NCBI GenBank assembly: GCA_038030265.1
Contig: CM075939.1
Span: 9,343,253 to 9,407,252, forward strand
DNA: 64,000 nt
Reading direction: 5' to 3'
Origin: Corythucha ciliata
Lineage: Eukaryota > Arthropoda > Insecta > Hemiptera > Tingidae
The notes beneath the pieces were generated by a model. That model did no database searches, was not told the origin of the DNA, and saw only the letters and a program-made list of their open reading frames with translations. Position numbers and translations under genes: made by a program. Shown here in pieces: positions 1 through 64,000 of this stretch (position 1 is the first letter of the stretch; the number at the start of each line of letters is the position of its first letter).

Positions 1-230
1 ATAAGGGAAAAAGTTATCAGTTTTTGGACAGAAAAATCTGGAACAGATGGCTACAAACGACAGTTTTTCACCTTTAGTTTTCGACGGATAGTGACCGTTT
101 CTGTGCAAATTCAGTATTTGATGACCATAAATTGACGATTTCTAGTTCCTGATCCCCGACTACATCTGTAAAAAGACAATGGCTCATCTGACATTGTCCG
201 CAGTGAAGCTCCCAACCCTTTGGATCAAGG

Positions 231-246
231 GCTGGCTACGCCACTG
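231..246 (-). mobile_element. hAT-type terminal repeat, isolated end
   Basis: Read on the minus strand this stretch is CAGTGGCGTAGCCAGC, which is typical of the outer end of hAT-superfamily DNA transposons. The matching other end would lie to the left, outside the window. I see no transposase. It is short, so it could be chance. Confidence 0.35.
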
Positions 247-749
247 CCCTTACACGTTTATGACTTTTCACTCAAAGCTAAATCCACAGAAGTATTATAG
301 CTGTCTCGCCTTTTTTTAAAACCTATTTTCAAATGAATAAACTCAGTTCTAGTAGATAGGTATACCCTTCTTTGCGAATGAAAGGACGTGCCCAATCTCA
401 GGTTTTTCTCTGAGCATCTCGTTATCGTACATCCTGTATAAGGATTTTTAATTTTCGATAAAAGTCAACCCCCACTTGACCATAATAAATCTGTGCCTAT
501 CGACTTTCCTTTGATCAGAAAAACTTCTTCAACGTGTCCCCGTCAAAATTACTCATGAGCGTTTGTTTAATTAATTGGCAATTTTCTTAGAAGGAAAAAA
601 CAAAAAAAAAAGTTGTTTTTCTCTTCAAAATCTCTTCTTTCGACCTGCAAAATTCAAACAATTCTTGCGAATTTCAACATGCGAAATATCATGAAAACAT
701 CATCGGAAGTGGGCCTTTGATTGAAACTGACTGTGTACGCCCACCAAAG

Positions 750-1114
750 TATCAAAAAATGTCGCCCCAGCAGCTGGCTGTCCAATAGAGTGCATTTACT
801 GTTACGAATTTCGACGTTTTTAGTTAATTTGCTATTATTCGACAAAAATTACCACTCATGGCCGTATTTAGAGACCTTCCTTATCTGAGCTTTAACTTGA
901 GTTGTGCGAAGATCATACGGTTCATTAAAATGCATCACCTGTTTTTGAAACACTTTAGGCGGTTAAGGAAAGTCTCTGAATACGGCCATCAGTGTGACTC
1001 TCTACTTTAGCCATTTCTGCACAATAATCCCTAAACTAATAACGTCGAAATTCGTATTAGTAGTGAAATCCACTCTATTCAACAGCCAGCTGCCGGAGCG
1101 ATATTTTTTTCATA
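750..1114. mobile_element. Palindromic MITE containing a second palindromic MITE
   Basis: The left arm (from about 750) and the reverse complement of the right arm (ending about 1114) match over roughly 90 bases with scattered mismatches, around the shared core GCAGCTGGCTG. Between the arms sits a second inverted repeat at 853-994, whose ends read CACTCATGGCCGTATTTAGAGAC on the left and the complement on the right, ending ACGGCCATCAGTG. The simplest reading is one hairpin element inserted in another. No coding capacity is seen. Confidence 0.6.
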
Positions 1115-1984
1115 ACAGATGATTCACTAATTAAAACGACCGATTTGAAGTCGCTTAAGCGAATACTCAGCTTGAGTGACGACTATGAATTCGGCCCTCA
1201 GTATCATCTACTACATCTTCATCAACAACAGCTGTTGTATGGTAGGTACAATGGTGTTAATTAGGGGTTGCTAAAAGTTTTGAGTGTGAATCTGGATTCA
1301 GCACTCCAGAAACACGGGAAGAAACAGCCAGAAAACGGGTGAAATCACGACGTATAATGAAAACTTTTGAATTTTTCGAGGAGGTTGTGGCGGAAACAAT
1401 TTCTAATTGTCTTGTTAACCGAATTGGATCTAATTTTCTCCAAAAGGATTTTGATATTCTTTGACATAATTATGTGATTGTGATACAGCCTTGAAAACGT
1501 CATTCGAATTCAGCACTCCTTACAAAACGGAAACTTGACAAAAATAACAAACAAGTGAAAAGCACGTTAAAAAGTGCTGAAATGTGAGGTTATTTGTGTA
1601 ACGTAGAATATTTTTTGATACGACGTTTAGCGTAGAGGGCCGGAAATTTGATTTTCGGATTCAGACTCACGGAATCAGTCATCAACCTTAGTCCCGGAGT
1701 TTTTCCTCCCAAAACTACCCGCTTCCTGGAGTATTACAGCATTCTGTACCTTTCCAGCATTTTGTACCTTTTTGCATTTAGCATTTTGTGGTTCAAGCAT
1801 GTAATGGATAAAGCACTTCGTGGTTAACCACGAACCCATTAACTTCGTATGAATTTGTGACTCTCTGGCAGAGAATCGTTAGTTTTCCCAAGTTCCATGA
1901 TTCCATCCCTTGCTAAAGCCTTGATTGAGTATAAGGGAGGGTGGCGTTTGATATACCAACGATCAAAAAAATATTACGTACCAC

Positions 1985-3252
1985 CTGAATTGGACTCGTC
2001 GCGACCGACTTGTGGACGGCTATTTTGCGACCCTCTTCGTGCAACGAGCAACAGTGGAAATCGCATTCCGTGTTCGAGTTGCCTGGTGAGCCCGAGCGTG
2101 CCGTCGACGGCGAGTGTGCGTGATTGGCGCACTCGGGCGTGTGAACGTGTATGGAGGACTGTGTTTCAAACGAGCCGCCCGGTGACCGGCCCAGTTTACT
2201 ACTCACGCCGCTGCTAATCGAGCCGTCTCGCAGTAATAACTGTTCGTCGTGATTGATGACCGTTATCTGTGGACTCGTCTGGTACCTTTCATTTTTATAA
2301 AAAAACAAAACAAAAACAATTTTTTTTCCACATTTTTTTTTAAGATTCTCTCACCTCGGAGGGTAGACGTCATTAATAAGCGTCTCCTTCTTTCCAGTCT
2401 GACTGTCGACAGACGTTTGTATAATAAGGGAGGGCTGTTTTCGAGGCCCTCCGCCCGCTGCTAACGGCTGTGGCGAAGCCTCTCTGTCTTTCCTTTGTTG
2501 ATCCCAATGGAGGACAACCGTGACTCGACCCTTATTGTCCATGATCTTCCACGATGGACTCTCATCCTGAAGGTCGAGCGCGTGAATAGTTTCGCATACG
2601 ATTTTAGGGATCGCGGAGATAGCTAGGAGGGTCGGGGGGATAAAAAAAAAAGGTTAAATGTTGCAACAATTTTAACCCTTTTTTCCAGCCTTAAAATAAC
2701 CAAACCAACCAGTGCGAATAACGTCAACTCCCGTAGGATACCACCTTTCACCTTGTCGTAAAAGTAATATGACGGTGTTGTTTGGAAGTGTCCTAAAATA
2801 TTCCCCGTCTTCAACTTGCGTCCCGTCGCTTTCAAGCACCAATCGAACCGGCTCGTTCGGTGGAATCTGAAGTTTTTCTTTTCCTGTAAGCAAAATTGGC
2901 AGAGGCGGTGGGGACGGATAATTAAAACCCACGACATAAAATATGTAACGCTTCTCTTCCCCCATCACCCCCGATCGATTGAATTTCAAAAGCTCTGCCC
3001 TCTCTCACTTCAAATATCAGATACTCCATGAATGGTATAAGTGAGGGGGGGGGGAAGTGTTAAGAAGCTTTAGTCAGCTTCTTATAAGTGGTTAGGCAAA
3101 GCTTCGTGAGTGATTTGGGGTAGGGGGTGGGTTATTTAAAACGATTGAGTCTCACCTCGAGTTTCTAAATCCTTCAAACTATTCACAACCAGACTTTTTT
3201 TTATGTTTCTCCAAACGTCCCATATTTTAAAGGGCCTCTTGGCTCTCAGCTC
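1985..3252 (-). CDS. Drep2: DREP/CIDE-N domain protein (DNA fragmentation factor-related, Drep2-like), partial
   Basis: Four internal exons on the minus strand join in frame: 3156-3252, 2710-2883, 2355-2622 and 1985-2285 (280 codons). The first two encode a CIDE-N domain. It starts RPFKIWDVWRN and continues with EPVRLVLESDGTQVEDGEYF and RTLPNNTVILLLRQGERW, the ubiquitin-like fold through which DFF40/DFF45/CIDE and insect DREP proteins pair or polymerise. The third exon carries PSWKIMDNKGRVTVVLHWDQ and the fourth ends near LHEEGRKIAVHKSVATSPIQ. I remember both as conserved in insect Drep2-type proteins. No CAD nuclease motif is seen, so a regulatory or neuronal DREP fits better than a nuclease. 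The start codon exon (right of 3252) and the 3' end (left of 1985, off the window or unrecognised) are missing. The last donor could be three bases further on (1982). Family identity is firm; the exact paralogue is inferred. Confidence 0.85.
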
Positions 3253-3817
3253 CTGGAAAAAGGCACAAATTTGATTTAAGTGATTTCGTTTTAGTTTGAA
3301 ACTCCCCCCCCCCTCCGCCTGCCCAAAGATCTCACCCACAGAGTTCCTAACTAATAAATTGTCCGTTTTTTAAACCTTAAAATCAAGTCTTAGAATCACA
3401 GTTTTACTGCTTAATTTTTCCAGCAGTCTTCCGATATCAGCAGGAAAAGTCAGCGAAGTAGACGGTTTTTCGAGTTTGTTTAGCATGAATGGGCTGGGGC
3501 GGGGGTAATTTTTGGTTGATGGCCCTTGGAGAGGAACCTGTTGTGCTTGCTATACGAGCGGTAGTGGCGGGGGCGATGTTGACAGAGTTAGTAATCCCAA
3601 ATATTCAGTCTCAAGCGCTTTATTTTTGCTATTTTATGAACGTATTTTCCTAATTTTTTTAATGGTGCTTGCAGAAGGGGGGGTCGGAGTAGAATGGCAA
3701 AAAGTGTCGTTGTTTTTCGTAAATTATCCACACTTTCGTTCTATTTTAGTCATTACGAAGTGGGTTCACGTACGAATTGGACTACTGAAAAAATAAATAA
3801 ATAAATTAAACGATATA

Positions 3818-4769
3818 CAGGGTGTTCATAAATTACCTCGACAGAGAAAGTATGGTGATAGTACACCTCATTTGTGATCGAAATTACTATTTGAGGTTTT
3901 TTGGAATTCCTTTTGGTTTTCGAGATATCGTCAATTTCGCGTTTTTTTGGCGACCCTCTGTTTTTTTACGACAAGTGACTAGTACGACATAATCAACAGA
4001 TGCTAGACTAAAAGTAAATAGCTCTTTGAAAAGAGCACAAAACTTCCTTCATTATTGGTCCTCAACTCAATAAAATTACACCAAGGCCCTAGCCGTTAGG
4101 GCATTAGATATCCAAAGGAAACTCGTTTTCATTAGCGATTTTCACCATTTCGTCAAAGGAAACAATGTTTTTGCATTCACAGGGAAAACTTCCTTATGAT
4201 GTTAGCTTTCCAATGACGTACAATAGTTACCAGTTTTCACCATCTAGTGAAGAGGTAGAAGCAATAAACGAGCCCAAAACTGAAAAATAACCCGCATTGA
4301 GGACCCATTGAATGAGGTGAATCCAGTTATGATTACTTGTTTCCGACGGGTGAGACATACGGATTCAAGCGGTCAGCTAAATCCAACTCTAATTTACGTT
4401 GGTGAGTTGAAATCGGGTGGTGGTGAAGCTTAAAATATCTTTAGGGGATTGGGCTTCATGGACCAGTGGTCACCCTGACCCCCCAACCATGCAAATGCTA
4501 GGGCCTTGGTTTAATTTTATTGAGCGGAGGACCAATAATGAAGGAAATTTTGTGCTCTTTTCAATGAGCTATTTACTTTTAGTCTAGCACCTGTTGATGA
4601 TGCCGTACTAGTCACTTTTGTAAAAAAAGAGAGTCACCAAAAAAACACGAAATTGACGATATCTCGAAAACCAAAAGGAATTCCAAAAAACCTCAAATAG
4701 TGATTTCGATCACAAATGAGGTGTACTATCACAATACTTTCTCTGTCGAGGTGATTTATGAACACCCTG
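3818..4769. mobile_element. Long-hairpin MITE with TA target duplication (mariner-like ends)
   Basis: The element begins CAGGGTGTTCATAAATTACC and ends in its near-perfect inverse, with a TA dinucleotide on both sides (3816-3817 and 4770-4771), as Tc1/mariner-type insertions leave. The arms pair for roughly 290 bases each, including the stretch around ATATCGTCAATTTCG and its inverse. That is far longer than a usual MITE repeat, so the 952-bp element is nearly one large hairpin. No transposase frame is present. A second element with the same CAGGGTG terminus lies at 48128-49827. Confidence 0.8.
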
Positions 4770-4979
4770 TAGACCAGGCACAACTTCTGAATGAACTAAT
4801 TTGGAGTCTTCCGGTAATTAGGTCAAAATTAGTGATTAAGGACGCCACACAACTGGATGGTGGAAGGTTTAAGGGAATAATTGTCTCGACTTATTAAAAT
4901 CATTTGGATTCTAAAGTTATTATTTAGAACCTTCGAGCAGTCGATGTAAGATTTATTTTAAAAAATAATGGGTAAAATG

Positions 4980-7900
4980 CATTACTGCCCCTTATTGGGG
5001 AACAACAGTCGCTCCTCGGCCAATCAACTCCTAAAAAAAACTCACCCCCAATCTTCTCTCATTTTTTTATAGGGGAAAATTCAAGCACGACCTTTCTCTC
5101 ACTCACAACAACAATGTTTTCTGGCACTTCATTCCGAGTCACTCACACCTCCCACACCCCTCACCCAGCCATTTTTCCTCCCCATCTATCGCTACACTCA
5201 ACCAGACACCTTTTCTATATACCACCAACCGCCAAACAACCCCTTTTATCCAATTTACACACATATGTGGGGAGGGGAGAAACACAACTATCTTGACACC
5301 ATAACCTCCCCTTCCCCTGACGTCCCGACCCCCTTTTATGTCATTTCATCACCAAAAGGGGGTGAAATTAGTGGGAGTGGAATATAGTGAGAAGCTATGG
5401 GGTTGGTGTGAGGGGAGATGGAGGGGTTCATTGATGCCTTCTGCCTACCCATCATCCCACCTGACCCACTTTTAGATTCACTCCAATAAGCTTCGTACTT
5501 GACTTTGCAAATGTTATGCGGGGCGAAGGCAATGGTGTGGGACAAAAGTGGTGAGGGGGGTGGACGAGACGGGTGAGGAGGTTTTTTTTTTTGTAAACCT
5601 ACAAATTTTCGTCGCCCGTTAAAATTTAGGATAACCATGCAGTACGCAGAGGGTGTTTGCGTAAATTGACATAATTTTGAGGGCGTGGAGGCGTTAACGT
5701 TTATGGTTTACACAGATGAATGAAATATGGGTTACTCGGTTTCGTGCTAGTGGTTTAGCTCTTGTTGATTGGAGTAATTTAAATTCGAATAATACGTGAG
5801 GGTTTTTGGGGAGACTGACACAAAATTTCCATGCAAGGAATTCGAGGAATTATAATTTGTCTTCCTTAAATTTACCTCTCTTGCCATTACATATCTTCTT
5901 TAGGTGGGGGCATCCAGCGGATGTTCGGGAGAGCTGTGACCGTGTTGGAAATATTTTCTCGATTTTTTTTTTTCTCACACTATCTCACTCTCCTCGTTTA
6001 TGTGTTTCGTCCCTTTCACGGCAACCCTTTTTTTTTCTACTTGCCCACCCCAAGACGGTCCGTCGGTCTGGTCGGACCTAGCGCAGGGCGACCTCCCATA
6101 CTCTGCTGGCCTCTTCTACTGCTGCCATCTAGAATCGATTGCACTGCACCCACGCAGGACGACAGAACTCTCTCTCCCGCCCCCCGAGCCAACCAACCCG
6201 CCCCAGCATACAACCGCCTCCGCCCCCTTTTTTGACACCTCACCCTCCACCAATCACCCAACCCATCCCACCCTCTATCACTCACTATGCACATGTAAAA
6301 AGGGTAGTTAAGAGTGGTTGGGGGTGTTTAGAATGGCAGGAGGTGGAGGGTGGGGTGAAAACCTGTCTTTCACATATTTCCCCCTCACCGTCACCGCCAC
6401 TCCAACCCATCGAACAACCGCAAGTTTGTGTCCGCTGCTTTTTCTTTCCTCAATCCCCCCCCCCACCGTTTACTTGACGGAGTAAAAGCAGTTGGGAACC
6501 GTGGCAGAAATTTTTCCCATATGTGTCACGGTTGTGACCTGAATCACGATCCCGCCATCAACCAAAACTACACAATTTCATTGCAATACGATGCCACCTC
6601 CCTCCATCCACGGAACATCTCTTCCTACTCTTATTTGTTTCGAACTAAACTTTTTTGTCCTACTTTATTTAGTTTGAAAACTACCGCAGAACAAAAAAGT
6701 TACAAATTTCCGATGCATATGCAACGGTCCGCATTAAAGATAGGCAACAAAACGCACGACCAACTCATTGGCTATGCAATAACCCGCGATACCATCCACA
6801 ATTTCTTGGAAAAGGTGACCCATTAACTGTTTTTTTGTTTTTTTTTTAAATTAAAAAACGAGCGAACCTTAGTGGGAATATGCGCTTTCGTCTCCTATCG
6901 TGGGCGTATCTGCCGCAAAATTTCCGCGAATCTTTGCTGAAAAATGATCGTTTTTCAATATCATGCGGCCCTGTAGTAGTTATCTTTTATCCGTCCACTG
7001 GGGTCTGTATCGACTCCGGTGCCGATTTTAATAGTTTTCTTGTTTTCCGTGAACCCCCCCCCCCAATTTCACATATCTAGGGATCTAACTAATTTATACG
7101 TCAAAAAAAGTCAATTATGACGCAAAATCTGATACATCAGACCGAACAATAACAATAATTTAGCTCCAGAAACCAATTACCTCTCAAAGCCAAAAGTAAA
7201 ACATTCGATTTTCTTGACGCCTGTTACACCGGAAGAGCTTTACACCGTAATAAGAGGTCTAAAGAATACCGAATCTGCTTGTGAAGCTTTGTCTCTGCGA
7301 CTTTGTACGATAATAAACTAATAAATTCTCAGTTCAGGAGTCTTCCCCAAAAAACTGAAGATCAAAAAAGTCATTGCTGTGCCCAATACAAAAGATACCC
7401 ATATTTGCAACAATTGTAGAGCTAGTTATTAAAACGTTTGTTAGCCTTCTTCGTTAAAAACAAAGCTCTTGGAGGAAAACGTTCTGATTGGGGGGGGGGG
7501 GGTTGCACCGCTGGGAGTTTTTCGTTATGTCTGCCGCGTGATGACCGTTATTATTGAAGAGTGTTCAGCCGTATTGGACGTTACTTTCTCGAAATTCCCT
7601 GGCGTAATTACATAGCGAAACCTCCGGAAAAAAGTCGCCAACCATACCCCAGTGTTCCCAGTGGACACTGGCTCAGAACTGCTCAATCGGCCACGTGATG
7701 ACTAGTCTCACTGGGTTTTCGATCCAAGCCACCCAACTCATGCATTTCGTGTCAACTGTACGATTTGACTCTGATTTTTGTTTTTTAAACGTGAGTGGCT
7801 CATCTTTTAACTTTTTATGTTCCAGATGGTGACTTTGAAGTCAAAGAGCCTAGGGTGATCCCGTGACGGGAGGAATTCTTGCAAATTGACTTCAATCGGC

Positions 7901-8340
7901 ACGGTGCATGTCTTCAGAGCTCGCGGTTTCCGAGTGTTATCTTCTACATACATTGGTGCTTCTGGTAAAAGGAGGGTTCTAAAAACCCTGTTTTCCTTCA
8001 ATTTTTATCAAGCAACGCCTTTGAAAACGTATTTTTACGTTTTATAGGACGGCCGACGATGACTGTTCCACCTTATTGTCGCGCTCTGTGAGACACACTC
8101 GACTCAGATAGACTCCCTTACTTTGGGGTCTGTTGTTGCTTCTTGGACACCTACCGAAAAATCGACGCTAATATCTCACCCTCCTAGTCTGGTGAGTTTT
8201 ACTATCGTCCTACTTTTTTTTTGACATTTTATAATTTATGATGGTAGGAGTTAGCTGATGTGCTTATTAGGCCTCTGAGCGCAAAGAAATTCGGATGTTG
8301 GAGGGAGGCATAATGTTAATTATTGGATTTGTCTAATTTT
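4980..8340. other. Non-coding stretch upstream of the DREP gene, CT/C-rich tracts
   Basis: I see no gene here. About 5050-6480 is rich in CCC, CTC and CACCC runs on the plus strand, which creates several chance open frames of 60-130 codons without recognisable motifs or splice context. It lies 5' of the minus-strand DREP exons and could hold their promoter and first exon, but I could not identify either. A G homopolymer lies near 7490-7502. Confidence 0.5.
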
Positions 8341-8344
8341 TGAA

Positions 8345-8510
8345 AAACTAAGGCCTGGGTGGCCAACCCAGGGCCCGCGGGCAAAAAAGTGGCCCTCAGA
8401 GCCTTTCACAATGGCCCGCTCGTGGCCTACTGTGGCCAATTATTATTTTTAATGTTGGATTTTTGCGCCCTTCGGATTTTTGTGCAAATGGAAAACGCTA
8501 CGATTCGCGC
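8345..8510. mobile_element. hAT-like relic (GGTGGCCAACCCAGGGCCCGCGGGC type end)
   Basis: The sequence from about 8345 resembles the widespread hAT terminus with GTGGCCAACC followed by GGGCCCGCGGGC. It is followed by a segment ending TGCAAATGGAAAACGCT, which also closes the segment near 10675-10695 and occurs in the arms of the hairpin at 49851-49988. No partner end is identified. Confidence 0.35.
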
Positions 8511-8589
8511 CTCCTTGTGGGCGGCTAATCCTCTGCTGAGGGCCCACCCAATCCAGACCAAAATTGAAAATAACGCAAATTTGGGGCTG

Positions 8590-9240
8590 AAATTGAGATA
8601 AATGGCTAACTCACGGCTAAAGTTATTGAGAAAAATTACTGAATCACGGACAGAAACTGTGAGAATAAGTGCTAAATCACTCATAAAATTAAGAAAAATA
8701 CATAGCTAATTCGCGAGGTAAAACGTTAGGTACATCACGTCTGAAATTGAGAAAAGGCTCTAAAATCGCGGATAAAGTGTAAAAAACAGTAATTTGCGTT
8801 TAAAATTACGAAACACGCTAATTCTCGGATGAAATAGTGAAAAATCGATAATTCACCAATAGTTTTGAGGAAAAAGGGCTAATTCGGGCCTAAAATTACG
8901 AAAACATGAATTCTCGGCTTATTCAGAACGCAGTTTCGTCGGTTCAATCTGAAAAAAACCCTAATTCATGGCTAGGAGTGAAAAAACGTTAGTGAGCGGG
9001 GAAAATTGAGGGGGGGGGGGAGCTAGAGTCTAGAAGTATGGAAACGACAATTTTCAGCTCCTGAAGGCAAGTTCATGGCTCAAACTGCGAAAAAACGCTA
9101 ACCCATAGCTAAAAACGAAAAAATCGCTAATTCGCAGCTAAAAGTAAGAAAAGTTGCTAATTCATGTATGAGATTGAGAAAAATCGTTAATTAGCAACTG
9201 AAATGAGGAAAAACTCGAATTCTCTGCAAAATTAAGATAA
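8590..9240 (+). repeat. Degenerate ~30-bp repeat array, family A, forward
   Basis: Many diverged units of the form GCTAATTCGCGGCTAAAATTGAGAAAAA follow one another at about 30-31 bases per unit. A variant unit with the sense CTCCTGAAGGCAAGTTCATGGCT appears near 9057. The same unit and the same kind of variant recur at 10080-10600, 21050-21840, 46780-47460 and 59860-60850, and inverted at 27960-28790 and 45520-46400. Confidence 0.75.
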
Positions 9241-9349
9241 ATCTTTTTTTTGACGTGAAACGTCTTTAAAACGGCTGTTTTTTTCGTTTTTTATAACAAC
9301 ACTCAAGGGTCGGGGTTGCCCCCCCCCCTCAGTCTATAGATCTAGTCCA

Positions 9350-9990
9350 GGATCCCCTTCCCTCTGACAAGGTTTAGGAGGTCCTCGGCTAGAGTTTCGC
9401 CGGTCGGAGCACCTTCGAGTGAATCGACCCCGAAGATTTTGAGCCGGCGGCCCGCGAGCGCCTCACACTCGAACACGATGTGATAGGCGGTCTCGTCTTC
9501 TTCTCCACACAGTCTACACACCGCGGGGACTCCGTGGTTACCCCGATGCGGTATAGGTGGTAACGGAGCTGGCAGAATCCTGTGATAAGGCCCACCACCG
9601 TCCTATTAAGGTCTCTCCGGACAAGTCGGAGCAGTTTGCTCGTAAGCCTCCTGCACGGTCTTTCGACCATGCGCTTACTCTGCTGGTGTCCCTCCAGTCT
9701 CTGCCAGCGTATAGCCGCCAGGGCACTAATCCACTTGGCTATCGCCATCCTGAAGGTCGATGCGAGACGCCGAGCGCCGGCTCCGGGTCAGTGAAGTCGC
9801 TACTCGAGCCCTTGTGTCCCGGTACGGAGGAGGGACAGCGTTCGCCGAGGATTCTGGGCATGATATCCGGCATCATGCCCAGCACTGGGTCCCGAACCGT
9901 GTCCAGGATCCCGGCGTGGATCCTCCTGGAATTAAGGTTCCCACCCCTCCATAAACCACCCCATTTATGCCTTAGTGCTGACATTGCCGC
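9350..9990 (-). mobile_element. 5'-truncated non-LTR retrotransposon (LINE) fragment, C-terminal pol
   Basis: On the minus strand this encodes the end of a LINE polyprotein. Around 9739-9850 it has a decayed RNase H-to-C-terminal linker (VPGHKG, then FTDPEPALGVSH). It continues through AIAKWISALAAIRWQRLEGH and LITGFCQLRYHLYRIGV to a CCHC-type zinc knuckle (CRLCGEEDETAYHIVFEC, about 9445-9520) and the terminal GETLAEDLLNLVRGKGILD followed by a stop near 9350. The zinc motif is in a different frame from the preceding part, so at least one frameshift has occurred: this is a dead copy. It is GC-richer than its surroundings and sits between two stretches of the same ~30-bp array, so it probably landed inside that array. 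Confidence 0.85.
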
Positions 9991-10079
9991 CGCCTCTTGA
10001 TGAAGAATCGGGAGGGAGTCCCGTCAGTACCTACATCGTGGCAGTAGGAGTGGAGTGCATATATAGCGGCTTCTGAAGG

Positions 10080-10600
10080 TAACTTCGTGGTTGAAAGTCA
10101 ACAAAATCGCTAATCCACGGCTAAATGGGGATAATGCGCTAATGCGGATAAAATTCAAAAAAGCGTTAATTCGCAGCAAAAATTGGAAAACAAAACTCTC
10201 ATTGATGGCTCGCTAGGAGGGTAAAATTAGGTGAAACGCTAGTTGACGGCTGAAATCAAGATAAATGGCTATTTATGGGGTTAAATTGAGAACTTTTGCT
10301 ATTTCACAGAAATAAATTGAGTAAATGTCAAGTCGCGGTTTCCGGAGACAACTTCGTGGCTAAAATTAGAAAATACAGCGCAAATTCACGGGTAAAATCG
10401 CTTACCAGCGGCTTAAATCAGGAAAAACAGACATTCATTGCAAGAAAAATCGCTAATTCACGGCTGAAATGGACGCAAATCGGTAATTCGCGGCTAAAAT
10501 GGAGGCAAATCGCTAATTCACCGATGAAATTGAGAAGAAGTGATAAAGTGTGGAAAAAAACGTTAATTCGTGACTTCTGGAGGCAATTTCACGGAGGCGT
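10080..10600 (+). repeat. Degenerate ~30-bp repeat array, family A, forward
   Basis: Continuation of the family A array on the other side of the LINE fragment. The clearest run is at about 10450-10540, where consecutive units such as GCTAATTCACGGCTGAAATG and GGTAATTCGCGGCTAAAATG keep a 30-base period. Variant units of the CTTCTGGAGGCAATTTC kind occur near 10070, 10350 and 10575. Confidence 0.75.
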
Positions 10601-10853
10601 TGGTGAAAGATTCGCCTGGGGTCGCCAAATGCCTAAGTCGGCACTACAAAATGAGCTGCCAACAGGCACATTTTTTGTGCAAATGGAAAACGCTATTTTA
10701 TACTGTAGTTAACTTATGTTGAAGTCATTGATCGAGCCCCCCCCCCCACAAGTTCCTTTTTTTTCAGAGCGTCACGGCCTTTTGCTTAGTTCAAAGTGTT
10801 GATTGTGCTCGATAGGGGGGGGGGATGGGTAGCCCGCGTGAGTTTTTACGACC

Positions 10854-10987
10854 AGGGGGCCTATTCTGAGTTGTCGGGATAAAATCCCGCAAGCGGGATC
10901 CAAGAACGCTGAATAAGAAATAACATTATCCCGTCATAGCAACCGCACTTGCGGCATTTCTTCCCGACAACTCAGAATAGGCCCCCA
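10854..10987. mobile_element. Short palindromic MITE (GGGGGCCTATTCTGAGTTGTCGGGA ends)
   Basis: Both ends match as inverted repeats for about 25 bases: AGGGGGCCTATTCTGAGTTG on the left and its complement at the right. An internal ATCCCGCAAGCGGGAT palindrome is also present. A diverged copy of the same element lies inverted at 41658-41793. Confidence 0.7.
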
Positions 10988-10999
10988 GGTTTATGTCCC

Positions 11000-11970
11000 A
11001 CGACCAAAAAAAGGTTGGTCGGCCCTGCACTAAGGTCTCGCAAAAGTCGGGTGGTGCCCTTCCGAGTTATTTGCCGAAGCTAATCTGTATTTGACCATAA
11101 GACGAAAGGAGGTGGTAGATGAAAACACAAATTTAACATTTCTGTTAGGGACAATAAATTACCTGAGAGCGGACGTGATACTAAAGACCCGCAATACATT
11201 GTTGTACAGCGGGCCGGCGACTCAGCGAGATACTTAAGCTTCGACCACAAACTCTCACTTTCAACCCAGGAATAGAAAGGCCAACATCCTTCCAACTCAC
11301 ACCTTTGCCAACTTACTGTCGGTGTAGCCTTCAGGAGGAATAAAACCTATCATTTTCCTGTCCTATAAAATGATAGTTTGGCCAACAAACTTGGACTTAG
11401 AACCCCGGGGAAATAGACTTCACTTGGTTATCGAGGTAATCAAGGCACCTCGGTCGAATTTGACCCGGGAGAGGGGTGGCGAAATTGTATCGTCTAGTAT
11501 TTTTGGCCTTCAGAAATTCACTAGGCCGCCGGCAGGCGGGGGTCTTCCCCTATTTTCAGCCCCACCTGGGCATCGTAAGTCCTTTAAATGTGACATAGTT
11601 TCTCTTGTGACTCGCCATTCCCTTGACGTATAGGGTAATGTATGGGGCGTGCGGGTAAAGGTTTACACTTTACAGTCGTTTGTTTTGAGGTAACTAAACA
11701 AATCTTTTTAGTAACTTAAAATACGATTTCTTAATGGTTCCTAAACAGTCATGACTATAAAATAAGTTGAATATAGAGAGACAGATCATAACACTGATAA
11801 TAAAACAGAGAATATAACAGTTTTCTGTGTCTGATACAAAAATAAACGCGAAGGCCGTTTGAAATAAAAGTTCTTTGAAAAAGGCGGCCATATAAAGCGT
11901 AGTTATGCCTTGTATGTACTTAATTAAGATCACAGATATGAAATCTACGACTCATTTGTCATTAACAATA
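11000..11970. other. Gene-poor spacer 3' of the RUFY gene
   Basis: No gene is recognised. The stretch 11160-11225 shares a diverged segment of about 45 bases with 38070-38120 (see findings). The part next to the RUFY stop codon (11640-11972) should contain its 3' untranslated region, but I see no canonical AATAAA on the minus strand close to the stop. Confidence 0.4.
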
Positions 11971-11972
11971 GT

Positions 11973-14900
11973 TTACCTCGTCACGGAATATTTTGCAAGC
12001 AAGGAGGTGTAACACTGATCGCACAGCCTAACCTGTTTCGTCGACGGTGGAATGGCCATATAATTATCCGAACAGGCGTTGCAGAAAATGTCGCCGCAGC
12101 TTCTACAATGGTGCTACAACACGGTTCAAAGGGCGAAATAAATCTCATTCCGTTCTGAGCTCCCCTCCCCTCCCATCCCTTCTTACTTTTCGTCGAGTGA
12201 GAACAAACTCTTTGGTACAAAACTTGCAGTTAGTCGCATCCTTGTCCGACGCCCAATTTCCTCCGACCATCGTCGCTTCAGGTGGATCCAGTGATCCGGT
12301 CATTTTTCCGTATTCTTCTTGCAATTCGGTCACCTGGAGTTTTGAGGCGCTCAAATGTTTGCCCAATTCTTCTAAAGTTTCTTCCTGTTCGCGACACTTC
12401 TCCTGTAACCGAAACTGGTCCTCTTGTAGAGTTACGTAATTCTGAAATTTACACACACACAAACAAAAGTTATTATAGAAATTTCGGAGACGGACGTTCA
12501 TAGAGAGTCAATTTCATACTTTTGCCACAGCCCTCAATTGATTGACTTCTGATTGAAGTCGATTAATGAAATCTTTGTCGGTTTGAATGGCCGCTTCCAG
12601 CGATAGTCGCATGTCTCGTTCCCCTTTCAACGCCTCCGATGTTTCAGTCGCTTTCGTTAGGGCTATTTCAGCCGCCGTTTTCTTGCGTTCGACTTCTTTT
12701 TGTCTTAGAAAACACACAAATCAATTATTGAGGGCTTCAGTTTCTGTAAAGTCAGAGGCAAAGGGCCCCCTACCCTACCCTCTGATCCGTCTTGTTGACA
12801 GATTTTTAGTGAAAAGCCAAGATTTTGGTTTAAATGTGTCAGAACTCTTGTTGGGGATTTGTAAAGTCGAGTAGTCATTAGGTAGGTCGGACTGGGCGAC
12901 AAAAATCTCGAATAGTAAGGCCACCGCGTTTTTTTTCCGGCAAGCATCGGAGTTATCAATCCATGGTTTTTCCTACAGAGCGTTTGACAATCCTGACAGA
13001 CAGTGTAGTGCGCGTTGGGCTGTGTTGCGTGAGAGCCAACGCTGTCACGCGTCACGTTCGGCGCTAAGGGATATTAGAGTCCCTTATATTAGCGTTTTCG
13101 ACGGATGTCATAGTCCAAGTAAAATATCGTAGTCCAATGTCGCAGTAATTGCAATAGTCGCAGGAGATTTTCTGCTTGTCCTTCCCCCCCCCCCCCCGAA
13201 CATTAGGGCGAAAGACACTAGAAGACAATTCATCCCAGGGCCCAGGGTGATTGTTCGAAGTTGATTACATTTTATTGGCTATTCCCATGCCAACTCTGCT
13301 CCGAACATGTTCCAAACCAAGGTGCCTCGGTTCCAAGAACCTTGCTGGAACAGACCTATTGACATTGCTATCAACCTAAGTTACCTCACAGACATTTTTC
13401 AACTGTTAACGAGGGACTTTTCTAAACATCAAGATGGTCGGGTGGGGGACTTCTCGACCGTGATAAAGCCGCCTTTACATGCAAGCTTTAAAAAGCTGAG
13501 CTGTGGGCTTCAACTCCACAAGAGCTCTCCGATTGGTTGAAGCCCTCAGCTCAGCTTTTTAAAGCTTGCGCGTGAAGGTAGGGTGACCAGAGGTAAAAGT
13601 GGTTTCCGAGGACGCCTGGTACGAAAAGTAGGACAATGTCAGGACGCTTTCGACGAAAAGTAGGACGCCTAAATACAAGAAGAACAATTAATCGTTGATC
13701 AGTTTAATGTTACGGGTCCGCCCAACCGACCAATTTAGCGTTCCAGGTTTTGAAAGAACGAAAACTACGAAACTGGGGGGTTTGAAAGAGCCAAAACTAT
13801 GAAAGTAATGGTTTTTGAATGAGCCAAATCCGCGAATTAGGTTTTGAGAGAGCGAAAGACCGCGAAACATGGGCCAAAATGACAAAATTTTGTGTTTGAT
13901 CGAGTCAAAACCATGAATTTGCTTTTTGTAAGAGCTACATTTGTTTTTTGAACCAGCGACATTTGCGAAGTTGATTTTAGAAAAAGCTAAGGAACAAAAT
14001 TACGGTTTGAAATAGCAAAAAATCGTGAAATTGGGCTTCGAAGAAGCAAAATCCGAGATATTGGTTGTGAGAGAGCGAAAATCCTCAGTAAAATTTGAGT
14101 TCAAACTGCCAAAATCATGAAATTTGTTTTTTCGAAGTTAGTTTTTCGCATTGGTCAAAGCCGTGCGACTGTGGACTCCAGAAAGAGCCGAACCCACGAT
14201 ATGTTGACACTGAAATAATCGAAATCTGTGAAATTGTGGTTTAAATTAGCCAAATTCACGGAATTAGGTCTTGAAAAGAAATAAATCAATTGAATTTATA
14301 GACCCAAATTGACGAAATTTAGGTTTGAAATAAGCCAAATTCGAGATTTTAGAGTTTTAAAATGCAAATTAATTTTCTGATCGGCCAAACCTGCGAAACT
14401 GATTTTCAGTGAGATCTAAAGCGGCCCATACACGTAGAATAATATTGCGCAAACATAGGGGTTGTACAATAAAATTGAACGTTTGTGGGTTGTATTGATG
14501 GGTTGCACAATATAATGAACAACCTATTTTTTTATCCCTAAACATCTGGGCCCTATTGCACAATGTTTTATTTTTTATTAGCTAATAATAGCTAATAAAA
14601 CAGCTGTAATATTAGCTAATAAAACATTGTGCAATAGGGCCCTGGAAACGAAATATTGTACAAATTTATTGCGCAATATTTATTGTACGTCTATCGATCC
14701 CTTAAAAACACGAAATTTTGTTATTAATATTATTAGTTTTTTAGCCATACAACTTGATTAATGTTATATGTTTAGGGTTTTGGCTTTTTTCTTCTTCTAC
14801 TTCGTCGTTTCCTGAGCTTTCGCCTTCTTGTGCTGAAGGCATCGTCAGAGAACTTTTTGGGTTTTTCTTTATTTATTTAACGAAATTTTGATTTTAAACG

Positions 14901-17900
14901 CCTGAAAATCAACAAAATTGGGTTCTAAATAACGAAAATCCGTAAAATTTTCGATTCGAAGGAGCCAAATTTGAAACAATGAACGTTAAAATAGTTGGTT
15001 ATGAAATATCGACAGAGAAATTTGCGAAATTGATTTTAGAAAAAGCTGAGGGCACAAAATTACGGTTTGAAATAGCAAAAATGCATGAAATTGGGATTTG
15101 AAGAAGCAAAATCCGAGATATTGGTTATTTTAGAGCGGAAATCCTCAGTCAAATTTAGGTTAAAGCTGCCGAAATCACTAAATTTGTTTTTTCGATGTTT
15201 GCTGGAACGAGCCAAATTCGATATTTTAGATTTTTAACGTGCAGATTCATTTTTTGATCGGCCAAACCTGCGTAACTGATTTCTAGTAAGATCTAAAACC
15301 ACGAAATTTTGTTTTTAAACGCTTGAACATCAGGGAAATAGGGTTCTAAATAACGAAAATCCGTAAAATTTTAGGATTTCAAGGAGCCAAATTTGAAACA
15401 CTGAAAAAATTGTGGATTGAAAAAGCCAAAATCACAATTCCGCCCCCCCCCCCATTTCGGTTGTTGAATTAACCGAACCCGCAAAACGTATTTAACGAGG
15501 AGTTAAAGCCACAAAATTTATTGGTTTTTCATCATGTGTGAAATTCACCCAAATCGGGGATTAAAGGAGCGAAGCCCACAAAATTGGGTTCTGAAACAGC
15601 GAAAGTTCATAAAATTGGTTGTTTAAAGAGCAATCTCCGCGTAATTTTGGATTTGAAAGCGAGGAAATCAACAAAATTGGTGTACGAAATAACTAAAATT
15701 CGTGAGGGTTTGTTTCTATGGTGCCAAATTTGAAACGTTTGTTCGTCGAAGCGTGAAAATCTCCAGATTTTTTTTTTTTTTTTTGCGAATTAATTAACCA
15801 AACCTGCTAAAATCCCCGAAATTGGGTTTTAAAGGCGCCAAGTCTACTAGATTGGGTTCTGAAAGAGTGAAAGTCCGTAAAATTGGTTTTTGAAAGAGCA
15901 AAACCCACGAAATTTGGTTTTTGAATGAGCAAAAGCCCGAAATTGGGATTTGATCGGGGCGAATCCACAAAATTTAGTTTTGAATGAGTGAAAATCCTCG
16001 AAATTGACGTTTGGAAGAGTCTAAATGACGAAATTTTGTTTTTTCAAATGCCAAACGCTCATGATTGGTTTTAATCAGAGTGTGAGTCAAATTTTCCGGT
16101 TCGTCGGTCCAATGTTCTCATGGATTGTGGGGTGAATATGCAGAGTTTTGAGGCATGCCGGTGTGTAGGAGAGTTTCAGCGGGTTAAATAACATAATTGT
16201 TCTCTGAGTGGACTTTGCGCTATGATATCCGTCCCTTGTGGGTAAAAATCAAGGGAGGAAATCCGGCTCACCAAACTGATGAGGGCCGCGCAAGAGCAAA
16301 ACGAGGACTGGGGACTTGGCGGCAGCTTTGTGTGACGATGTACTTGAAAGATGTTGTGAGTTAAAACTACCAGATGTTTCATCAAGTAGAGACCGAAAAT
16401 GAGGACTATTTTGACCTCTCTCTGGACAGCTGAAAAATGAGCCCGGACGTCCCCGGACGCTAAAAAAAGTAGGACATGTCCGTAAAGTAGGACGTCTGGT
16501 CACCCTACGTGAAGGCTCTAAAAATACAAAGAATAAAACGCTCTAATAATTAATTATAGTAAGTGTTATAATAACAAACAACACGAGTTCACAATGTACA
16601 GCAGACAAAAAATTAAAACGCCTAAAAACCCCGAATTTATCACCGCACATTTATTCTTTGGCTACCTGTGCTTCACTCTTTCTTAAAATTAAACTTTCAA
16701 CGACCATTTTAGAGCTAATAAGGTGGGTGGGTCCTACACACATACAACCACAAAATCGTGCGATTTTTAAAATTAATTATTGCACGCACCTCTATAAATT
16801 TTAAGCGCCTTGTCTTAACTATTTTAATTCTTTTCAGCCCCCAGTTAACGATTTAAACCATTTTTTTTTTACCCCCGATAAACACTACAAGCTTTGGAAA
16901 TAGCCAGCGAATGTTTAGTTTCCTCTACTTTTTTTTATTTGAGATCTTTCAGAAAGCTGATTGGCAAAGCTATATTTAAATGTTTTTTGTTTTTGTTTTT
17001 TTTTTACATTCTTTTAAACCTCACTCATTTTGGTTTCTAGGGGAAAAAAAATAAAGCGTTTGGGAAGAAGAGAGGGGTAAAGGAAAGATGGGGTTGGCGT
17101 CAATTGTAAGCCCCGAAAGAATAGATAAAAAGTGCGAGAATGTACATACTTGTCGCCCATGATTTGTAGCGTATCATTCATTGCGCAAGTTTTTGCCTCC
17201 AGTTTAGTCACTAGCTCCGTTTTTTGTTTAAGAGTAGACTGACAATCCTGTGCATTGACCAAAAAACAAAAAAAGATGTATGCATACACGTTCGTACTCC
17301 ACCATCATTTCATTAACACCCAGCTACAAATCATGTTTTCTTCTTTCAAAGAGTTCCTTCCATGAATGTCTTATTATTATTAGTGATATACTTTTTTAAA
17401 ATGCCAATCAAATTTTCACAACCTTGGGCATTAACCTTAGAAGGGGCTTAACATTGATTAAATTAAGTAAAAAAGCCAGGAATATTACAACGCAAGTGGC
17501 CAGTTCATTCAACGGGGTCGTTCTGCCCCTCCAAAATGCCCGAAGAATATCTTCTTAAACATACATTCCGCCCGTATAAAGTAAAAAGTCACATGCACAA
17601 GAAAAACATGAGAAAAACCAACGTCCACCTTGTTAAATAACTAAAAAAAGATACAAAGTTTTTAGTTGGCTAGCAGTTCTGGCTTCAACTTTGTAAGCGC
17701 AACAAACGATAAACGGAATCGTGCAATTAATTTAGCGCGTAGATTATGGTTTTGTTAATGCAGCAATTTAACATATAACATCACCGAGGGAGAGGTTTTT
17801 CTATTAAAAATGAATAAAACACTTTCCCTATCGTACTCTCAATCCCTCTCTCTCCCTCATCAAACTGGGGTTTTAGCTTTCTCTTTCTCTTGGCACTTGA

Positions 17901-20900
17901 CGAGACCGTCTAGAAGTTTTCCAATCTCCAACGTCTTGTTTTGCAGCCTCGTTACCATGACACCCTTCTCCGTCAGCTCAGTTTCACACTCCTTTTAACA
18001 GCCCAAAATAGGAAAAAAAAATAGGGAAAGCTAAAAAAAAAGGCCAAAGTATACGGCGGAGAGAGAAAAATTGTAGTGAAGGAGTGGGGGATGCCTTATA
18101 GGGTTGCCAACAAGTTCTCGTTACTTTTAGAAGAATCAAAAGTACCGAGTAGACGAGTGTGTGATTGTAGAGACTCGAATATACCTAAAATCTTTTCGGT
18201 CTAGTCTGGTATGTTTCGGTAGCCTAACGGGCTTCAAACCACTAATATAAGGTCGCCTGTAAATTGAAAACTTCCTTTTAGAGTTGAAGAGGCCCGTACA
18301 AACTCTCAGCAGCTGATATGGCGACCGCCTTAACTAAACACCTTAACCTGGGCCACCCCGACCCAAACAGCCAGAAGTTGGCACAAACCACACAGCCAAA
18401 GCAGTTGGCACAGGTCACACCAGCAATGAAAATTAGCGATAAATTGACTTTTACCGGTCCAGAAATTGATAATTTCACCCCTCCTACTGGCTATTTGGAA
18501 AGAATCTCCCTCTCCGTCCCATTTAATGAACATTTCCCCGTGGATTTGACTGTTCGGCCACGTGTTTACATCAGATTCGTTAGCATTTCAACCCACCGGC
18601 TCATTTTTCATGTGTCCGGGGAAAGGTCAAAAGTGTCCTCTTTTTTTGTCCTACTTTTTCGGCTCAACTACATGTGGTGGGCCTGTAAACTTCGAACATC
18701 TTTCACGTTCGTATTTAAACAAAGCTGTGGGGCTTAGCGCAAAACTGGCCCTGCCCGCGTTTCACCATCACGGTTCTTATCCATCACGCGTTCTCACGAA
18801 GCTCTTCCATAGCCGAATGTTTCAAATTTGGCACCAATTTCACTGATTTTGTAATTTCCTATCCCAATTTCGCGAATTTTCACACTTTTAAAAACCAAAA
18901 TTTGTGGGATTGCTCTTAAAAAATAAAATCAGTTTTGCAGGTGAATTAGCCAATTCGGAAAATTAATTCAACTCTTCCAAAAACCAAATTCCCGGATTGG
19001 GCTATATTATGCAAAGCCCAAATTTCGTAATTTTAGTCCTTAGAAATCCCAGGTTTTCGAAATTTACCGGGGCGATTTGCAAGACGCGATGAGGAAACTA
19101 ACGCAAGGGAAATTCTACCGTTGATCTTCCTCTCCCCCCTCTCCAAATCATGTAGCTTAGAATGGTAGGCAATGGAATAGAAAGGAAGTCACGTGTTTTT
19201 TCAGTGATTTGGAACCCGTGGGGTAAGGGTAGGTAACAGCCCGCAAGACACATTCAGGTGTTGCGTTTTGTTGCCTATCCCCTTCTCAATCACTTGAAGA
19301 AACAATTGCTGTCGGAAACCCGCACAACCTCATGATTCTGTTTTTGACTAGGAAACCAGAGAATTTATAGCGCCTCAATTGATGGGTTTCATGCTAAACT
19401 GTTGGCGCCCCCTGCCAATCCGAACATATCCAGCACTTTGAAACTGCATGTTGTTACACACAAAAAAGTGTGTGTGTGGTGGGAGGGGAACTACTCTATG
19501 AAACAGGTTGATTGTGTCGTCAATCGAGACCCATCACTCAACACGAGTGGTGGAGCCGCCAACAATGTCGCAGAATATTCGCTTTTCCATAACCAAATGC
19601 CGTGAATTTGGCTTCTTCTAACAGAATTTATGCCATTGCAGCCACAATTTCGGGTATTTTCCCTCTTTCAAAAATAAAATAACGAGGCTTTAGCTCTTTC
19701 TAAAATCGGTTTCGCAGCTTTGAGTAATTCGAAAGCTAATTTACCTTTTTCAAAAGTCAAATTTATGGATTTGGGTAACTCAAAAAGCAAATTTTTGTTA
19801 TTTTGGCTATTACAAAGGCCAGTAAGGCTAAGTTTACACTGTCCACTTTTGCCCTTCCGTTGCGTTGCCCTACCTTCCGTTTTTTCGAGCAAACGCAACG
19901 CAACGGAAGGGCAAAAGTGGACGGTGTAAACTTACCCTTACACGATTTCCAAACGGAAAACCTCCGCATTCGTCTCTTTCAAATCCCAATGTCAGGCAAT
20001 TTTGCTCTTTTAAACCCGAATTCCGCGGGATATGCTCTTTCAAAAGCAAAATTTCGTGGGTTTGGCTCTTTCAGACCCAAATTTATTGGATTTGACTCCT
20101 TCAAATTAAAACTTTGGTACTACCAATCAGTGGCGGCGGAAGTGGAGTTCAGGGAGAGCGAATGCTCCCCCAATGGTCTGGTTTGAGGGAGCGGTGCTCC
20201 TCCTGAATCGAAAAAAATAATGGGTTCACTTTAAATTCGCTTCTCTAAAAATTATCAATCCAAAACTTAATTATAAGAGCGGATACAAGTTACTCTTTTT
20301 TTCTGGCAGACTTCCCTTCGCACATGGGTGGTGTGAGAGTTACTGCGAAGGGATCAATAGTGTGAAATTTTATTTTTGATGCAGCGAAACCCGCCAAATT
20401 GCGCTTTATCGGGTGAGCGACACGGTAAATTGGTTTGGTTTTTAATGAGCCAACGCCTGGGAGTGGGACAAACCTACGAAATTGTTTTTTCGGACAAACC
20501 CCGCAAAATTGCGCGTTATGGGGAGTCAATAATGCGAAATTTGTTTTTTTTTCCCCATGTTCAAAAACTGCGAAGTTTTTGTGAATGCCAAGTCTATAAA
20601 ACTTCAGTTTTGAAAGGGTCGTGGACTCGAAATTGGCTTATGGACGTAGTCCTGCAAAATTGGCTTTTTGGGTAAGCGGAACCAGTGAAATTGGATTGTG
20701 TTATACCAACATCAGTAAAATTTGGGTTTTGGTAAGACTAACCCCACGAAAATTATTTTTTTAAGTGCAAAATCGGAGTTTGGGTTTAAATAAGTACTAG
20801 TAAATAGTGAAAAAGCATTTCGGGGACTCTAGTGTACCGATAAAGGGGCGAGGGGGACAGATAGTGCCTCCGAGCGCCCTTCGGATCTCGGATGGAGCCC

Positions 20901-23900
20901 CTGAAAACCTTATAGATTAATTAATGAAGAGTTTTATGCTGATAACGTGTGAAAGTATCAAGAATATGAAGTCAGCTCAGCTAGACTCGATTTTTTCCAC
21001 GAGCACCGTACAATCCCTTTCCTTCGAAAACATATAAGTAAACATCACTAACTCACTTTTAAAATTGAGAAAAACCCCTGATTTGTGTCTGAAATTAAGA
21101 AATAAAGGCGTCCTTTGGAGGATAAAATTGAGAATTACGGTAATTCGCGGCAAAAATTGAGATAAAGCGCTAATTCGGGGCTGAAATTTGAGAAAAAACA
21201 CTCGTAATATAAATATAAGGATAAAAATGAAAAGGATAAAAAGTATAAAAAATAAACTAGCACTGATTCGCGGATGAAGTAGAGAACGAACGCTAATTCA
21301 CGCCTGAATTTGAGAAAAACGCTAATCTCCAGCTTAAATTAAGGTGAAGCGCAACGATTTGCGGCTATAAAAGTTAAGAAAAAGTGCTAATTGACAGGTA
21401 AAGTGGAGAAAACATCAACTCGCCGATTCTTGAGGCAACTTGGGGGTTGAAATTGAGATGAACATCATCTTGGGTAAAAATTAGAGTAAAATATTAGTTG
21501 AGATAGTTGATAAAAACGGTGATTCGCAGATAGAATTGAGAAAATGCGCCAATTCGACGCTAAATTTTATTAAAAGCGTTCATTCGCTGCTCTAATTCAA
21601 GGATTCTTTGGAAAACTTCGTGGCTTGATTTGAAAAAAAGCACTATTTCATGGCTAAAAGTTTTTAAAAAGCGCCGATTCGATGAGAAAAACGCTTATTC
21701 GTGGCTAAAATTGAGAAAAAGCGCTAGTATAACTCGCAGTTAAATTGAGAAAATAGTGTTAATCCGGGGATGAAATTGAAAAAGGAGCTGATTTACGGAC
21801 AAATTAAAAAAAAAGCTCAAAAAAAGGACTCATTTTTACCTACTCTCAACACGATAATTCGTTGAGGGGGGAGGGGGTAAAATTTCAACTGCTCAGATTT
21901 TTGCTCCCCCAATGCCGTCTGACTTCCGCTGCCACTGCTACAAAATAAGTTTGTAATTATTTTCCCAAACTTTTGAGTTCTAGGATCTATAGATATCTGA
22001 TTTGCTCTCCCTTACATTTGTATCTCTTCAATTTCCCTTCTTTTTTTATCTGCCCCTCCCCCCTTTTTTATCCGAGGGTGGCTGAGCTGACGGGGTGGCG
22101 ATCGCCCCTATCGCCACCCCCATAAAAACGACCCTGTGTTTCACCATCAACTATACCCTAAGTGACGTTTCAGCCGTAAAACTATCAACCACAGAAAAGG
22201 CACGAAAAAAATAAATTTGATCCAATAAAGAGTCTGGATTCAATCACATAATAGCTCGGGAAGTGCCAATCGTTTCTTGAACGATGGCGAAACGCGTAAA
22301 TCCTTCCCTATTCTCTTCTTCACACTTGCACAATCACAAATATTGAGCCCTGAGGAATATTTTATGTGACTTCTTTCGACATCCTGTTCCTCCGGAAAAT
22401 CTGTCTCCAGGGGGTACGTGCGCCATGCAGCGATATCCCAGGGAAGAGGTTGGTTTGTATCGTGAGCGCTAGAGTGGCCCATGTACCGAAAACGTATCAC
22501 TGAAGGTTGAACCCAAAATCTCCACGCTCGAAGAAACGTCACGGCAGGAGGGGAGAGGTAACCAGCTGATATGAAACGTCCCAATCGACCGGGGGAAGTT
22601 TCATAGTTTTTCTCGAAATTGAAGTAGTTTGGTAGAAAATTGTAAATATCGCCTCTAAAACATATCTTTTCAGGCCCACAGTCGGCAAGCTCGCTCCATA
22701 ATTTTTCTATTGACTGTGGGAAAATAGCTATCGGGACCTAAAACTGAACATTTGGACCTGAAACTGAAACCCTAGCGGCAGAATCCAATGATTCGGCTAT
22801 GAAGGTCGTATTTTAGTAAGCCAGAAAACCAAATAAGCCTTTATATTACTGCCCCCTCTCCCCCGATCTTGCTCTAATTAGACAGTCTACACTCAGACAG
22901 TTGGCAACCCTGAAGAAGCGCCCCCAAAATTTCTCTTCCTCTTATTTTGTTAGTTATAAAGCAGAAAACATGCACAGCCAGGTTTAATGATTAATTAGGG
23001 CGATAACTGAATTTCCTACCTGTAGCTTTTTGTACATGTCGAGATTGATCATTTTGATGTCATCTAGCTGCCTCCTCAAAGAGATGATCGTGTCCTGTTT
23101 ATCGTGAATATCTTTTTCCATAAGTTTCATCGCCACCTCCCTTTCCGCTTTTAAACTAACCTACGCCGACGAAAAAAAAAAAAAAAAATTAGCTCACCAC
23201 AACGGGTCACCAAATTGAGAATAACTTGCTTGAAGTTCAAGTTCACGTTGAAAGTCGTTGGCTCGTTTCTTTTCCAATTCAAGGTCTAGTTTGAGTTGTT
23301 CAATTTCCAACGTGGCGTTGACATCAGTCGACTTGGCTGGGCCCTAAATCGTTGATAGGCTCAATATTAAAAGGTTAGGTAGTGATGGGGGGGGGGGTGT
23401 TCAAACCTCTTCATTAGTGTGTTCCTTTTTTCTCCAGTCTCCCCCATTTTTTAGAGCTTTGTTCTCTTCCGTTAGAGAAGCTATTGACTTCCTGGCAATG
23501 GCCAGATCTTCTTTCATGAGCGCGTTAGTTGTAGTCAATGTTTCCACTTTGGCCTGAAGGTTTCCCACTGTGGCACTGTTTTGGTTGGGTTGAAGGAGGT
23601 TGTTAGATTTTTTCGGCGTTTTTTTGATATAGGCTTATCTTACTTCAAGTGTCTGTTCAACTCTTCGATGTAATTTTTCTGGTCTAGCACGGTCGTCATA
23701 TTTTCCAAATCGGTGTCATGGTCATCCTCCGGGGAATCCGCTCCAGCTACGGTTGTGTGATAGGACGATCTGAGGTACAGGGAAAAGTCGATAACGCCCT
23801 GTTGACAATCCAAATCTTCTTCCTGTTGGGCACAAAAAATACGTTTAAATCATCCGAAGTGTCCCACCCCTCAATCTAATGATCTCACCTTGACGCAAAG

Positions 23901-26348
23901 ATTACAGTCGACCACGTTCAGTCCGACTAAAAGACCGACAATAACGATAGCCTCGTCGCTCATAATAAGGGCGTCCGGTTCAAAATAATCGCTGAGTATG
24001 TCGTCTTTATGGTCGATCAATATTTTCAAATAGTCGGCCAGTTTTTTCTGCATGAGAGCGAGTCTCAGCCAGGCTCGAGCTCGACCCATTTGAGTTCTAA
24101 TATGAGGGGTCAGAGTCAGTAACTGGACAACAACGAAACCTGGTGCCGGGGGGGAGAGAGGGGATCTTACTTGACGGTCGGTAAATCTCTAACGCTGCTG
24201 GTGATGTCTTGAGCTTCCGGAGTCAACTTTTCGACGACTTGAAGGATGTCCCACAGCTCTTTTTTCGGGCCGAGCAAACCCTAGATCGATTTAAGTTAAA
24301 GAAAACTGTCAGGCGCAAAAGGAAAACATACTTATAGCATAGCCCAGGAAAATTAGTGCAAAAAATGGCCCTAGACCCTAAAAATTGCTCGAGAGATGGA
24401 AATCGTTTTAATCCCTCTTAGAGGTCCTGAATAACAAATTTATGGCTTTGCGACGGTTTCTAGGTTGTGCTTTAGATTTGAGAGCCACTCAACCACTCAA
24501 TTTTCGCAGTTTTTTTCCGTTTTTCACGTGTAACTCGAAAAGTACGCATCCTACATGAAATGCCACTACAATTTCCACTTTCAAAGAGCATTAAATTCCG
24601 CGTTGAATGCCGTTTGAGACATTCAAATCGGTTGATACATTTAGTCGCAATCGCCAGTCAAACATATGCAATTTTCACCATCTTCGCTAAAAAGTTGACA
24701 AACCTCAACTTTCAACGACTGTAGGTTGAAAATGACTGCTCTGATTGAAAAATGTTATTAGATCAAAGTTGTAGACAACTTAATTCTTGATCGAATGGTA
24801 CTTGAAATTTTCTCCATCTAGTGCTGAGTTATGAATTTTAAACCAAATAAGGTCGTAGTGCCAAATTTTTGCTAAGGCAGCCCAACGCAGGAAACGTCGC
24901 CTGATCTCGAAACTTACCACTTTCTAGCATTTTTAAAGTAAAGGGGAATGCAATCAACTCATTTGAACCTCAAAATCACTTTGTCAAGATCTGATGTAGA
25001 CCCCGATCAATCATTAATCATACCAGAAATCGCAGAACAACAGTATACATACATGTATATCTTACGGGCTATGTGATGTATAACTTGGGCTCTATACGTG
25101 TAAAATGCCTAGGGCCTTCTATACAATGCCCGGCTTATTTGGGCAGTGTAGGTATATAATTCACTCACATTCATCAAATGACCCGGTCATTTCATAGAAA
25201 TGCAATTGGGCAATATGTAGAATTGTGCGTATTCTTTGCCCAATATTCCTTCTTCTCATCACTGTCCAACGTGCAAGCGGTGTACATTTCATGTGGGATG
25301 CTTACTTTTCTAGTTACACGTGAAAAACGGAAAAAACTGCGAAAATTGAGTGGTTATTAGGCTCTCAAATCTAAAGCACAACCTAGAAACCGTCGCAAAG
25401 TCATAAATTTGTTATTCAGGACCACTAAGAGGGATTAAAACGATTTCCAGCTCTCGAGCAATTTTTAGGTGGTAGAGCACTAATTTTCCTGGGCTATTAG
25501 GACATACAAAACACACAAACAAAACCTACAACATGCAAAAGGTACATACAAAAGGATAGCATAATTAGGTATTTTATTGTCCCAAGAAACATTATAGCTA
25601 TAGCCGGAAATTTAGCGGGAAAACGTCGAGCCCTTAGATCCGCATCTTGGAGGAAATTACTTCCCCAACTTTACTACTACTACCGAACATTGCTATGAAG
25701 TTCAAGGTTTCCCCCGCCCCCGCCCATCCTTCTTCATAGACAAATTCAAAAAACAGGACGGGGTTTTAAATAACGTTAAAGTAACTAAGTAGTTCGTCAC
25801 GCCGTACGTACTTTTTTCGGTCTGAGACCATGACGCAGCACGTGTTCTAGAACGATGAAAAAGTGCTGTAGGGGCATGTGGTCCGAGTCCAACATTCGTC
25901 CATATTTCAATGATGTTTCAATCAGTTCCTTGACGATCAATTTTGAGATGTTGACAAGGTTCCGCCTCTCGATGACGACAGGGTCTCGAGCTGTAGGCAA
26001 CAGAGAACAATTTTTTCACTGTAGGGTACAATCCTGTTTTTAGTGCATTAAATTTATTGCGAAAAAGCACTATTTTTTTTTATTCCAACTCTTTTTGGCC
26101 AAACTAGAAAATGCGCACAGGTTGGTTGAGGTCTAGAGAGAAGTGGGGGAGGGGGGGGTAAATTTACCGATGAAATACGGAGGATCGACCGGCGACGGTG
26201 TCGACGGATCCTGAAGAAACCCCTCTGGGAGAATGTCGGCATCTTGTAACTCTTTCAAACACAGCCACTCACCGTCGACAGACACACGAAAATTGCACAA
26301 ATAAATTGTGTCCTGAGCACCGGGCACCTCTTCTTCTAACGTTCTCAT
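11973..26348 (-). CDS. Rufy: RUN and FYVE domain-containing protein (RUFY family), complete
   Basis: Exons on the minus strand, all phase-consistent: 26168-26348 (ATG at 26348, stop directly upstream), 25812-25990, 24171-24280, 23889-24096, 23644-23822, 23407-23575, 23230-23343, 23020-23160, either 17897-17991 or 17150-17247, then 12520-12703, 12187-12441 and 11973-12113. With the 17150 exon the protein is 652 residues, within the RUFY range. Residues 15-35 ([20 protein letters not shown]) and the RUN domain (about 65-230, with [20 protein letters not shown]) are followed by coiled coil ([34 protein letters not shown]). A C-terminal FYVE zinc finger (about 585-650) carries [14 protein letters not shown] and paired cysteines to CDQC. 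FYVE fingers bind PI3P on early endosomes, and RUN domains bind small GTPases or kinesin/dynein adaptors. The gene therefore likely encodes an endosome-trafficking adaptor. Intron 23161-23229 has a GC donor. Confidence 0.93.
13472..13578. mobile_element. Hairpin MITE (GCAAGCTTTAAAAAGCTGAGCTG arms)
   Basis: Two arms of about 45 bases, sharing GCAAGCTTTAAAAAGCTG and GGGCTTCAA, face each other around a short loop. Its right end, CGTGAAGG (13571-13578), is exactly the 8 bases duplicated by the hAT element that follows, so that element inserted at the hairpin's edge. Confidence 0.7.
13740..16080 (+). repeat. Degenerate ~30-bp repeat array, family B, forward (cargo of the hAT element)
   Basis: Diverged units of the form TTGAAAGAGCAAAATCCACGAAATTGGGTT, about 30-31 bases each, fill most of the transposon. 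The array is broken by a nested MITE at 14418-14704. It is one of the longest arrays in the window. Related arrays lie at 20370-20780 and 63260-63900, with inverted ones at 18840-19060, 19600-20110 and 52400-54110. Confidence 0.75.
14418..14704. mobile_element. MITE with GCGGCCCATACACGTA ends, itself interrupted
   Basis: The terminal inverted repeats read GCGGCCCATACACGTAGAAT on the left and the inverse of TACGTCTATCGATCCC on the right. The internal sequence matches the uninterrupted copy at 43877-44060. A palindrome at 14548-14642 (GGGCCCTATTGCACAATG and its inverse) sits exactly between AAACATCT and GGAAACG, which are contiguous in the other copy, so it is a later insertion. Confidence 0.8.
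17150..17247 (-). CDS. Rufy: RUFY alternative exon B (likely mutually exclusive)
   Basis: This 98-base exon lies between TGCACAG| and CAA|GTATGT and encodes [20 protein letters not shown] plus about a dozen residues. Its spacing of Cys, Leu, Lys, Val-Thr, Leu and Lys-Thr matches exon A at 17897-17991, so the two are tandem duplicates about 650 bp apart. Its donor is stronger than that of exon A, so it may be the default choice. Confidence 0.75.
17897..17991 (-). CDS. Rufy: RUFY alternative exon A (likely mutually exclusive)
   Basis: This 95-base exon starts after TTAAAAG and ends CAA|GTGCCA. It encodes [20 protein letters not shown] and about a dozen further coiled-coil residues. It begins in phase 0 and ends in phase 2, exactly like the homologous exon at 17150-17247. 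Either can join the upstream exon ending KKLQ and the downstream exon beginning QKEVERKK, but both together would shift the frame. An alternative donor at 17866 (CCA|GTTTGA) would allow serial inclusion. I consider that less likely because vertebrate RUFY proteins have one such segment. Confidence 0.65.
18550..19060 (-). mobile_element. Fragment of the same hAT-like family, inverted
   Basis: The stretch around 18600-18780 resembles the subterminal part of the 13579-16507 element at 16260-16480, read on the opposite strand: shared AACATCTTTCA, ACAAAGCTG, and GTGTCC...GTCCTACTTTTT motifs. It is followed, as expected for that element, by family B repeats in reverse orientation (18840-19060). No clear terminal repeat with a target duplication is visible. 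Confidence 0.5.
19600..20110 (-). repeat. Degenerate ~30-bp repeat array, family B, reverse
   Basis: Units of the form CTCTTTCAAAAGCAAAATTTCGTGGGTTTGG repeat with about 30-base spacing. These are the reverse complement of the family B unit. A hairpin MITE (19823-19940) interrupts the array. Confidence 0.65.
19823..19940. mobile_element. Hairpin MITE (TTTACACTGTCCACTTTTGCCCTTCCGTTGCG arms)
   Basis: The two arms, about 45 bases each, are near-perfect inverted repeats beginning GTAAGGCTAAGTTTACAC and ending with its inverse ...GTGTAAACTTACCCTTAC, around a short loop. It is inserted within family B repeats. Confidence 0.75.
20128..21937. mobile_element. Second non-autonomous hAT-like element carrying repeat arrays
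   Basis: The left end is CAGTGGCGGCGGAAGT and the right end is its near-exact inverse ACTTCCGCTGCCACTG. The flanks CTACCAAT and CTACAAAA (8 bases each) agree at 6 of 8 positions, consistent with an old hAT target duplication. Inside are family B repeats (about 20370-20780) followed by family A repeats (about 21050-21840), both forward. No transposase frame exists. It lies in the large RUFY intron between exons 17897-17991 and 23020-23160. Confidence 0.7.
21050..21840 (+). repeat. Degenerate ~30-bp repeat array, family A, forward
   Basis: Repeated GCTAATTCGCGGCTAAAATTGAGAAAAA-type units with many substitutions. Variant units of the TTCTTGAGGCAACTTGG and TTCTTTGGAAAACTTCG kind occur near 21425 and 21600. 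The array lies inside the hAT-like element at 20128-21937. Confidence 0.7.
21950..23015. other. RUFY intron sequence, no further exon recognised
   Basis: The minus-strand open frame at 22240-22584 (114 codons) lacks recognisable motifs and is taken as chance. A short GC-rich palindrome (GGGGTGGCGATCGCCCCTATCGCCACCCC type) lies near 22094-22122. I see no third copy of the duplicated RUFY exon. Confidence 0.4.
24342..25494. mobile_element. Long-hairpin MITE with TA target duplication
   Basis: The element begins GCCCAGGAAAATTAGTGC and ends in the inverse GCACTAATTTTCCTGGGC, with TA on each side (24340-24341 and 25495-25496). The arms match over roughly 200 bases, including ACGTGTAACTCGAAAAG-like and TTGAGAGCC regions. 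It is 1153 bp long, has no open frame of interest and lies in the RUFY intron between exons 24171-24280 and 25812-25990. Confidence 0.8.
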
Positions 26349-27960
26349 TCAAACGTCCCTTCTAGCATATCACCGGGAGGATCGTGTTTTTCTTTCTGTA
26401 GTACGAGTTTGACAATTTAGAGCACAGTTGGTAGAAGAAAACGATTAAGCGATGGGAAGGGAGTTCGCTTCTACTACTTCGGTTCGATTAAAAAGAAACT
26501 GTAACGATGAAAAACGCGGAAATGAAAGATAAAAAAAAAAGACGACCAAGGTTTGTATTGATCACGCGACACGTCTTATAAGAGCGGGCGGTGCAAGGCA
26601 TCCCCTCTGGGGAAATCAATAGCCCTGCACGGAGCATGCCGGACGTATACACATAATAGTGCATACGACTAAAAACCCAAAAAATTCCGGGATTAGTGTC
26701 AAATTGTAGGAATATCGTGAAGAGTGTGTGGAGAGGGGAGGGGATACATAATTTACTAGTAATTTAAAGAAGGTTCCCGATTGCAAACAATTTGATCAAA
26801 TATTTTTCTCGTGGATAAAGAAATGACCAAAATCCTGTCGAAAAGTCACCACAATGGGTAATAATTTCAGGCGTTAGGATCTGTGCACACAAGATGTACA
26901 GTACAGGGCCGAACCAAAATATTACTTTTACCAAAAGTGGCTGAAAATGACCATTTAAAAAAAATCAATAATACCGATGAAACGGCTTTCAATTGTTACA
27001 AAAGAAAAAACGATTCGACGAAGAATTCAATGCTTTTAAAAAAATGAGTGGGTACAATTTTCTGTAGAATGCGTCATTGAGGAGTTGCAAGCAAAAAACT
27101 GACAAAAGTGCCAAAAATTAGCAGTTTTTCGCGATTTTCTCAAAACGCTCAAAGAAATTTTGTTGGATCTCTTCAGATTCGTGTTCCTCGCCGGTGGAAT
27201 TTGCCGGTGGTGGAAAAGGGGTATAGGGGGTAAACAAAATTTTCGCTTGACCTACGGAGAAAGCAAGGTCTATAAAAAAGAAGGTCCGATCATGCTTTTC
27301 GATGGGCGAGGGGGGAAAGGTAAAAATGACGTCATGTTGGGCAAAAATAATAAAAAAAACATCAGGGAAATCAGTGGAAAAACTTCCTTATTTTGTAATC
27401 TTTCCAACGATGTGGTTCTGGCTCACAGGAAACCCAATGTCGCGGTTGTTCAGTTGCTGAAAACCCAATTTTGCGGCCGTTTGTTGTTGAAAAAAACATT
27501 CTCCTCTACGACTGAAGAGTCCAGTTTGGGGGACAAAAATACCGCAGTTACACCCATCCCAGGAGGTCCATTCCAAGTTCAATTCCAAAAATACAATATC
27601 ACTTTCTGGGGGGGGGGGGAATTGTCAGTTATTATTAATTATCAGACGGATGCCGAAATAGAATGCAAAAAGACAGTTTTACAGCAGAGATGTTAGGTTT
27701 TGACGGTTCACGGCCCTATAACTGTGCTGATTCAGTTTCTGGGGTCGACCATTGATTTCTCGCGTCGATTTACCTCGAGTTATAATTGGTGAGCTACCGA
27801 GTTCTCTTTCTGGGGACTCACCCCCCGAATATAAGCCTGCAATAGGCATTTGGGAATTTGGGATGCATCTGACTTGTTCTCACGTCAAGCTGTCCACCCA
27901 TAGATCAAATGATGGCTACGCACCTGAAGTGAACCAACAAATTTTCCTCTTTTAGCCACC
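26349..27960. other. RUFY upstream region and intergenic DNA
   Basis: The first few hundred bases right of 26348 should hold the RUFY promoter and 5' untranslated region; no core promoter element stands out. At 26930-27180 there is a fragment related to the foldback element at 43281-44854. The 178-codon plus-strand frame at 27160-27696 begins inside that fragment, matches no family I know and is probably not a gene. Confidence 0.4.
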
Positions 27961-28790
27961 TATTAGCAGTTTTTCTCAATTTTAGACGCGAATTAGCTAT
28001 TTTTCTCATTTTTACCCGCGATTAGCGTTTTCTGAACTTCAGGTGTGAATGAGCGCTTTTTCTCAATTAGCACTTTTCACTAATTTTAGTCGACAATATG
28101 AGTTTTCTTGATTTTAGCCATGAATTAGCAATTTCTTTTGCTTTAGCTGTGGTTAGCACTTTATCTCCGCATCGAAGTGGCCGTTGAAACCGTGAATTTT
28201 CTCAATTTTGGGGTAAATTGAGATTGAGCTGTTGGGCAAATTATCGCTTTTCTCAAATTTAGCCGCGGATTAGAGCTTTTCTGAAATTATATCGAACCAT
28301 GCCTTGAGTTATTAGCACTTTTTATCCATTTTAGCCACGAATTAGTGATTTTCTCTGTTTTAGAAGCGGATTAGCGGCTCTTCTCAATTTCAGCAATGAA
28401 GCTGGCTCCAAAAATCTCGAATTAGCGTGCTCTCAATTTCAGCTTTAAATGAAACCTTGTTTCATTTCTAGCCGTCATTTAGGACATGTTCCCAATTTTC
28501 GCCATGAATGGACGATTTTTTCACATTTAGGCATGCGAGTTAGCGATTTTTGCCCATTTTAGCATCAAGTTATAGCGATTTTTCTCATATTTAGGGCGCC
28601 GGGTTGATTTTTTGTTTGCATCTGTAAATTAGGATGCCCCGCAATTTATCACTTTTTTAAAAATTTAGCCGCGCGTTAGAGCTTTTTTGAAATTATTTCA
28701 TATTCAACCAAGAGTTAGTATTTTTTTCTCAATTTAGGCAGTGAATGGACCATTTTCCGGAAAAATTAAAAAATTAAAACCTTGGGGGCT
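27960..28790 (-). repeat. Degenerate ~30-bp repeat array, family A, reverse
   Basis: Units of the form TTTTTCTCAATTTTAGCCGCGAATTAGCG, the reverse complement of the family A unit, continue for more than 800 bases. A sequence ending TTGTTACGCCCCTG follows at about 28820-28836. It resembles a hAT terminus (CAGGGGCGTAACAA), suggesting that this array too was carried by a transposon. Confidence 0.7.
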
Positions 28791-28859
28791 TAGGTGCGCC
28801 CCACGTTAACTAACACTCATCTTGTTACGCCCCTGGACTGACATTAGCCACAGCCAGAA

Positions 28860-29241
28860 CGCAGGATGAAACGAAGCGGCGAGTGAATAGGAAATCCCTA
28901 GGAGAGGAGGATAGGATACCCACCCCAACATAACTGTGTTACCAGCTGCCTCCAGCAGAGCCGATAGACGTGATCTACAGCCCTCCCACCATCCACAATT
29001 TGACCAACGGCCTGTGGAAAGTTGCTGTGTAGTTCTATTGCAGCAGGCCTCGATGGCCACAGGTAAACGCTGTTGTATAAATTTGGCCCACCTGACAATC
29101 GGACGTAACATGCTAGGAAAGAAAAGTCGAACAAAAAAGATGACAATTTTGACCTTTCCCCGGGCATTTAAAAAATGAGCACGAGCGTCCCCGGACACCC
29201 CTAAAACATGTCCGGGGAAAGCAGGAAGTCTGATCACCCTA
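28860..29241 (-). mobile_element. hAT-like end related to the 13579-16507 element
   Basis: The segment 29150-29241 reads GTCCCCGGACACC, then ACATGTCCGGGGAAAGCAGGA, and ends TCTGATCACCCTA. This matches the right terminus of the element at 13579-16507 (TCTGGTCACCCTA) with similar subterminal motifs. A left end with matching 8-bp flank was not found. Confidence 0.5.
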
Positions 29242-29663
29242 GTCCCCGACGCTGATAGTCCACCGTCTCATTGTGAACCAAGTCGTTCTACGCATTCGAA
29301 GAATGTTCCAGACAATATCAGCGGTTCTTATTTGTGGCCAAAACTGAGGAAATTGACGGACTATTTGAGGATCATCATCATGCAGTTGCTTCATTGCAAC
29401 GGAGAGGAAGTTTAATGATCGGTAAAAACATTGATTTAGAGCTGAGAACGGATCCGTTAACCAGGACTTCCGAATTAATGAAAATTGGTTATTGGGAGAA
29501 AGTCCATGCCCGTTTGCTTTGTTTTTTGATTCGTCTTGATCCGAAAATGGTTCTTTCTATTAAAATCTTAAATCCTAATTATTCCTACATTAATGTGGTA
29601 AGAGAGGGGGAGGTGAGGGGATAAAAAAAGGGACACCAAAAAGGGGCGCCAAAAATTAGGCCT

Positions 29664-29972
29664 GCCCCCCCCCCTCCTCGAAAATGACGTAGATCCGGGC
29701 CTGGCATTTTTACTCATTTTTAGCCATGAATTAGCTCTTCTTAACTTTGGCCATGAATGTGCGATTTTATCACGTCATGTAGCCGTGCGAGTTTACGCCG
29801 TTCCGTATCAAAAACAAAACCCTAAAACATTTAGGCTCATAAAAAAAATTTTTTATCCAAGGTTCGATCAGCATTGGTCGCCTATCGATAGAACACGAGC
29901 ATCTTTCTTCCATATTAGAAAACAAAATCTAAAGAATCTGGGGCCCCGGGCCCTCGCCTAAAGACGGCACTG
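29664..29972. mobile_element. Two further hAT-type termini
   Basis: GACGTAGATCCGGGCCTG (ending about 29703) and GCCCTCGCCTAAAGACGGCACTG (ending 29972), read in reverse, give CAGGCCCGGATCTACGTC and CAGTGCCGTCTTTAGGCGAG. Both are typical hAT ends. Partners were not identified. A run of C lies at about 29667-29676. Confidence 0.4.
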
Positions 29973-30015
29973 TTGGTTGACTCAACCAAGAGTCTACTAA
30001 AAGGAAGGATAATCC

Positions 30016-30105
30016 GCCTGCCCTTTCACACGGCAGTCAACCAGTTGACTCTCTTCCCGGGAAACTTGGTTGAATCAAACAACTGACTCGTGTGTAAGAG
30101 GCCTT
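30016..30105. mobile_element. Small imperfect palindrome, probable MITE
   Basis: GCCCTTTCACACGGCAGTCA at the left is matched in inverse by TGACTCGTGTGTAAGAGGCC at the right, with a further internal pairing of CAACCAGTTGACT. It is short and imperfect. Confidence 0.4.
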
Positions 30106-30184
30106 ACGCACGTTGAAATGGCCCGCTGGGAGGAGAAATGAAACTGCCAGCCCAAACCTTTTCATCTCCCCCATTGGAACACTG

Positions 30185-30430
30185 TTGGAGGAGCTGCTCT
30201 CCTTCAGTCCTAGGACGCTTGTCGGTTGCTGTCAATGGGACACCGTACCATTCGTTACCTTAACCTAACGGGAAAATGCTGACACGGGCACTTGTCGCCT
30301 TTATGGCGAGGCGGTGAGAAAACGGTGGAGCACCTCCTGTGTCCAGCGTCATGCTGGCTGGGGAGGCTACAGCCTGCAGCACCTATGACGTGACACGCTC
30401 AATCCCAGAGACGTGGCCTGGTGCACCTAC
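30185..30430 (+). mobile_element. LINE pol C-terminal fragment, decayed
   Basis: The plus strand contains CRLYGE followed, after a frame change, by GEKTVEHLLCP. This is the zinc-knuckle region (CRLCGEEEETVEHLLC type) of jockey-like non-LTR retrotransposons. Upstream traces resemble the RYHLNRLTG block. It is short and frameshifted, hence inactive. Confidence 0.55.
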
Positions 30431-30605
30431 AGGTAAACTCTTTAGCATTGTTAAGCAATAGGAATGAGGGTTCTCAAACAGCCTCGTCCAAACAATCACA
30501 CTGGGGGTTCACAGTTCCAAAAAAAATACCGCCGGTACTGCGACTTTAGGACAGCGCTAAACACATTACATGACGTGATTTTAATTACTAACAAGTCTCT
30601 CCTAC

Positions 30606-30759
30606 CTTTATCCTTAGGCCTCTGCGTTGGAAACTGACTCGAAACGATAAACTCGAACGAGCCTAGAGACGGCGATCTGGAGACGAAGTCTCTGAAGAAA
30701 CTCCGTTTTTCTTCGGGCGTGGACACCGTAGCAGGATCATTGGAATCACAGGTAGCCAT
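30606..30759 (-). CDS. First coding exon of an unidentified minus-strand gene
   Basis: An ATG at 30759 opens 51 codons ending in a donor, AAAG|GTAGGA. The encoded residues begin MATCDSNDPATVSTPEEKRS and continue FFRDFVSRSPSLGSFEFIV. Codon choice resembles the neighbouring real exons, and the start lies head-to-head with mevalonate kinase. I do not recognise the family and could not find the next exon in 26.5-30.5 kb, which is full of transposon relics. It could be a chance frame. Confidence 0.45.
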
Positions 30760-31198
30760 AACTGTGCGGTGACAAATTCGGGGAGGAGGGGGGAAGCGAG
30801 AACTATTTGACTAAATTTACATTGCTAAAAACAGTTTTTGGAAAGTTTTAAACCTGGAAGGATTACATGGGGGAATCAACTTTTATCTTGTCGGCATAAT
30901 CACTCTGTGATAAGGCACAAACTCCCATCCCATCCTCCGACAAGCTTAACAGTTTGAAGGGAAAACGCCGCTTTTATGGGTATTTCATTCATTTATTCAC
31001 TCGAAATTATTTTATTGTTTGCTAGGTTCTAATTAAAAATTCACAGGAGCATTAAGAAAGTTTAATCGCCTTTAAGTGACACAAAAAAAAAGGACAAGGT
31101 CGTCGCTATCTGAGAAGCGTTCATTGTTAATTTTGATAAGTGTCCGCCTACGTTCGAGTTTTAAAAGTCGGGAGTTTTTTCAAATGTAAAAGTGAAAA
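30760..31198. promoter_or_regulatory. Probable shared divergent promoter region
   Basis: Only 439 bases separate the start codon of the mevalonate kinase gene (plus) from that of the unidentified exon at 30606-30759 (minus). If both are real, this interval must hold both promoters. I see no TATA box or other decisive element. Confidence 0.4.
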
Positions 31199-32836
31199 AT
31201 GAGTTGTAACGACGTTTCATTTTCCCTGTCCGCCCCCGGGAAAGTAATTCTAATGGGCGAACACAGTGTACTGTACAAAAAACTGGGCTTGGCCTGTTCC
31301 ATCAACAAGAGGTCGTATCTGCACTTTCGGGAGCACCGTCAGGCTCACGATCAAATCACTTTCAATTTGTTGGGAACGTTGACTGAATGGGATTTCAGGT
31401 AAAATTCGGAGGAAATAGCTCGTCTTTTTTGAAAGGATTGTGTTAATCGCATGTTTGGTTGCATCTTGAACAGGAGCGTGTACAATCTGGTGACACTGGA
31501 CAAACCGCTACTTGTCCCAGGGGTCAAAGATTTTTCAATATTCACGCCTGAACACTTCAGGCACGACGAATTTATCGACTTAATCCACGACTTTGTCAGT
31601 CACAAGGTTGACGAGACAAATCCAATTCAAAAGCCGCTCGTCGGCCTTTATTTCGTCATTCTTGGCATGCTGTGGTGCGTCGACGTCAATATAACCCCAT
31701 TTGACATCGAAGTCACGACTGAATTGACCGTCGGAGCGGGCACCGGTAGCTCGGCCTCGTTTGCCGTCTGCATCGCTGGAGCCGTGTATCACTACATAAG
31801 ACTGAAAGCCGCTGAAAAGCATGGAAGCGGCGATTACAATATTTCCTACGAGACTTTTAAGCCTTATAAAATGACAGTTTCACAACACTACTGCGGGTTT
31901 TCGAAAGAGGTACATAATGAACGTTGTTGGGTTAGAATCAATTACTGCTCATGCGCGGTTACTTTGTTTCATTGTGATGATGAGAACAATCAATTTTGGA
32001 CTAATTATGGTGCTATCCTTCGACTGTTCAATTTCAGGACAAGGAGGTTATCAATAAATGGGCTTACTGCGTCGAGAAAATCATGCACGGTACCCCCTCC
32101 GGTCTTGACAACACAGTCTGCACTTACGGAAACGCCGTGCTCATTAACCCCACACTCGGTTCATCAGATGACAAAGTCAATTTCCAAATTCTGGACAGTC
32201 TGCCGTCTCTTAAAATCCTTCTCATAAACACTGGTAAGCGCTCCCCCCCCCCTCATCGCCATAAGTGTTGGATTATATTTTTTTTCCCCCTCGCTACAAT
32301 TCGTTCAGGCGTTTCACGAAGAACGTCCGACCTCGTCAAAAGAGTGGCCGACGCGAATAAATTGTGTCCCGAATCGGTTGGAGCGGTTCTCAACGCTATG
32401 GACGCAGTGGCAAAAGAATTTTTCGAGATAGTTCGTTCATTGAAGGCGGCTAAAGATGAAGTTATGGAGAATTACCGGCGTCTCGAGGTAATGACCTTCT
32501 CCCCCTCCTCCCATAATCAAACTCTGCAAGGTCCTCTGGTGGCTTTTTCCAACGTGTCCTTCTGTACGACAGTTACTCATCGATGTTCAACAAGGTCTAT
32601 TGTCCTCCCTTGGAGTCTCGCACGAGCGTCTCGATGAAATATGTTTTATTACGAAACGACGGGGTCTGCACTCGAAGCTCACAGGTGCCGGCGGCGGTGG
32701 GTTCGCCTTTACGCTCGTTCCACCCGACGCCAACGGTGACGCAGTGGCTGAAACGATCAAAGACTTGACTTTGGCGGGATTTCAAGTCGACAACGTGATT
32801 GTCAACGGCGAGGGATTAGCTTTGGACTTCAAATGA
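31199..32836 (+). CDS. Mvk: Mevalonate kinase, complete, five exons
   Basis: Exons 31199-31398, 31474-31909, 32038-32233, 32309-32487 and 32573-32836 join in frame to 424 residues, slightly longer than the human enzyme. The enzyme phosphorylates mevalonate to 5-phosphomevalonate with ATP in the mevalonate (isoprenoid) pathway, in cytosol or peroxisomes. All three GHMP-kinase motifs are present: APGKVILMGEHSVLY (residues 12-26), the glycine-rich ATP loop VGAGTGSSAS (about 153-162) and KLTGAGGGGFAF (about 372-383). HGTPSGLDNTV (around 229-239) supplies the catalytic aspartate (about D236). Introns are 69-128 bp with normal GT-AG ends. An in-frame TAA/TGA precedes the ATG. In insects this gene feeds juvenile hormone synthesis, but the sequence does not show that directly. 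Confidence 0.95.
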
Positions 32837-33430
32837 ATTCTACGCTGTTCACCCGCAAAAAACGAATCGTAAGGAATATGACCCTTTTCAGTTTATAAAA
32901 TTTTACAGATAGTAACCGGTAACTTGGTATGGTTGACAATTGATTAGAATGACGTGCCATTGTGTGCGATAGTAGTGGTGAGGGGGTTTTCCTTTGTGCC
33001 CTAAAGACATCCCGCTCCTCACGCCTCACTCTCTATTCGCTACAAAATAAGCGCTCCGTCATTAGGGGCACAGCTCTAACCCGCACGAATCCTCTATTTA
33101 GCCATCCCCTCCGCACGAATCTGCCAATAACCATCCCGCTCCCAAGTCATTTGTTGAATTAGGACTCATGGTACCCTTCCTCTCCCCACCACCGCACAAT
33201 CCACCAGACGATAGACCCCCTGGTGTCCAAAAGCCATTAGTAAAAAAAAACAAAAAAAAAACGTGTTTCTGTGATAAAAATTGAAAGAAATGATGTTCGT
33301 ATTGTTAATTGAGTGTCTAACACTATGTATTTTTTAAGCTCTCTTAATTCCAGCTCTAAACGAGTATTGTTTAGGGCTTCTAAGCTGGTTATTTTTCACG
33401 GGAAAAAGTGTGTAAATTGTTATATTTTCG

Positions 33431-33436
33431 AATAAA
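33431..33436 (+). promoter_or_regulatory. Candidate polyadenylation signal for mevalonate kinase
   Basis: The first AATAAA I noticed downstream of the stop codon at 32836 on the plus strand lies here, about 600 bases on. No other evidence defines the transcript end. Confidence 0.25.
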
Positions 33437-33889
33437 TTCAGTACAAAATAGCCGGATTTTTTCTGTAAAAGTCACTGTAATGTTGGATTTGCCCAGAAAA
33501 ATCCCTATTTTGTTCAGAAAGGGTTAAACTGGTTATTTAGCCGTCAGGGCAGGGCTTCCGGATCGGGCTGTTAGGCTGTTACTAGTGGAAAACACTTTGT
33601 CAGTGGCGTGCCCATGGGGTGAGTTTTGAGGGTCAGAACCCCTCCCAGAGTACTTCAGCTCTGCGTAGTTGAAAAATTACAAAAAACTCTAAAAAATATA
33701 AATAAAATAAATAACTATAAAAAATTATAAGAACACAAACAAAATAAACGAGGAAACCCTGATTAAAAGTTTGCCATTCAGCCCCGCTAAGTAACTATCC
33801 ACTGCATCAATGATATTCATGCCACTGACCAGGCTTGACAAATTGCGTGCTTGGATCTACTAAAAATGGCTTGAGAGCCATTCGCTGCT

Positions 33890-34660
33890 TAAACATAGCT
33901 AAATTAGCTATTCCGACCTTAAAAATGGATGGGCTGACTATACTTGCGCCAAAATATCGCAAAAATGATTATTTGCGCCTTGAAAATAGTTAAACTGACT
34001 ATTTGTGCCCTAAAAATAGCAGAAATGACTTAACGAACCCTAAAAATGACTAAACCAACGATTCGTGTGGCCCTGAAAATTCCTGGAAGATCATGATACC
34101 TAAATTGACCATTCTCGTGTCAAAAACGACCAACTGACAATACGCGCCTTGGCTTCTCGGACTATTTGCGCCCTAAAAACTGCTAAAGTGACTATTCAAG
34201 GCTAGGAAAAGCATAAACGGATGATTCCCGTCATGTGAATTTACAAAATCGACCATTCGGATACCAAAAATGACAAAAGTGACTATCTGCGCCTTGAATT
34301 GATCGTTTGCGCCCTAAAAATGGCCGAACTGACGATTCGCGCCTTGAAAATAGTTGAACTGTTTATATCCAACTGCCAAACTGCCGACTCCGCAGCTATA
34401 AAAGGACCACACTGATTTCAAAAGCCCTATAAAAATCAATTTGCGCCCTGAAATTGCCTTAGCGAAACTGACTATTCACGCCCTAAAAATTGCATATTCG
34501 TACTTGAAATTTACGCTTCACTCTAGAAAAATGGCCAAACTGACTCATTTCTACAGAGGCTACAGAAGGTGTTTAATGACGATTCGCTCCTTCAAAATGG
34601 CTATGTGCACCAAAAAATGGCCAACGTGGCTATTATCGCCTTAAAACGATATACTGACCA
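33890..34660 (+). repeat. Degenerate ~30-bp repeat array, family C, forward
   Basis: Units of the form CTGACTATTCGCGCCCTAAAAATGGCTAAA repeat at about 30 bases with many substitutions. Family C also occurs at 59450-59770 (forward) and 61070-61510 (reverse). Just upstream, CAGTGGCGTGCCCATGG at 33601 looks like a hAT end, but I found no matching partner with a target duplication. Confidence 0.7.
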
Positions 34661-34905
34661 CTGGAGTTTGCGCACTGAACATGGGCCGACCCTATCTTGC
34701 CAAGTCCCCTCCCAGCGTTGGTGGCGGAAAATTAGCTGGATAAATGCTAATACACAACAATAAGCAGGGAAACAACACCAATTGGCCATATAGATCCGCA
34801 ATTATTTTTCTCAAGTGAAATAACTTCCTTCAACTTAAAATAAGTCACTCCCCAATAAATTTAGGTAATTTAGATGAATTTATTGAGTTAAAACATTATT
34901 TTAAT

Positions 34906-35410
34906 CAGGGGCGCAGCCAGCCCTTGGTCTGGGGGTGGGCCGAAAATGTAAGATGTACTAGAGACCCCAGCAATAGAACCAGTATTTCATCTACTCAGAT
35001 ATATAGGCGTTTTAAACCGTCAAATATTGTCCCTAGAAACTGAATTTTCACAAAAAGGGTCTGAATCCGTCAAAAACTAACATCTCCCCTAGGAAACTAT
35101 CGTTGTAGCCTTATATTCAGGATTTCATGTCCACAGACTGCCAACGTTTTCCTCAGAAATGTTCAAACTTGTCTGAGAGACGTTAAAAACTTATATTTTT
35201 TAACCCAAAACTGAATATTTTATTCAGAAACAGACAAATACTTTCACGTGAAACCCGAAGTGTTACCCTAAAACTTAAGTTTTCACAAAACAATCGGCGA
35301 TTTTACCCCCAAAACTCACGTTATACACTAAAGCTGACGATTTTACCCCTAAAACTGGTGGTTTGAACCAAAGCGGACGATTTTACGCCAAAACTGACGA
35401 CCCTGGGGGC
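34906..35410. repeat. hAT-like end followed by family E repeats, reverse
   Basis: CAGGGGCGCAGCCAGCCCTT at 34906 resembles a hAT terminus. It is followed by a run of diverged units such as AAAACTGACGATTTTACCCC. These are the reverse complement of the GGGGTAAAATCGTCAGTTTT units found at 54170-55610. Confidence 0.5.
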
Positions 35411-36028
35411 CGGCTCGGGCCTATTCAGTAAAACTTAGCGCCGGTGCTATAATCCCGTTTCGTCTAAAAACATGTTCCAATTCGGAGTGGATAGCGCCGG
35501 GTCTTGTCGAAAAACTTATAGCAATTTAAATACATGCTTGATGAGGTCGGCATATTGAGTCGACGAAATATCGCAATGGAATGAGGTCGTTGTGGGTTTT
35601 TTCACAGCCCAAAAGATAGTCAAGAATCTAGTTAGCAATTGAACATTTTTAGGCCTGCAGGCCACCAAAAGGAGTAAACTCTAAACGCGCGTCAACTCTA
35701 TACCTAGGTGATGGTGATGGTGCTCAACGGCCAGGTTCTGTAGTGCATAGAGAGATTCTGACACGAAATTTATGGTTTTACGCATAAATTAGCTCGATTT
35801 ATCAAACATGGGTGGGGGGACTCGTTTTTGGACTGACTGGAAGCGAAATTACGGCTCTGGAACGACAGTTCTCGGGATAAGCTGAATAAGCATTCGGATC
35901 TCTTGTTGCTTTGGCGCGGGGAGTTTTAAAATTTCGTGAGCTTTTCGAATTTTTTATGCTCTATTTTTAGTGTTTAAACAATAAATAAAAATAAATAGAC
36001 AAACATAGAAAAAGTTCTAAAACAAAAC
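35411..36028. other. Gene-poor spacer
   Basis: I see no gene or clear element between the family E repeats and the 36-kb minus-strand exons, apart from isolated palindromic bits around AGCGCCGG (35440-35510). Confidence 0.35.
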
Positions 36029-36656
36029 TCAGTCCTCCAGCACAGACGATACAGTGTCCTCGAAATCAAAAACCGGCTCCCGATTTGAACGAGCCTCAAC
36101 GTCTTCGGGCGTCGCCCGACTTTCCTCTAGGTCCTCACGAATCTCTTTCAAATACCTTACGCAAATGTCGCCCGAACACAGGGGGCGAACGCTCTCTTTA
36201 ACGAATGGCTCCTCGCTGACTGGAACCAAGATTTCCGTTGTTGTTCGTGCTGGTTCTACGAGTATGGCGAGAGGGGGGGGGAGGTATTATTTTGTAGAAA
36301 AAATAGATAATTGAGATGTTTTTTATATTACCACTTGATGGTTCATCTGATGAAATAAGATGCTCTGATTCATCTAAGGAACCTTCACTTTCTTTGTCTG
36401 CGTTTCAAGAACAGTTTTTTAATAATTTTTTTTTCTGACGTATTTTTAAGTGGTTGAATACCTAAAGTTGTTTCTTCTGTAGATGTTGCATCAATCGATG
36501 AATTTTCCATGATCCCAGCTTCCTTGTTTTCTGCTTCTGGCTTATTTGGCGTCAAATCTTACGCAAAAGACAAATTTTAAAATAAAATAGGGTACGTTAA
36601 CTTGCACAATTTTGGATACCAACCGTTAACGTTGTCGTGGTCCAGTGGGAACCCAT
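36029..36656 (-). CDS. Unidentified acidic Ser/Thr/Glu-rich protein, four exons
   Basis: Four minus-strand segments chain in frame with phase-1 introns throughout: 36620-36656 (from an ATG at 36656), 36462-36557, 36332-36397 and 36029-36255 (TAA or equivalent stop at the end). They give 141 residues: SSIDATSTEETTL, then KESEGSLDESEHLISSDEPS, PFVKESVRPLCSGDICVRYL and a C-terminus FDFEDTVSSVLED. All donors and acceptors fit consensus. The middle two exons are multiples of three and could be skipped without changing frame. No domain, signal peptide or membrane segment is seen, and I do not recognise the family. The frame is open upstream of the ATG (SYFSHCIA), so the protein may begin further right, in 36.66-37.03 kb. 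Confidence 0.5.
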
Positions 36657-37290
36657 GGCAATGCAATGCGAAAAGTATGACTGAGATTTATAACAAAGAT
36701 TTAAGTTAAAATTCGGAAAACCCTAAACAAAAAACGTTCAACTTACTAAATGTTAAACCAAAAAAAGAACAGCGCTCCATTTCACTTTTGACGATAAAAT
36801 AGAAAGACTCCAAGACTTTTGAACGACGGACGTTATACTTATACCTCTCGCTAGACTTCTCCGAATAGAATCTCTTCACTCTTCTTCTTTTCTCCCCACT
36901 GAGGGACACGTTCGTATGAGTAATACTGTGAAGGTTCAATGACAAATTCTCCCTTCTCCTCGTCCGTACATTCGACGTACGTATGACGGTTTCCTTCTTC
37001 CTATCGCGATATTTTTCCGAGAAACGGAGCATTTAATTGTTACTTTTGTAGTAATTTTTTTTATTTTTACTATATTTGAAAGAAATTTGCGCCGCACAGA
37101 GTGGAGCTCTCGTAGTTGATGGTGGAATGGGAAAATCCTAAAAATAACGCGAATTGAACGATAACCCCACTGGTAAAAGTTCAGTAGCGCAATAACATGA
37201 GGATTTGTTGTAACTTCACTGACACGGTTTTTTGTTGTAAGGACGTACAAATATAAACTGCGTTTTTATTTTTGTTTTTTGACCTTGCAG

Positions 37291-37355
37291 TCAAGTTTGA
37301 AACTCTGCTGAAGGCTTTGGAGAGGCCAAATTATGACGATGGGGAAATTTTCCGG
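37291..37355 (+). CDS. Candidate internal exon, unknown plus-strand gene
   Basis: A pyrimidine tract and TTGCAG precede 65 bases ending CGG|GTAAAA. They encode KFETLLKALERPNYDDGEIF plus R, a composition unlike the surrounding repeats. It starts in phase 1 and ends in phase 0, which suits the exon-like segment at 39327. Neither the preceding exon nor the family is known to me. Confidence 0.35.
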
Positions 37356-37810
37356 GTAAAAACACACACGTTTTACTCAAAAGGGCACGTAGCCCTAGAC
37401 CAGAGGTTCCCACAATTTGTTGATGATGTCCCTATAAGCCTATGTGATCCTTGACAATTTTTTCCCTTCATTGTACAAACAGTGAACACGAGTCCTTTTC
37501 CAAGTTTGGGAGTGGATGACTTGTAGATGACGCGTAACTCTCTCCCAGCTCTCAAAATTGCGCCACACCATGCCATGTCATTTCGATTAAAAACGTTCAT
37601 AATTTAGTTTGATAGAACGACGGCGCCGAACGCTTCTTTTTAGAAAGCAGTGGATAGCCATGGATATCCATCCATGAAAAAAGTTCCAATCCGTTCAATA
37701 CTCGAAGAGCATATCCAAGAAAAAAAACACCGTACGTTCGGATCGAATGAAGAACCTCTAACTTTGATATTGTTAGTAAGATCGCTTAAACTACGATGGT
37801 TACTGAGAAT

Positions 37811-37944
37811 GCATGCATAAAGCCGTAGCCGTTGGAGCCTACATTGTCTGTCTTCCATCGTTGATGTGTGTCGTTCGTTCTTGATGCACCTCAACGAGGG
37901 AAGACAGACAATGTAGGCTCCTACGGCTGCAGCTTTATGCACGC
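37811..37944. mobile_element. Hairpin MITE (GCATAAAGCCGTAGCCGTTGG arms)
   Basis: Near-perfect inverted arms of about 45 bases, left GCATAAAGCCGTAGCCG through ACATTGTCTGTCTTCC and right its inverse, surround a short loop. There is no open frame of interest. Confidence 0.75.
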
Positions 37945-38339
37945 ATAACCGCTAACTTTTTTGAAGTCTGTTAAAAAGCGGCTGCTGCAAAACAATTGGC
38001 TTTATTCCATTCGCTAATTTTATGTCCATTTAGCTGTACACAAGAGCAGCCACAGTTCCTAGTGAAGAAAGTTCGGCCAGGCTACACAGTCGTATATTGT
38101 GGGTCTTTGGTATCAAGCAGTAGTGTTAGGCCGTATGGTCTTTTAGTGATGTTTAGGGGTACAGTGCCAGAGAAAACGCGACCCGAAGTACTTTTCGGTC
38201 ATTGCGGATGGACAAATACTGGACATTTCAACGCCCCTTTGAACAATTTTAAAACTCGGAATGCTCGGCCCTTTGGCGTAGTGGCGCCACAATCCCACGC
38301 TCAATTTTCTACAAAAAAAACGATTAAATCGTTAACGAG

Positions 38340-38420
38340 TAGGGGTTGCCAACCATCCCGAAGTACCCGAGACAGTCCCGGTTTGGTTAATTTTGCCCCG
38401 CGTCCCGGAGTCTGCTCCAC
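38340..38420. mobile_element. hAT-like terminus (GGTTGCCAACCATCCCG...AGACAGTCCCGG)
   Basis: The motif combination GGTTGCCAACC and GACAGTCCCGGTTT followed by CGTCCCGG is typical of hAT terminal regions. Only one end is recognised. Confidence 0.35.
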
Positions 38421-38559
38421 ATTTCTAAATAATTGACATTATTTGCACGTTTAATAATTTTATTATTGGAATGAATACGCGCGTGAACCTGACCTGATGA
38501 ATCAAGTGAGAATAATTAATAAAAATTCGTCCTACTTGTTTTTCCGTACATTAGGTTAA

Positions 38560-39310
38560 AGCTTTTTGTGGTTCGTGCACGAAGTTGTGGTTAGAGCATT
38601 ATTGGTTACAGGTTTTTGTGGTAAAAACCTCCTATTGTTGGAGCTTTTTGTGGTGAAAGCTTCTTGTGGTTAGAGCTTTTCTTATTTGCGCATTTTAGGG
38701 TTGCTGCTTTCTGCGGTTCATTGATTTTATCATTAGAGCATTTTGGTGTTGCAACTTTCGCCGTTTGGTCTTTTTGGAGTCCAAGTTTTTGTGGTTCAAA
38801 TTTTCTTTAATTAAGACGTTCATTGGTCAGGGGTTTTTGTGGTTCGAGCTTTTTGGGATCCAAGCTTTTGTGGTTGGAGCGTTTAGTGATTGCAGATTTC
38901 GGCGTTTGGTCTCCTTGGGGTTCAAGTTTTTTGGCACAATTGTTCTGTGGTTAGACTTTTGTGGTCAGGGCATTTTGCTATTTGCGCATTTTTGGGTTGA
39001 TGATTTTTGTGGTTCATTTATTTCGTGGTTAGAGCATTGTAGGGTTTCAGCAGATTTCGCCGTTTGGTCTTCTTGGGTTTCAAGTTATTTTGGTAGAATT
39101 TTTCTGTGGTTAGACTTTTTGTGGTTCGAGTGTTTGGGGCTGGAGCATTTTATGGTTAAATGGCTTTTCTGGTCGGAGCTTTTCGTGTTTAGAAGATTTT
39201 GGGGTTAGAAAGTTTTGTTGTTGGGGCTTTTTGTGGTTAGAGCATTTTTTTATTTGCGCTGCTGCATTCTGGGATTCGAGCTTTTTTTGTCAAAAATGAT
39301 GCGTTTCGCG
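38560..39310 (+). repeat. Degenerate short-period repeat array, family D
   Basis: TTTTTGTGGTTAGAGCATTTT and TTTGTGGTTCAAGCTTTT units recur with a period of roughly 17-35 bases. Isolated stretches of the same kind occur near 1735-1830, 45100-45200, 50100-50150 and 52180-52240. Confidence 0.7.
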
Positions 39311-39326
39311 TTGTCGTTGGTTTCAG

Positions 39327-39425
39327 GTCGATTTTTTCGACTTGAAACGTGCCAAAGCGGCCAAAAACGGTGACATCACATTGGACAACCTAAGGGGTCC
39401 AATTAATTCTATAAACACTCTCCTT
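39327..39425 (+). CDS. Candidate exon, unknown plus-strand gene
   Basis: After TTGGTTTCAG, the frame reads VDFFDLKRAKAAKNGDITLD and NLRGPINSINTLL up to a possible donor CTT|GTTAAT at 39425. The frame stays open to 39590, where it becomes the antisense of the phosphatase last exon. It begins in phase 0, matching the end of the exon-like segment at 37291-37355. The family is unknown. The 3' boundary is uncertain. Confidence 0.4.
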
Positions 39426-39515
39426 GTTAATATAATGAGCTATTTTGATTCATATTCTGAGTTGTATTGCACATTGTTTTCGTTTGTACTTATTCAGGCG
39501 TTGACTCATTTCGTA

Positions 39516-42500
39516 TCAAGGTCCACCGTCAGTTGGCGGATGATATTCGGCGCTCTTAGCGTCACACTCTTTGTGCAAATCAGTCGGTAGCATGGGCTTG
39601 ACGATTTCCGTTAGTTTGTCCAACGGACACCATTTGTCTGGACATCCTGGGATGACGAATTCATAGGGCTCGTGACTTGTTGTGTTTCGAAGCATAACCT
39701 GTTCGTTATATTAATAGCAATTTCGGGATAATACTAATTTCCGGGGCTGATCTTACCTGAATGCCGAATTTCCCGTCTTTTTCACGGAGCTCAAAAATAC
39801 TTAAAATATTATAATCGGGAACTTGTTCGTCCCAAATTTTTAGGGCGCTCATTACGTTAACGATGGTAGAGTCGTGCCCAGCGTATACGTAGAGTTTTCT
39901 TCCTGCTGCTAGTTTGTTTTCGGCTTTATTTTGGGAATCTTTCAAAATCTTTCCTAGGAGGGGACCTTAAAGCAAAAATGTTTAGTTTTAGATTTAAGAA
40001 AAAATTAAATATTTTCCGTTAATAATTATTTGCCTCCTTTGAGTCGTTTCAATTCGTCGTTGTAAACGTTCAACGTGAAACTGTACGCTGTAATGTCGCG
40101 CATTTTGTCCGGATAGACGGGTTTGACCCAGTCGGGTACCGATAAATTGACACCTTCTTCCGCTTTTAAAGTGCTGTAAATGTCTTCAACACCCCACGGA
40201 TCTTCAACTTTGACTCCGGCGTTTTTCGAAAGTAACTCGTAGACGTCACTGTGACTCGCGAGTTTGTCTTGGACTTGTTTCGTCGCCATCACATCTTTGA
40301 GCGCTTCCGAAAATCTGGCGCAGCCCCTGACTAACAATAACTGGATCACACAAAATTAGCGATTTGATTTTTCTCCCGAAAATTCGGTTCACTCACGCTA
40401 TCCTTGTCGAGTTTTTGATGGCTCGTCGGAATCGGTTGCCACAAAAGGTCTTTATTCCAAATTTGATGACCGGCCGGCGGTAGGAGACCGGCGAACATGA
40501 GAGCGGCGCTCATTTTGGTTCGGTCGACGTCCGTCGTCCACGCTTCCAACAAATCGGGCGTGTACTGATCGCCTAGAAACTCACCGTAGCGTTGTTTCAA
40601 CCATTTTCCCTGTTCGTACTGTTGATTTTTTCCCTCGTTTGTCAGTTGTCCCCAACCGTACGGAGCGAATGTTTCATTTTTGTGAGGATCATTTGGGTAA
40701 GTGCTTGCCGGTGTTCTTTGACCATGCCTGAATACCTTAAAACCGGAATAATGATAATAATTACTTCCCATTTATTATTCATTTGTTCCTGTAAAAAAAA
40801 TAATGGTTTTTGTGGGTGCAGCATCAGCATTAGCATTTGCATGCTAATAACACACTCGTAGAAAACGTTAATGTAATCGCTCTAGTGATGAGTTTTGACT
40901 AGAATGGCGGGAGTATAATTATCATTTTATTCAACTACGTCTGAACTTGTTTTGCCAATACCCAAGAAAGAAGTTTACAATGACGACTTATTATTCAAGG
41001 ACAAGGAAATGTTTTATTTCTAGTATGTAGGGATGTTTAATAACCGGGGTGTTATAAAAAAAAACCATAGCCCCGCACTCTTTAACTTATCAGCATTCAT
41101 TCTGACCTTGACTTTTGACATTTTTAGTACCTGTTTTTCGCAACTCGTTTTACGGCCCTCAATCTTGAATTTGTCCCCCCCCCCCCCGGTGCACGATGGG
41201 TTCTCTTCATTACCGTATGCCGCGGACATTCCTTCCCAGAAAATTCTTAATGTTTTTTCGGCCCAAAAACTGTCAATCTCATCGCCCTAAACCCTCGGAA
41301 GTTGCCCTTTGGGATCCATAAAACGTGCTACTCGATGACTACCCCAAAAATTTACTGGAAAAGGGGGCGCCAGTGCCATTTGAAAGGAGGCGAAAAATTC
41401 GTCGAGGCTCTTAATCCCTTGGACTTGAGGAGAATTGATTGGGTTCACCTCCAACCACGGGAAAGCTCATATAACGTTCCAAAACGGCCGAAAACGAGGA
41501 ATCACGTTGTGAATTTCGTTATTTCATCGAAAATTCATTTTAATTTATGAAGTTCCCTTGAGAACAAAGTTTCGCGTTTTTCGGCTTTAAAGTGTCGTTC
41601 TCCGAGTCCGAGGCAAAATTGGTCGTTTTTACACACTGGATGGATGGCTTCACCGTCAGGGGCCGTATTCCGAAGCCGTGTGAAAATGCCGCAAAAAACG
41701 GTTATTGCTATGGCGGGATAATGTTATTTCTTATTCGGCGTCCTTGGATCCCACTTGCGGGATTTTTTCCCGACAGTTCAGAATAAGCCCCCAGTTTTAC
41801 AGGCGAATGGTGAAGTTTTGGAACTGAAAAACGAGATTTAACTCTGGTTCCAGGTTAGAGCTGGTTGTTTTTTAGTCCGAAAATTCTGATTCTAGGAACA
41901 ACTCCCCCGATTTCCCGGTCAAACCGGGCCCATTCTAAACGCCGTCAGCAGTGGGGTGAAATGAACAAAGGACCTTTGTCGAATTTCAAGTTTCTTGGGA
42001 ATATCTGTTGGGAGTAAATTAACGACCTCTTTTAGGGCTTCTTGGAAAAAATTACTTTCTTGGTTTTGATTGGTCTGTTTTTAGGGCTAAGCTAATTTAT
42101 CATTTGTTTTTGTTTTTCGGCCGGTTAAACCCCCCTACCCCATCAATCACCTCAAAGAAAAGGTCTCAGATCCGCCATTTCTGATAGATTTTAATGAAAT
42201 GACCCAGATTTTGACGCATGTGAACCTGGCACAACGCAGAAAATTTACCGAAAAATGAATCAAATAATTTGTTTATATTACGTTTGTTTTGCCAAAATTA
42301 TCGTATGTTTACCATTTCTAATATGCATTTTTAAAAAAAAAAGCACGTGTCAGGCTAAGTTGACGCAATCCGACACATAGGAGGAATCGTTTGTTTCGCG
42401 GCATATTCTGTCTCATTATCGTTTGTTTACGTTTGTTCAGCCAAAATTATCGTTTGCTTACCATTTGATGATCGATTTTTTCGAAAAACAGTATGTGTCG

Positions 42501-45500
42501 GGCTAAGTTGACGCAATCCGACACATAGCCGGAATCGTTTATTTCGCCGCATATTCTGCCTTAATGGCGTTTGTTTACGTTTGTTTAGTCAACTTTTTCG
42601 TTTGTTTAGCCTCCTGAACAACTCTGCTCGATACGAACGTGATTACGTGTGTTAGGCTAAATCCAGGCACACATTACTGCAATCGTTTGTTTCGCGACAT
42701 ATTCTGTCTCGATCTCGTTTTTTTTACGTTGGTTTAGCCAGAATGTTCGTTTGTTACCATTCCATACCTACACTTTTTTTTTATATGTGTAAAAAAAACA
42801 CTTTGTGTCGGGCGTTACAGCCACACAACCCGACACATGGGCCACATTCGCTCGTTATGCCGCATATTCTGTCTTCCTCTCGTTTGTAAACGTTTGTTTA
42901 GCGTAACTTTTTGTGAGTTTTCCTTGTCATTATACGATTAGAAAAAAAAAGAAAGTTGGCCGTGATCAGGTTGCGTGACCTTAGCCTCACACAAATGTTC
43001 AAGTCAAACAAATTGCTTCGAGAGGCCGAGCTGAACAGACGATTTTGGTCAAGTGTCAGAAGTTCCTGGACTTGGCTTTACGTGTTCGTACCGAGCAGAG
43101 TTGTTCAGTAAGCAAAACAAACAAGAATTTTGGCTAAACAACGTGAACAAACGAAGATGAGACCAAAAGTTCCGTGAATCAACAAACGATTCCGGCTATG
43201 TGTCGAGCTGCGTGAACTTAGCCCGACAAAGAGAGTTTTTTTAATAAAATCGTATACATATAGTCCAGTCAAACGGTAGTTCCACGTGGATGAAAATCTC
43301 GTCTTCGATTTTTTCACTTTATTCTATGTTTTTTGGGGTGAGGAGAGATCCAACAAAATATCCTTGTGCGTTTTGAGAAAATCGCGAAAAACTGCTCATT
43401 TTTGGCACTTTTTTCAGTTTTTTGCTTATAACTCCTTAATGACGCATTCTACGGAAAATGTTACACTCTCATTTTTTGAAAAGCATTGAATTCTGCGTCG
43501 AATCTTTCTTTCTTTTGCCACAATTAACCCAGCCGTTTCACCGGTATTGATTTTTTTTTAAATGGTCATCTTTAGCCACTTTTGGTAAAATTAATACAAA
43601 TTACTAAGCAGTAGCAACCTAAAAACGGCTGTTCCAATCGAAAAATGTCATGAAAACAGAGTGGTTCAGAATTGAATTTTACCCAAGTGAAAAGCCTTGA
43701 AACCTATAGGAAAAAACAGTGGTATCAGTTATGTGACAAAAATCGCGAAAAAAGGCGGCCCAAAAACCACGTTTTTCTACACTTTTAAATTTTTTTTCTC
43801 TGAAAAACGATCTGAAAGCTGATTGAATTCTCTATCAGACCTATTATATGAAATTTCATTTGAAGATTAACATAAAGGGGTCCATAGACGTACAATAATT
43901 ATTGTGCAATAAATTTGTACAATATTTCGTTTCCAGATGTTTACGGTTAAAAAAATGGGTTGTTCATTATACTGTGCAACCCATCAATACAATCCACAAA
44001 CGTTCAATTTTATTGTACAACCCCTTGTTTGCGCAATATTATTGTACGTGTATGGGCCGCTTAAGACAGGGCCATAACGTCAAACAATTTGAAATTTGAT
44101 GAAAAAAAAAAAAAAAAAACGTTTTTTGTCACATTTCGGTCTATAACTAAAAAACTATCCATCCGATTAAACTTTATAGAAACTCATCTTAAAGCTCGTT
44201 AAATTTCCTACAAGGAGTCATGTATGGCGTTTTTATAAAGACACGATAAGTGGCAATAAAACGCAGTGGTAAATTCGCAAAATGAGTAATTTTCCAATAA
44301 CTCCTTTCTTCAGCCGAACGTTTTTGCCTATAACTATCGAACGAAGCCTTCGATGAAATTGCACTATTTTTCAGTCAAAGCTGGTGAAATTTACAGTCAG
44401 AAACCAAAGCCAAATTTCTCAAGGCCCGGAAAATAATCTGTACAGGGTGATGACAATAGGTTTTGTTTTAAAAAAACGTGCTTGCCCACCAACTTTGTCC
44501 ACAAATGTTAAAACTCAACATATCACCAGTATTTTGGGTAGCGTTAGAGATTACATCACTCAACCACAACAACAAGAATTTTGCCAAAAGCGACTAAAAA
44601 TTACCATTTAAAAAAAAATCAATACCGGCGAATCGGCTGGGTCAATTGTGACAAAAGAAAAAAATGTTTCGACGCAGAACTTGATGCTCTTCAAAAAAGA
44701 ACAGCGTAAAACCCAAAAATTATCAGTTTTTCATGATTTTCTTTAAGCGCACAATGAAATTTTGTTGGATCTCTTCAGATTCGTGTTTCTCATCCCAAAA
44801 AAAAAACATAGAATAAAGTGAAAAAATCAAAGACGAGATTTTTGTCCACGTATAGTATTTTTTTAATACGATGAGATGATAAACAAACGATAATTTCGGC
44901 TAAACAAACGTAAACAAACGAGATCGAGACGAAATATGACGCGAAACAAACGATTCCGGCAATGTGACGGGTTGCGTGAACTTGGCCCTACACATACTGT
45001 TTTTTGAAAAAATCGTACATGTAATGGGAAACAAACGATAATGTTGGCTAAACAAACGTAAACAAACTAGAATGAGCCAGAATATGCGAGGCCGCCAAGG
45101 CATTTTGTCGTTCAATCTTTTGTGGTTTGATCTTTTTGTTTTTCGTGGTCGGAGCTTTCTGAGGTTATAACTTTTGTTCATCTTTTTGTGGCCAAGACTT
45201 GGTGTGGTTCAGGGGCGGATACAGGGGGTGGGCGATCGGGCTGAACCCGAAGGGCCGGAGGACCAGAGCGGCCGGAGGGCCAGTGCGGCCCGAGGACCGC
45301 TGACTACCCCCCCCCCCCAACTCTTTGACGGATCCCAGTCCTCCTGAGAAAACTGGTAACTACAGATTAATTTTTCTCGATAATGGTCCTTACAGAATCC
45401 CGGAACTGACCTATTAAGCATAGGTCCAATGAGACAAATGAGAAAACCTATCAAGTAGGGTTTTCGGGACACCCTTCAACCCATGACTCAAGACACAAGG

Positions 45501-48500
45501 CTGTTTTATAGCGTTTTTCGTTAATTTCAGCCGCGCTGTTTAATTATTAATTTTTCTCAATATTGGCCGCAATTTTTGTTTTTCAACTTTTAGCTATGGA
45601 CTAGCTTTTTTAAGGTTTAGGCCCGAAGTTGCCTTCAGAAGCAACAGATTATTGTCTTTTGCTGAATTTTAGCCCCGAGTCAGCGTTATTACTAAATTTT
45701 AGTCGTGAATTGGCGTTTTCTCTAATACAGCCGTGAATTAGCCGATTTTTTCATTTGAATCCACGAATGAACGTGTTTTCTGTACTTTATCCGCAAATTA
45801 TCCTATTTTTTTTACAATTTTCGCTGTAATTATTCTTTTCAATTAAGTCCGCGAAATAGGATTGTTCCAAGTTTAGCCGCTAAGTAGCGCTTTTTGTCAA
45901 TTTCATTAGCGAATTATAGCTATTTTTCTCAATTTTTGCTGTGGATTAGCGTACCTATGTCCCAATTTCAGCAGCTAATTAGCCAATCTTCTCAATTTTA
46001 GTCGTGAATTAGCATTTTTCGAAAATTAGCTGTGAATTAGTGGCTTTTCACTTTTTTATCCGCGAATGGGCGATTTTCTGCAATTTCAGTTGCGAATTTG
46101 TCATTTTTCTCAATTTTAGCCCCGAATTAGCTTTTTTCTACCTTATAGCCTTAGTGGGTTTTCTTGCCTTTTAGCGCTTGCAGAAATGCAAAAACTGGGC
46201 CACGTCTCAATTTTACCAACAGCAAATTAGCGTTTTTTCTTCATTTTTGGCATGAAGTGGCATATATATACATCGCGAATAAGCTATTTTTTCTCAATTT
46301 CGGCCTGGATGTTTCATCTGGATACCGCGAATGAAAGCTTTTGAACAGGTTTGGCTACGAATACTAGCGATTTTTCCCATCTCATTGCAACGTTGGTACT
46401 TGCCTGTAAGAATAGCATATTAGTAACCCTTCTCATCTTTATCCGCTTACGGACCTAAAAAAGAAGAAAGAAAGAAAGAAAAAAAAAAAACTGGGGAGCA
46501 GCGTAGCATAGCGCTTTTGGGGGCTAAATCGATTATTCAGCTACACTCTTTGCTGATCACCTGCAAGCACTCCATCCTGCGTCGGATGGATTGAAAAACG
46601 TCGAAAGGAGCCAATATCGCTGTCCAACTGCATGCCAAAAAATCGTTTTCACGTATACAAACATGAACATAGATCCTTAATATCCATATTTTTAGGCCCA
46701 CATAGGGAGCCCAGGGCGATCTGGCCCCCTCGCCACTCGGCGCGGTCTCGGTCGGTACGCCGCTACTAATTCACGGACAGAAGTGAGAAAAAGCGCTACT
46801 TCGTGGATTCCAGTTTCCTTAAAGCTTCCGCGGATAAAGTACAGAAAAAGCGCTAATTCATGAATGAAATTGAGAAAAATGGCTCATTAGCGGTTAGAAT
46901 CAAGAAAAATACGAAATCACCGCAAAAACTCAGAAAAAACGCTAATTCAACGCTAAAATGGCGAAAAATCTCTAATCCGTGGCTAATTCACCGATAAAAT
47001 TGAGAAGCGCTGAAGTGAGGAAAAAAGCTAATTTGCGATTTAAATGGACAAAACGTCAAATTCGCCGCTTCTAGAGGTAGCTTTGTGCCAGAAAGTGAAA
47101 AAATCGCTAATCCACAGCCAAATTCTGAAAAAGCTTTACGTAGTTCGCGACGAAAATTGGGGAAACCTCTAATTCGTGGTTGAAATCGAAATGCATACAA
47201 ATCTTTAATTTTAGCGGCTAAAATGAGGAAAGACACTAATGTGTGGTTATAATTGTGGGTTAAGTTGAGAAAATTTGCTAATTCATAGAAAATTGAGAAA
47301 ATGGCAAGCCGAGGCTTCCGGAGGCAACTTTGCGGCCAATTAGCAAAAATCGCTACTTTACGGCAAACATTGAGAAAAATCGCTAACTCGCGGCAAAAAT
47401 TTAGAAAAAACGCTAACTCGCGGCAAAAATTGAGAAAAATCGCAAATTCTGAGGCTCGTTGTGAATTGAATCTTTACTTCAAGCATTGAGGGGAGCATAT
47501 ATGCTAGGAGGAACACATTACCCTAAAAAAAGACATTTAGCCGGGCCTACTCGGCTTGTTTTCATTTTTTGCATTTGAACTTGACTGCTGAAGTCAGAGG
47601 GTTGCAACTTCAACTATCAGGACACCGTTCGAAAGTACACAGAACGGGGTAGTTTTACACAACTTCACCCGTCGATGCGTGCACTAGCAGCTGATTGATA
47701 CTGATGTGAAATTTATCAGCTATGTTAAAAATCTACACTTTTTAACTTTTCACATGGCTGAAATAGCCACGCAAGCGACATTTTCTGGTGGTTTCAGGAA
47801 CAGGATTTTGTCTTCTTTCCGAATCCACTTTGTCTATAACCACTGACGGTGAGCCGAGAACACGACAAATACCGTAACAAGTGATGAAACTAGAAAAAAT
47901 TAGGAAAATGCTCATACCACACTAGTGTGGTGTAAGTTTTTCCACCCGTCCTCTCTGAATTGAAACATATGTTTATGGAGAGGACGCTACACTACACTTG
48001 TGTAGTGCGTTGAATGGAAATCGCTATTAGTACCAACGATTGATAAAGCGGGCCTAAAGGGGCCCATACTCGTACAATGTTATTACACAAACTAGTTTGC
48101 GCAATATTTTGTTTCCAGATGTTTATACAGGGTGTTCCAGGAGGAAACGTCAATACTTGCACATGGTGTACTACTAATTAGGGCGAACCTAAATGACTAT
48201 ATGGACATAGGGTCGGAAACGCTTTGTTTCAGAGTTACAGGGAATTTAGTGTTTTTTTTAGCCGAATCATCTCTTTTCCACAAAAGGCGGTCTTAACGGA
48301 CTAACCGTTCAACATAGAACAAAATAAACTACATTTCTGAAAAGAGCACAAAATTTAGCATTGGAAAAATCAGGAGTAGCATGTTCGTAGCATCGTCGAA
48401 ATAAGCCATATTGCAACTGTCAGGTAAAATCCCCAAAAAATTGTTTCCAACGTCAAAATAGCCCCATATTTCAAAGAACCAAATATTTTAAGAAAAATCA

Positions 48501-51499
48501 GTGCACCATATCCATCATCATCATCATCTCCCCACCACTTTCACTAGCAAAATAATCAATTATTAAACAAATTAACTGGTCTGATTCCTTCTAGTTTTCG
48601 CCTGGTGCTATTTTTCAGACGTTTTTGTATGATAATTGCAGTGATTCACGCGCATGATATGATTTGTACCTGAAAAAAAATTTTGAACTAAAATAATTTA
48701 CGGAAGGATACCTGAAAAACTAATTAAACGAGTATTATTATTCTTTTTATATGTCCCAGCAATTAATTAATTAATTGAGCGCCTGGCGCGAAACTAGGAG
48801 GTCGTGGGTTCGAATCCCACCTTGGGAGCAATTTTTTCTCGGAACTCAAAACAAGTAAAAATAGTAAGGCCCGATTTCACCAACTTCTTAAACCAAGATC
48901 AACAACTAATCCTGATTACAATGTAAACGCTTGTATCAGAATTCATATGGGTCGCTATTGGCAACTAATCACGATCAAATTTAAACGAGATCAATTTTTT
49001 TTGGTGAAAATGAGCCTAAGTATTTAACTTCAATAAAGTTTAATTCTTTATTTTCAGCCTCCCCACTCCCTCGAATTCACTGCAGGGTGACTAGGGTGGT
49101 GCGGTGAGGGGGGAGTAATCCCTTAAAAAAGTCCCAAGACAAGGGTCGTCTAAATTTCAATTAATTAATTAAACGACTATTTACTAGTGAAAGTGGTAGG
49201 GGATGACGATGACGATGGTGGATACGGTGCACTAATTTTTCTTAAATAATTTGTTCCTTTGAATTATGGGATTATTTTGACGTCGAAAACAATTTTTGGG
49301 GATTTTCCCTGGCAGCTGCAATACGGCTTATTTTGACAATTTTGCGCTTTTTTTCCAAACCTTTCGTGTCATGTCTCAGTACAAATCCAACCGATTTTCA
49401 ATTTTCTTACGTCAATTGAAAGCTAACATAATGGGCATGTTTTTACAATAATTGGTCAACGCCCGACCAACTGAAGATTGAGCGAAATTCGCCTCTGAAA
49501 GAAACACGAAAATTCAACGCAACACTTTTTCGATTTTTCTAAAAATAATTAAACGTACATAAAGACGATTTTAATATGTTATTCCTGATTTTTCCAATGT
49601 TAAATTTTGTGCTCTTTTCAGATATGTAGTTTAGTTTGTTCTGTGTTGAACGGTTAGTCCGTTAAGACCGCTTTTTGTTGAAAAGAGGTGATTTGGCTTA
49701 AAAAACACTAAATTCCCTGTAACTCTGAAACAAAGCGATTCCGACCCTATGTCCATATAGTCATTTTGGTTCGCCCTACTTAGTAGTAGAAAATGTGCAA
49801 GTATTGACGTTTCCTCCTGGAACCCTGTAGAAGAAAGTTGCACATTATTAGCGTTTTCCATTTGCATAAAATCCAGCTCTGGAGCCGAGCATTTCCACCC
49901 GACTTCTCGGAATAATATCATATGGTAACGGAGAAGACGGGTGGAAATGCTCGGCTCCAGAGCTGAATTTTACGCAAATGGAAAACGCCATATATTGCGC
50001 TACCCATCAATACAACCGTTTTGATGGAAAAATTAATCAATACAAACGTTCGATTTTATTGTACAACCTCTAGTTTGCCCAATATTTATTGTTGGCGTCA
50101 AGCTTTTTGTGGTTAGAGCGTTTCTTTCGTCGGCATTTTTTGTGGTTTGAACTAAATTTGAGCTAGTTTCTGTACCCTTTATTAGTTGTTTTTTAAAACC
50201 CAACCTGCAATTTTTTTATTTTTTTTTGCACGTGTGAACCTCGCGAGATTGGTTTTAATCAGAGGCTGATTCGCGAAAATCAGTACTTCGAAAAAGCTCG
50301 TTTGATCGAAAATTCGATTCGACTTTGGGATTCCCTATACATAGTTGCCATCCCAACCTCAAGATACGTAGTTTCGTCCCATTTCAAATTTTGTCCATTT
50401 TTGCAAGTATCCCACATGGCACAGGGGCAGAGGACACGACTGTGTGCGTTTTTGACGATTTGGAGCTAAAAAAAAAAAAAAGTGTTTCGATTTGAGCTGG
50501 ACGGCGGTTCATGAGTCCCTCGGACTCGGACAATGGCCATTTGTGGAATACAATTGGTACTCGTCAAAACGGACTTAAGGAGTTGTCACCAGTGCCTTTA
50601 GTCCCTGCAAAAATGAACGATTTGCGATCGAAGTACAATCGAGCCGAACGGTTCTGGTAAACTGCAGAATTGACGAGTTGACCCGCGGCTAAAACGCATC
50701 GTAGGGGAATGGGGGCGTAAAGCGCCACTCAAAAGGGCGTTTCTTGATGTCGTTTTATGGTTTCGGCCGATTTTCTCGACTCCACAGCGGGCTATCAAAG
50801 GTCCGCTTGCTTCGCGGAAGGACTCCGAATCAGTCGATTGCCTTATTATTATTATCAGGGACATTTCTGCCTCGCTTGATTATTCCCCCCCCCTATTTTT
50901 TACTTTTTTCAACTGACTACGTGCTGACTTGAATTTCACGTCGAACGAATCCACCATTTTGCAATTTATTTTATATTTATTAGTCTCCCTGATGTTCGTT
51001 TGTGTCTTCCTGATCCACGTACTTTTTCTGTCATGTTTGTAGTGTTTTTGTATGATTAAAACTAGCAGTTTACGATGCAAGTACACGAAAATAAATAAAT
51101 AAAAAAAGTTTAATTACACGCGTGACGGGAAGAACCTTATCTATGTGAAAAATATATTTCTTTGGGTCCAAGGTCGAGAAATTCAGTCAGTTCTCGTACG
51201 ATTCAGCTATAGTTTAGGAGGATCGTATTGCACCCCGCAAAAGCTCGGTTTACCAAATCAAACGTGACAATTTAATATTTTTAAAAACTGGAGAAACGGT
51301 AGTACAAGGTGAAATAATTAATTTAAAAAATCAGTACCTACCTGAGTGTTTTTGTTTTAAAGATCGAAAATTCAAAAATTTAAAATAACGGAGTGAGAAG
51401 ACTCACCAAATGTAGTAACTTCAGATCGCCGCCGTCAGTAGCGATCAGTGGGGCGATCAGGAGACAGGCGACGAGCGCTGTCTGACTGATTCGGACCAT
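39516..51499 (-). CDS. Secreted histidine acid phosphatase (prostatic/venom acid phosphatase type), complete
   Basis: Five minus-strand exons: 51407-51499, 40397-40735, 40034-40340, 39757-39965 and 39516-39698, giving 376 residues (380 if the in-frame ATG at 51511 is used). Exon 1 encodes a signal peptide (VRISQTALVACLLIAPLIA) and ends DLKLLHL. Exon 2 continues VFRHGQRTP, the phosphohistidine motif (catalytic His about 35). Exon 4 carries YAGHDST with the HD acid/base pair (about 277-278). The C-terminus has the family pattern SHEPYEFVIPGCPDKWCPL. The enzyme hydrolyses phosphomonoesters outside the cell or in lysosomes; venom Acph-1-like and prostatic enzymes are relatives. Exon 1 lies 10.7 kb upstream across transposon-filled DNA. 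Intron 39966-40033 has a GC donor (GGAG|GCAAAT). No transmembrane tail is seen. Confidence 0.92.
41658..41793. mobile_element. Second copy of the GGGGGCCTATTC MITE, inverted
   Basis: It shares with 10854-10987 the ends AGGGGCC...ATTC and CCCGACAGTTCAGAATAAGCCCCC, and internally ATAATGTTATTTCTTATTC and GGATCCCACTTGCGGGAT, in the opposite orientation. Confidence 0.65.
42270..42920. repeat. Tandem array of ~150-bp units, direct arm
   Basis: Four diverged units repeat the landmarks TGTGTCGGGCTAAGTTGACG, GAATCGTTTGTTTCGCGGCA, TATTCTGTCTC and CGTTTGTTTACGTTTGTTTA. The GAATCG landmark lies at about 42384, 42532, 42680 and 42845, a spacing of roughly 148-164 bases. Inverted units follow at 43090-43250 and 44870-45090. 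Confidence 0.8.
43281..44854. mobile_element. Foldback element (ACGTGGATGAAAATCTCGTC ends) with a nested MITE
   Basis: The left end ACGTGGATGAAAATCTCGTC and the right end, inverse of GACGAGATTTTTGTCCACGT, open two long imperfect arms (about 350 bases) that include GATCTCTTCAGATTCGTG-like and TTTTTCACTTTATTCTATG stretches. The copy of another MITE at 43877-44060 lies inside. A partial relative of the right arm occurs at 26930-27180. No transposase frame. Confidence 0.7.
43877..44060. mobile_element. Uninterrupted copy of the GGGNCCATACACGTACAATA MITE
   Basis: It begins GGGGTCCATAGACGTACAAT and ends with the inverse of GCGGCCCATACACGTACAAT. It is the reference copy for the interrupted relatives at 14418-14704 and 48057-50098. 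Confidence 0.8.
45210..45320. mobile_element. hAT-like left end (CAGGGGCGGATACAGGGGG)
   Basis: CAGGGGCGGATACAGGGGGT with following GC-rich DNA is a typical hAT terminus. It precedes a reverse family A array (45520-46400). A convincing right end with target duplication was not found. A run of C lies near 45307-45318. Confidence 0.45.
45520..46400 (-). repeat. Degenerate ~30-bp repeat array, family A, reverse
   Basis: TTTTTCTCAATTTTAGCCGCGAATTAGCG-type units, strongly diverged, continue for nearly 900 bases. A variant unit CCCGAAGTTGCCTTCAGAAG near 45630 is the inverse of the CTTCTGAAGGCAACTT variant seen in the forward arrays. Confidence 0.7.
46470..46770. other. GC-richer insert between two family A arrays
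   Basis: After an (AAAG)n/A-rich run (46455-46488) comes TGGGGAGCAGCGTAGCATAGCGC, faintly like the 5' half of a tRNA. About 250 bases of unique-looking DNA follow, ending GGTACGCCGCTACT. It may be a SINE or a transposon end; I cannot decide. Confidence 0.3.
46780..47460 (+). repeat. Degenerate ~30-bp repeat array, family A, forward
   Basis: Well-preserved units at 47350-47450 (AACTCGCGGCAAAAATTGAG and similar) make the 30-base period plain. Variant units GGCTTCCGGAGGCAACTTTG (about 47315) and CGCTTCTAGAGGTAGCTTTG (about 47065) are present. Confidence 0.75.
47912..48012. repeat. Pair of short perfect palindromes flanking an inverted repeat
   Basis: ACCACACTAGTGTGGT (47916-47931) and ACTACACTTGTGTAGT (about 47991-48006) bracket CGTCCTCTCT and its inverse GGAGAGGACG. 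The whole is a small imperfect cruciform-prone palindrome, probably a MITE. Confidence 0.5.
48128..49827. mobile_element. 1.7-kb long-hairpin MITE with TA target duplication
   Basis: It begins CAGGGTGTTCCAGGAGGAAA and ends in the inverse TTTCCTCCTGGAACCCTG, flanked by TA (48126-48127 and 49828-49829). The arms pair over roughly 400 bases with mismatches, including ATGTCCATATAGTCATTT-like and CGGTTAGTCCGTTAAGACCG blocks. The middle holds a tRNA-like segment. The terminal CAGGGTG is shared with 3818-4769, though the rest differs. Confidence 0.8.
48754..48828 (+). tRNA. Degenerate tRNA-like sequence (pseudogene or tRNA-derived fragment)
   Basis: The 3' half is canonical: T arm GTGGG-TTCGAAT-CCCAC (48804-48820), containing the B box GGTTCGAATCC, then the acceptor strand CTTGGGA and GCA. 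The 5' strand TCCCAGC can pair with it imperfectly. The anticodon arm could be CCTGG-CGCGAAA-CTAGG, but U33 is absent and the D arm is replaced by an (AATT)n run. A working tRNA is therefore unlikely. It lies within the loop region of the 48128-49827 MITE. Confidence 0.5.
49851..49988. mobile_element. Hairpin MITE (GCGTTTTCCATTTGCATAAA arms)
   Basis: Arms of about 60 bases, GCGTTTTCCATTTGC through GAGCCGAGCATTTCCACCCG and its inverse, are nearly perfect. It sits inside the right part of the MITE at 48057-50098. The end motif CAAATGGAAAACGC is also seen near 8483 and 10680. Confidence 0.8.
50100..51400. other. Intron remainder near acid phosphatase exon 1
   Basis: Apart from a short family D patch (50100-50150) I see no element or gene. 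The minus-strand frame at 50598-50864 has no recognisable motif. Confidence 0.35.
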
Positions 51500-51539
51500 T
51501 TTGCTGAGCATATAAAAATATAACGTTCCTTGATCGAAC

Positions 51540-51562
51540 GTTATTTCGTCTGACTGACCCAC
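51540..51562 (-). promoter_or_regulatory. Candidate initiator of the acid phosphatase gene
   Basis: GGGTCAGTCAGACG on the minus strand contains TCAGTC, the arthropod initiator consensus, about 50-60 bases upstream of the two possible start codons (51511 and 51499). An AT-rich TATATTTTTATA stretch lies between it and the ATG, so it cannot be a TATA box for this start. Confidence 0.35.
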
Positions 51563-52063
51563 TCGACTATTTGCTTCCTTTTTTCTAGTCGATTCGCTTC
51601 ATCTGTTGCCCCCTTTTTTTTCTAATTAGCAGGCGATTCCTGAAGAATGATCCCCTTCTTGCAGGTGGGTTTGAGTGCAAAAAGGCCTTGGAAGTATAGG
51701 CGAAGGTGGAAAAAAGAGTGAGAACGAAAGAGCGCAATTTAAAAAGGTCGAAAGGAAGCGAAATCGTACAGGTAACTCACTCATTCTCTCCTTGTCTACG
51801 TGTGAGTGGTTCGCGAATAACTGGTTTTCGTTTTCATTTTTTTTTTTCCTGGTGAGTTTCGCCCGACCGATTAGAATCATGTATGAACAAGGAAGAGAAG
51901 CAACAAAAATACTAAAAGAATGAAGTGGGGGTCCAATATTTTGGGGCTCCTGCGGTAACATTAATCGAATGATGACGATCTTCAGGGCTCGTAAGGGGGG
52001 CTCAGGGGCTCACTTTTCAAGCGTGTTTTCACCTTCTCGTAGTGACAGTTCTGACCCACTGCT

Positions 52064-52090
52064 CAGTGGCGGATCCAAGGGAGGGGCCAA
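52064..52090 (+). mobile_element. hAT-like left end (CAGTGGCGGATCCAAGGGAGG)
   Basis: CAGTGGCGGATCCAAGGGAG is a textbook-like hAT terminus. It is followed by reverse family B repeats (52400-54110), the same end-plus-array arrangement as at 20128. A partner end was not located. Confidence 0.45.
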
Positions 52091-52399
52091 AATAATCAAA
52101 AACACCTCCAAAATTTCTTCGTGCTGCGGTGGTTTAAAACGGTGGCAGTAAGAATTCTTTAAGATTCGTCTCAATAATGATAAGGTTAGAGCATTATAGT
52201 GGGTAGAGCTTTCTGTGGTTGGACCGTTTTTGTAGTTGGAGCCAGAGAGGGGCAGGGGTGGGCAGTTGCCATCCCCTAGACTTAAACCACAGTCTTTGAA
52301 GGGGCAGCTGGCCACTTCTAGATACCATCAATAAGTTAAAATCCATCAGCAACGCCACATTTGTATCGCCAAAAATGTTCTCATGTCCAACCAGAGAAA

Positions 52400-54110
52400 C
52401 CAATTTCCCTGATTTCGCCCTCTAAAATACCAATTTCGCGTTTCTTTTGTGCTGAAGTCCCAATTTCGCGGTGTCGTCTAATTCAAAAGGCACTTTTTGT
52501 GGTTTTCGCACACTAAAAACCCATTTTTGCAGCTCTGCCTCACTAAAAAAAAAAATCTCAGATTCCGATCGCTAAGACACCAATTTTCCTGATTTTTCTT
52601 GCCTAGCTAAGCTTCCTGGTTCTGGCTAGCTGAAAAACTAATTTATCTAATTTCGCTCTCCAAAACACCAATTTTGCGGAATTTTGTTGCTATCAAACAA
52701 ATTTAACGATGCCCCTTAAAAACCAATTCATCGGAGTTCATCCCCTAAAAGACCAATTTTTCTCATTTTTCTTACCTGAACAGACAAAAAACATTTTCCC
52801 GGACCCCCAGTGCTCACTGTAAAATAAATGTCTCGGATTTTGCTCACTGAACAATCACAATTTCAGAGATTCTTGTTCCCAGTAAACTAAAATTTGTTTG
52901 GTTGAGTCAATTCGGATTGGTCTCTGAATTGGGCGATCCAGTAAAATTGGTTTGCTGGAAACGAAAATCCCAGAAATTGGTTTTTTAGTGAGAAAAATCC
53001 GATCAATTTATGCTCGAAATTCACCTTCAGGGCAAAATTAATGACAAACTCCTCTCACCAAGGGCAACTTTACGGTGAAATTGTCCATTTCAAGAAAAAA
53101 AAAAACTTGTGAGGTTTACAAGTCAGATTCTGGGGTTAAAATTCAAGTTTCCCGACTACTACCTTACTTTTTGGCCAAAAATATAATGAAATCATGTTAT
53201 GGTCGTTGAGGGGGCTGTGTACCTTAATAGATACATCCAAAGAAAATCGCGATCCACATTATTCTTAAAAATACGAATTGTAATGGCAATCAACCCCAGC
53301 GACGCTGACTCCCGGGCTGAATTCCCAAATTTGGGTGTAAAAAGCCATTTTGGCGGATTTTGCACCGATAAACATTCAAATCTTTTCGCTGGGTCCAACC
53401 ATTCAAAGATGAAATTTCGCTTGCGCTTGGACTCTCTCAAAACAAACATTTCGCGGGGCTGTTTGAAAATACAATTTCGCGAGTATAGGTCTTCAAGAAC
53501 AAAATTTTGTGGGGTTTCTCTCCTGAAAAACCACATATCGCGGATTTGGGCATTTGGCTCTGCCAAAAACCAACTTCGAGTGATTCCCCCCAATCATAAA
53601 TAAATCAACAAATAAATAAAATATAAATTTAAAAAATCAATTTCACGGGTTTGGCTCTCGGAAAAACCAAATTTCACGGCTTTTTCTCTCAGAAAAACTG
53701 GCACATGAAAGCTTTGGAATTGTGGTGATATGACGAGAGGCGGCCGAAACGGCCCTCAGATTATTATTATTTATTTATTTTGTAAGTTTTCCAGCCCCCA
53801 AAAGCACAGCTTGTGGCGAGAGCTGGAGTTGACCATCGATTGCCGTATTTCTCGCTAAAATTTATTTTGCGCGGATCACTGAAAAATTAATTTGGCGGGA
53901 TTGGCACTACAAAAACAGATTTCATGCATTTTGACCTCAAATACTATTACCGCGCAATTGGCGGGTTTGTTTTTGGAAGACCTTGATTTTCTGCGGCTTC
54001 AAAACCAATTTCGTGGGGTTGCCTTATTCAACAACCAATTTTGCGGATTTCTCACCAAATAAACCATTTCCGCAGGTCTGACTGACTGAAAAACCAATTA
54101 TGCGGGTTAC
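52400..54110 (-). repeat. Degenerate ~30-bp repeat array, family B, reverse
   Basis: Units such as CCCTAAAACACCAATTTTGCG and TTTGGCTCTCGGAAAAACCAA recur throughout with about 30-base spacing. A short GC-rich patch with an (ATT)n run interrupts it around 53740-53780. The open frames at 53192-53603 on both strands are by-products of the repeat. Confidence 0.65.
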
Positions 54111-54368
54111 GCTTCTCCCAAGTTTATAGTAGTCAGCGTATAGGGATAAAATTACCAGTTTTACGCAAAAATCACTATTTTTAGTACTACTTACTAAAAC
54201 TCGCCATTTTCGTGCTAACATCGCCATTCTTGTGCAAAAATCGTCACTTGTTTGCTAAAATAGACAGCTTCGATCTAAAACTTTTGTTTCGAGGTAAAAC
54301 CACTGTAAGTTTATTTTTAAATCGCCAATTTAGTCGTGAAAACTTCTGTTTTCTGGTAGCAGTTTTAG

Positions 54369-54460
54369 GGCCTCCGTACACGGGGCCACTTTGAAGCGTC
54401 ACTGGTCGGCAGTAGCGCCACTCGGATGACGCTTCGAAGTGGCCCCGTTTATACGGAGGC
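54369..54460. mobile_element. Hairpin MITE (GCCTCCGTACACGGGGCCACTT arms)
   Basis: GCCTCCGTACACGGGGCCAC and CTTTGAAGCGTCA at the left are matched in inverse at the right by TGACGCTTCGAAGTGGCCCC and GTTTATACGGAGGC. It lies inside family E repeats. Confidence 0.75.
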
Positions 54461-54819
54461 AAATTTCAATTTCGGATTTAAAAACATCCAGTTTTGTGGT
54501 AAAACCATCAGGGTAGGGGGAGGTAAACGTTTCATTTTGAGAGAAGCCTGTCTTTAGTTCACGGGTAAAAATCACCAATATTGTCTTGTAATTTTCCGTT
54601 TTGATGTGTAACACGTCAGGATTAGCGTGATACGTTTAGTTTCGGAGGATTCCATCTCGAAAAGTGACGATTTTTGTCAAATACCTAATAGTGATTTCAC
54701 GCCAAAGCTGACAAGTTAGTCAAAACTGAAGATTTTACTGCAATAATGGTGATTTTACCCTTAAAATTTTGAAATTTTTTCTTCAAAATGAAAATTTTAC
54801 CCCAAAACTGGTGGTTTTA

Positions 54820-55265
54820 CAGACGGTTTACATGGACCGTGCGGGGAAAAGGGTCCTGTTCGGCTGCGCAAAGCGCAATTATCTTTCTAGGTACATTTAC
54901 TCTAAGGTTCACACGAAGCGGTCTCCATGGCGGACGGATTCATAACCTTCCTACTGAAAGCCTCTGTGATCTGAAACCTCTCACATATTGTTGATGGTGT
55001 TTTTCTTTTCTTCCAAAATTAAAATTTTGGGTGCGTTATTATTGTGTTGTGCTCGGGTGTTGAAATGATTGATGGAATGAACATCGTTTACATAAGTAGT
55101 TCCTATCAACATTCCTCTCCGCTCTGCGCTTGCGCGTAGGTCGACGGAACGCGGAGGCGGTATGTCTGTCCCTTCCGACAACATGGCGGCCACCCTGTCC
55201 CAACCGTCAATCAGATTGCGTTCCGTCCTTCCGCTTTCCTCGCGCGGTCCGCTCCATGTGAATCC
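54820..55265. mobile_element. Probable MITE with imperfect inverted ends
   Basis: TTTACATGGACCGTGCGGGGAAAAG near 54828 and CTTTCCTCGCGCGGTCCGCT plus CCATGTGAA near 55230-55260 are imperfect inverted repeats. The interior is GC-richer than the surrounding family E units, which resume at once on both sides. Confidence 0.5.
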
Positions 55266-55984
55266 AGCTTTAGAGTAAAATATCCAATTTTCCGGTTAAG
55301 AGAAGTCAGTTTTGTAGTAAAATATCTAGTTTCGGAGTAAAATATTCATTTATGAGATGCCACCGCCAAACTTTTTGGTGTAAACACGTCAGCTTTTGCA
55401 GTGAAATTGTCCGTTTTGGTGAAATATCGTATTATTTGGGAACAAATCGACAGTATTGTGGTAAAATCGTCAGTTTTGGCGTACAATCCTATCCGTTTTG
55501 GGGAAAACGCCAGTTTTGGTGTGAAATTGTCACTTTTGAAGTAAAATGCCCAGTTTTGAGGGTAAATTCATCATTTCGGTGGTAAAATATTCAGTTTTGA
55601 AGTGGAACCTTCACAATCTCCTAAGCTTTCTTATGGTGCCTTCATATTTTATGCTACTACTGACGTTTCTGTAAAAATGTTGCAAGAAATAACTAAAACT
55701 ATGTTGTTCTCTGAAAAAAGGATAACTCCCTTGATCAGGAAGGGTGTGGGATGATTTTCAGGGGGGAGAGCTTATACTATTATTCATTATTGATCCTTTT
55801 TAACACAAAAACTGTGCTCAAAATTCGACCTGACTGAAAAACTAGGCGAAAGAGTCCTAACGAAAAACGTGAAAAATAAATTAACGAGCCGATATGGGTG
55901 AGTGGAGGGGGGTGGCCCTTGTTTCTGTGAGGTAGGACTCTTTTTGGCCGAGTTGCAGTGTCATAGCGTTTTTTTTTGTTGTTT

Positions 55985-56200
55985 TTTTCACATACCTATT
56001 CATATTTATTTTTTTTCGCAAGACTTGCAAGAGTCTTGCACAAGACTCTCGTTCTTGCGCAAGACTTATTCTTGGAACCTTGCAGGAAGTCTTGTTCTTG
56101 CTGAGTAGGTAAGTCTTGGTCTTGCATCCACAAACTCGTCTAGGTCTTGGTCTTGTTCAAGCAGCAAGAGTCTTGCGAGAATGCAAGAACCAATACCATT
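55985..56200. repeat. CAAGACT/AGTCTTG-rich interspersed repeat
   Basis: A dense run of the words CTTGCAAGAGTCTTGC, GCGCAAGACT and GTCTTGGTCTTG in both orientations covers about 200 bases. Similar CTTGCAAGACT-rich sequence is something I associate with hemipteran genomes, from memory only. Confidence 0.5.
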
Positions 56201-58680
56201 CTTGCTCATCACGAAGTGTAAGACTAAGAAGGGCCAAACTTCCCATTTGTGAAAAAAGGGTCTGAAGAGCGCCAAAAAGGTATCCCGGGCCAAAGAAAAA
56301 TGAAGAAGAGAGTGCTACAGAAGGGGAAATCCTTCCTTTTTCAAAACATTGGACAAGAAGTGCGTTATGTAGGATCACCGGAGAAGAAGTAGGGAGTCTC
56401 AAAGAAATAAATATATATTTTAAAAAAAGGGCTCCGGTTGCATATCTAATGAGCTCCCACGCTTCTACAATAGGGGAGTTTCGCATCGAAATAAAGAGGG
56501 AGAGAGAGTGAGTGAGTGAGTGGAAAAAAGGAAGCTGGACAACCCCCTTTTCTTACCATACTCTGTAAACCTCCCCAGGAAGTCAGAAATGGTGATGGTC
56601 AGTGAAAGAATAAAAAAAAAAGGGTTGATGGTACATAAGGGGTATTGAGGGAGAGGGGAATAAAAGGTGGACTTTTAAGCGATGAGAGGACAAGTGACGG
56701 ATTCCGGACATTGGTGATTTTCCCTCCAATTTAAGGTTTCGTCGTATTCGTACAAGTTTCCACGGTTGACGAGGAAAAATTTGTGTTCTCGCTTAAAAAA
56801 TTGCATCGTCTCTAGTATAATATTTCGCCAAATGGCAATCACAGTCGTGTAGGATGAGGGGGGGGGGTGAACATTTGTGATCTTTATTTATTGCGCTTGC
56901 CCGTTTTTTTAGTGAACTTGTGGTACATTGTCCGTGTCTAAGAACATAAAGTATTCAGTACAATTACGTATAGAACGCAACTGGACTTTATTTTTTAATA
57001 CATTATGAACAAAGTCGAAACAAATGCAACAATGCACCAAAAAAATGTTCTTGACCCTTTGCTTGATATTCTTACACGTAGGAAATGTCCCACGAGCTCA
57101 CTCGAAAAACAAGCAAGTATAATAAAGTTTGTCGCGTATATTAACGCCCTCAACCTACACGACAGTGATTGTCACTTGACGGTGGGCATTATAGAAAGGC
57201 CACAGTCCACTAAGGGTCACAATGAATAAATAGCCTGCAGTGGTGGTTACTCTGTTGCCAATATGTAAACACTTTCAGGCTAACAAATTACCCCCACTCG
57301 CTTATTTCTGACTCCTCAAAGAAAATGAACTTTTTTAATTTTATTCAGCGCGACAACTGTAAAAGTCTAAATATTTAACCCTCTCGAGATTTTTTAAAAA
57401 GAGACTCTCAAGTGTGACGCCCATTTACACGTGCTCGATTTCATAGTTTCATCGCCTCTGAAACTATTCAAATCAAAAGTGACCATAAAAAAAATGGTTG
57501 GGGTCTATTGTTCCCTAGAAAGAGGGACTTTTCTATTGTTGGCGTATATTTTAGCAGCGGTGGTTTTTTTTCTTTTTACAAGGGTTGACACGTTTTTCAA
57601 AAGGGGACCGCCGTCATTAGATGAAATAAAGAGTACATTATGGCATGAAAACTCCTTGTAATATCTTGGAAAGATTCATCACTTTTTATTGAAAAGGATC
57701 TGAAAAATTCAGTAAACGAATATAAAAGGGTCAAGAAAAGGGTTGTCTAACGAACCTTCTACGTCCACCCCTTGGTTCCAGCACCCTCCCCCGCTACCGC
57801 TTCATCTTTTTTATATACGAAAGAGTCCCAAGAACCGTGGGATGATCTTGGTGTGTCCCACGCCCAGCCCCCACCCTTGGAAATACAACCCCTTCATCGG
57901 TTCATCCCATTGTCCATTTGCAAAACTCTCCGGCAATCTCTCCACTCTCCCCCCCCCCCTACAAACTGGCCGGACCAAACACATCAGGGAAGGGTACAGA
58001 CTAGGTACACCTGATCGAGTCTTTTCTTTCATTCGCCGCCGCCTCGTTTCAATAACGTAATTCTCCCCGGGGTTGGGATGGTGGTGGTGAAGTAGGAGGA
58101 GGAGGAGGGAAAAATATCAAGGGAGGAGGGTACTCTCCCTTTTTCCTATCGTCGTCAAAAGTCCGGTTTCTCTTCGACCGTGCAAAAAAAAAAAAATTGA
58201 AGAGGAAAGGGATTATATTGACCCTTTGTCCTACACCATTGTTAATAGTTTTCTTCTCTTCGCAAAATCTTATTCCTACAGAGAAAAAAACAGGTATACG
58301 TAAGCTACGACTGTGATTTATTATCCGCGATAGCTATTGTTGCACGGTAACAGCCCTTTTATTTTCGAAAAACCCCCACTTCTTACCGTCACCATTTCTC
58401 GTGAAGTGAAAAATGGACGAAGGACAGTTAAAAGTTGGTTTGAAGTACGGGCGTCCCCTATAGGTTCAACCCTTCCCAAAATGAGGGATTTAGGACTGGA
58501 AAATATTTTTGGAAAACGGTATAAGTTGTGATGCGACTGCGCCAGTTTTCGTTAGGCGTTCTTCGCCTTATTGTTGCAGAATCGCCGCCTGCATGAGCGT
58601 TTCGAGTTATCCTTAGGTTTTGTTCGATTTGGCTCTGCTCCTAACAGTATAGAGCTCCAGGGGTTCTAGTAACATGAAAT
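56200..58680. other. Gene-poor region with simple-sequence tracts
   Basis: No gene is recognised. There are GA-rich runs (around 56500 and 58080-58130), a G run near 56860 and a C run near 57950. The plus-strand frame at 57005-57229 (74 codons) is unremarkable. Confidence 0.4.
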
Positions 58681-58960
58681 AAAAATGTTTCGGAGGATTT
58701 AATAGCCACGCAATTGAAGTATTTGGGCTAAACAGCCACGAAATTGCAAGTTTCGGTGAATTATCACCCGCAAAATTGTGAGTTTCGACATTAAAGTTTT
58801 CTGCATTATTAGTATTTTAGGGATGAACAGCATAAACTGCAAATTATGGAGGATAAATAGCCACGAAATTGAAACATGTCGGAGGATATAATGAGACGCG
58901 AAATTGCATTGAGAGCAAAATAATAATCAGCTGCCAAATTGTGAATTTCGAGAATTTGGC
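58680..58960 (+). repeat. Degenerate repeat array, family F
   Basis: Units of the form TAGCCACGAAATTGCAAGTTTCGGAGGAT recur about every 30-35 bases over some 280 bases. Confidence 0.55.
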
Positions 58961-59859
58961 TGGGCGCTGAAGGCAAATGCTCCAAGCCAGACGCTCATAA
59001 TCGTTTCAGATTAATATAAAACCTATTGAATGAGACCAGTTCTTCGGAAGAACTTATTCATTCGCGTCACGCAGAAGCGTAGTAAGGGTGAGGGGGCGGA
59101 CCGCCCCGGGCCCCCGAAAAGCTTAAATACGGAAAAATGAGGATTATTACGTTCTTTATTCATGGATGTAGGTATTTGAAAAGGTTGGACAGCGATTTGG
59201 CTACTTTCTACGAATTCCAGTCCATACCCGACCTGGAGAATATAACGTTACAAGTGATGTCAGCAGAGTGTGGGCTGAATATTCGATTGAGCCTTCGTGA
59301 GTGCTTTTCTGGTGGCTGAAATATAGAAAATTCCTGCCTTGTTGAGGAAAATTCGTGGCTAAAATAGAGAAAATACACCGTCTACAGTTTCGTTAGGTCC
59401 TTAAAAGAGCCTCAATAATGGATTAACTGAAAATACTTGCCCTGAGAATGTCCCAACTGGTGATTCGTGCTCTCCAAAACGAGCAAAATCGACCATTCGC
59501 CCGCCAAAAATGACCAAGATGACAGTTCTCGCCTTGGCTTGAAGTATTATATTCACGCCGTCTTCCATTCAAACCATAAAATCGGCTAAATTGACTATTA
59601 TGTGCTCTGAAAAAGAGCAAAACTGACAATTTGCGTCTTGAAAATAACTAAACAGACGATTCCTGCCCTGAAAATGGCCATTCGCATCACCTATGAAATT
59701 GCTAAATCGGCAATTCCAGCTCGAAAAATGGTAAAACTGTTTGTTAGGACCCTATATTTCTATCAAATCGGACATTCATGCAAGTTCCCCACTTAACAAA
59801 TTGAATTGCGAAATATGGAATATTCGCGTATAAAAAAGGGAATAGATGCTAATTCACTG

Positions 59860-60850
59860 AAAAATCAGCAGAAAGCGCTATTTTCAAGATTAAATTAAGA
59901 AAAATCGCTAATTCGCGGATAAAGATGAGGAAAATCACTAATTCGCGGCTGAAATTGAGAAGACGCAAATCCGTAGTTTCTGAAAGATTCGAGGGTCAAA
60001 CTGAAAAACAGCGCTAATAAATAGCAGAAAGTAGGAAGAAACTGCTTTTGCGGGGCTAAAATCTAAACACTACACGGCTAAAATTTTAAAAAATCCTTAA
60101 TCAGCGCGGCTAAAATTAAGAAAAACACTAATTTTCTGCCTTCTGAGGCAACTAGCTGTGACACGGCACACTTGGCTTCGTGTTGGCGCTCCCGGCGATG
60201 TGCGTTCAACAAACCGCGCACCGACCCAAACGCCCGCGTAGCACGGGTGTGAAGTGCACAGTTAGATCTAGGTATGGCGTAGGAGCCCAAAGGGAGGCTT
60301 AGGCGCCTGCCGGGATCAAAGCCCGGCGCCCCCAACAGAGGAAAAAAAAAATAATAATAATAATTTGCAGATAGAATTGTGAAGAAGCGCAAATTTGCGA
60401 CTACAATTGAGGAAAATTTCCAATTCACGTCTAGAATTGAGAAAAATTCCAATTTGCGTTAAAAATGGAAAATTATACAATTTGCGGCTTCCGCAGGCAA
60501 CTTTTGATGTAAAAATTGGGCAAAACCGCCATTTATGGGTAAGGGGGAAAACCCCGCTTCGCGGCTAAAACTGAGAAGCATCGCTAATCCATAGCGTATG
60601 GGAAACAATAAATGCTCATTTGTGGCAAAAATTTAGAAAAACTCGCTATTTTACGGCTAATATTGAGAAAAACGCTAATTTTTTGCTCAAACTGAGTAAA
60701 GTACTAATTCCCTGATCCCACCGCTTAAGCAAAATAGAAAAAATATCAATATGGACCTAAAATTGAGAAAAACGCCAACTCGAGGGAATTTAAGCAACAT
60801 ACCTAATTCACTGAATAAAAACGCTACTTTGCTGGTGAAATTGGGACAAT
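59860..60850 (+). repeat. Degenerate ~30-bp repeat array, family A, forward
   Basis: GCTAATTCGCGGCTGAAATTGAGAA-type units are interrupted by a GC-rich insertion at about 60150-60365. Variant units of the GGCTTCCGCAGGCAACTTTTG kind occur near 60135 and 60485. Confidence 0.7.
60150..60365 (+). mobile_element. SINE-like or LINE 3'-end insertion with A-rich (AAT)n tail
   Basis: A sharply GC-richer block within the AT-rich array ends GAGGAAAAAAAAAATAATAATAATAA. A 3' tail of this kind is typical of a retroposed SINE or truncated LINE on the plus strand. On the minus strand GCTTTGATCCC resembles a B box, but its position does not fit the tail orientation, so the class is undecided. Confidence 0.5.
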
Positions 60851-61069
60851 TCTGCGGATCCTCGAAATCGGGACAATCCCCGGGAAAATCCGGGTCGTTT
60901 GATCGTGTCTGGCACCTGCGCAGGACGTTTTTAATGGTCTAGGTCTCTAGGAGATGACACTTCTGAGGTCGCTAGACATTTTCTTTGGGACAGGGGCTCA
61001 CAACAGAGCTAGGATGTTGACAAACCCACCTTTTATTGGGCACATAGATTCATTGTTTACATTTTTAGA

Positions 61070-61510
61070 CGTGATGAGCCAGTTTGATTATCAGTACGTC
61101 CATTTTCAGGGCATGAATAGTAAATTTTACCATTTTTTCGACGAAAAAATCATTCGTAATACAAGAATGGCCCGTCAAGCCATTAGGGCATGAATTGCCG
61201 GTTGGGTTGTTTTTTAGGTCGCAAAATGTAAGTTTAGCCATTTTCAAGGCGTGAATGTGGTCAGTTTGGCCATATTTCGAACGCCAGTGGTCAGTTTTTT
61301 GGCATTTTGAGGGCTCGAATCGTCAGTTGTAAACATTTTCTACTGCAAATGGCTAGTTTGGCCATTTTTGGAGTTCGCATAGTCGGTTTTGCCATTTTCA
61401 GGGCAAGTATCGCTACGTTGAGCAATTTCAAGGCTCGAACTGTCAGTTTAGTTATTTTTGTACCACTTTATACTCATTTTTGCCATTTTTAGGGCCTGAT
61501 TAAAAATTTA
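61070..61510 (-). repeat. Degenerate ~30-bp repeat array, family C, reverse
   Basis: Units such as CAGTTTGGCCATTTTTGGAG and ATAGTCGGTTTTGCCATTTTCAGGGC are the reverse complement of the family C unit at 33890-34660. Confidence 0.7.
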
Positions 61511-61939
61511 GCTGTACCGAACTATAGCGCGATACCAGGTGTGTGTGCCTTCTTTTCGCCCTGATTTGATGCCCTGGAGGGCACATTGCCAGGATAGACC
61601 GGTCAGGACTTCAGGGAAGTGACCTGGCAGCGAGCGGAAAATAATGCCGGAACCAAGGACAACGCAAAACGATCAGTTTTGGTCACTTTGAGCCTTGGCC
61701 GCTTGAGCCTTGACCGCCAGCAGTTCTCAATTCAGCATGGTCGGAGGGATTCTAAACCAGCATACAGCTCAAATGGAAGAATTTTGAAGAATGGTCCAAA
61801 ACGCTCGTTTTTAGCCGGCGGTGACAGTTTGATGAAAGAAATTATTGAAAATCAGTTAAAGATATGGAGGGGGGGGGCGAAAAGGTGCTTTTCGCCTGTT
61901 GGCCCACCTCGCCCCCATAACTCTACGCCTCTGAAAGTA

Positions 61940-63250
61940 AACGGCCCTTGCGGTCGTCATTTCATGTTACATTTCTATACAAGGACCAATCATATTTCAT
62001 TACCGCATTTAACATAATAAGGTCAGTCAAAAACTCGTTGACGTTGTTGTCATTAGTGCTCGCTGTTGAACGAAAACTGTTTTTTGACGAGCCCACCCAC
62101 AGTAGTACAATTTAGTACAACCGCCCCGGAAAACTTGAATAGTGTATAGGCTTTTTCACTGTGAAATCCACGAATTTCACGTGCAAACGTGACGTAGTAA
62201 TACGTAAAACTTGAGTGTTGAATGCCACTGCTCGCGAACAGCCAGCCGCTGGCGGTTCGGGAACAGCCTGACAAATTCTGTTCTAAAAACAGCGTTTTTG
62301 TCCTCTGAAATCTCGACCGCTATAATAATAACCCACTGGGCTAGTTATCTGTTTAGTTGAATGAAGTCAGAAATTCGCGACCTTGATGGGCCATGATCCA
62401 CAAAGGGGCTGATTTAGCTGAAAGCATCGATGTACCAGTAGTTTCATTTTTTTTTTTCAACGGATTTTTTCCTCTCTGTCCCTTTTGCTCAAAATGAGGA
62501 GGGTTCAAGGGATTTTCAAACACCGATAATATACGTGACGAGGAAAAAGGAGGGTTGGCAGAGCAGAACGGTTCAAGCTTTGAATGCAAAATTAATGCAC
62601 CACCGGTTGCTTGTTGTCGATGGGGAGGGGGGTTGTAAAGGGGTCAGGCTCGCTATAATGGTAAAGAGAGAGAGGAGAGGATAAAAAGAGTGAAGGGGGA
62701 GGGGTGTGTACATATACTTGTTGAACAGGGGGGGGGGGTAAGAAACTAGAAATTAGTGGGTTGTGAGGGGGTGCGGGGATAGGGTGCAGGTAAAACTGCA
62801 GTGTTATGCAATTTCTCTATTATTCCATTTAACCGGTAAATCTACGGCCACTCCACTCTTCCTGTTCTAACTGATTTTCTGCACTTTTCAATAATAAATT
62901 GATTGGACGAATTATTTTTAAAGTTCGTCCAAACCAGATATCCAGACCTTCCACACCACGCGAAGGGTCGAAGATATGAAAAAAAAATATATAAAAAAGT
63001 TACCAAAAAAGTGGTTTATGCAAAAAGAGTATCACAGGAGCCAGGGAAAGGTTGGAAAGGGTCGTCATGAATATGACGACCTTGACCCAGGGTCATTTGC
63101 CATTGTTCGCCCCTTTTTATAAAATGATGAATTCGTTTTTCGCGTATTTGTTGTTCCCATTTTAACGAACGCCTAGCGGGGAGATGATCTATCGGTTCGA
63201 TCCAAGAGCAGGTATAGCTACCCCCACGTCCCCTCGTTCATATTCCGCCT
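61940..63250. other. Gene-poor region with GA/G-rich tracts
   Basis: No gene is recognised. About 62620-62780 is GA- and G-rich (a G run near 62728-62737). Short open frames here have no motifs. Confidence 0.4.
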
Positions 63251-63259
63251 ATATTTATT

Positions 63260-63900
63260 CGAATTAACTGAACCTGCGAAAACTAATTTTAGAAATAGCA
63301 AAAGCCGCGAAATTTGATTTTATTTAAATTGGGTTCTAAAGTACCCAAGTCCCCGAAATTGGGTTTTATAGGAGCCCAGTCCACAAAATTGTGTCAAGAA
63401 AGAGTGAAACTCACGAAAATTGGTTTTTGAAAGAGCAGAACTCGCAAAATTTGGTTTTTAAAAGCGTCAAAATCCACGAAATTGTGATAGGAAATTACAA
63501 AAATTAATGAAATTTGGTTTTCAAGGTGCCAAATTTGAAACATTTGGCTATGGAAGAGAGAAAAGGGGGGTTGAAAAAGCCGAAATTACAAAATTTGTAT
63601 TTTCGTCTTTTGTTTTTCCCAAGATTATTTTGTCGTACTAACCGAACCCGTGAAACTGATTTTATAAAGAGCTAACAGAAATTCGCTTTTATAGGAGCCC
63701 GGTCCACAGAACTGGTTTTTGAAAGAGAAAAACCAACGAAATTGGGGGTTTTGAAATAGAAAACCCCACAAAGTTTGGGATTTAAGCGAGACGAATCCGC
63801 AAAATTTTGTTTTGAAAGAACAAAATTCGGCTAAGTAGGTTTGGCAGAGTTAAAATGACGAAATTTGGTTTTGTTAAGTTCCAAACGCGCGTGATTGTCC
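63260..63900 (+). repeat. Degenerate ~30-bp repeat array, family B, forward
   Basis: TTTTTGAAAGAGCAGAACTCGCAAAATTTGG and related units recur with about 30-base spacing up to the right edge. Word order and variants (ACCGAACCCG, GTGCCAAATTTGAAAC) closely parallel those in the hAT-borne array at 15160-16080, suggesting another copy of that element running off the window. Confidence 0.7.
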
Positions 63901-64000
63901 AAATTGTCTGTTTGGCAGTCGAATATGTTCTAGTTTTGTGAAGGTGAGTGTCACATGCTAAGCCCCTCAGTTTGAACGTGACAGGTGTTGGGACTAGACT

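What the first reader, a model, noticed from the sequence alone, without database searches (positions are those of the whole stretch)
8590..63900. A network of modular ~30-bp degenerate repeats covers a large share of the window
At least six unrelated-looking unit families (A to F) form long, strongly diverged arrays in both orientations. Most share a unit length near 30 bases. Examples are GCTAATTCGCGGCTAAAATTGAGAAAAA (A), TTGAAAGAGCAAAATCCACGAAATTGGGTT (B) and CTGACTATTCGCGCCCTAAAAATGGCTAAA (C). Units of different families have similar grammar: an A/T-rich linker, a CG-containing core and a short G-rich word. A common period across different sequences is odd for ordinary minisatellites. It could reflect a shared generating mechanism, or selection on spacing (about three helical turns) for protein binding.
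Basis: partly seen in the sequence, partly recalled or inferred. Interest (0 to 1): 0.75.

Follow-up and report, generated by a model that had tools for sequence, protein, structure and literature searches.

The report
Jumping genes filled with decayed repeats
Many of the 30-base repeat arrays in this stretch are the insides of several kinds of cut-and-paste jumping genes that carried ready-made, already decayed arrays around a 400-million-base genome; no clear sign was found that the 30-base spacing itself is being preserved.

Summary
The window lies in a 401-Mb genome. Degenerate arrays cover 29% of it and 17.6% (SE about 4.7%) of twenty 10-kb stretches from the seven largest contigs used. 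Unit lengths are 30-31 (A, B, C, G), 20 (D) and 16 (E); G is B read on the other strand. A, B and C arrays fill non-autonomous DNA transposons of hAT type: short inverted tips with 8-bp target duplications in five elements (one duplication 7 of 8), and A-element target octamers 9 of 9 nnnTAnnn. Searches with end sequence alone gave loci with the array directly inside and correctly oriented in 20 of 20 (two are the window itself). Two C copies are 99.3% identical, yet their 74 units are only 60% alike, neighbours no more than distant ones. So these arrays decayed first and were then copied as blocks. Selection on spacing is not supported for A, B and C: indels per mismatch match those in array-free ends. 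D, E and G membership is inferred. A transposase-binding role is not excluded. No autonomous partner was identified.

The parts
13579..16507 (+). Complete B element: tips TAGGGTGACCAGA, 8-bp target duplication CGTGAAGG on both sides (13571-13578, 16508-16515)
13746..16080 (+). B array (about 30-31 bp unit AAATTGGGTTTTGAAAGAGCAAAATCCACG)
8490..10559 (+). A array (30 bp unit AAATTGAGAAAAATCGCTAATTCGCGGCTA), interrupted at about 9240-10070 by unrelated sequence (limits read by eye)
10560..11027 (+). 3' end of the A element (tip ...CGGCCCTG), next octamer CACTAAGG; holds a small nested insertion at about 10851-10990; the 5' end was not found in the window
18598..20787 (-). Degraded B-type element(s): B right-end sequence (18598-18832), G+ 18833-19067, B- 19563-20116, G- 20362-20787
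21029..21819 (+). A array
27929..28762 (-). A array
33601..34689 (+). C element: exact tip CAGTGGCGTGCCCATGGGG at 33601, C array 33809-34689 (unit CTAAAAATGGCTAAACTGACTATTCGCGCC); right tip and second target octamer not found
34906..35400 (+). hAT-like tip CAGGGGCGCAGCCAG at 34906 and D array 35014-35400 (20 bp unit); membership inferred, right end not found
38554..39326 (+). E array (16 bp unit GGTTAGAGCTTTTTGT); element ends not established
45509..46446 (-). A array; AX-type end near 46508-46728
46766..47506 (+). A array
52253..54121 (+). Tip CAGGGGTGGGCAGTTGCC at 52253 (also beside a G array in L020) and G array 52384-54121 (G is B read on the other strand); right end not found
54130..55613 (-). 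D array
59092..60878 (+). AX-type 5' end (shared with L026 and L014) and A array 59350-60878
61087..61515 (-). C array
63258..63897 (+). B array

Best explanation
The A, B and C arrays are the internal bodies of non-autonomous cut-and-paste DNA transposons of hAT type. Each founder element acquired a tandem array of a roughly 30-bp unit (inferred). The units then decayed independently in a transposing lineage (inferred from the star-like pattern). Elements with already degenerate arrays were copied as blocks to hundreds of sites by a hAT transposase acting on the short tips (block copying shown; the transposase is inferred). Later whole-unit gains and losses and ordinary mutation degraded older copies. 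The common period reflects a few abundant families, some of them related, and not a conserved spacing.
For: 8-bp target duplications flank the families' own tips in B (window 13579-16507, CGTGAAGG; L008, ACCTAAGA, there one base outside the tip on each side) and C (TTCCCGTA at L052/L050; ATATAGAC at L053/L051); A in L025 has tips CAGGGGTGGCCAGCC/CAGGGCCGACCAACC (11 of 15 alike) and 7 of 8 matching flank bases. 9 of 9 distinct A octamers have TA in the centre. Loci found by end sequence alone have the array directly inside in the right orientation: 12 of 12 A and 8 of 8 B, one of each being the window. Copies share array order: single pairs reach 0.87-0.89 at one particular shift against means of 0.50-0.59 at shifts of four or more units. 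32 of 47 copies of one C unit variant have a perfect tip upstream, 30 of them 1,658-1,710 bp away. C copies L050 and L051 are 99.3% identical over 2,456 bp while unit pairs within L050 average 0.60. Within-array identity is close to between-array identity. hAT dimerisation domains: 655 candidates, 150 scored, all 150 matched.
Against: No autonomous element with these tips was found; none of the 93 C tips compared lay within 7.9 kb of the 150 listed hAT domains, and A and B tips were not compared. Only five elements show both ends with target duplications, one of them 7 of 8 and one shifted by a base. The blind scan for duplications is not significant alone: 2 hits at 8 bp against 0-1 in five shuffles, and 5 at 7 bp against 3-6; its weight rests on both 8-bp hits having the family's own tips without mismatch. 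D, E and G have at most a tip on one side. A arrays also occur with a second end type (AX), a sharing not worked out. Columns of one base class differ in conservation far beyond sampling error, which plain neutral decay from one identical founder unit does not predict.
Confidence: 0.85

Rival explanations
1. The arrays are working cis-parts: many weak transposase-binding sites, kept by selection for mobility, so units hover around a consensus at equilibrium.
For: Different families sit at similar conservation (mean consensus frequency 0.66-0.72 for A, B, C, G, E; 0.59 for D). Recently moved C elements still carry 74 recognisable units. Columns differ in conservation within base classes. G and D arrays have fewer gap events per mismatch (0.22, 0.19) than the ends (0.26-0.29). 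Precedents: tandem transposase-binding sites in Galileo inverted repeats (PMC3688188, abstract and sections 2.6 and 3) and subterminal repeats bound in Hermes (PMC10368747, passages).
Against: In A, B and C arrays gap events per mismatch (0.24-0.30) match those in the array-free ends. CpG columns show C>T and G>A excess and are the most eroded class in A and C. In Hermes, mutating the inner putative sites left about 70% of activity, although about 220 bp of each end was needed (PMC10368747, passages).
Confidence: 0.15
2. Ordinary minisatellites that grew by slippage at many separate sites, unconnected with transposons.
For: Tandem organisation; copies of one element differ by whole blocks (L049 lacks about 365 bp present in L050, my arithmetic); neighbours are 0.02-0.05 more alike than distant units in A, B, G and D.
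Against: Units within an array are about as different as units of other arrays. Unit order is shared between dispersed copies. Ends and orientation are fixed.
Confidence: 0.04
3. All ~30-bp families descend from one ancestral array that diverged while passing between hAT lineages.
For: B and G are the same unit (z 8.0); C-D z 4.0, B-H z 3.7, A-C z 3.1 in circular consensus comparison.
Against: A-B (z 1.3 and 0.8) and B-C (z 0.7 and 1.8) are near chance; 56 comparisons were made with 60 shuffles each, so values near 3 are weak.
Confidence: 0.2
4. The carriers are foldback elements or Helitrons, not hAT elements.
For: Pairs of A arrays in opposite orientation occur (window 45509-47506; L014 1067-6487), as in foldback elements; 2 of the 20 end loci (L037, L038) also have a wrong-way array signal inside; tandem repeats are known inside Helentrons (PMC9659126, passages).
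Against: 8-bp target duplications with short tips starting CAG or TAG; one array orientation at 18 of 20 end loci.
Confidence: 0.04

Closest known systems
Non-autonomous hAT elements (hAT MITEs) such as Mar of Drosophila, Buster group
   Same: 8-bp target duplications; nnnTAnnn target consensus as in the A element (PMC3517528, passages); short tips
   Different: The word 'tandem' does not occur in the main text of the Mar paper; here the interior is tens of units (about 15 to 80 in the five elements with both ends, estimated from array lengths)
Galileo / Foldback-type transposons with tandem repeats in long inverted ends
   Same: Tandem repeats within a DNA transposon; in Galileo some repeats bind the transposase (PMC3688188)
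   Different: Galileo is of the P superfamily with 7-bp target duplications (the 7 bp recalled); here tips are short, duplications 8 bp, and one array fills the body, mostly in one orientation
Hermes, Tol2 and other hAT elements with subterminal repeats
   Same: hAT ends with repeated short motifs that the transposase binds or that lie in required end regions (PMC10368747, passages)
   Different: The Hermes motif is 4 bp and concentrated near the tips; here units are 16-31 bp in arrays of hundreds to thousands of bases
Helentron/CgHINE elements with central tandem repeats, and MITE-borne satellites
   Same: Transposons spread tandem arrays through the genome (PMC9659126, passages)
   Different: Other superfamily; the MITE model described there expects homogenisation, whereas these arrays show almost none

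Membership tests
hAT superfamily, B element | 8-bp target site duplication next to matching terminal inverted repeats | tested here: met
   2 elements: window CGTGAAGG directly at the tips; L008 ACCTAAGA one base outside the tips on each side
hAT superfamily, C element | 8-bp target site duplication next to matching terminal inverted repeats | tested here: met
   2 of 2 copies with both ends fetched: TTCCCGTA and ATATAGAC, 14-bp inverted tip CAGTGGCGTGCCCA; the third copy, L049, lacks the right tip
hAT superfamily, A element | 8-bp target site duplication next to matching terminal inverted repeats | tested here: met
   1 complete copy, L025: 7 of 8 bases match, tips 11 of 15 alike; the window copy lacks the left end
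Buster group of hAT, A element | nnnTAnnn target consensus | tested here: met
   9 of 9 distinct octamers beside recognisable 3' tips
Buster group of hAT, A element | Mobilised by a Buster-type transposase | not tested
   no autonomous copy identified
hAT superfamily, D, E, G arrays | Both tips and 8-bp duplication | tested here: inconclusive
   tips on one side for D and G, none confirmed for E; right ends not found in the window
Autonomous hAT transposon | Encodes hAT transposase with dimerisation domain | tested here: inconclusive
   domain abundant in the genome but not within 7.9 kb of the 93 C tips compared; A and B tips were not compared
Classical minisatellite / satellite | Homogenisation: units of one array more alike than units of different arrays | tested here: not met
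   A 0.562 at separation 1, 0.533 beyond 20, 0.569 between arrays; C 0.609, 0.606, 0.601; B, G and D show only a small neighbour excess
Protein-binding array with selected spacing | Indels depressed relative to substitutions | tested here: inconclusive
   not met for A, B, C (0.24-0.30 against 0.26-0.29 in ends); G 0.22 and D 0.19 are lower; the two kinds of alignment differ

The most novel reading that the evidence does not exclude
Several hAT lineages in this genome independently (or by exchange) evolved bodies made of tens of degenerate units at two or three helical turns that act together as weak, redundant docking sites for transposase multimers, so that unit identity matters statistically rather than individually; this would be a transposon type defined by a self-maintained degenerate array that never undergoes concerted evolution.
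Probability: 0.12. Interest if true: 0.75.

Novelty: new variant of a known kind. Interest (0 to 1): 0.45.

Why it matters
If the twenty sampled stretches are representative, roughly 70 Mb of a 401-Mb genome consists of such arrays (17.6% of the sample). The C elements show that a degenerate tandem array can be a heritable, mobile cargo: the decay predates the spread. Dating arrays by unit divergence would then be wrong, and repeat annotation that treats them as decayed satellites would miss the transposons. The near absence of within-array homogenisation, even in elements that moved recently, runs against the expectation of concerted evolution in tandem repeats. The set also offers a natural test of whether many weak binding sites help a hAT element move.

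Tried and rejected
Free minisatellites grown in place: rejected for A, B and C by shared unit order and fixed ends. Selection on a 30-bp spacing: not supported in A, B and C. CG-containing core as a conserved motif: CpG columns have the lowest mean conservation in A and C, and rank with or slightly above the other G/C columns in B and G. One universal 30-bp period: rejected. Foldback or Helitron carriers: rejected for B and C by target duplications. Coding repeats: frames over the arrays are at most 147 aa and unit lengths vary by single bases, so no frame is kept. Right ends of the window's C, D and G elements sought by target octamer or tip: none found. Literature searches for hAT elements with internal tandem arrays (open-access PMC papers only; of the listings only the papers named in this report were opened) gave no description of this type; (a springtail guess for the host) led nowhere and the species was not identified.

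Limits: the circular aligner can bridge gaps between neighbouring arrays (for example L036, L045, L047), so some segment limits are approximate; one search rechecked the 20 end loci with 300-bp pieces. The profiles were trained on part of the same loci. D and E scores near 35-41 are within the range of shuffled maxima. In one search the families were run separately, so an array can count in two families.
Full report
What is there. The window is C3:9343253-9407252 of a 401-Mb assembly of 57 contigs, seven of which, 31-72 Mb long, were sampled. Periodicity near 30 is far above chance. With circular profiles for six unit families (A, B, C, D, E, G), arrays cover 18,601 of 64,000 window bases and 17.6% of twenty 10-kb stretches taken at round coordinates (L009-L028; 15 of 20 hold at least one array at score 35 or more; L009 contains 500 N; standard error about 4.7% by my arithmetic). 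Mean consensus frequency per column is 0.59-0.72. The phenomenon is thus genome-wide, and the window is somewhat richer than the sample.

Families. Modal unit lengths: A 30, B 31 and 30, C 30, G 30, D 20, E 16. 201 of 933 A units are exactly 30 by this alignment. Consensus comparison (56 family-by-strand pairs, 60 shuffles each) shows B and G to be one unit on opposite strands (z 8.0); C-D (4.0), B-H (3.7 and, on the other strand, 3.1) and A-C (3.1) come next, the rest are below 3. In the 200-kb sample 9,327 of 14,639 bp of relaxed tandem repeats have periods 28-33, but outside the mapped arrays only 396 of 1,369 bp do. A common period is therefore a property of a few abundant families.

They lie in transposons. 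Masking the arrays and comparing what remains showed recurring flanks beside them. For B, the window holds a complete element, 13579-16507, with inverted tips TAGGGTGACCAGA and the octamer CGTGAAGG on both sides; L008 holds a second with ACCTAAGA, one base outside the tips on each side. The blind scan that found them (8-bp duplication, inverted tips with up to 2 mismatches, around all arrays of the first map) gave these 2 hits, against 0-1 in five shuffles; at 7 bp it gave 5 against 3-6, none with a family tip, and at 9 bp none. So the scan alone proves little; what counts is that both 8-bp hits have the family's own tips without mismatch. For A, L025 holds 5968-8520 with tips CAGGGGTGGCCAGCC and CAGGGCCGACCAACC (11 of 15 alike) and octamers CTATACGA/CTATAAGA; nine distinct octamers beside recognisable A 3' tips all have TA in the centre, the pattern published for Buster-group hAT elements (PMC3517528, passages read). 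For C, three copies sharing one unit variant were fetched: L050 and L051 are 99.3% identical over 2,456 bp and lie between CAGTGGCGTGCCCA tips with perfect octamers TTCCCGTA and ATATAGAC; L049 lacks the right tip. The exact C tip also stands at window 33601, before the C array.

Independent of arrays, two end sequences were used as queries (window 10577-10720 for A, 13578-13676 for B). They had 831 and 637 first-look candidates, of which 40 each were scored and matched. Of the 12 and 8 loci fetched, all 20 have the expected array within 300 bp inside in the expected orientation (scores 93-198; shuffled maximum 33.5 of 200 scores); one of each set is the window itself. In 2 of 20 (L037, L038) a wrong-way signal is also above that maximum, and outside the ends 6 of 20 are, as expected where arrays are so common. 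Tips within the stated mismatches number 469 (A 3' tip), 311 (B) and 426 (C) genome-wide, reversed controls 0.

Arrays were copied as blocks after they had decayed. Anchored at the element end, arrays of 14 A copies agree best in register (mean 0.681 for the first 150 bp, falling to about 0.56 four or more units off); 12 B copies behave alike (0.665 against 0.58). Single pairs reach 0.87-0.89 at one particular shift, not always shift 0, which fits gain and loss of whole units; the mean advantage of shift 0 is gone beyond about 750 bp. One C unit variant, listed at 47 places on contigs C1 and C2, has a perfect tip upstream in the right direction in 32, 30 of them 1,658-1,710 bp away; both lists were cut at 100 places and the tips were perfect matches only. 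In L050, 74 units average 0.603 pairwise identity with no trend with separation; same units of L050 and L051 agree at 0.987 on average, minimum 0.458. Over the arrays of score 100 or more, identity at separation 1, beyond 20 units, and between arrays is 0.562, 0.533, 0.569 (A), 0.609, 0.606, 0.601 (C), 0.611, 0.604, 0.628 (E); B, G and D, like A, show a small excess for neighbours (for example B 0.551 against 0.512 at 5-6 units; D 0.504 against 0.457 at 11-20).

Is the spacing selected? Gap events per mismatch: arrays A 0.295, B 0.237, C 0.297, G 0.218, D 0.185, L050 alone 0.300; array-free ends 0.264, 0.255, 0.291. The two estimates come from different kinds of alignment (unit against consensus, copy against copy), so only a large difference would count, and none is seen in A, B and C; G and D are lower and remain open. 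CpG columns average 0.63 (A), 0.59 (B), 0.66 (C), 0.64 (G), against 0.72, 0.56, 0.73, 0.59 for other G/C columns and 0.72-0.77 for A/T columns: in A and C they are the most eroded class, in B and G they are like other G/C columns. Columns within a class differ significantly in most classes, which leaves room for founder variation or weak constraint.

Mechanism, shown and inferred. Shown: arrays A, B and C lie inside elements with hAT-type tips and target duplications; order of units is inherited between copies; decay precedes at least the latest spread of C. Inferred: mobilisation by hAT transposases of the genome (655 candidates for the dimerisation domain, 150 scored and matched), the founding expansion of each array, and membership of D, E and G. 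The 93 C tips compared were not near the listed transposase domains (nearest 8.0 kb), so the autonomous partners remain to be found.

Against what is known. Galileo carries transposase-binding tandem repeats in long inverted ends (PMC3688188; abstract, sections 2.6 and 3 read); Hermes and other hAT elements have short subterminal repeats (PMC10368747; passages); MITEs and Helentrons are known to spread tandem repeats, in a model that expects homogenisation (PMC9659126; passages). The present elements combine hAT ends with a body made of a long, hardly homogenised array. I found no description of that combination, which cover open-access papers only.

Noticed in passing
window 42278-45088: A 148-bp tandem repeat (about 42266-42939) has further copies at 43084-43254 and, inverted to the first, at 44876-45088; the middle (43256-44872) resembles L017 7429-8887. 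It looks like another inverted-repeat element.
   Followed up: no
window 48123-49832, 24339-25497, 3816-4771: Three pairs of inverted repeats of 224-278 bp at 89-94% identity, possibly other transposons.
   Followed up: no
window 9240-10070: Insertion inside an A array with a 147-aa open frame (9557-10000) and no Pfam match.
   Followed up: partly
window 10851-10990 and 41684-41799: Small element containing GGGGGCCTATTCTGAGTTGTCGGGAT, with related sequence in L002 and L021, nested in the A element end.
   Followed up: no
window 31451-32227 and 40346-40771: Exon-like frames with GHMP kinase N-terminal and histidine phosphatase (branch 2) domains; by eye, a FYVE-like zinc finger on the minus strand near 12000-12300 (not tested).
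   Followed up: partly
L013 5325-8273: A different 30-bp unit (AACGGTTACCATAGCAACGGTTGCCATGGT) interleaved with A arrays.
   Followed up: no
L025 5968 and 6962; L017 4119 and 9800: The A element's left end occurs twice 994 bp apart in L025, and the sequences around two G arrays 5.7 kb apart in L017 are 99.9% identical over 760 bp: recent duplications or assembly doubling.
   Followed up: no
L014 577-6941: Mirror order of arrays G+ A- A+ G- suggests two elements head to head or a foldback-like compound.
   Followed up: partly
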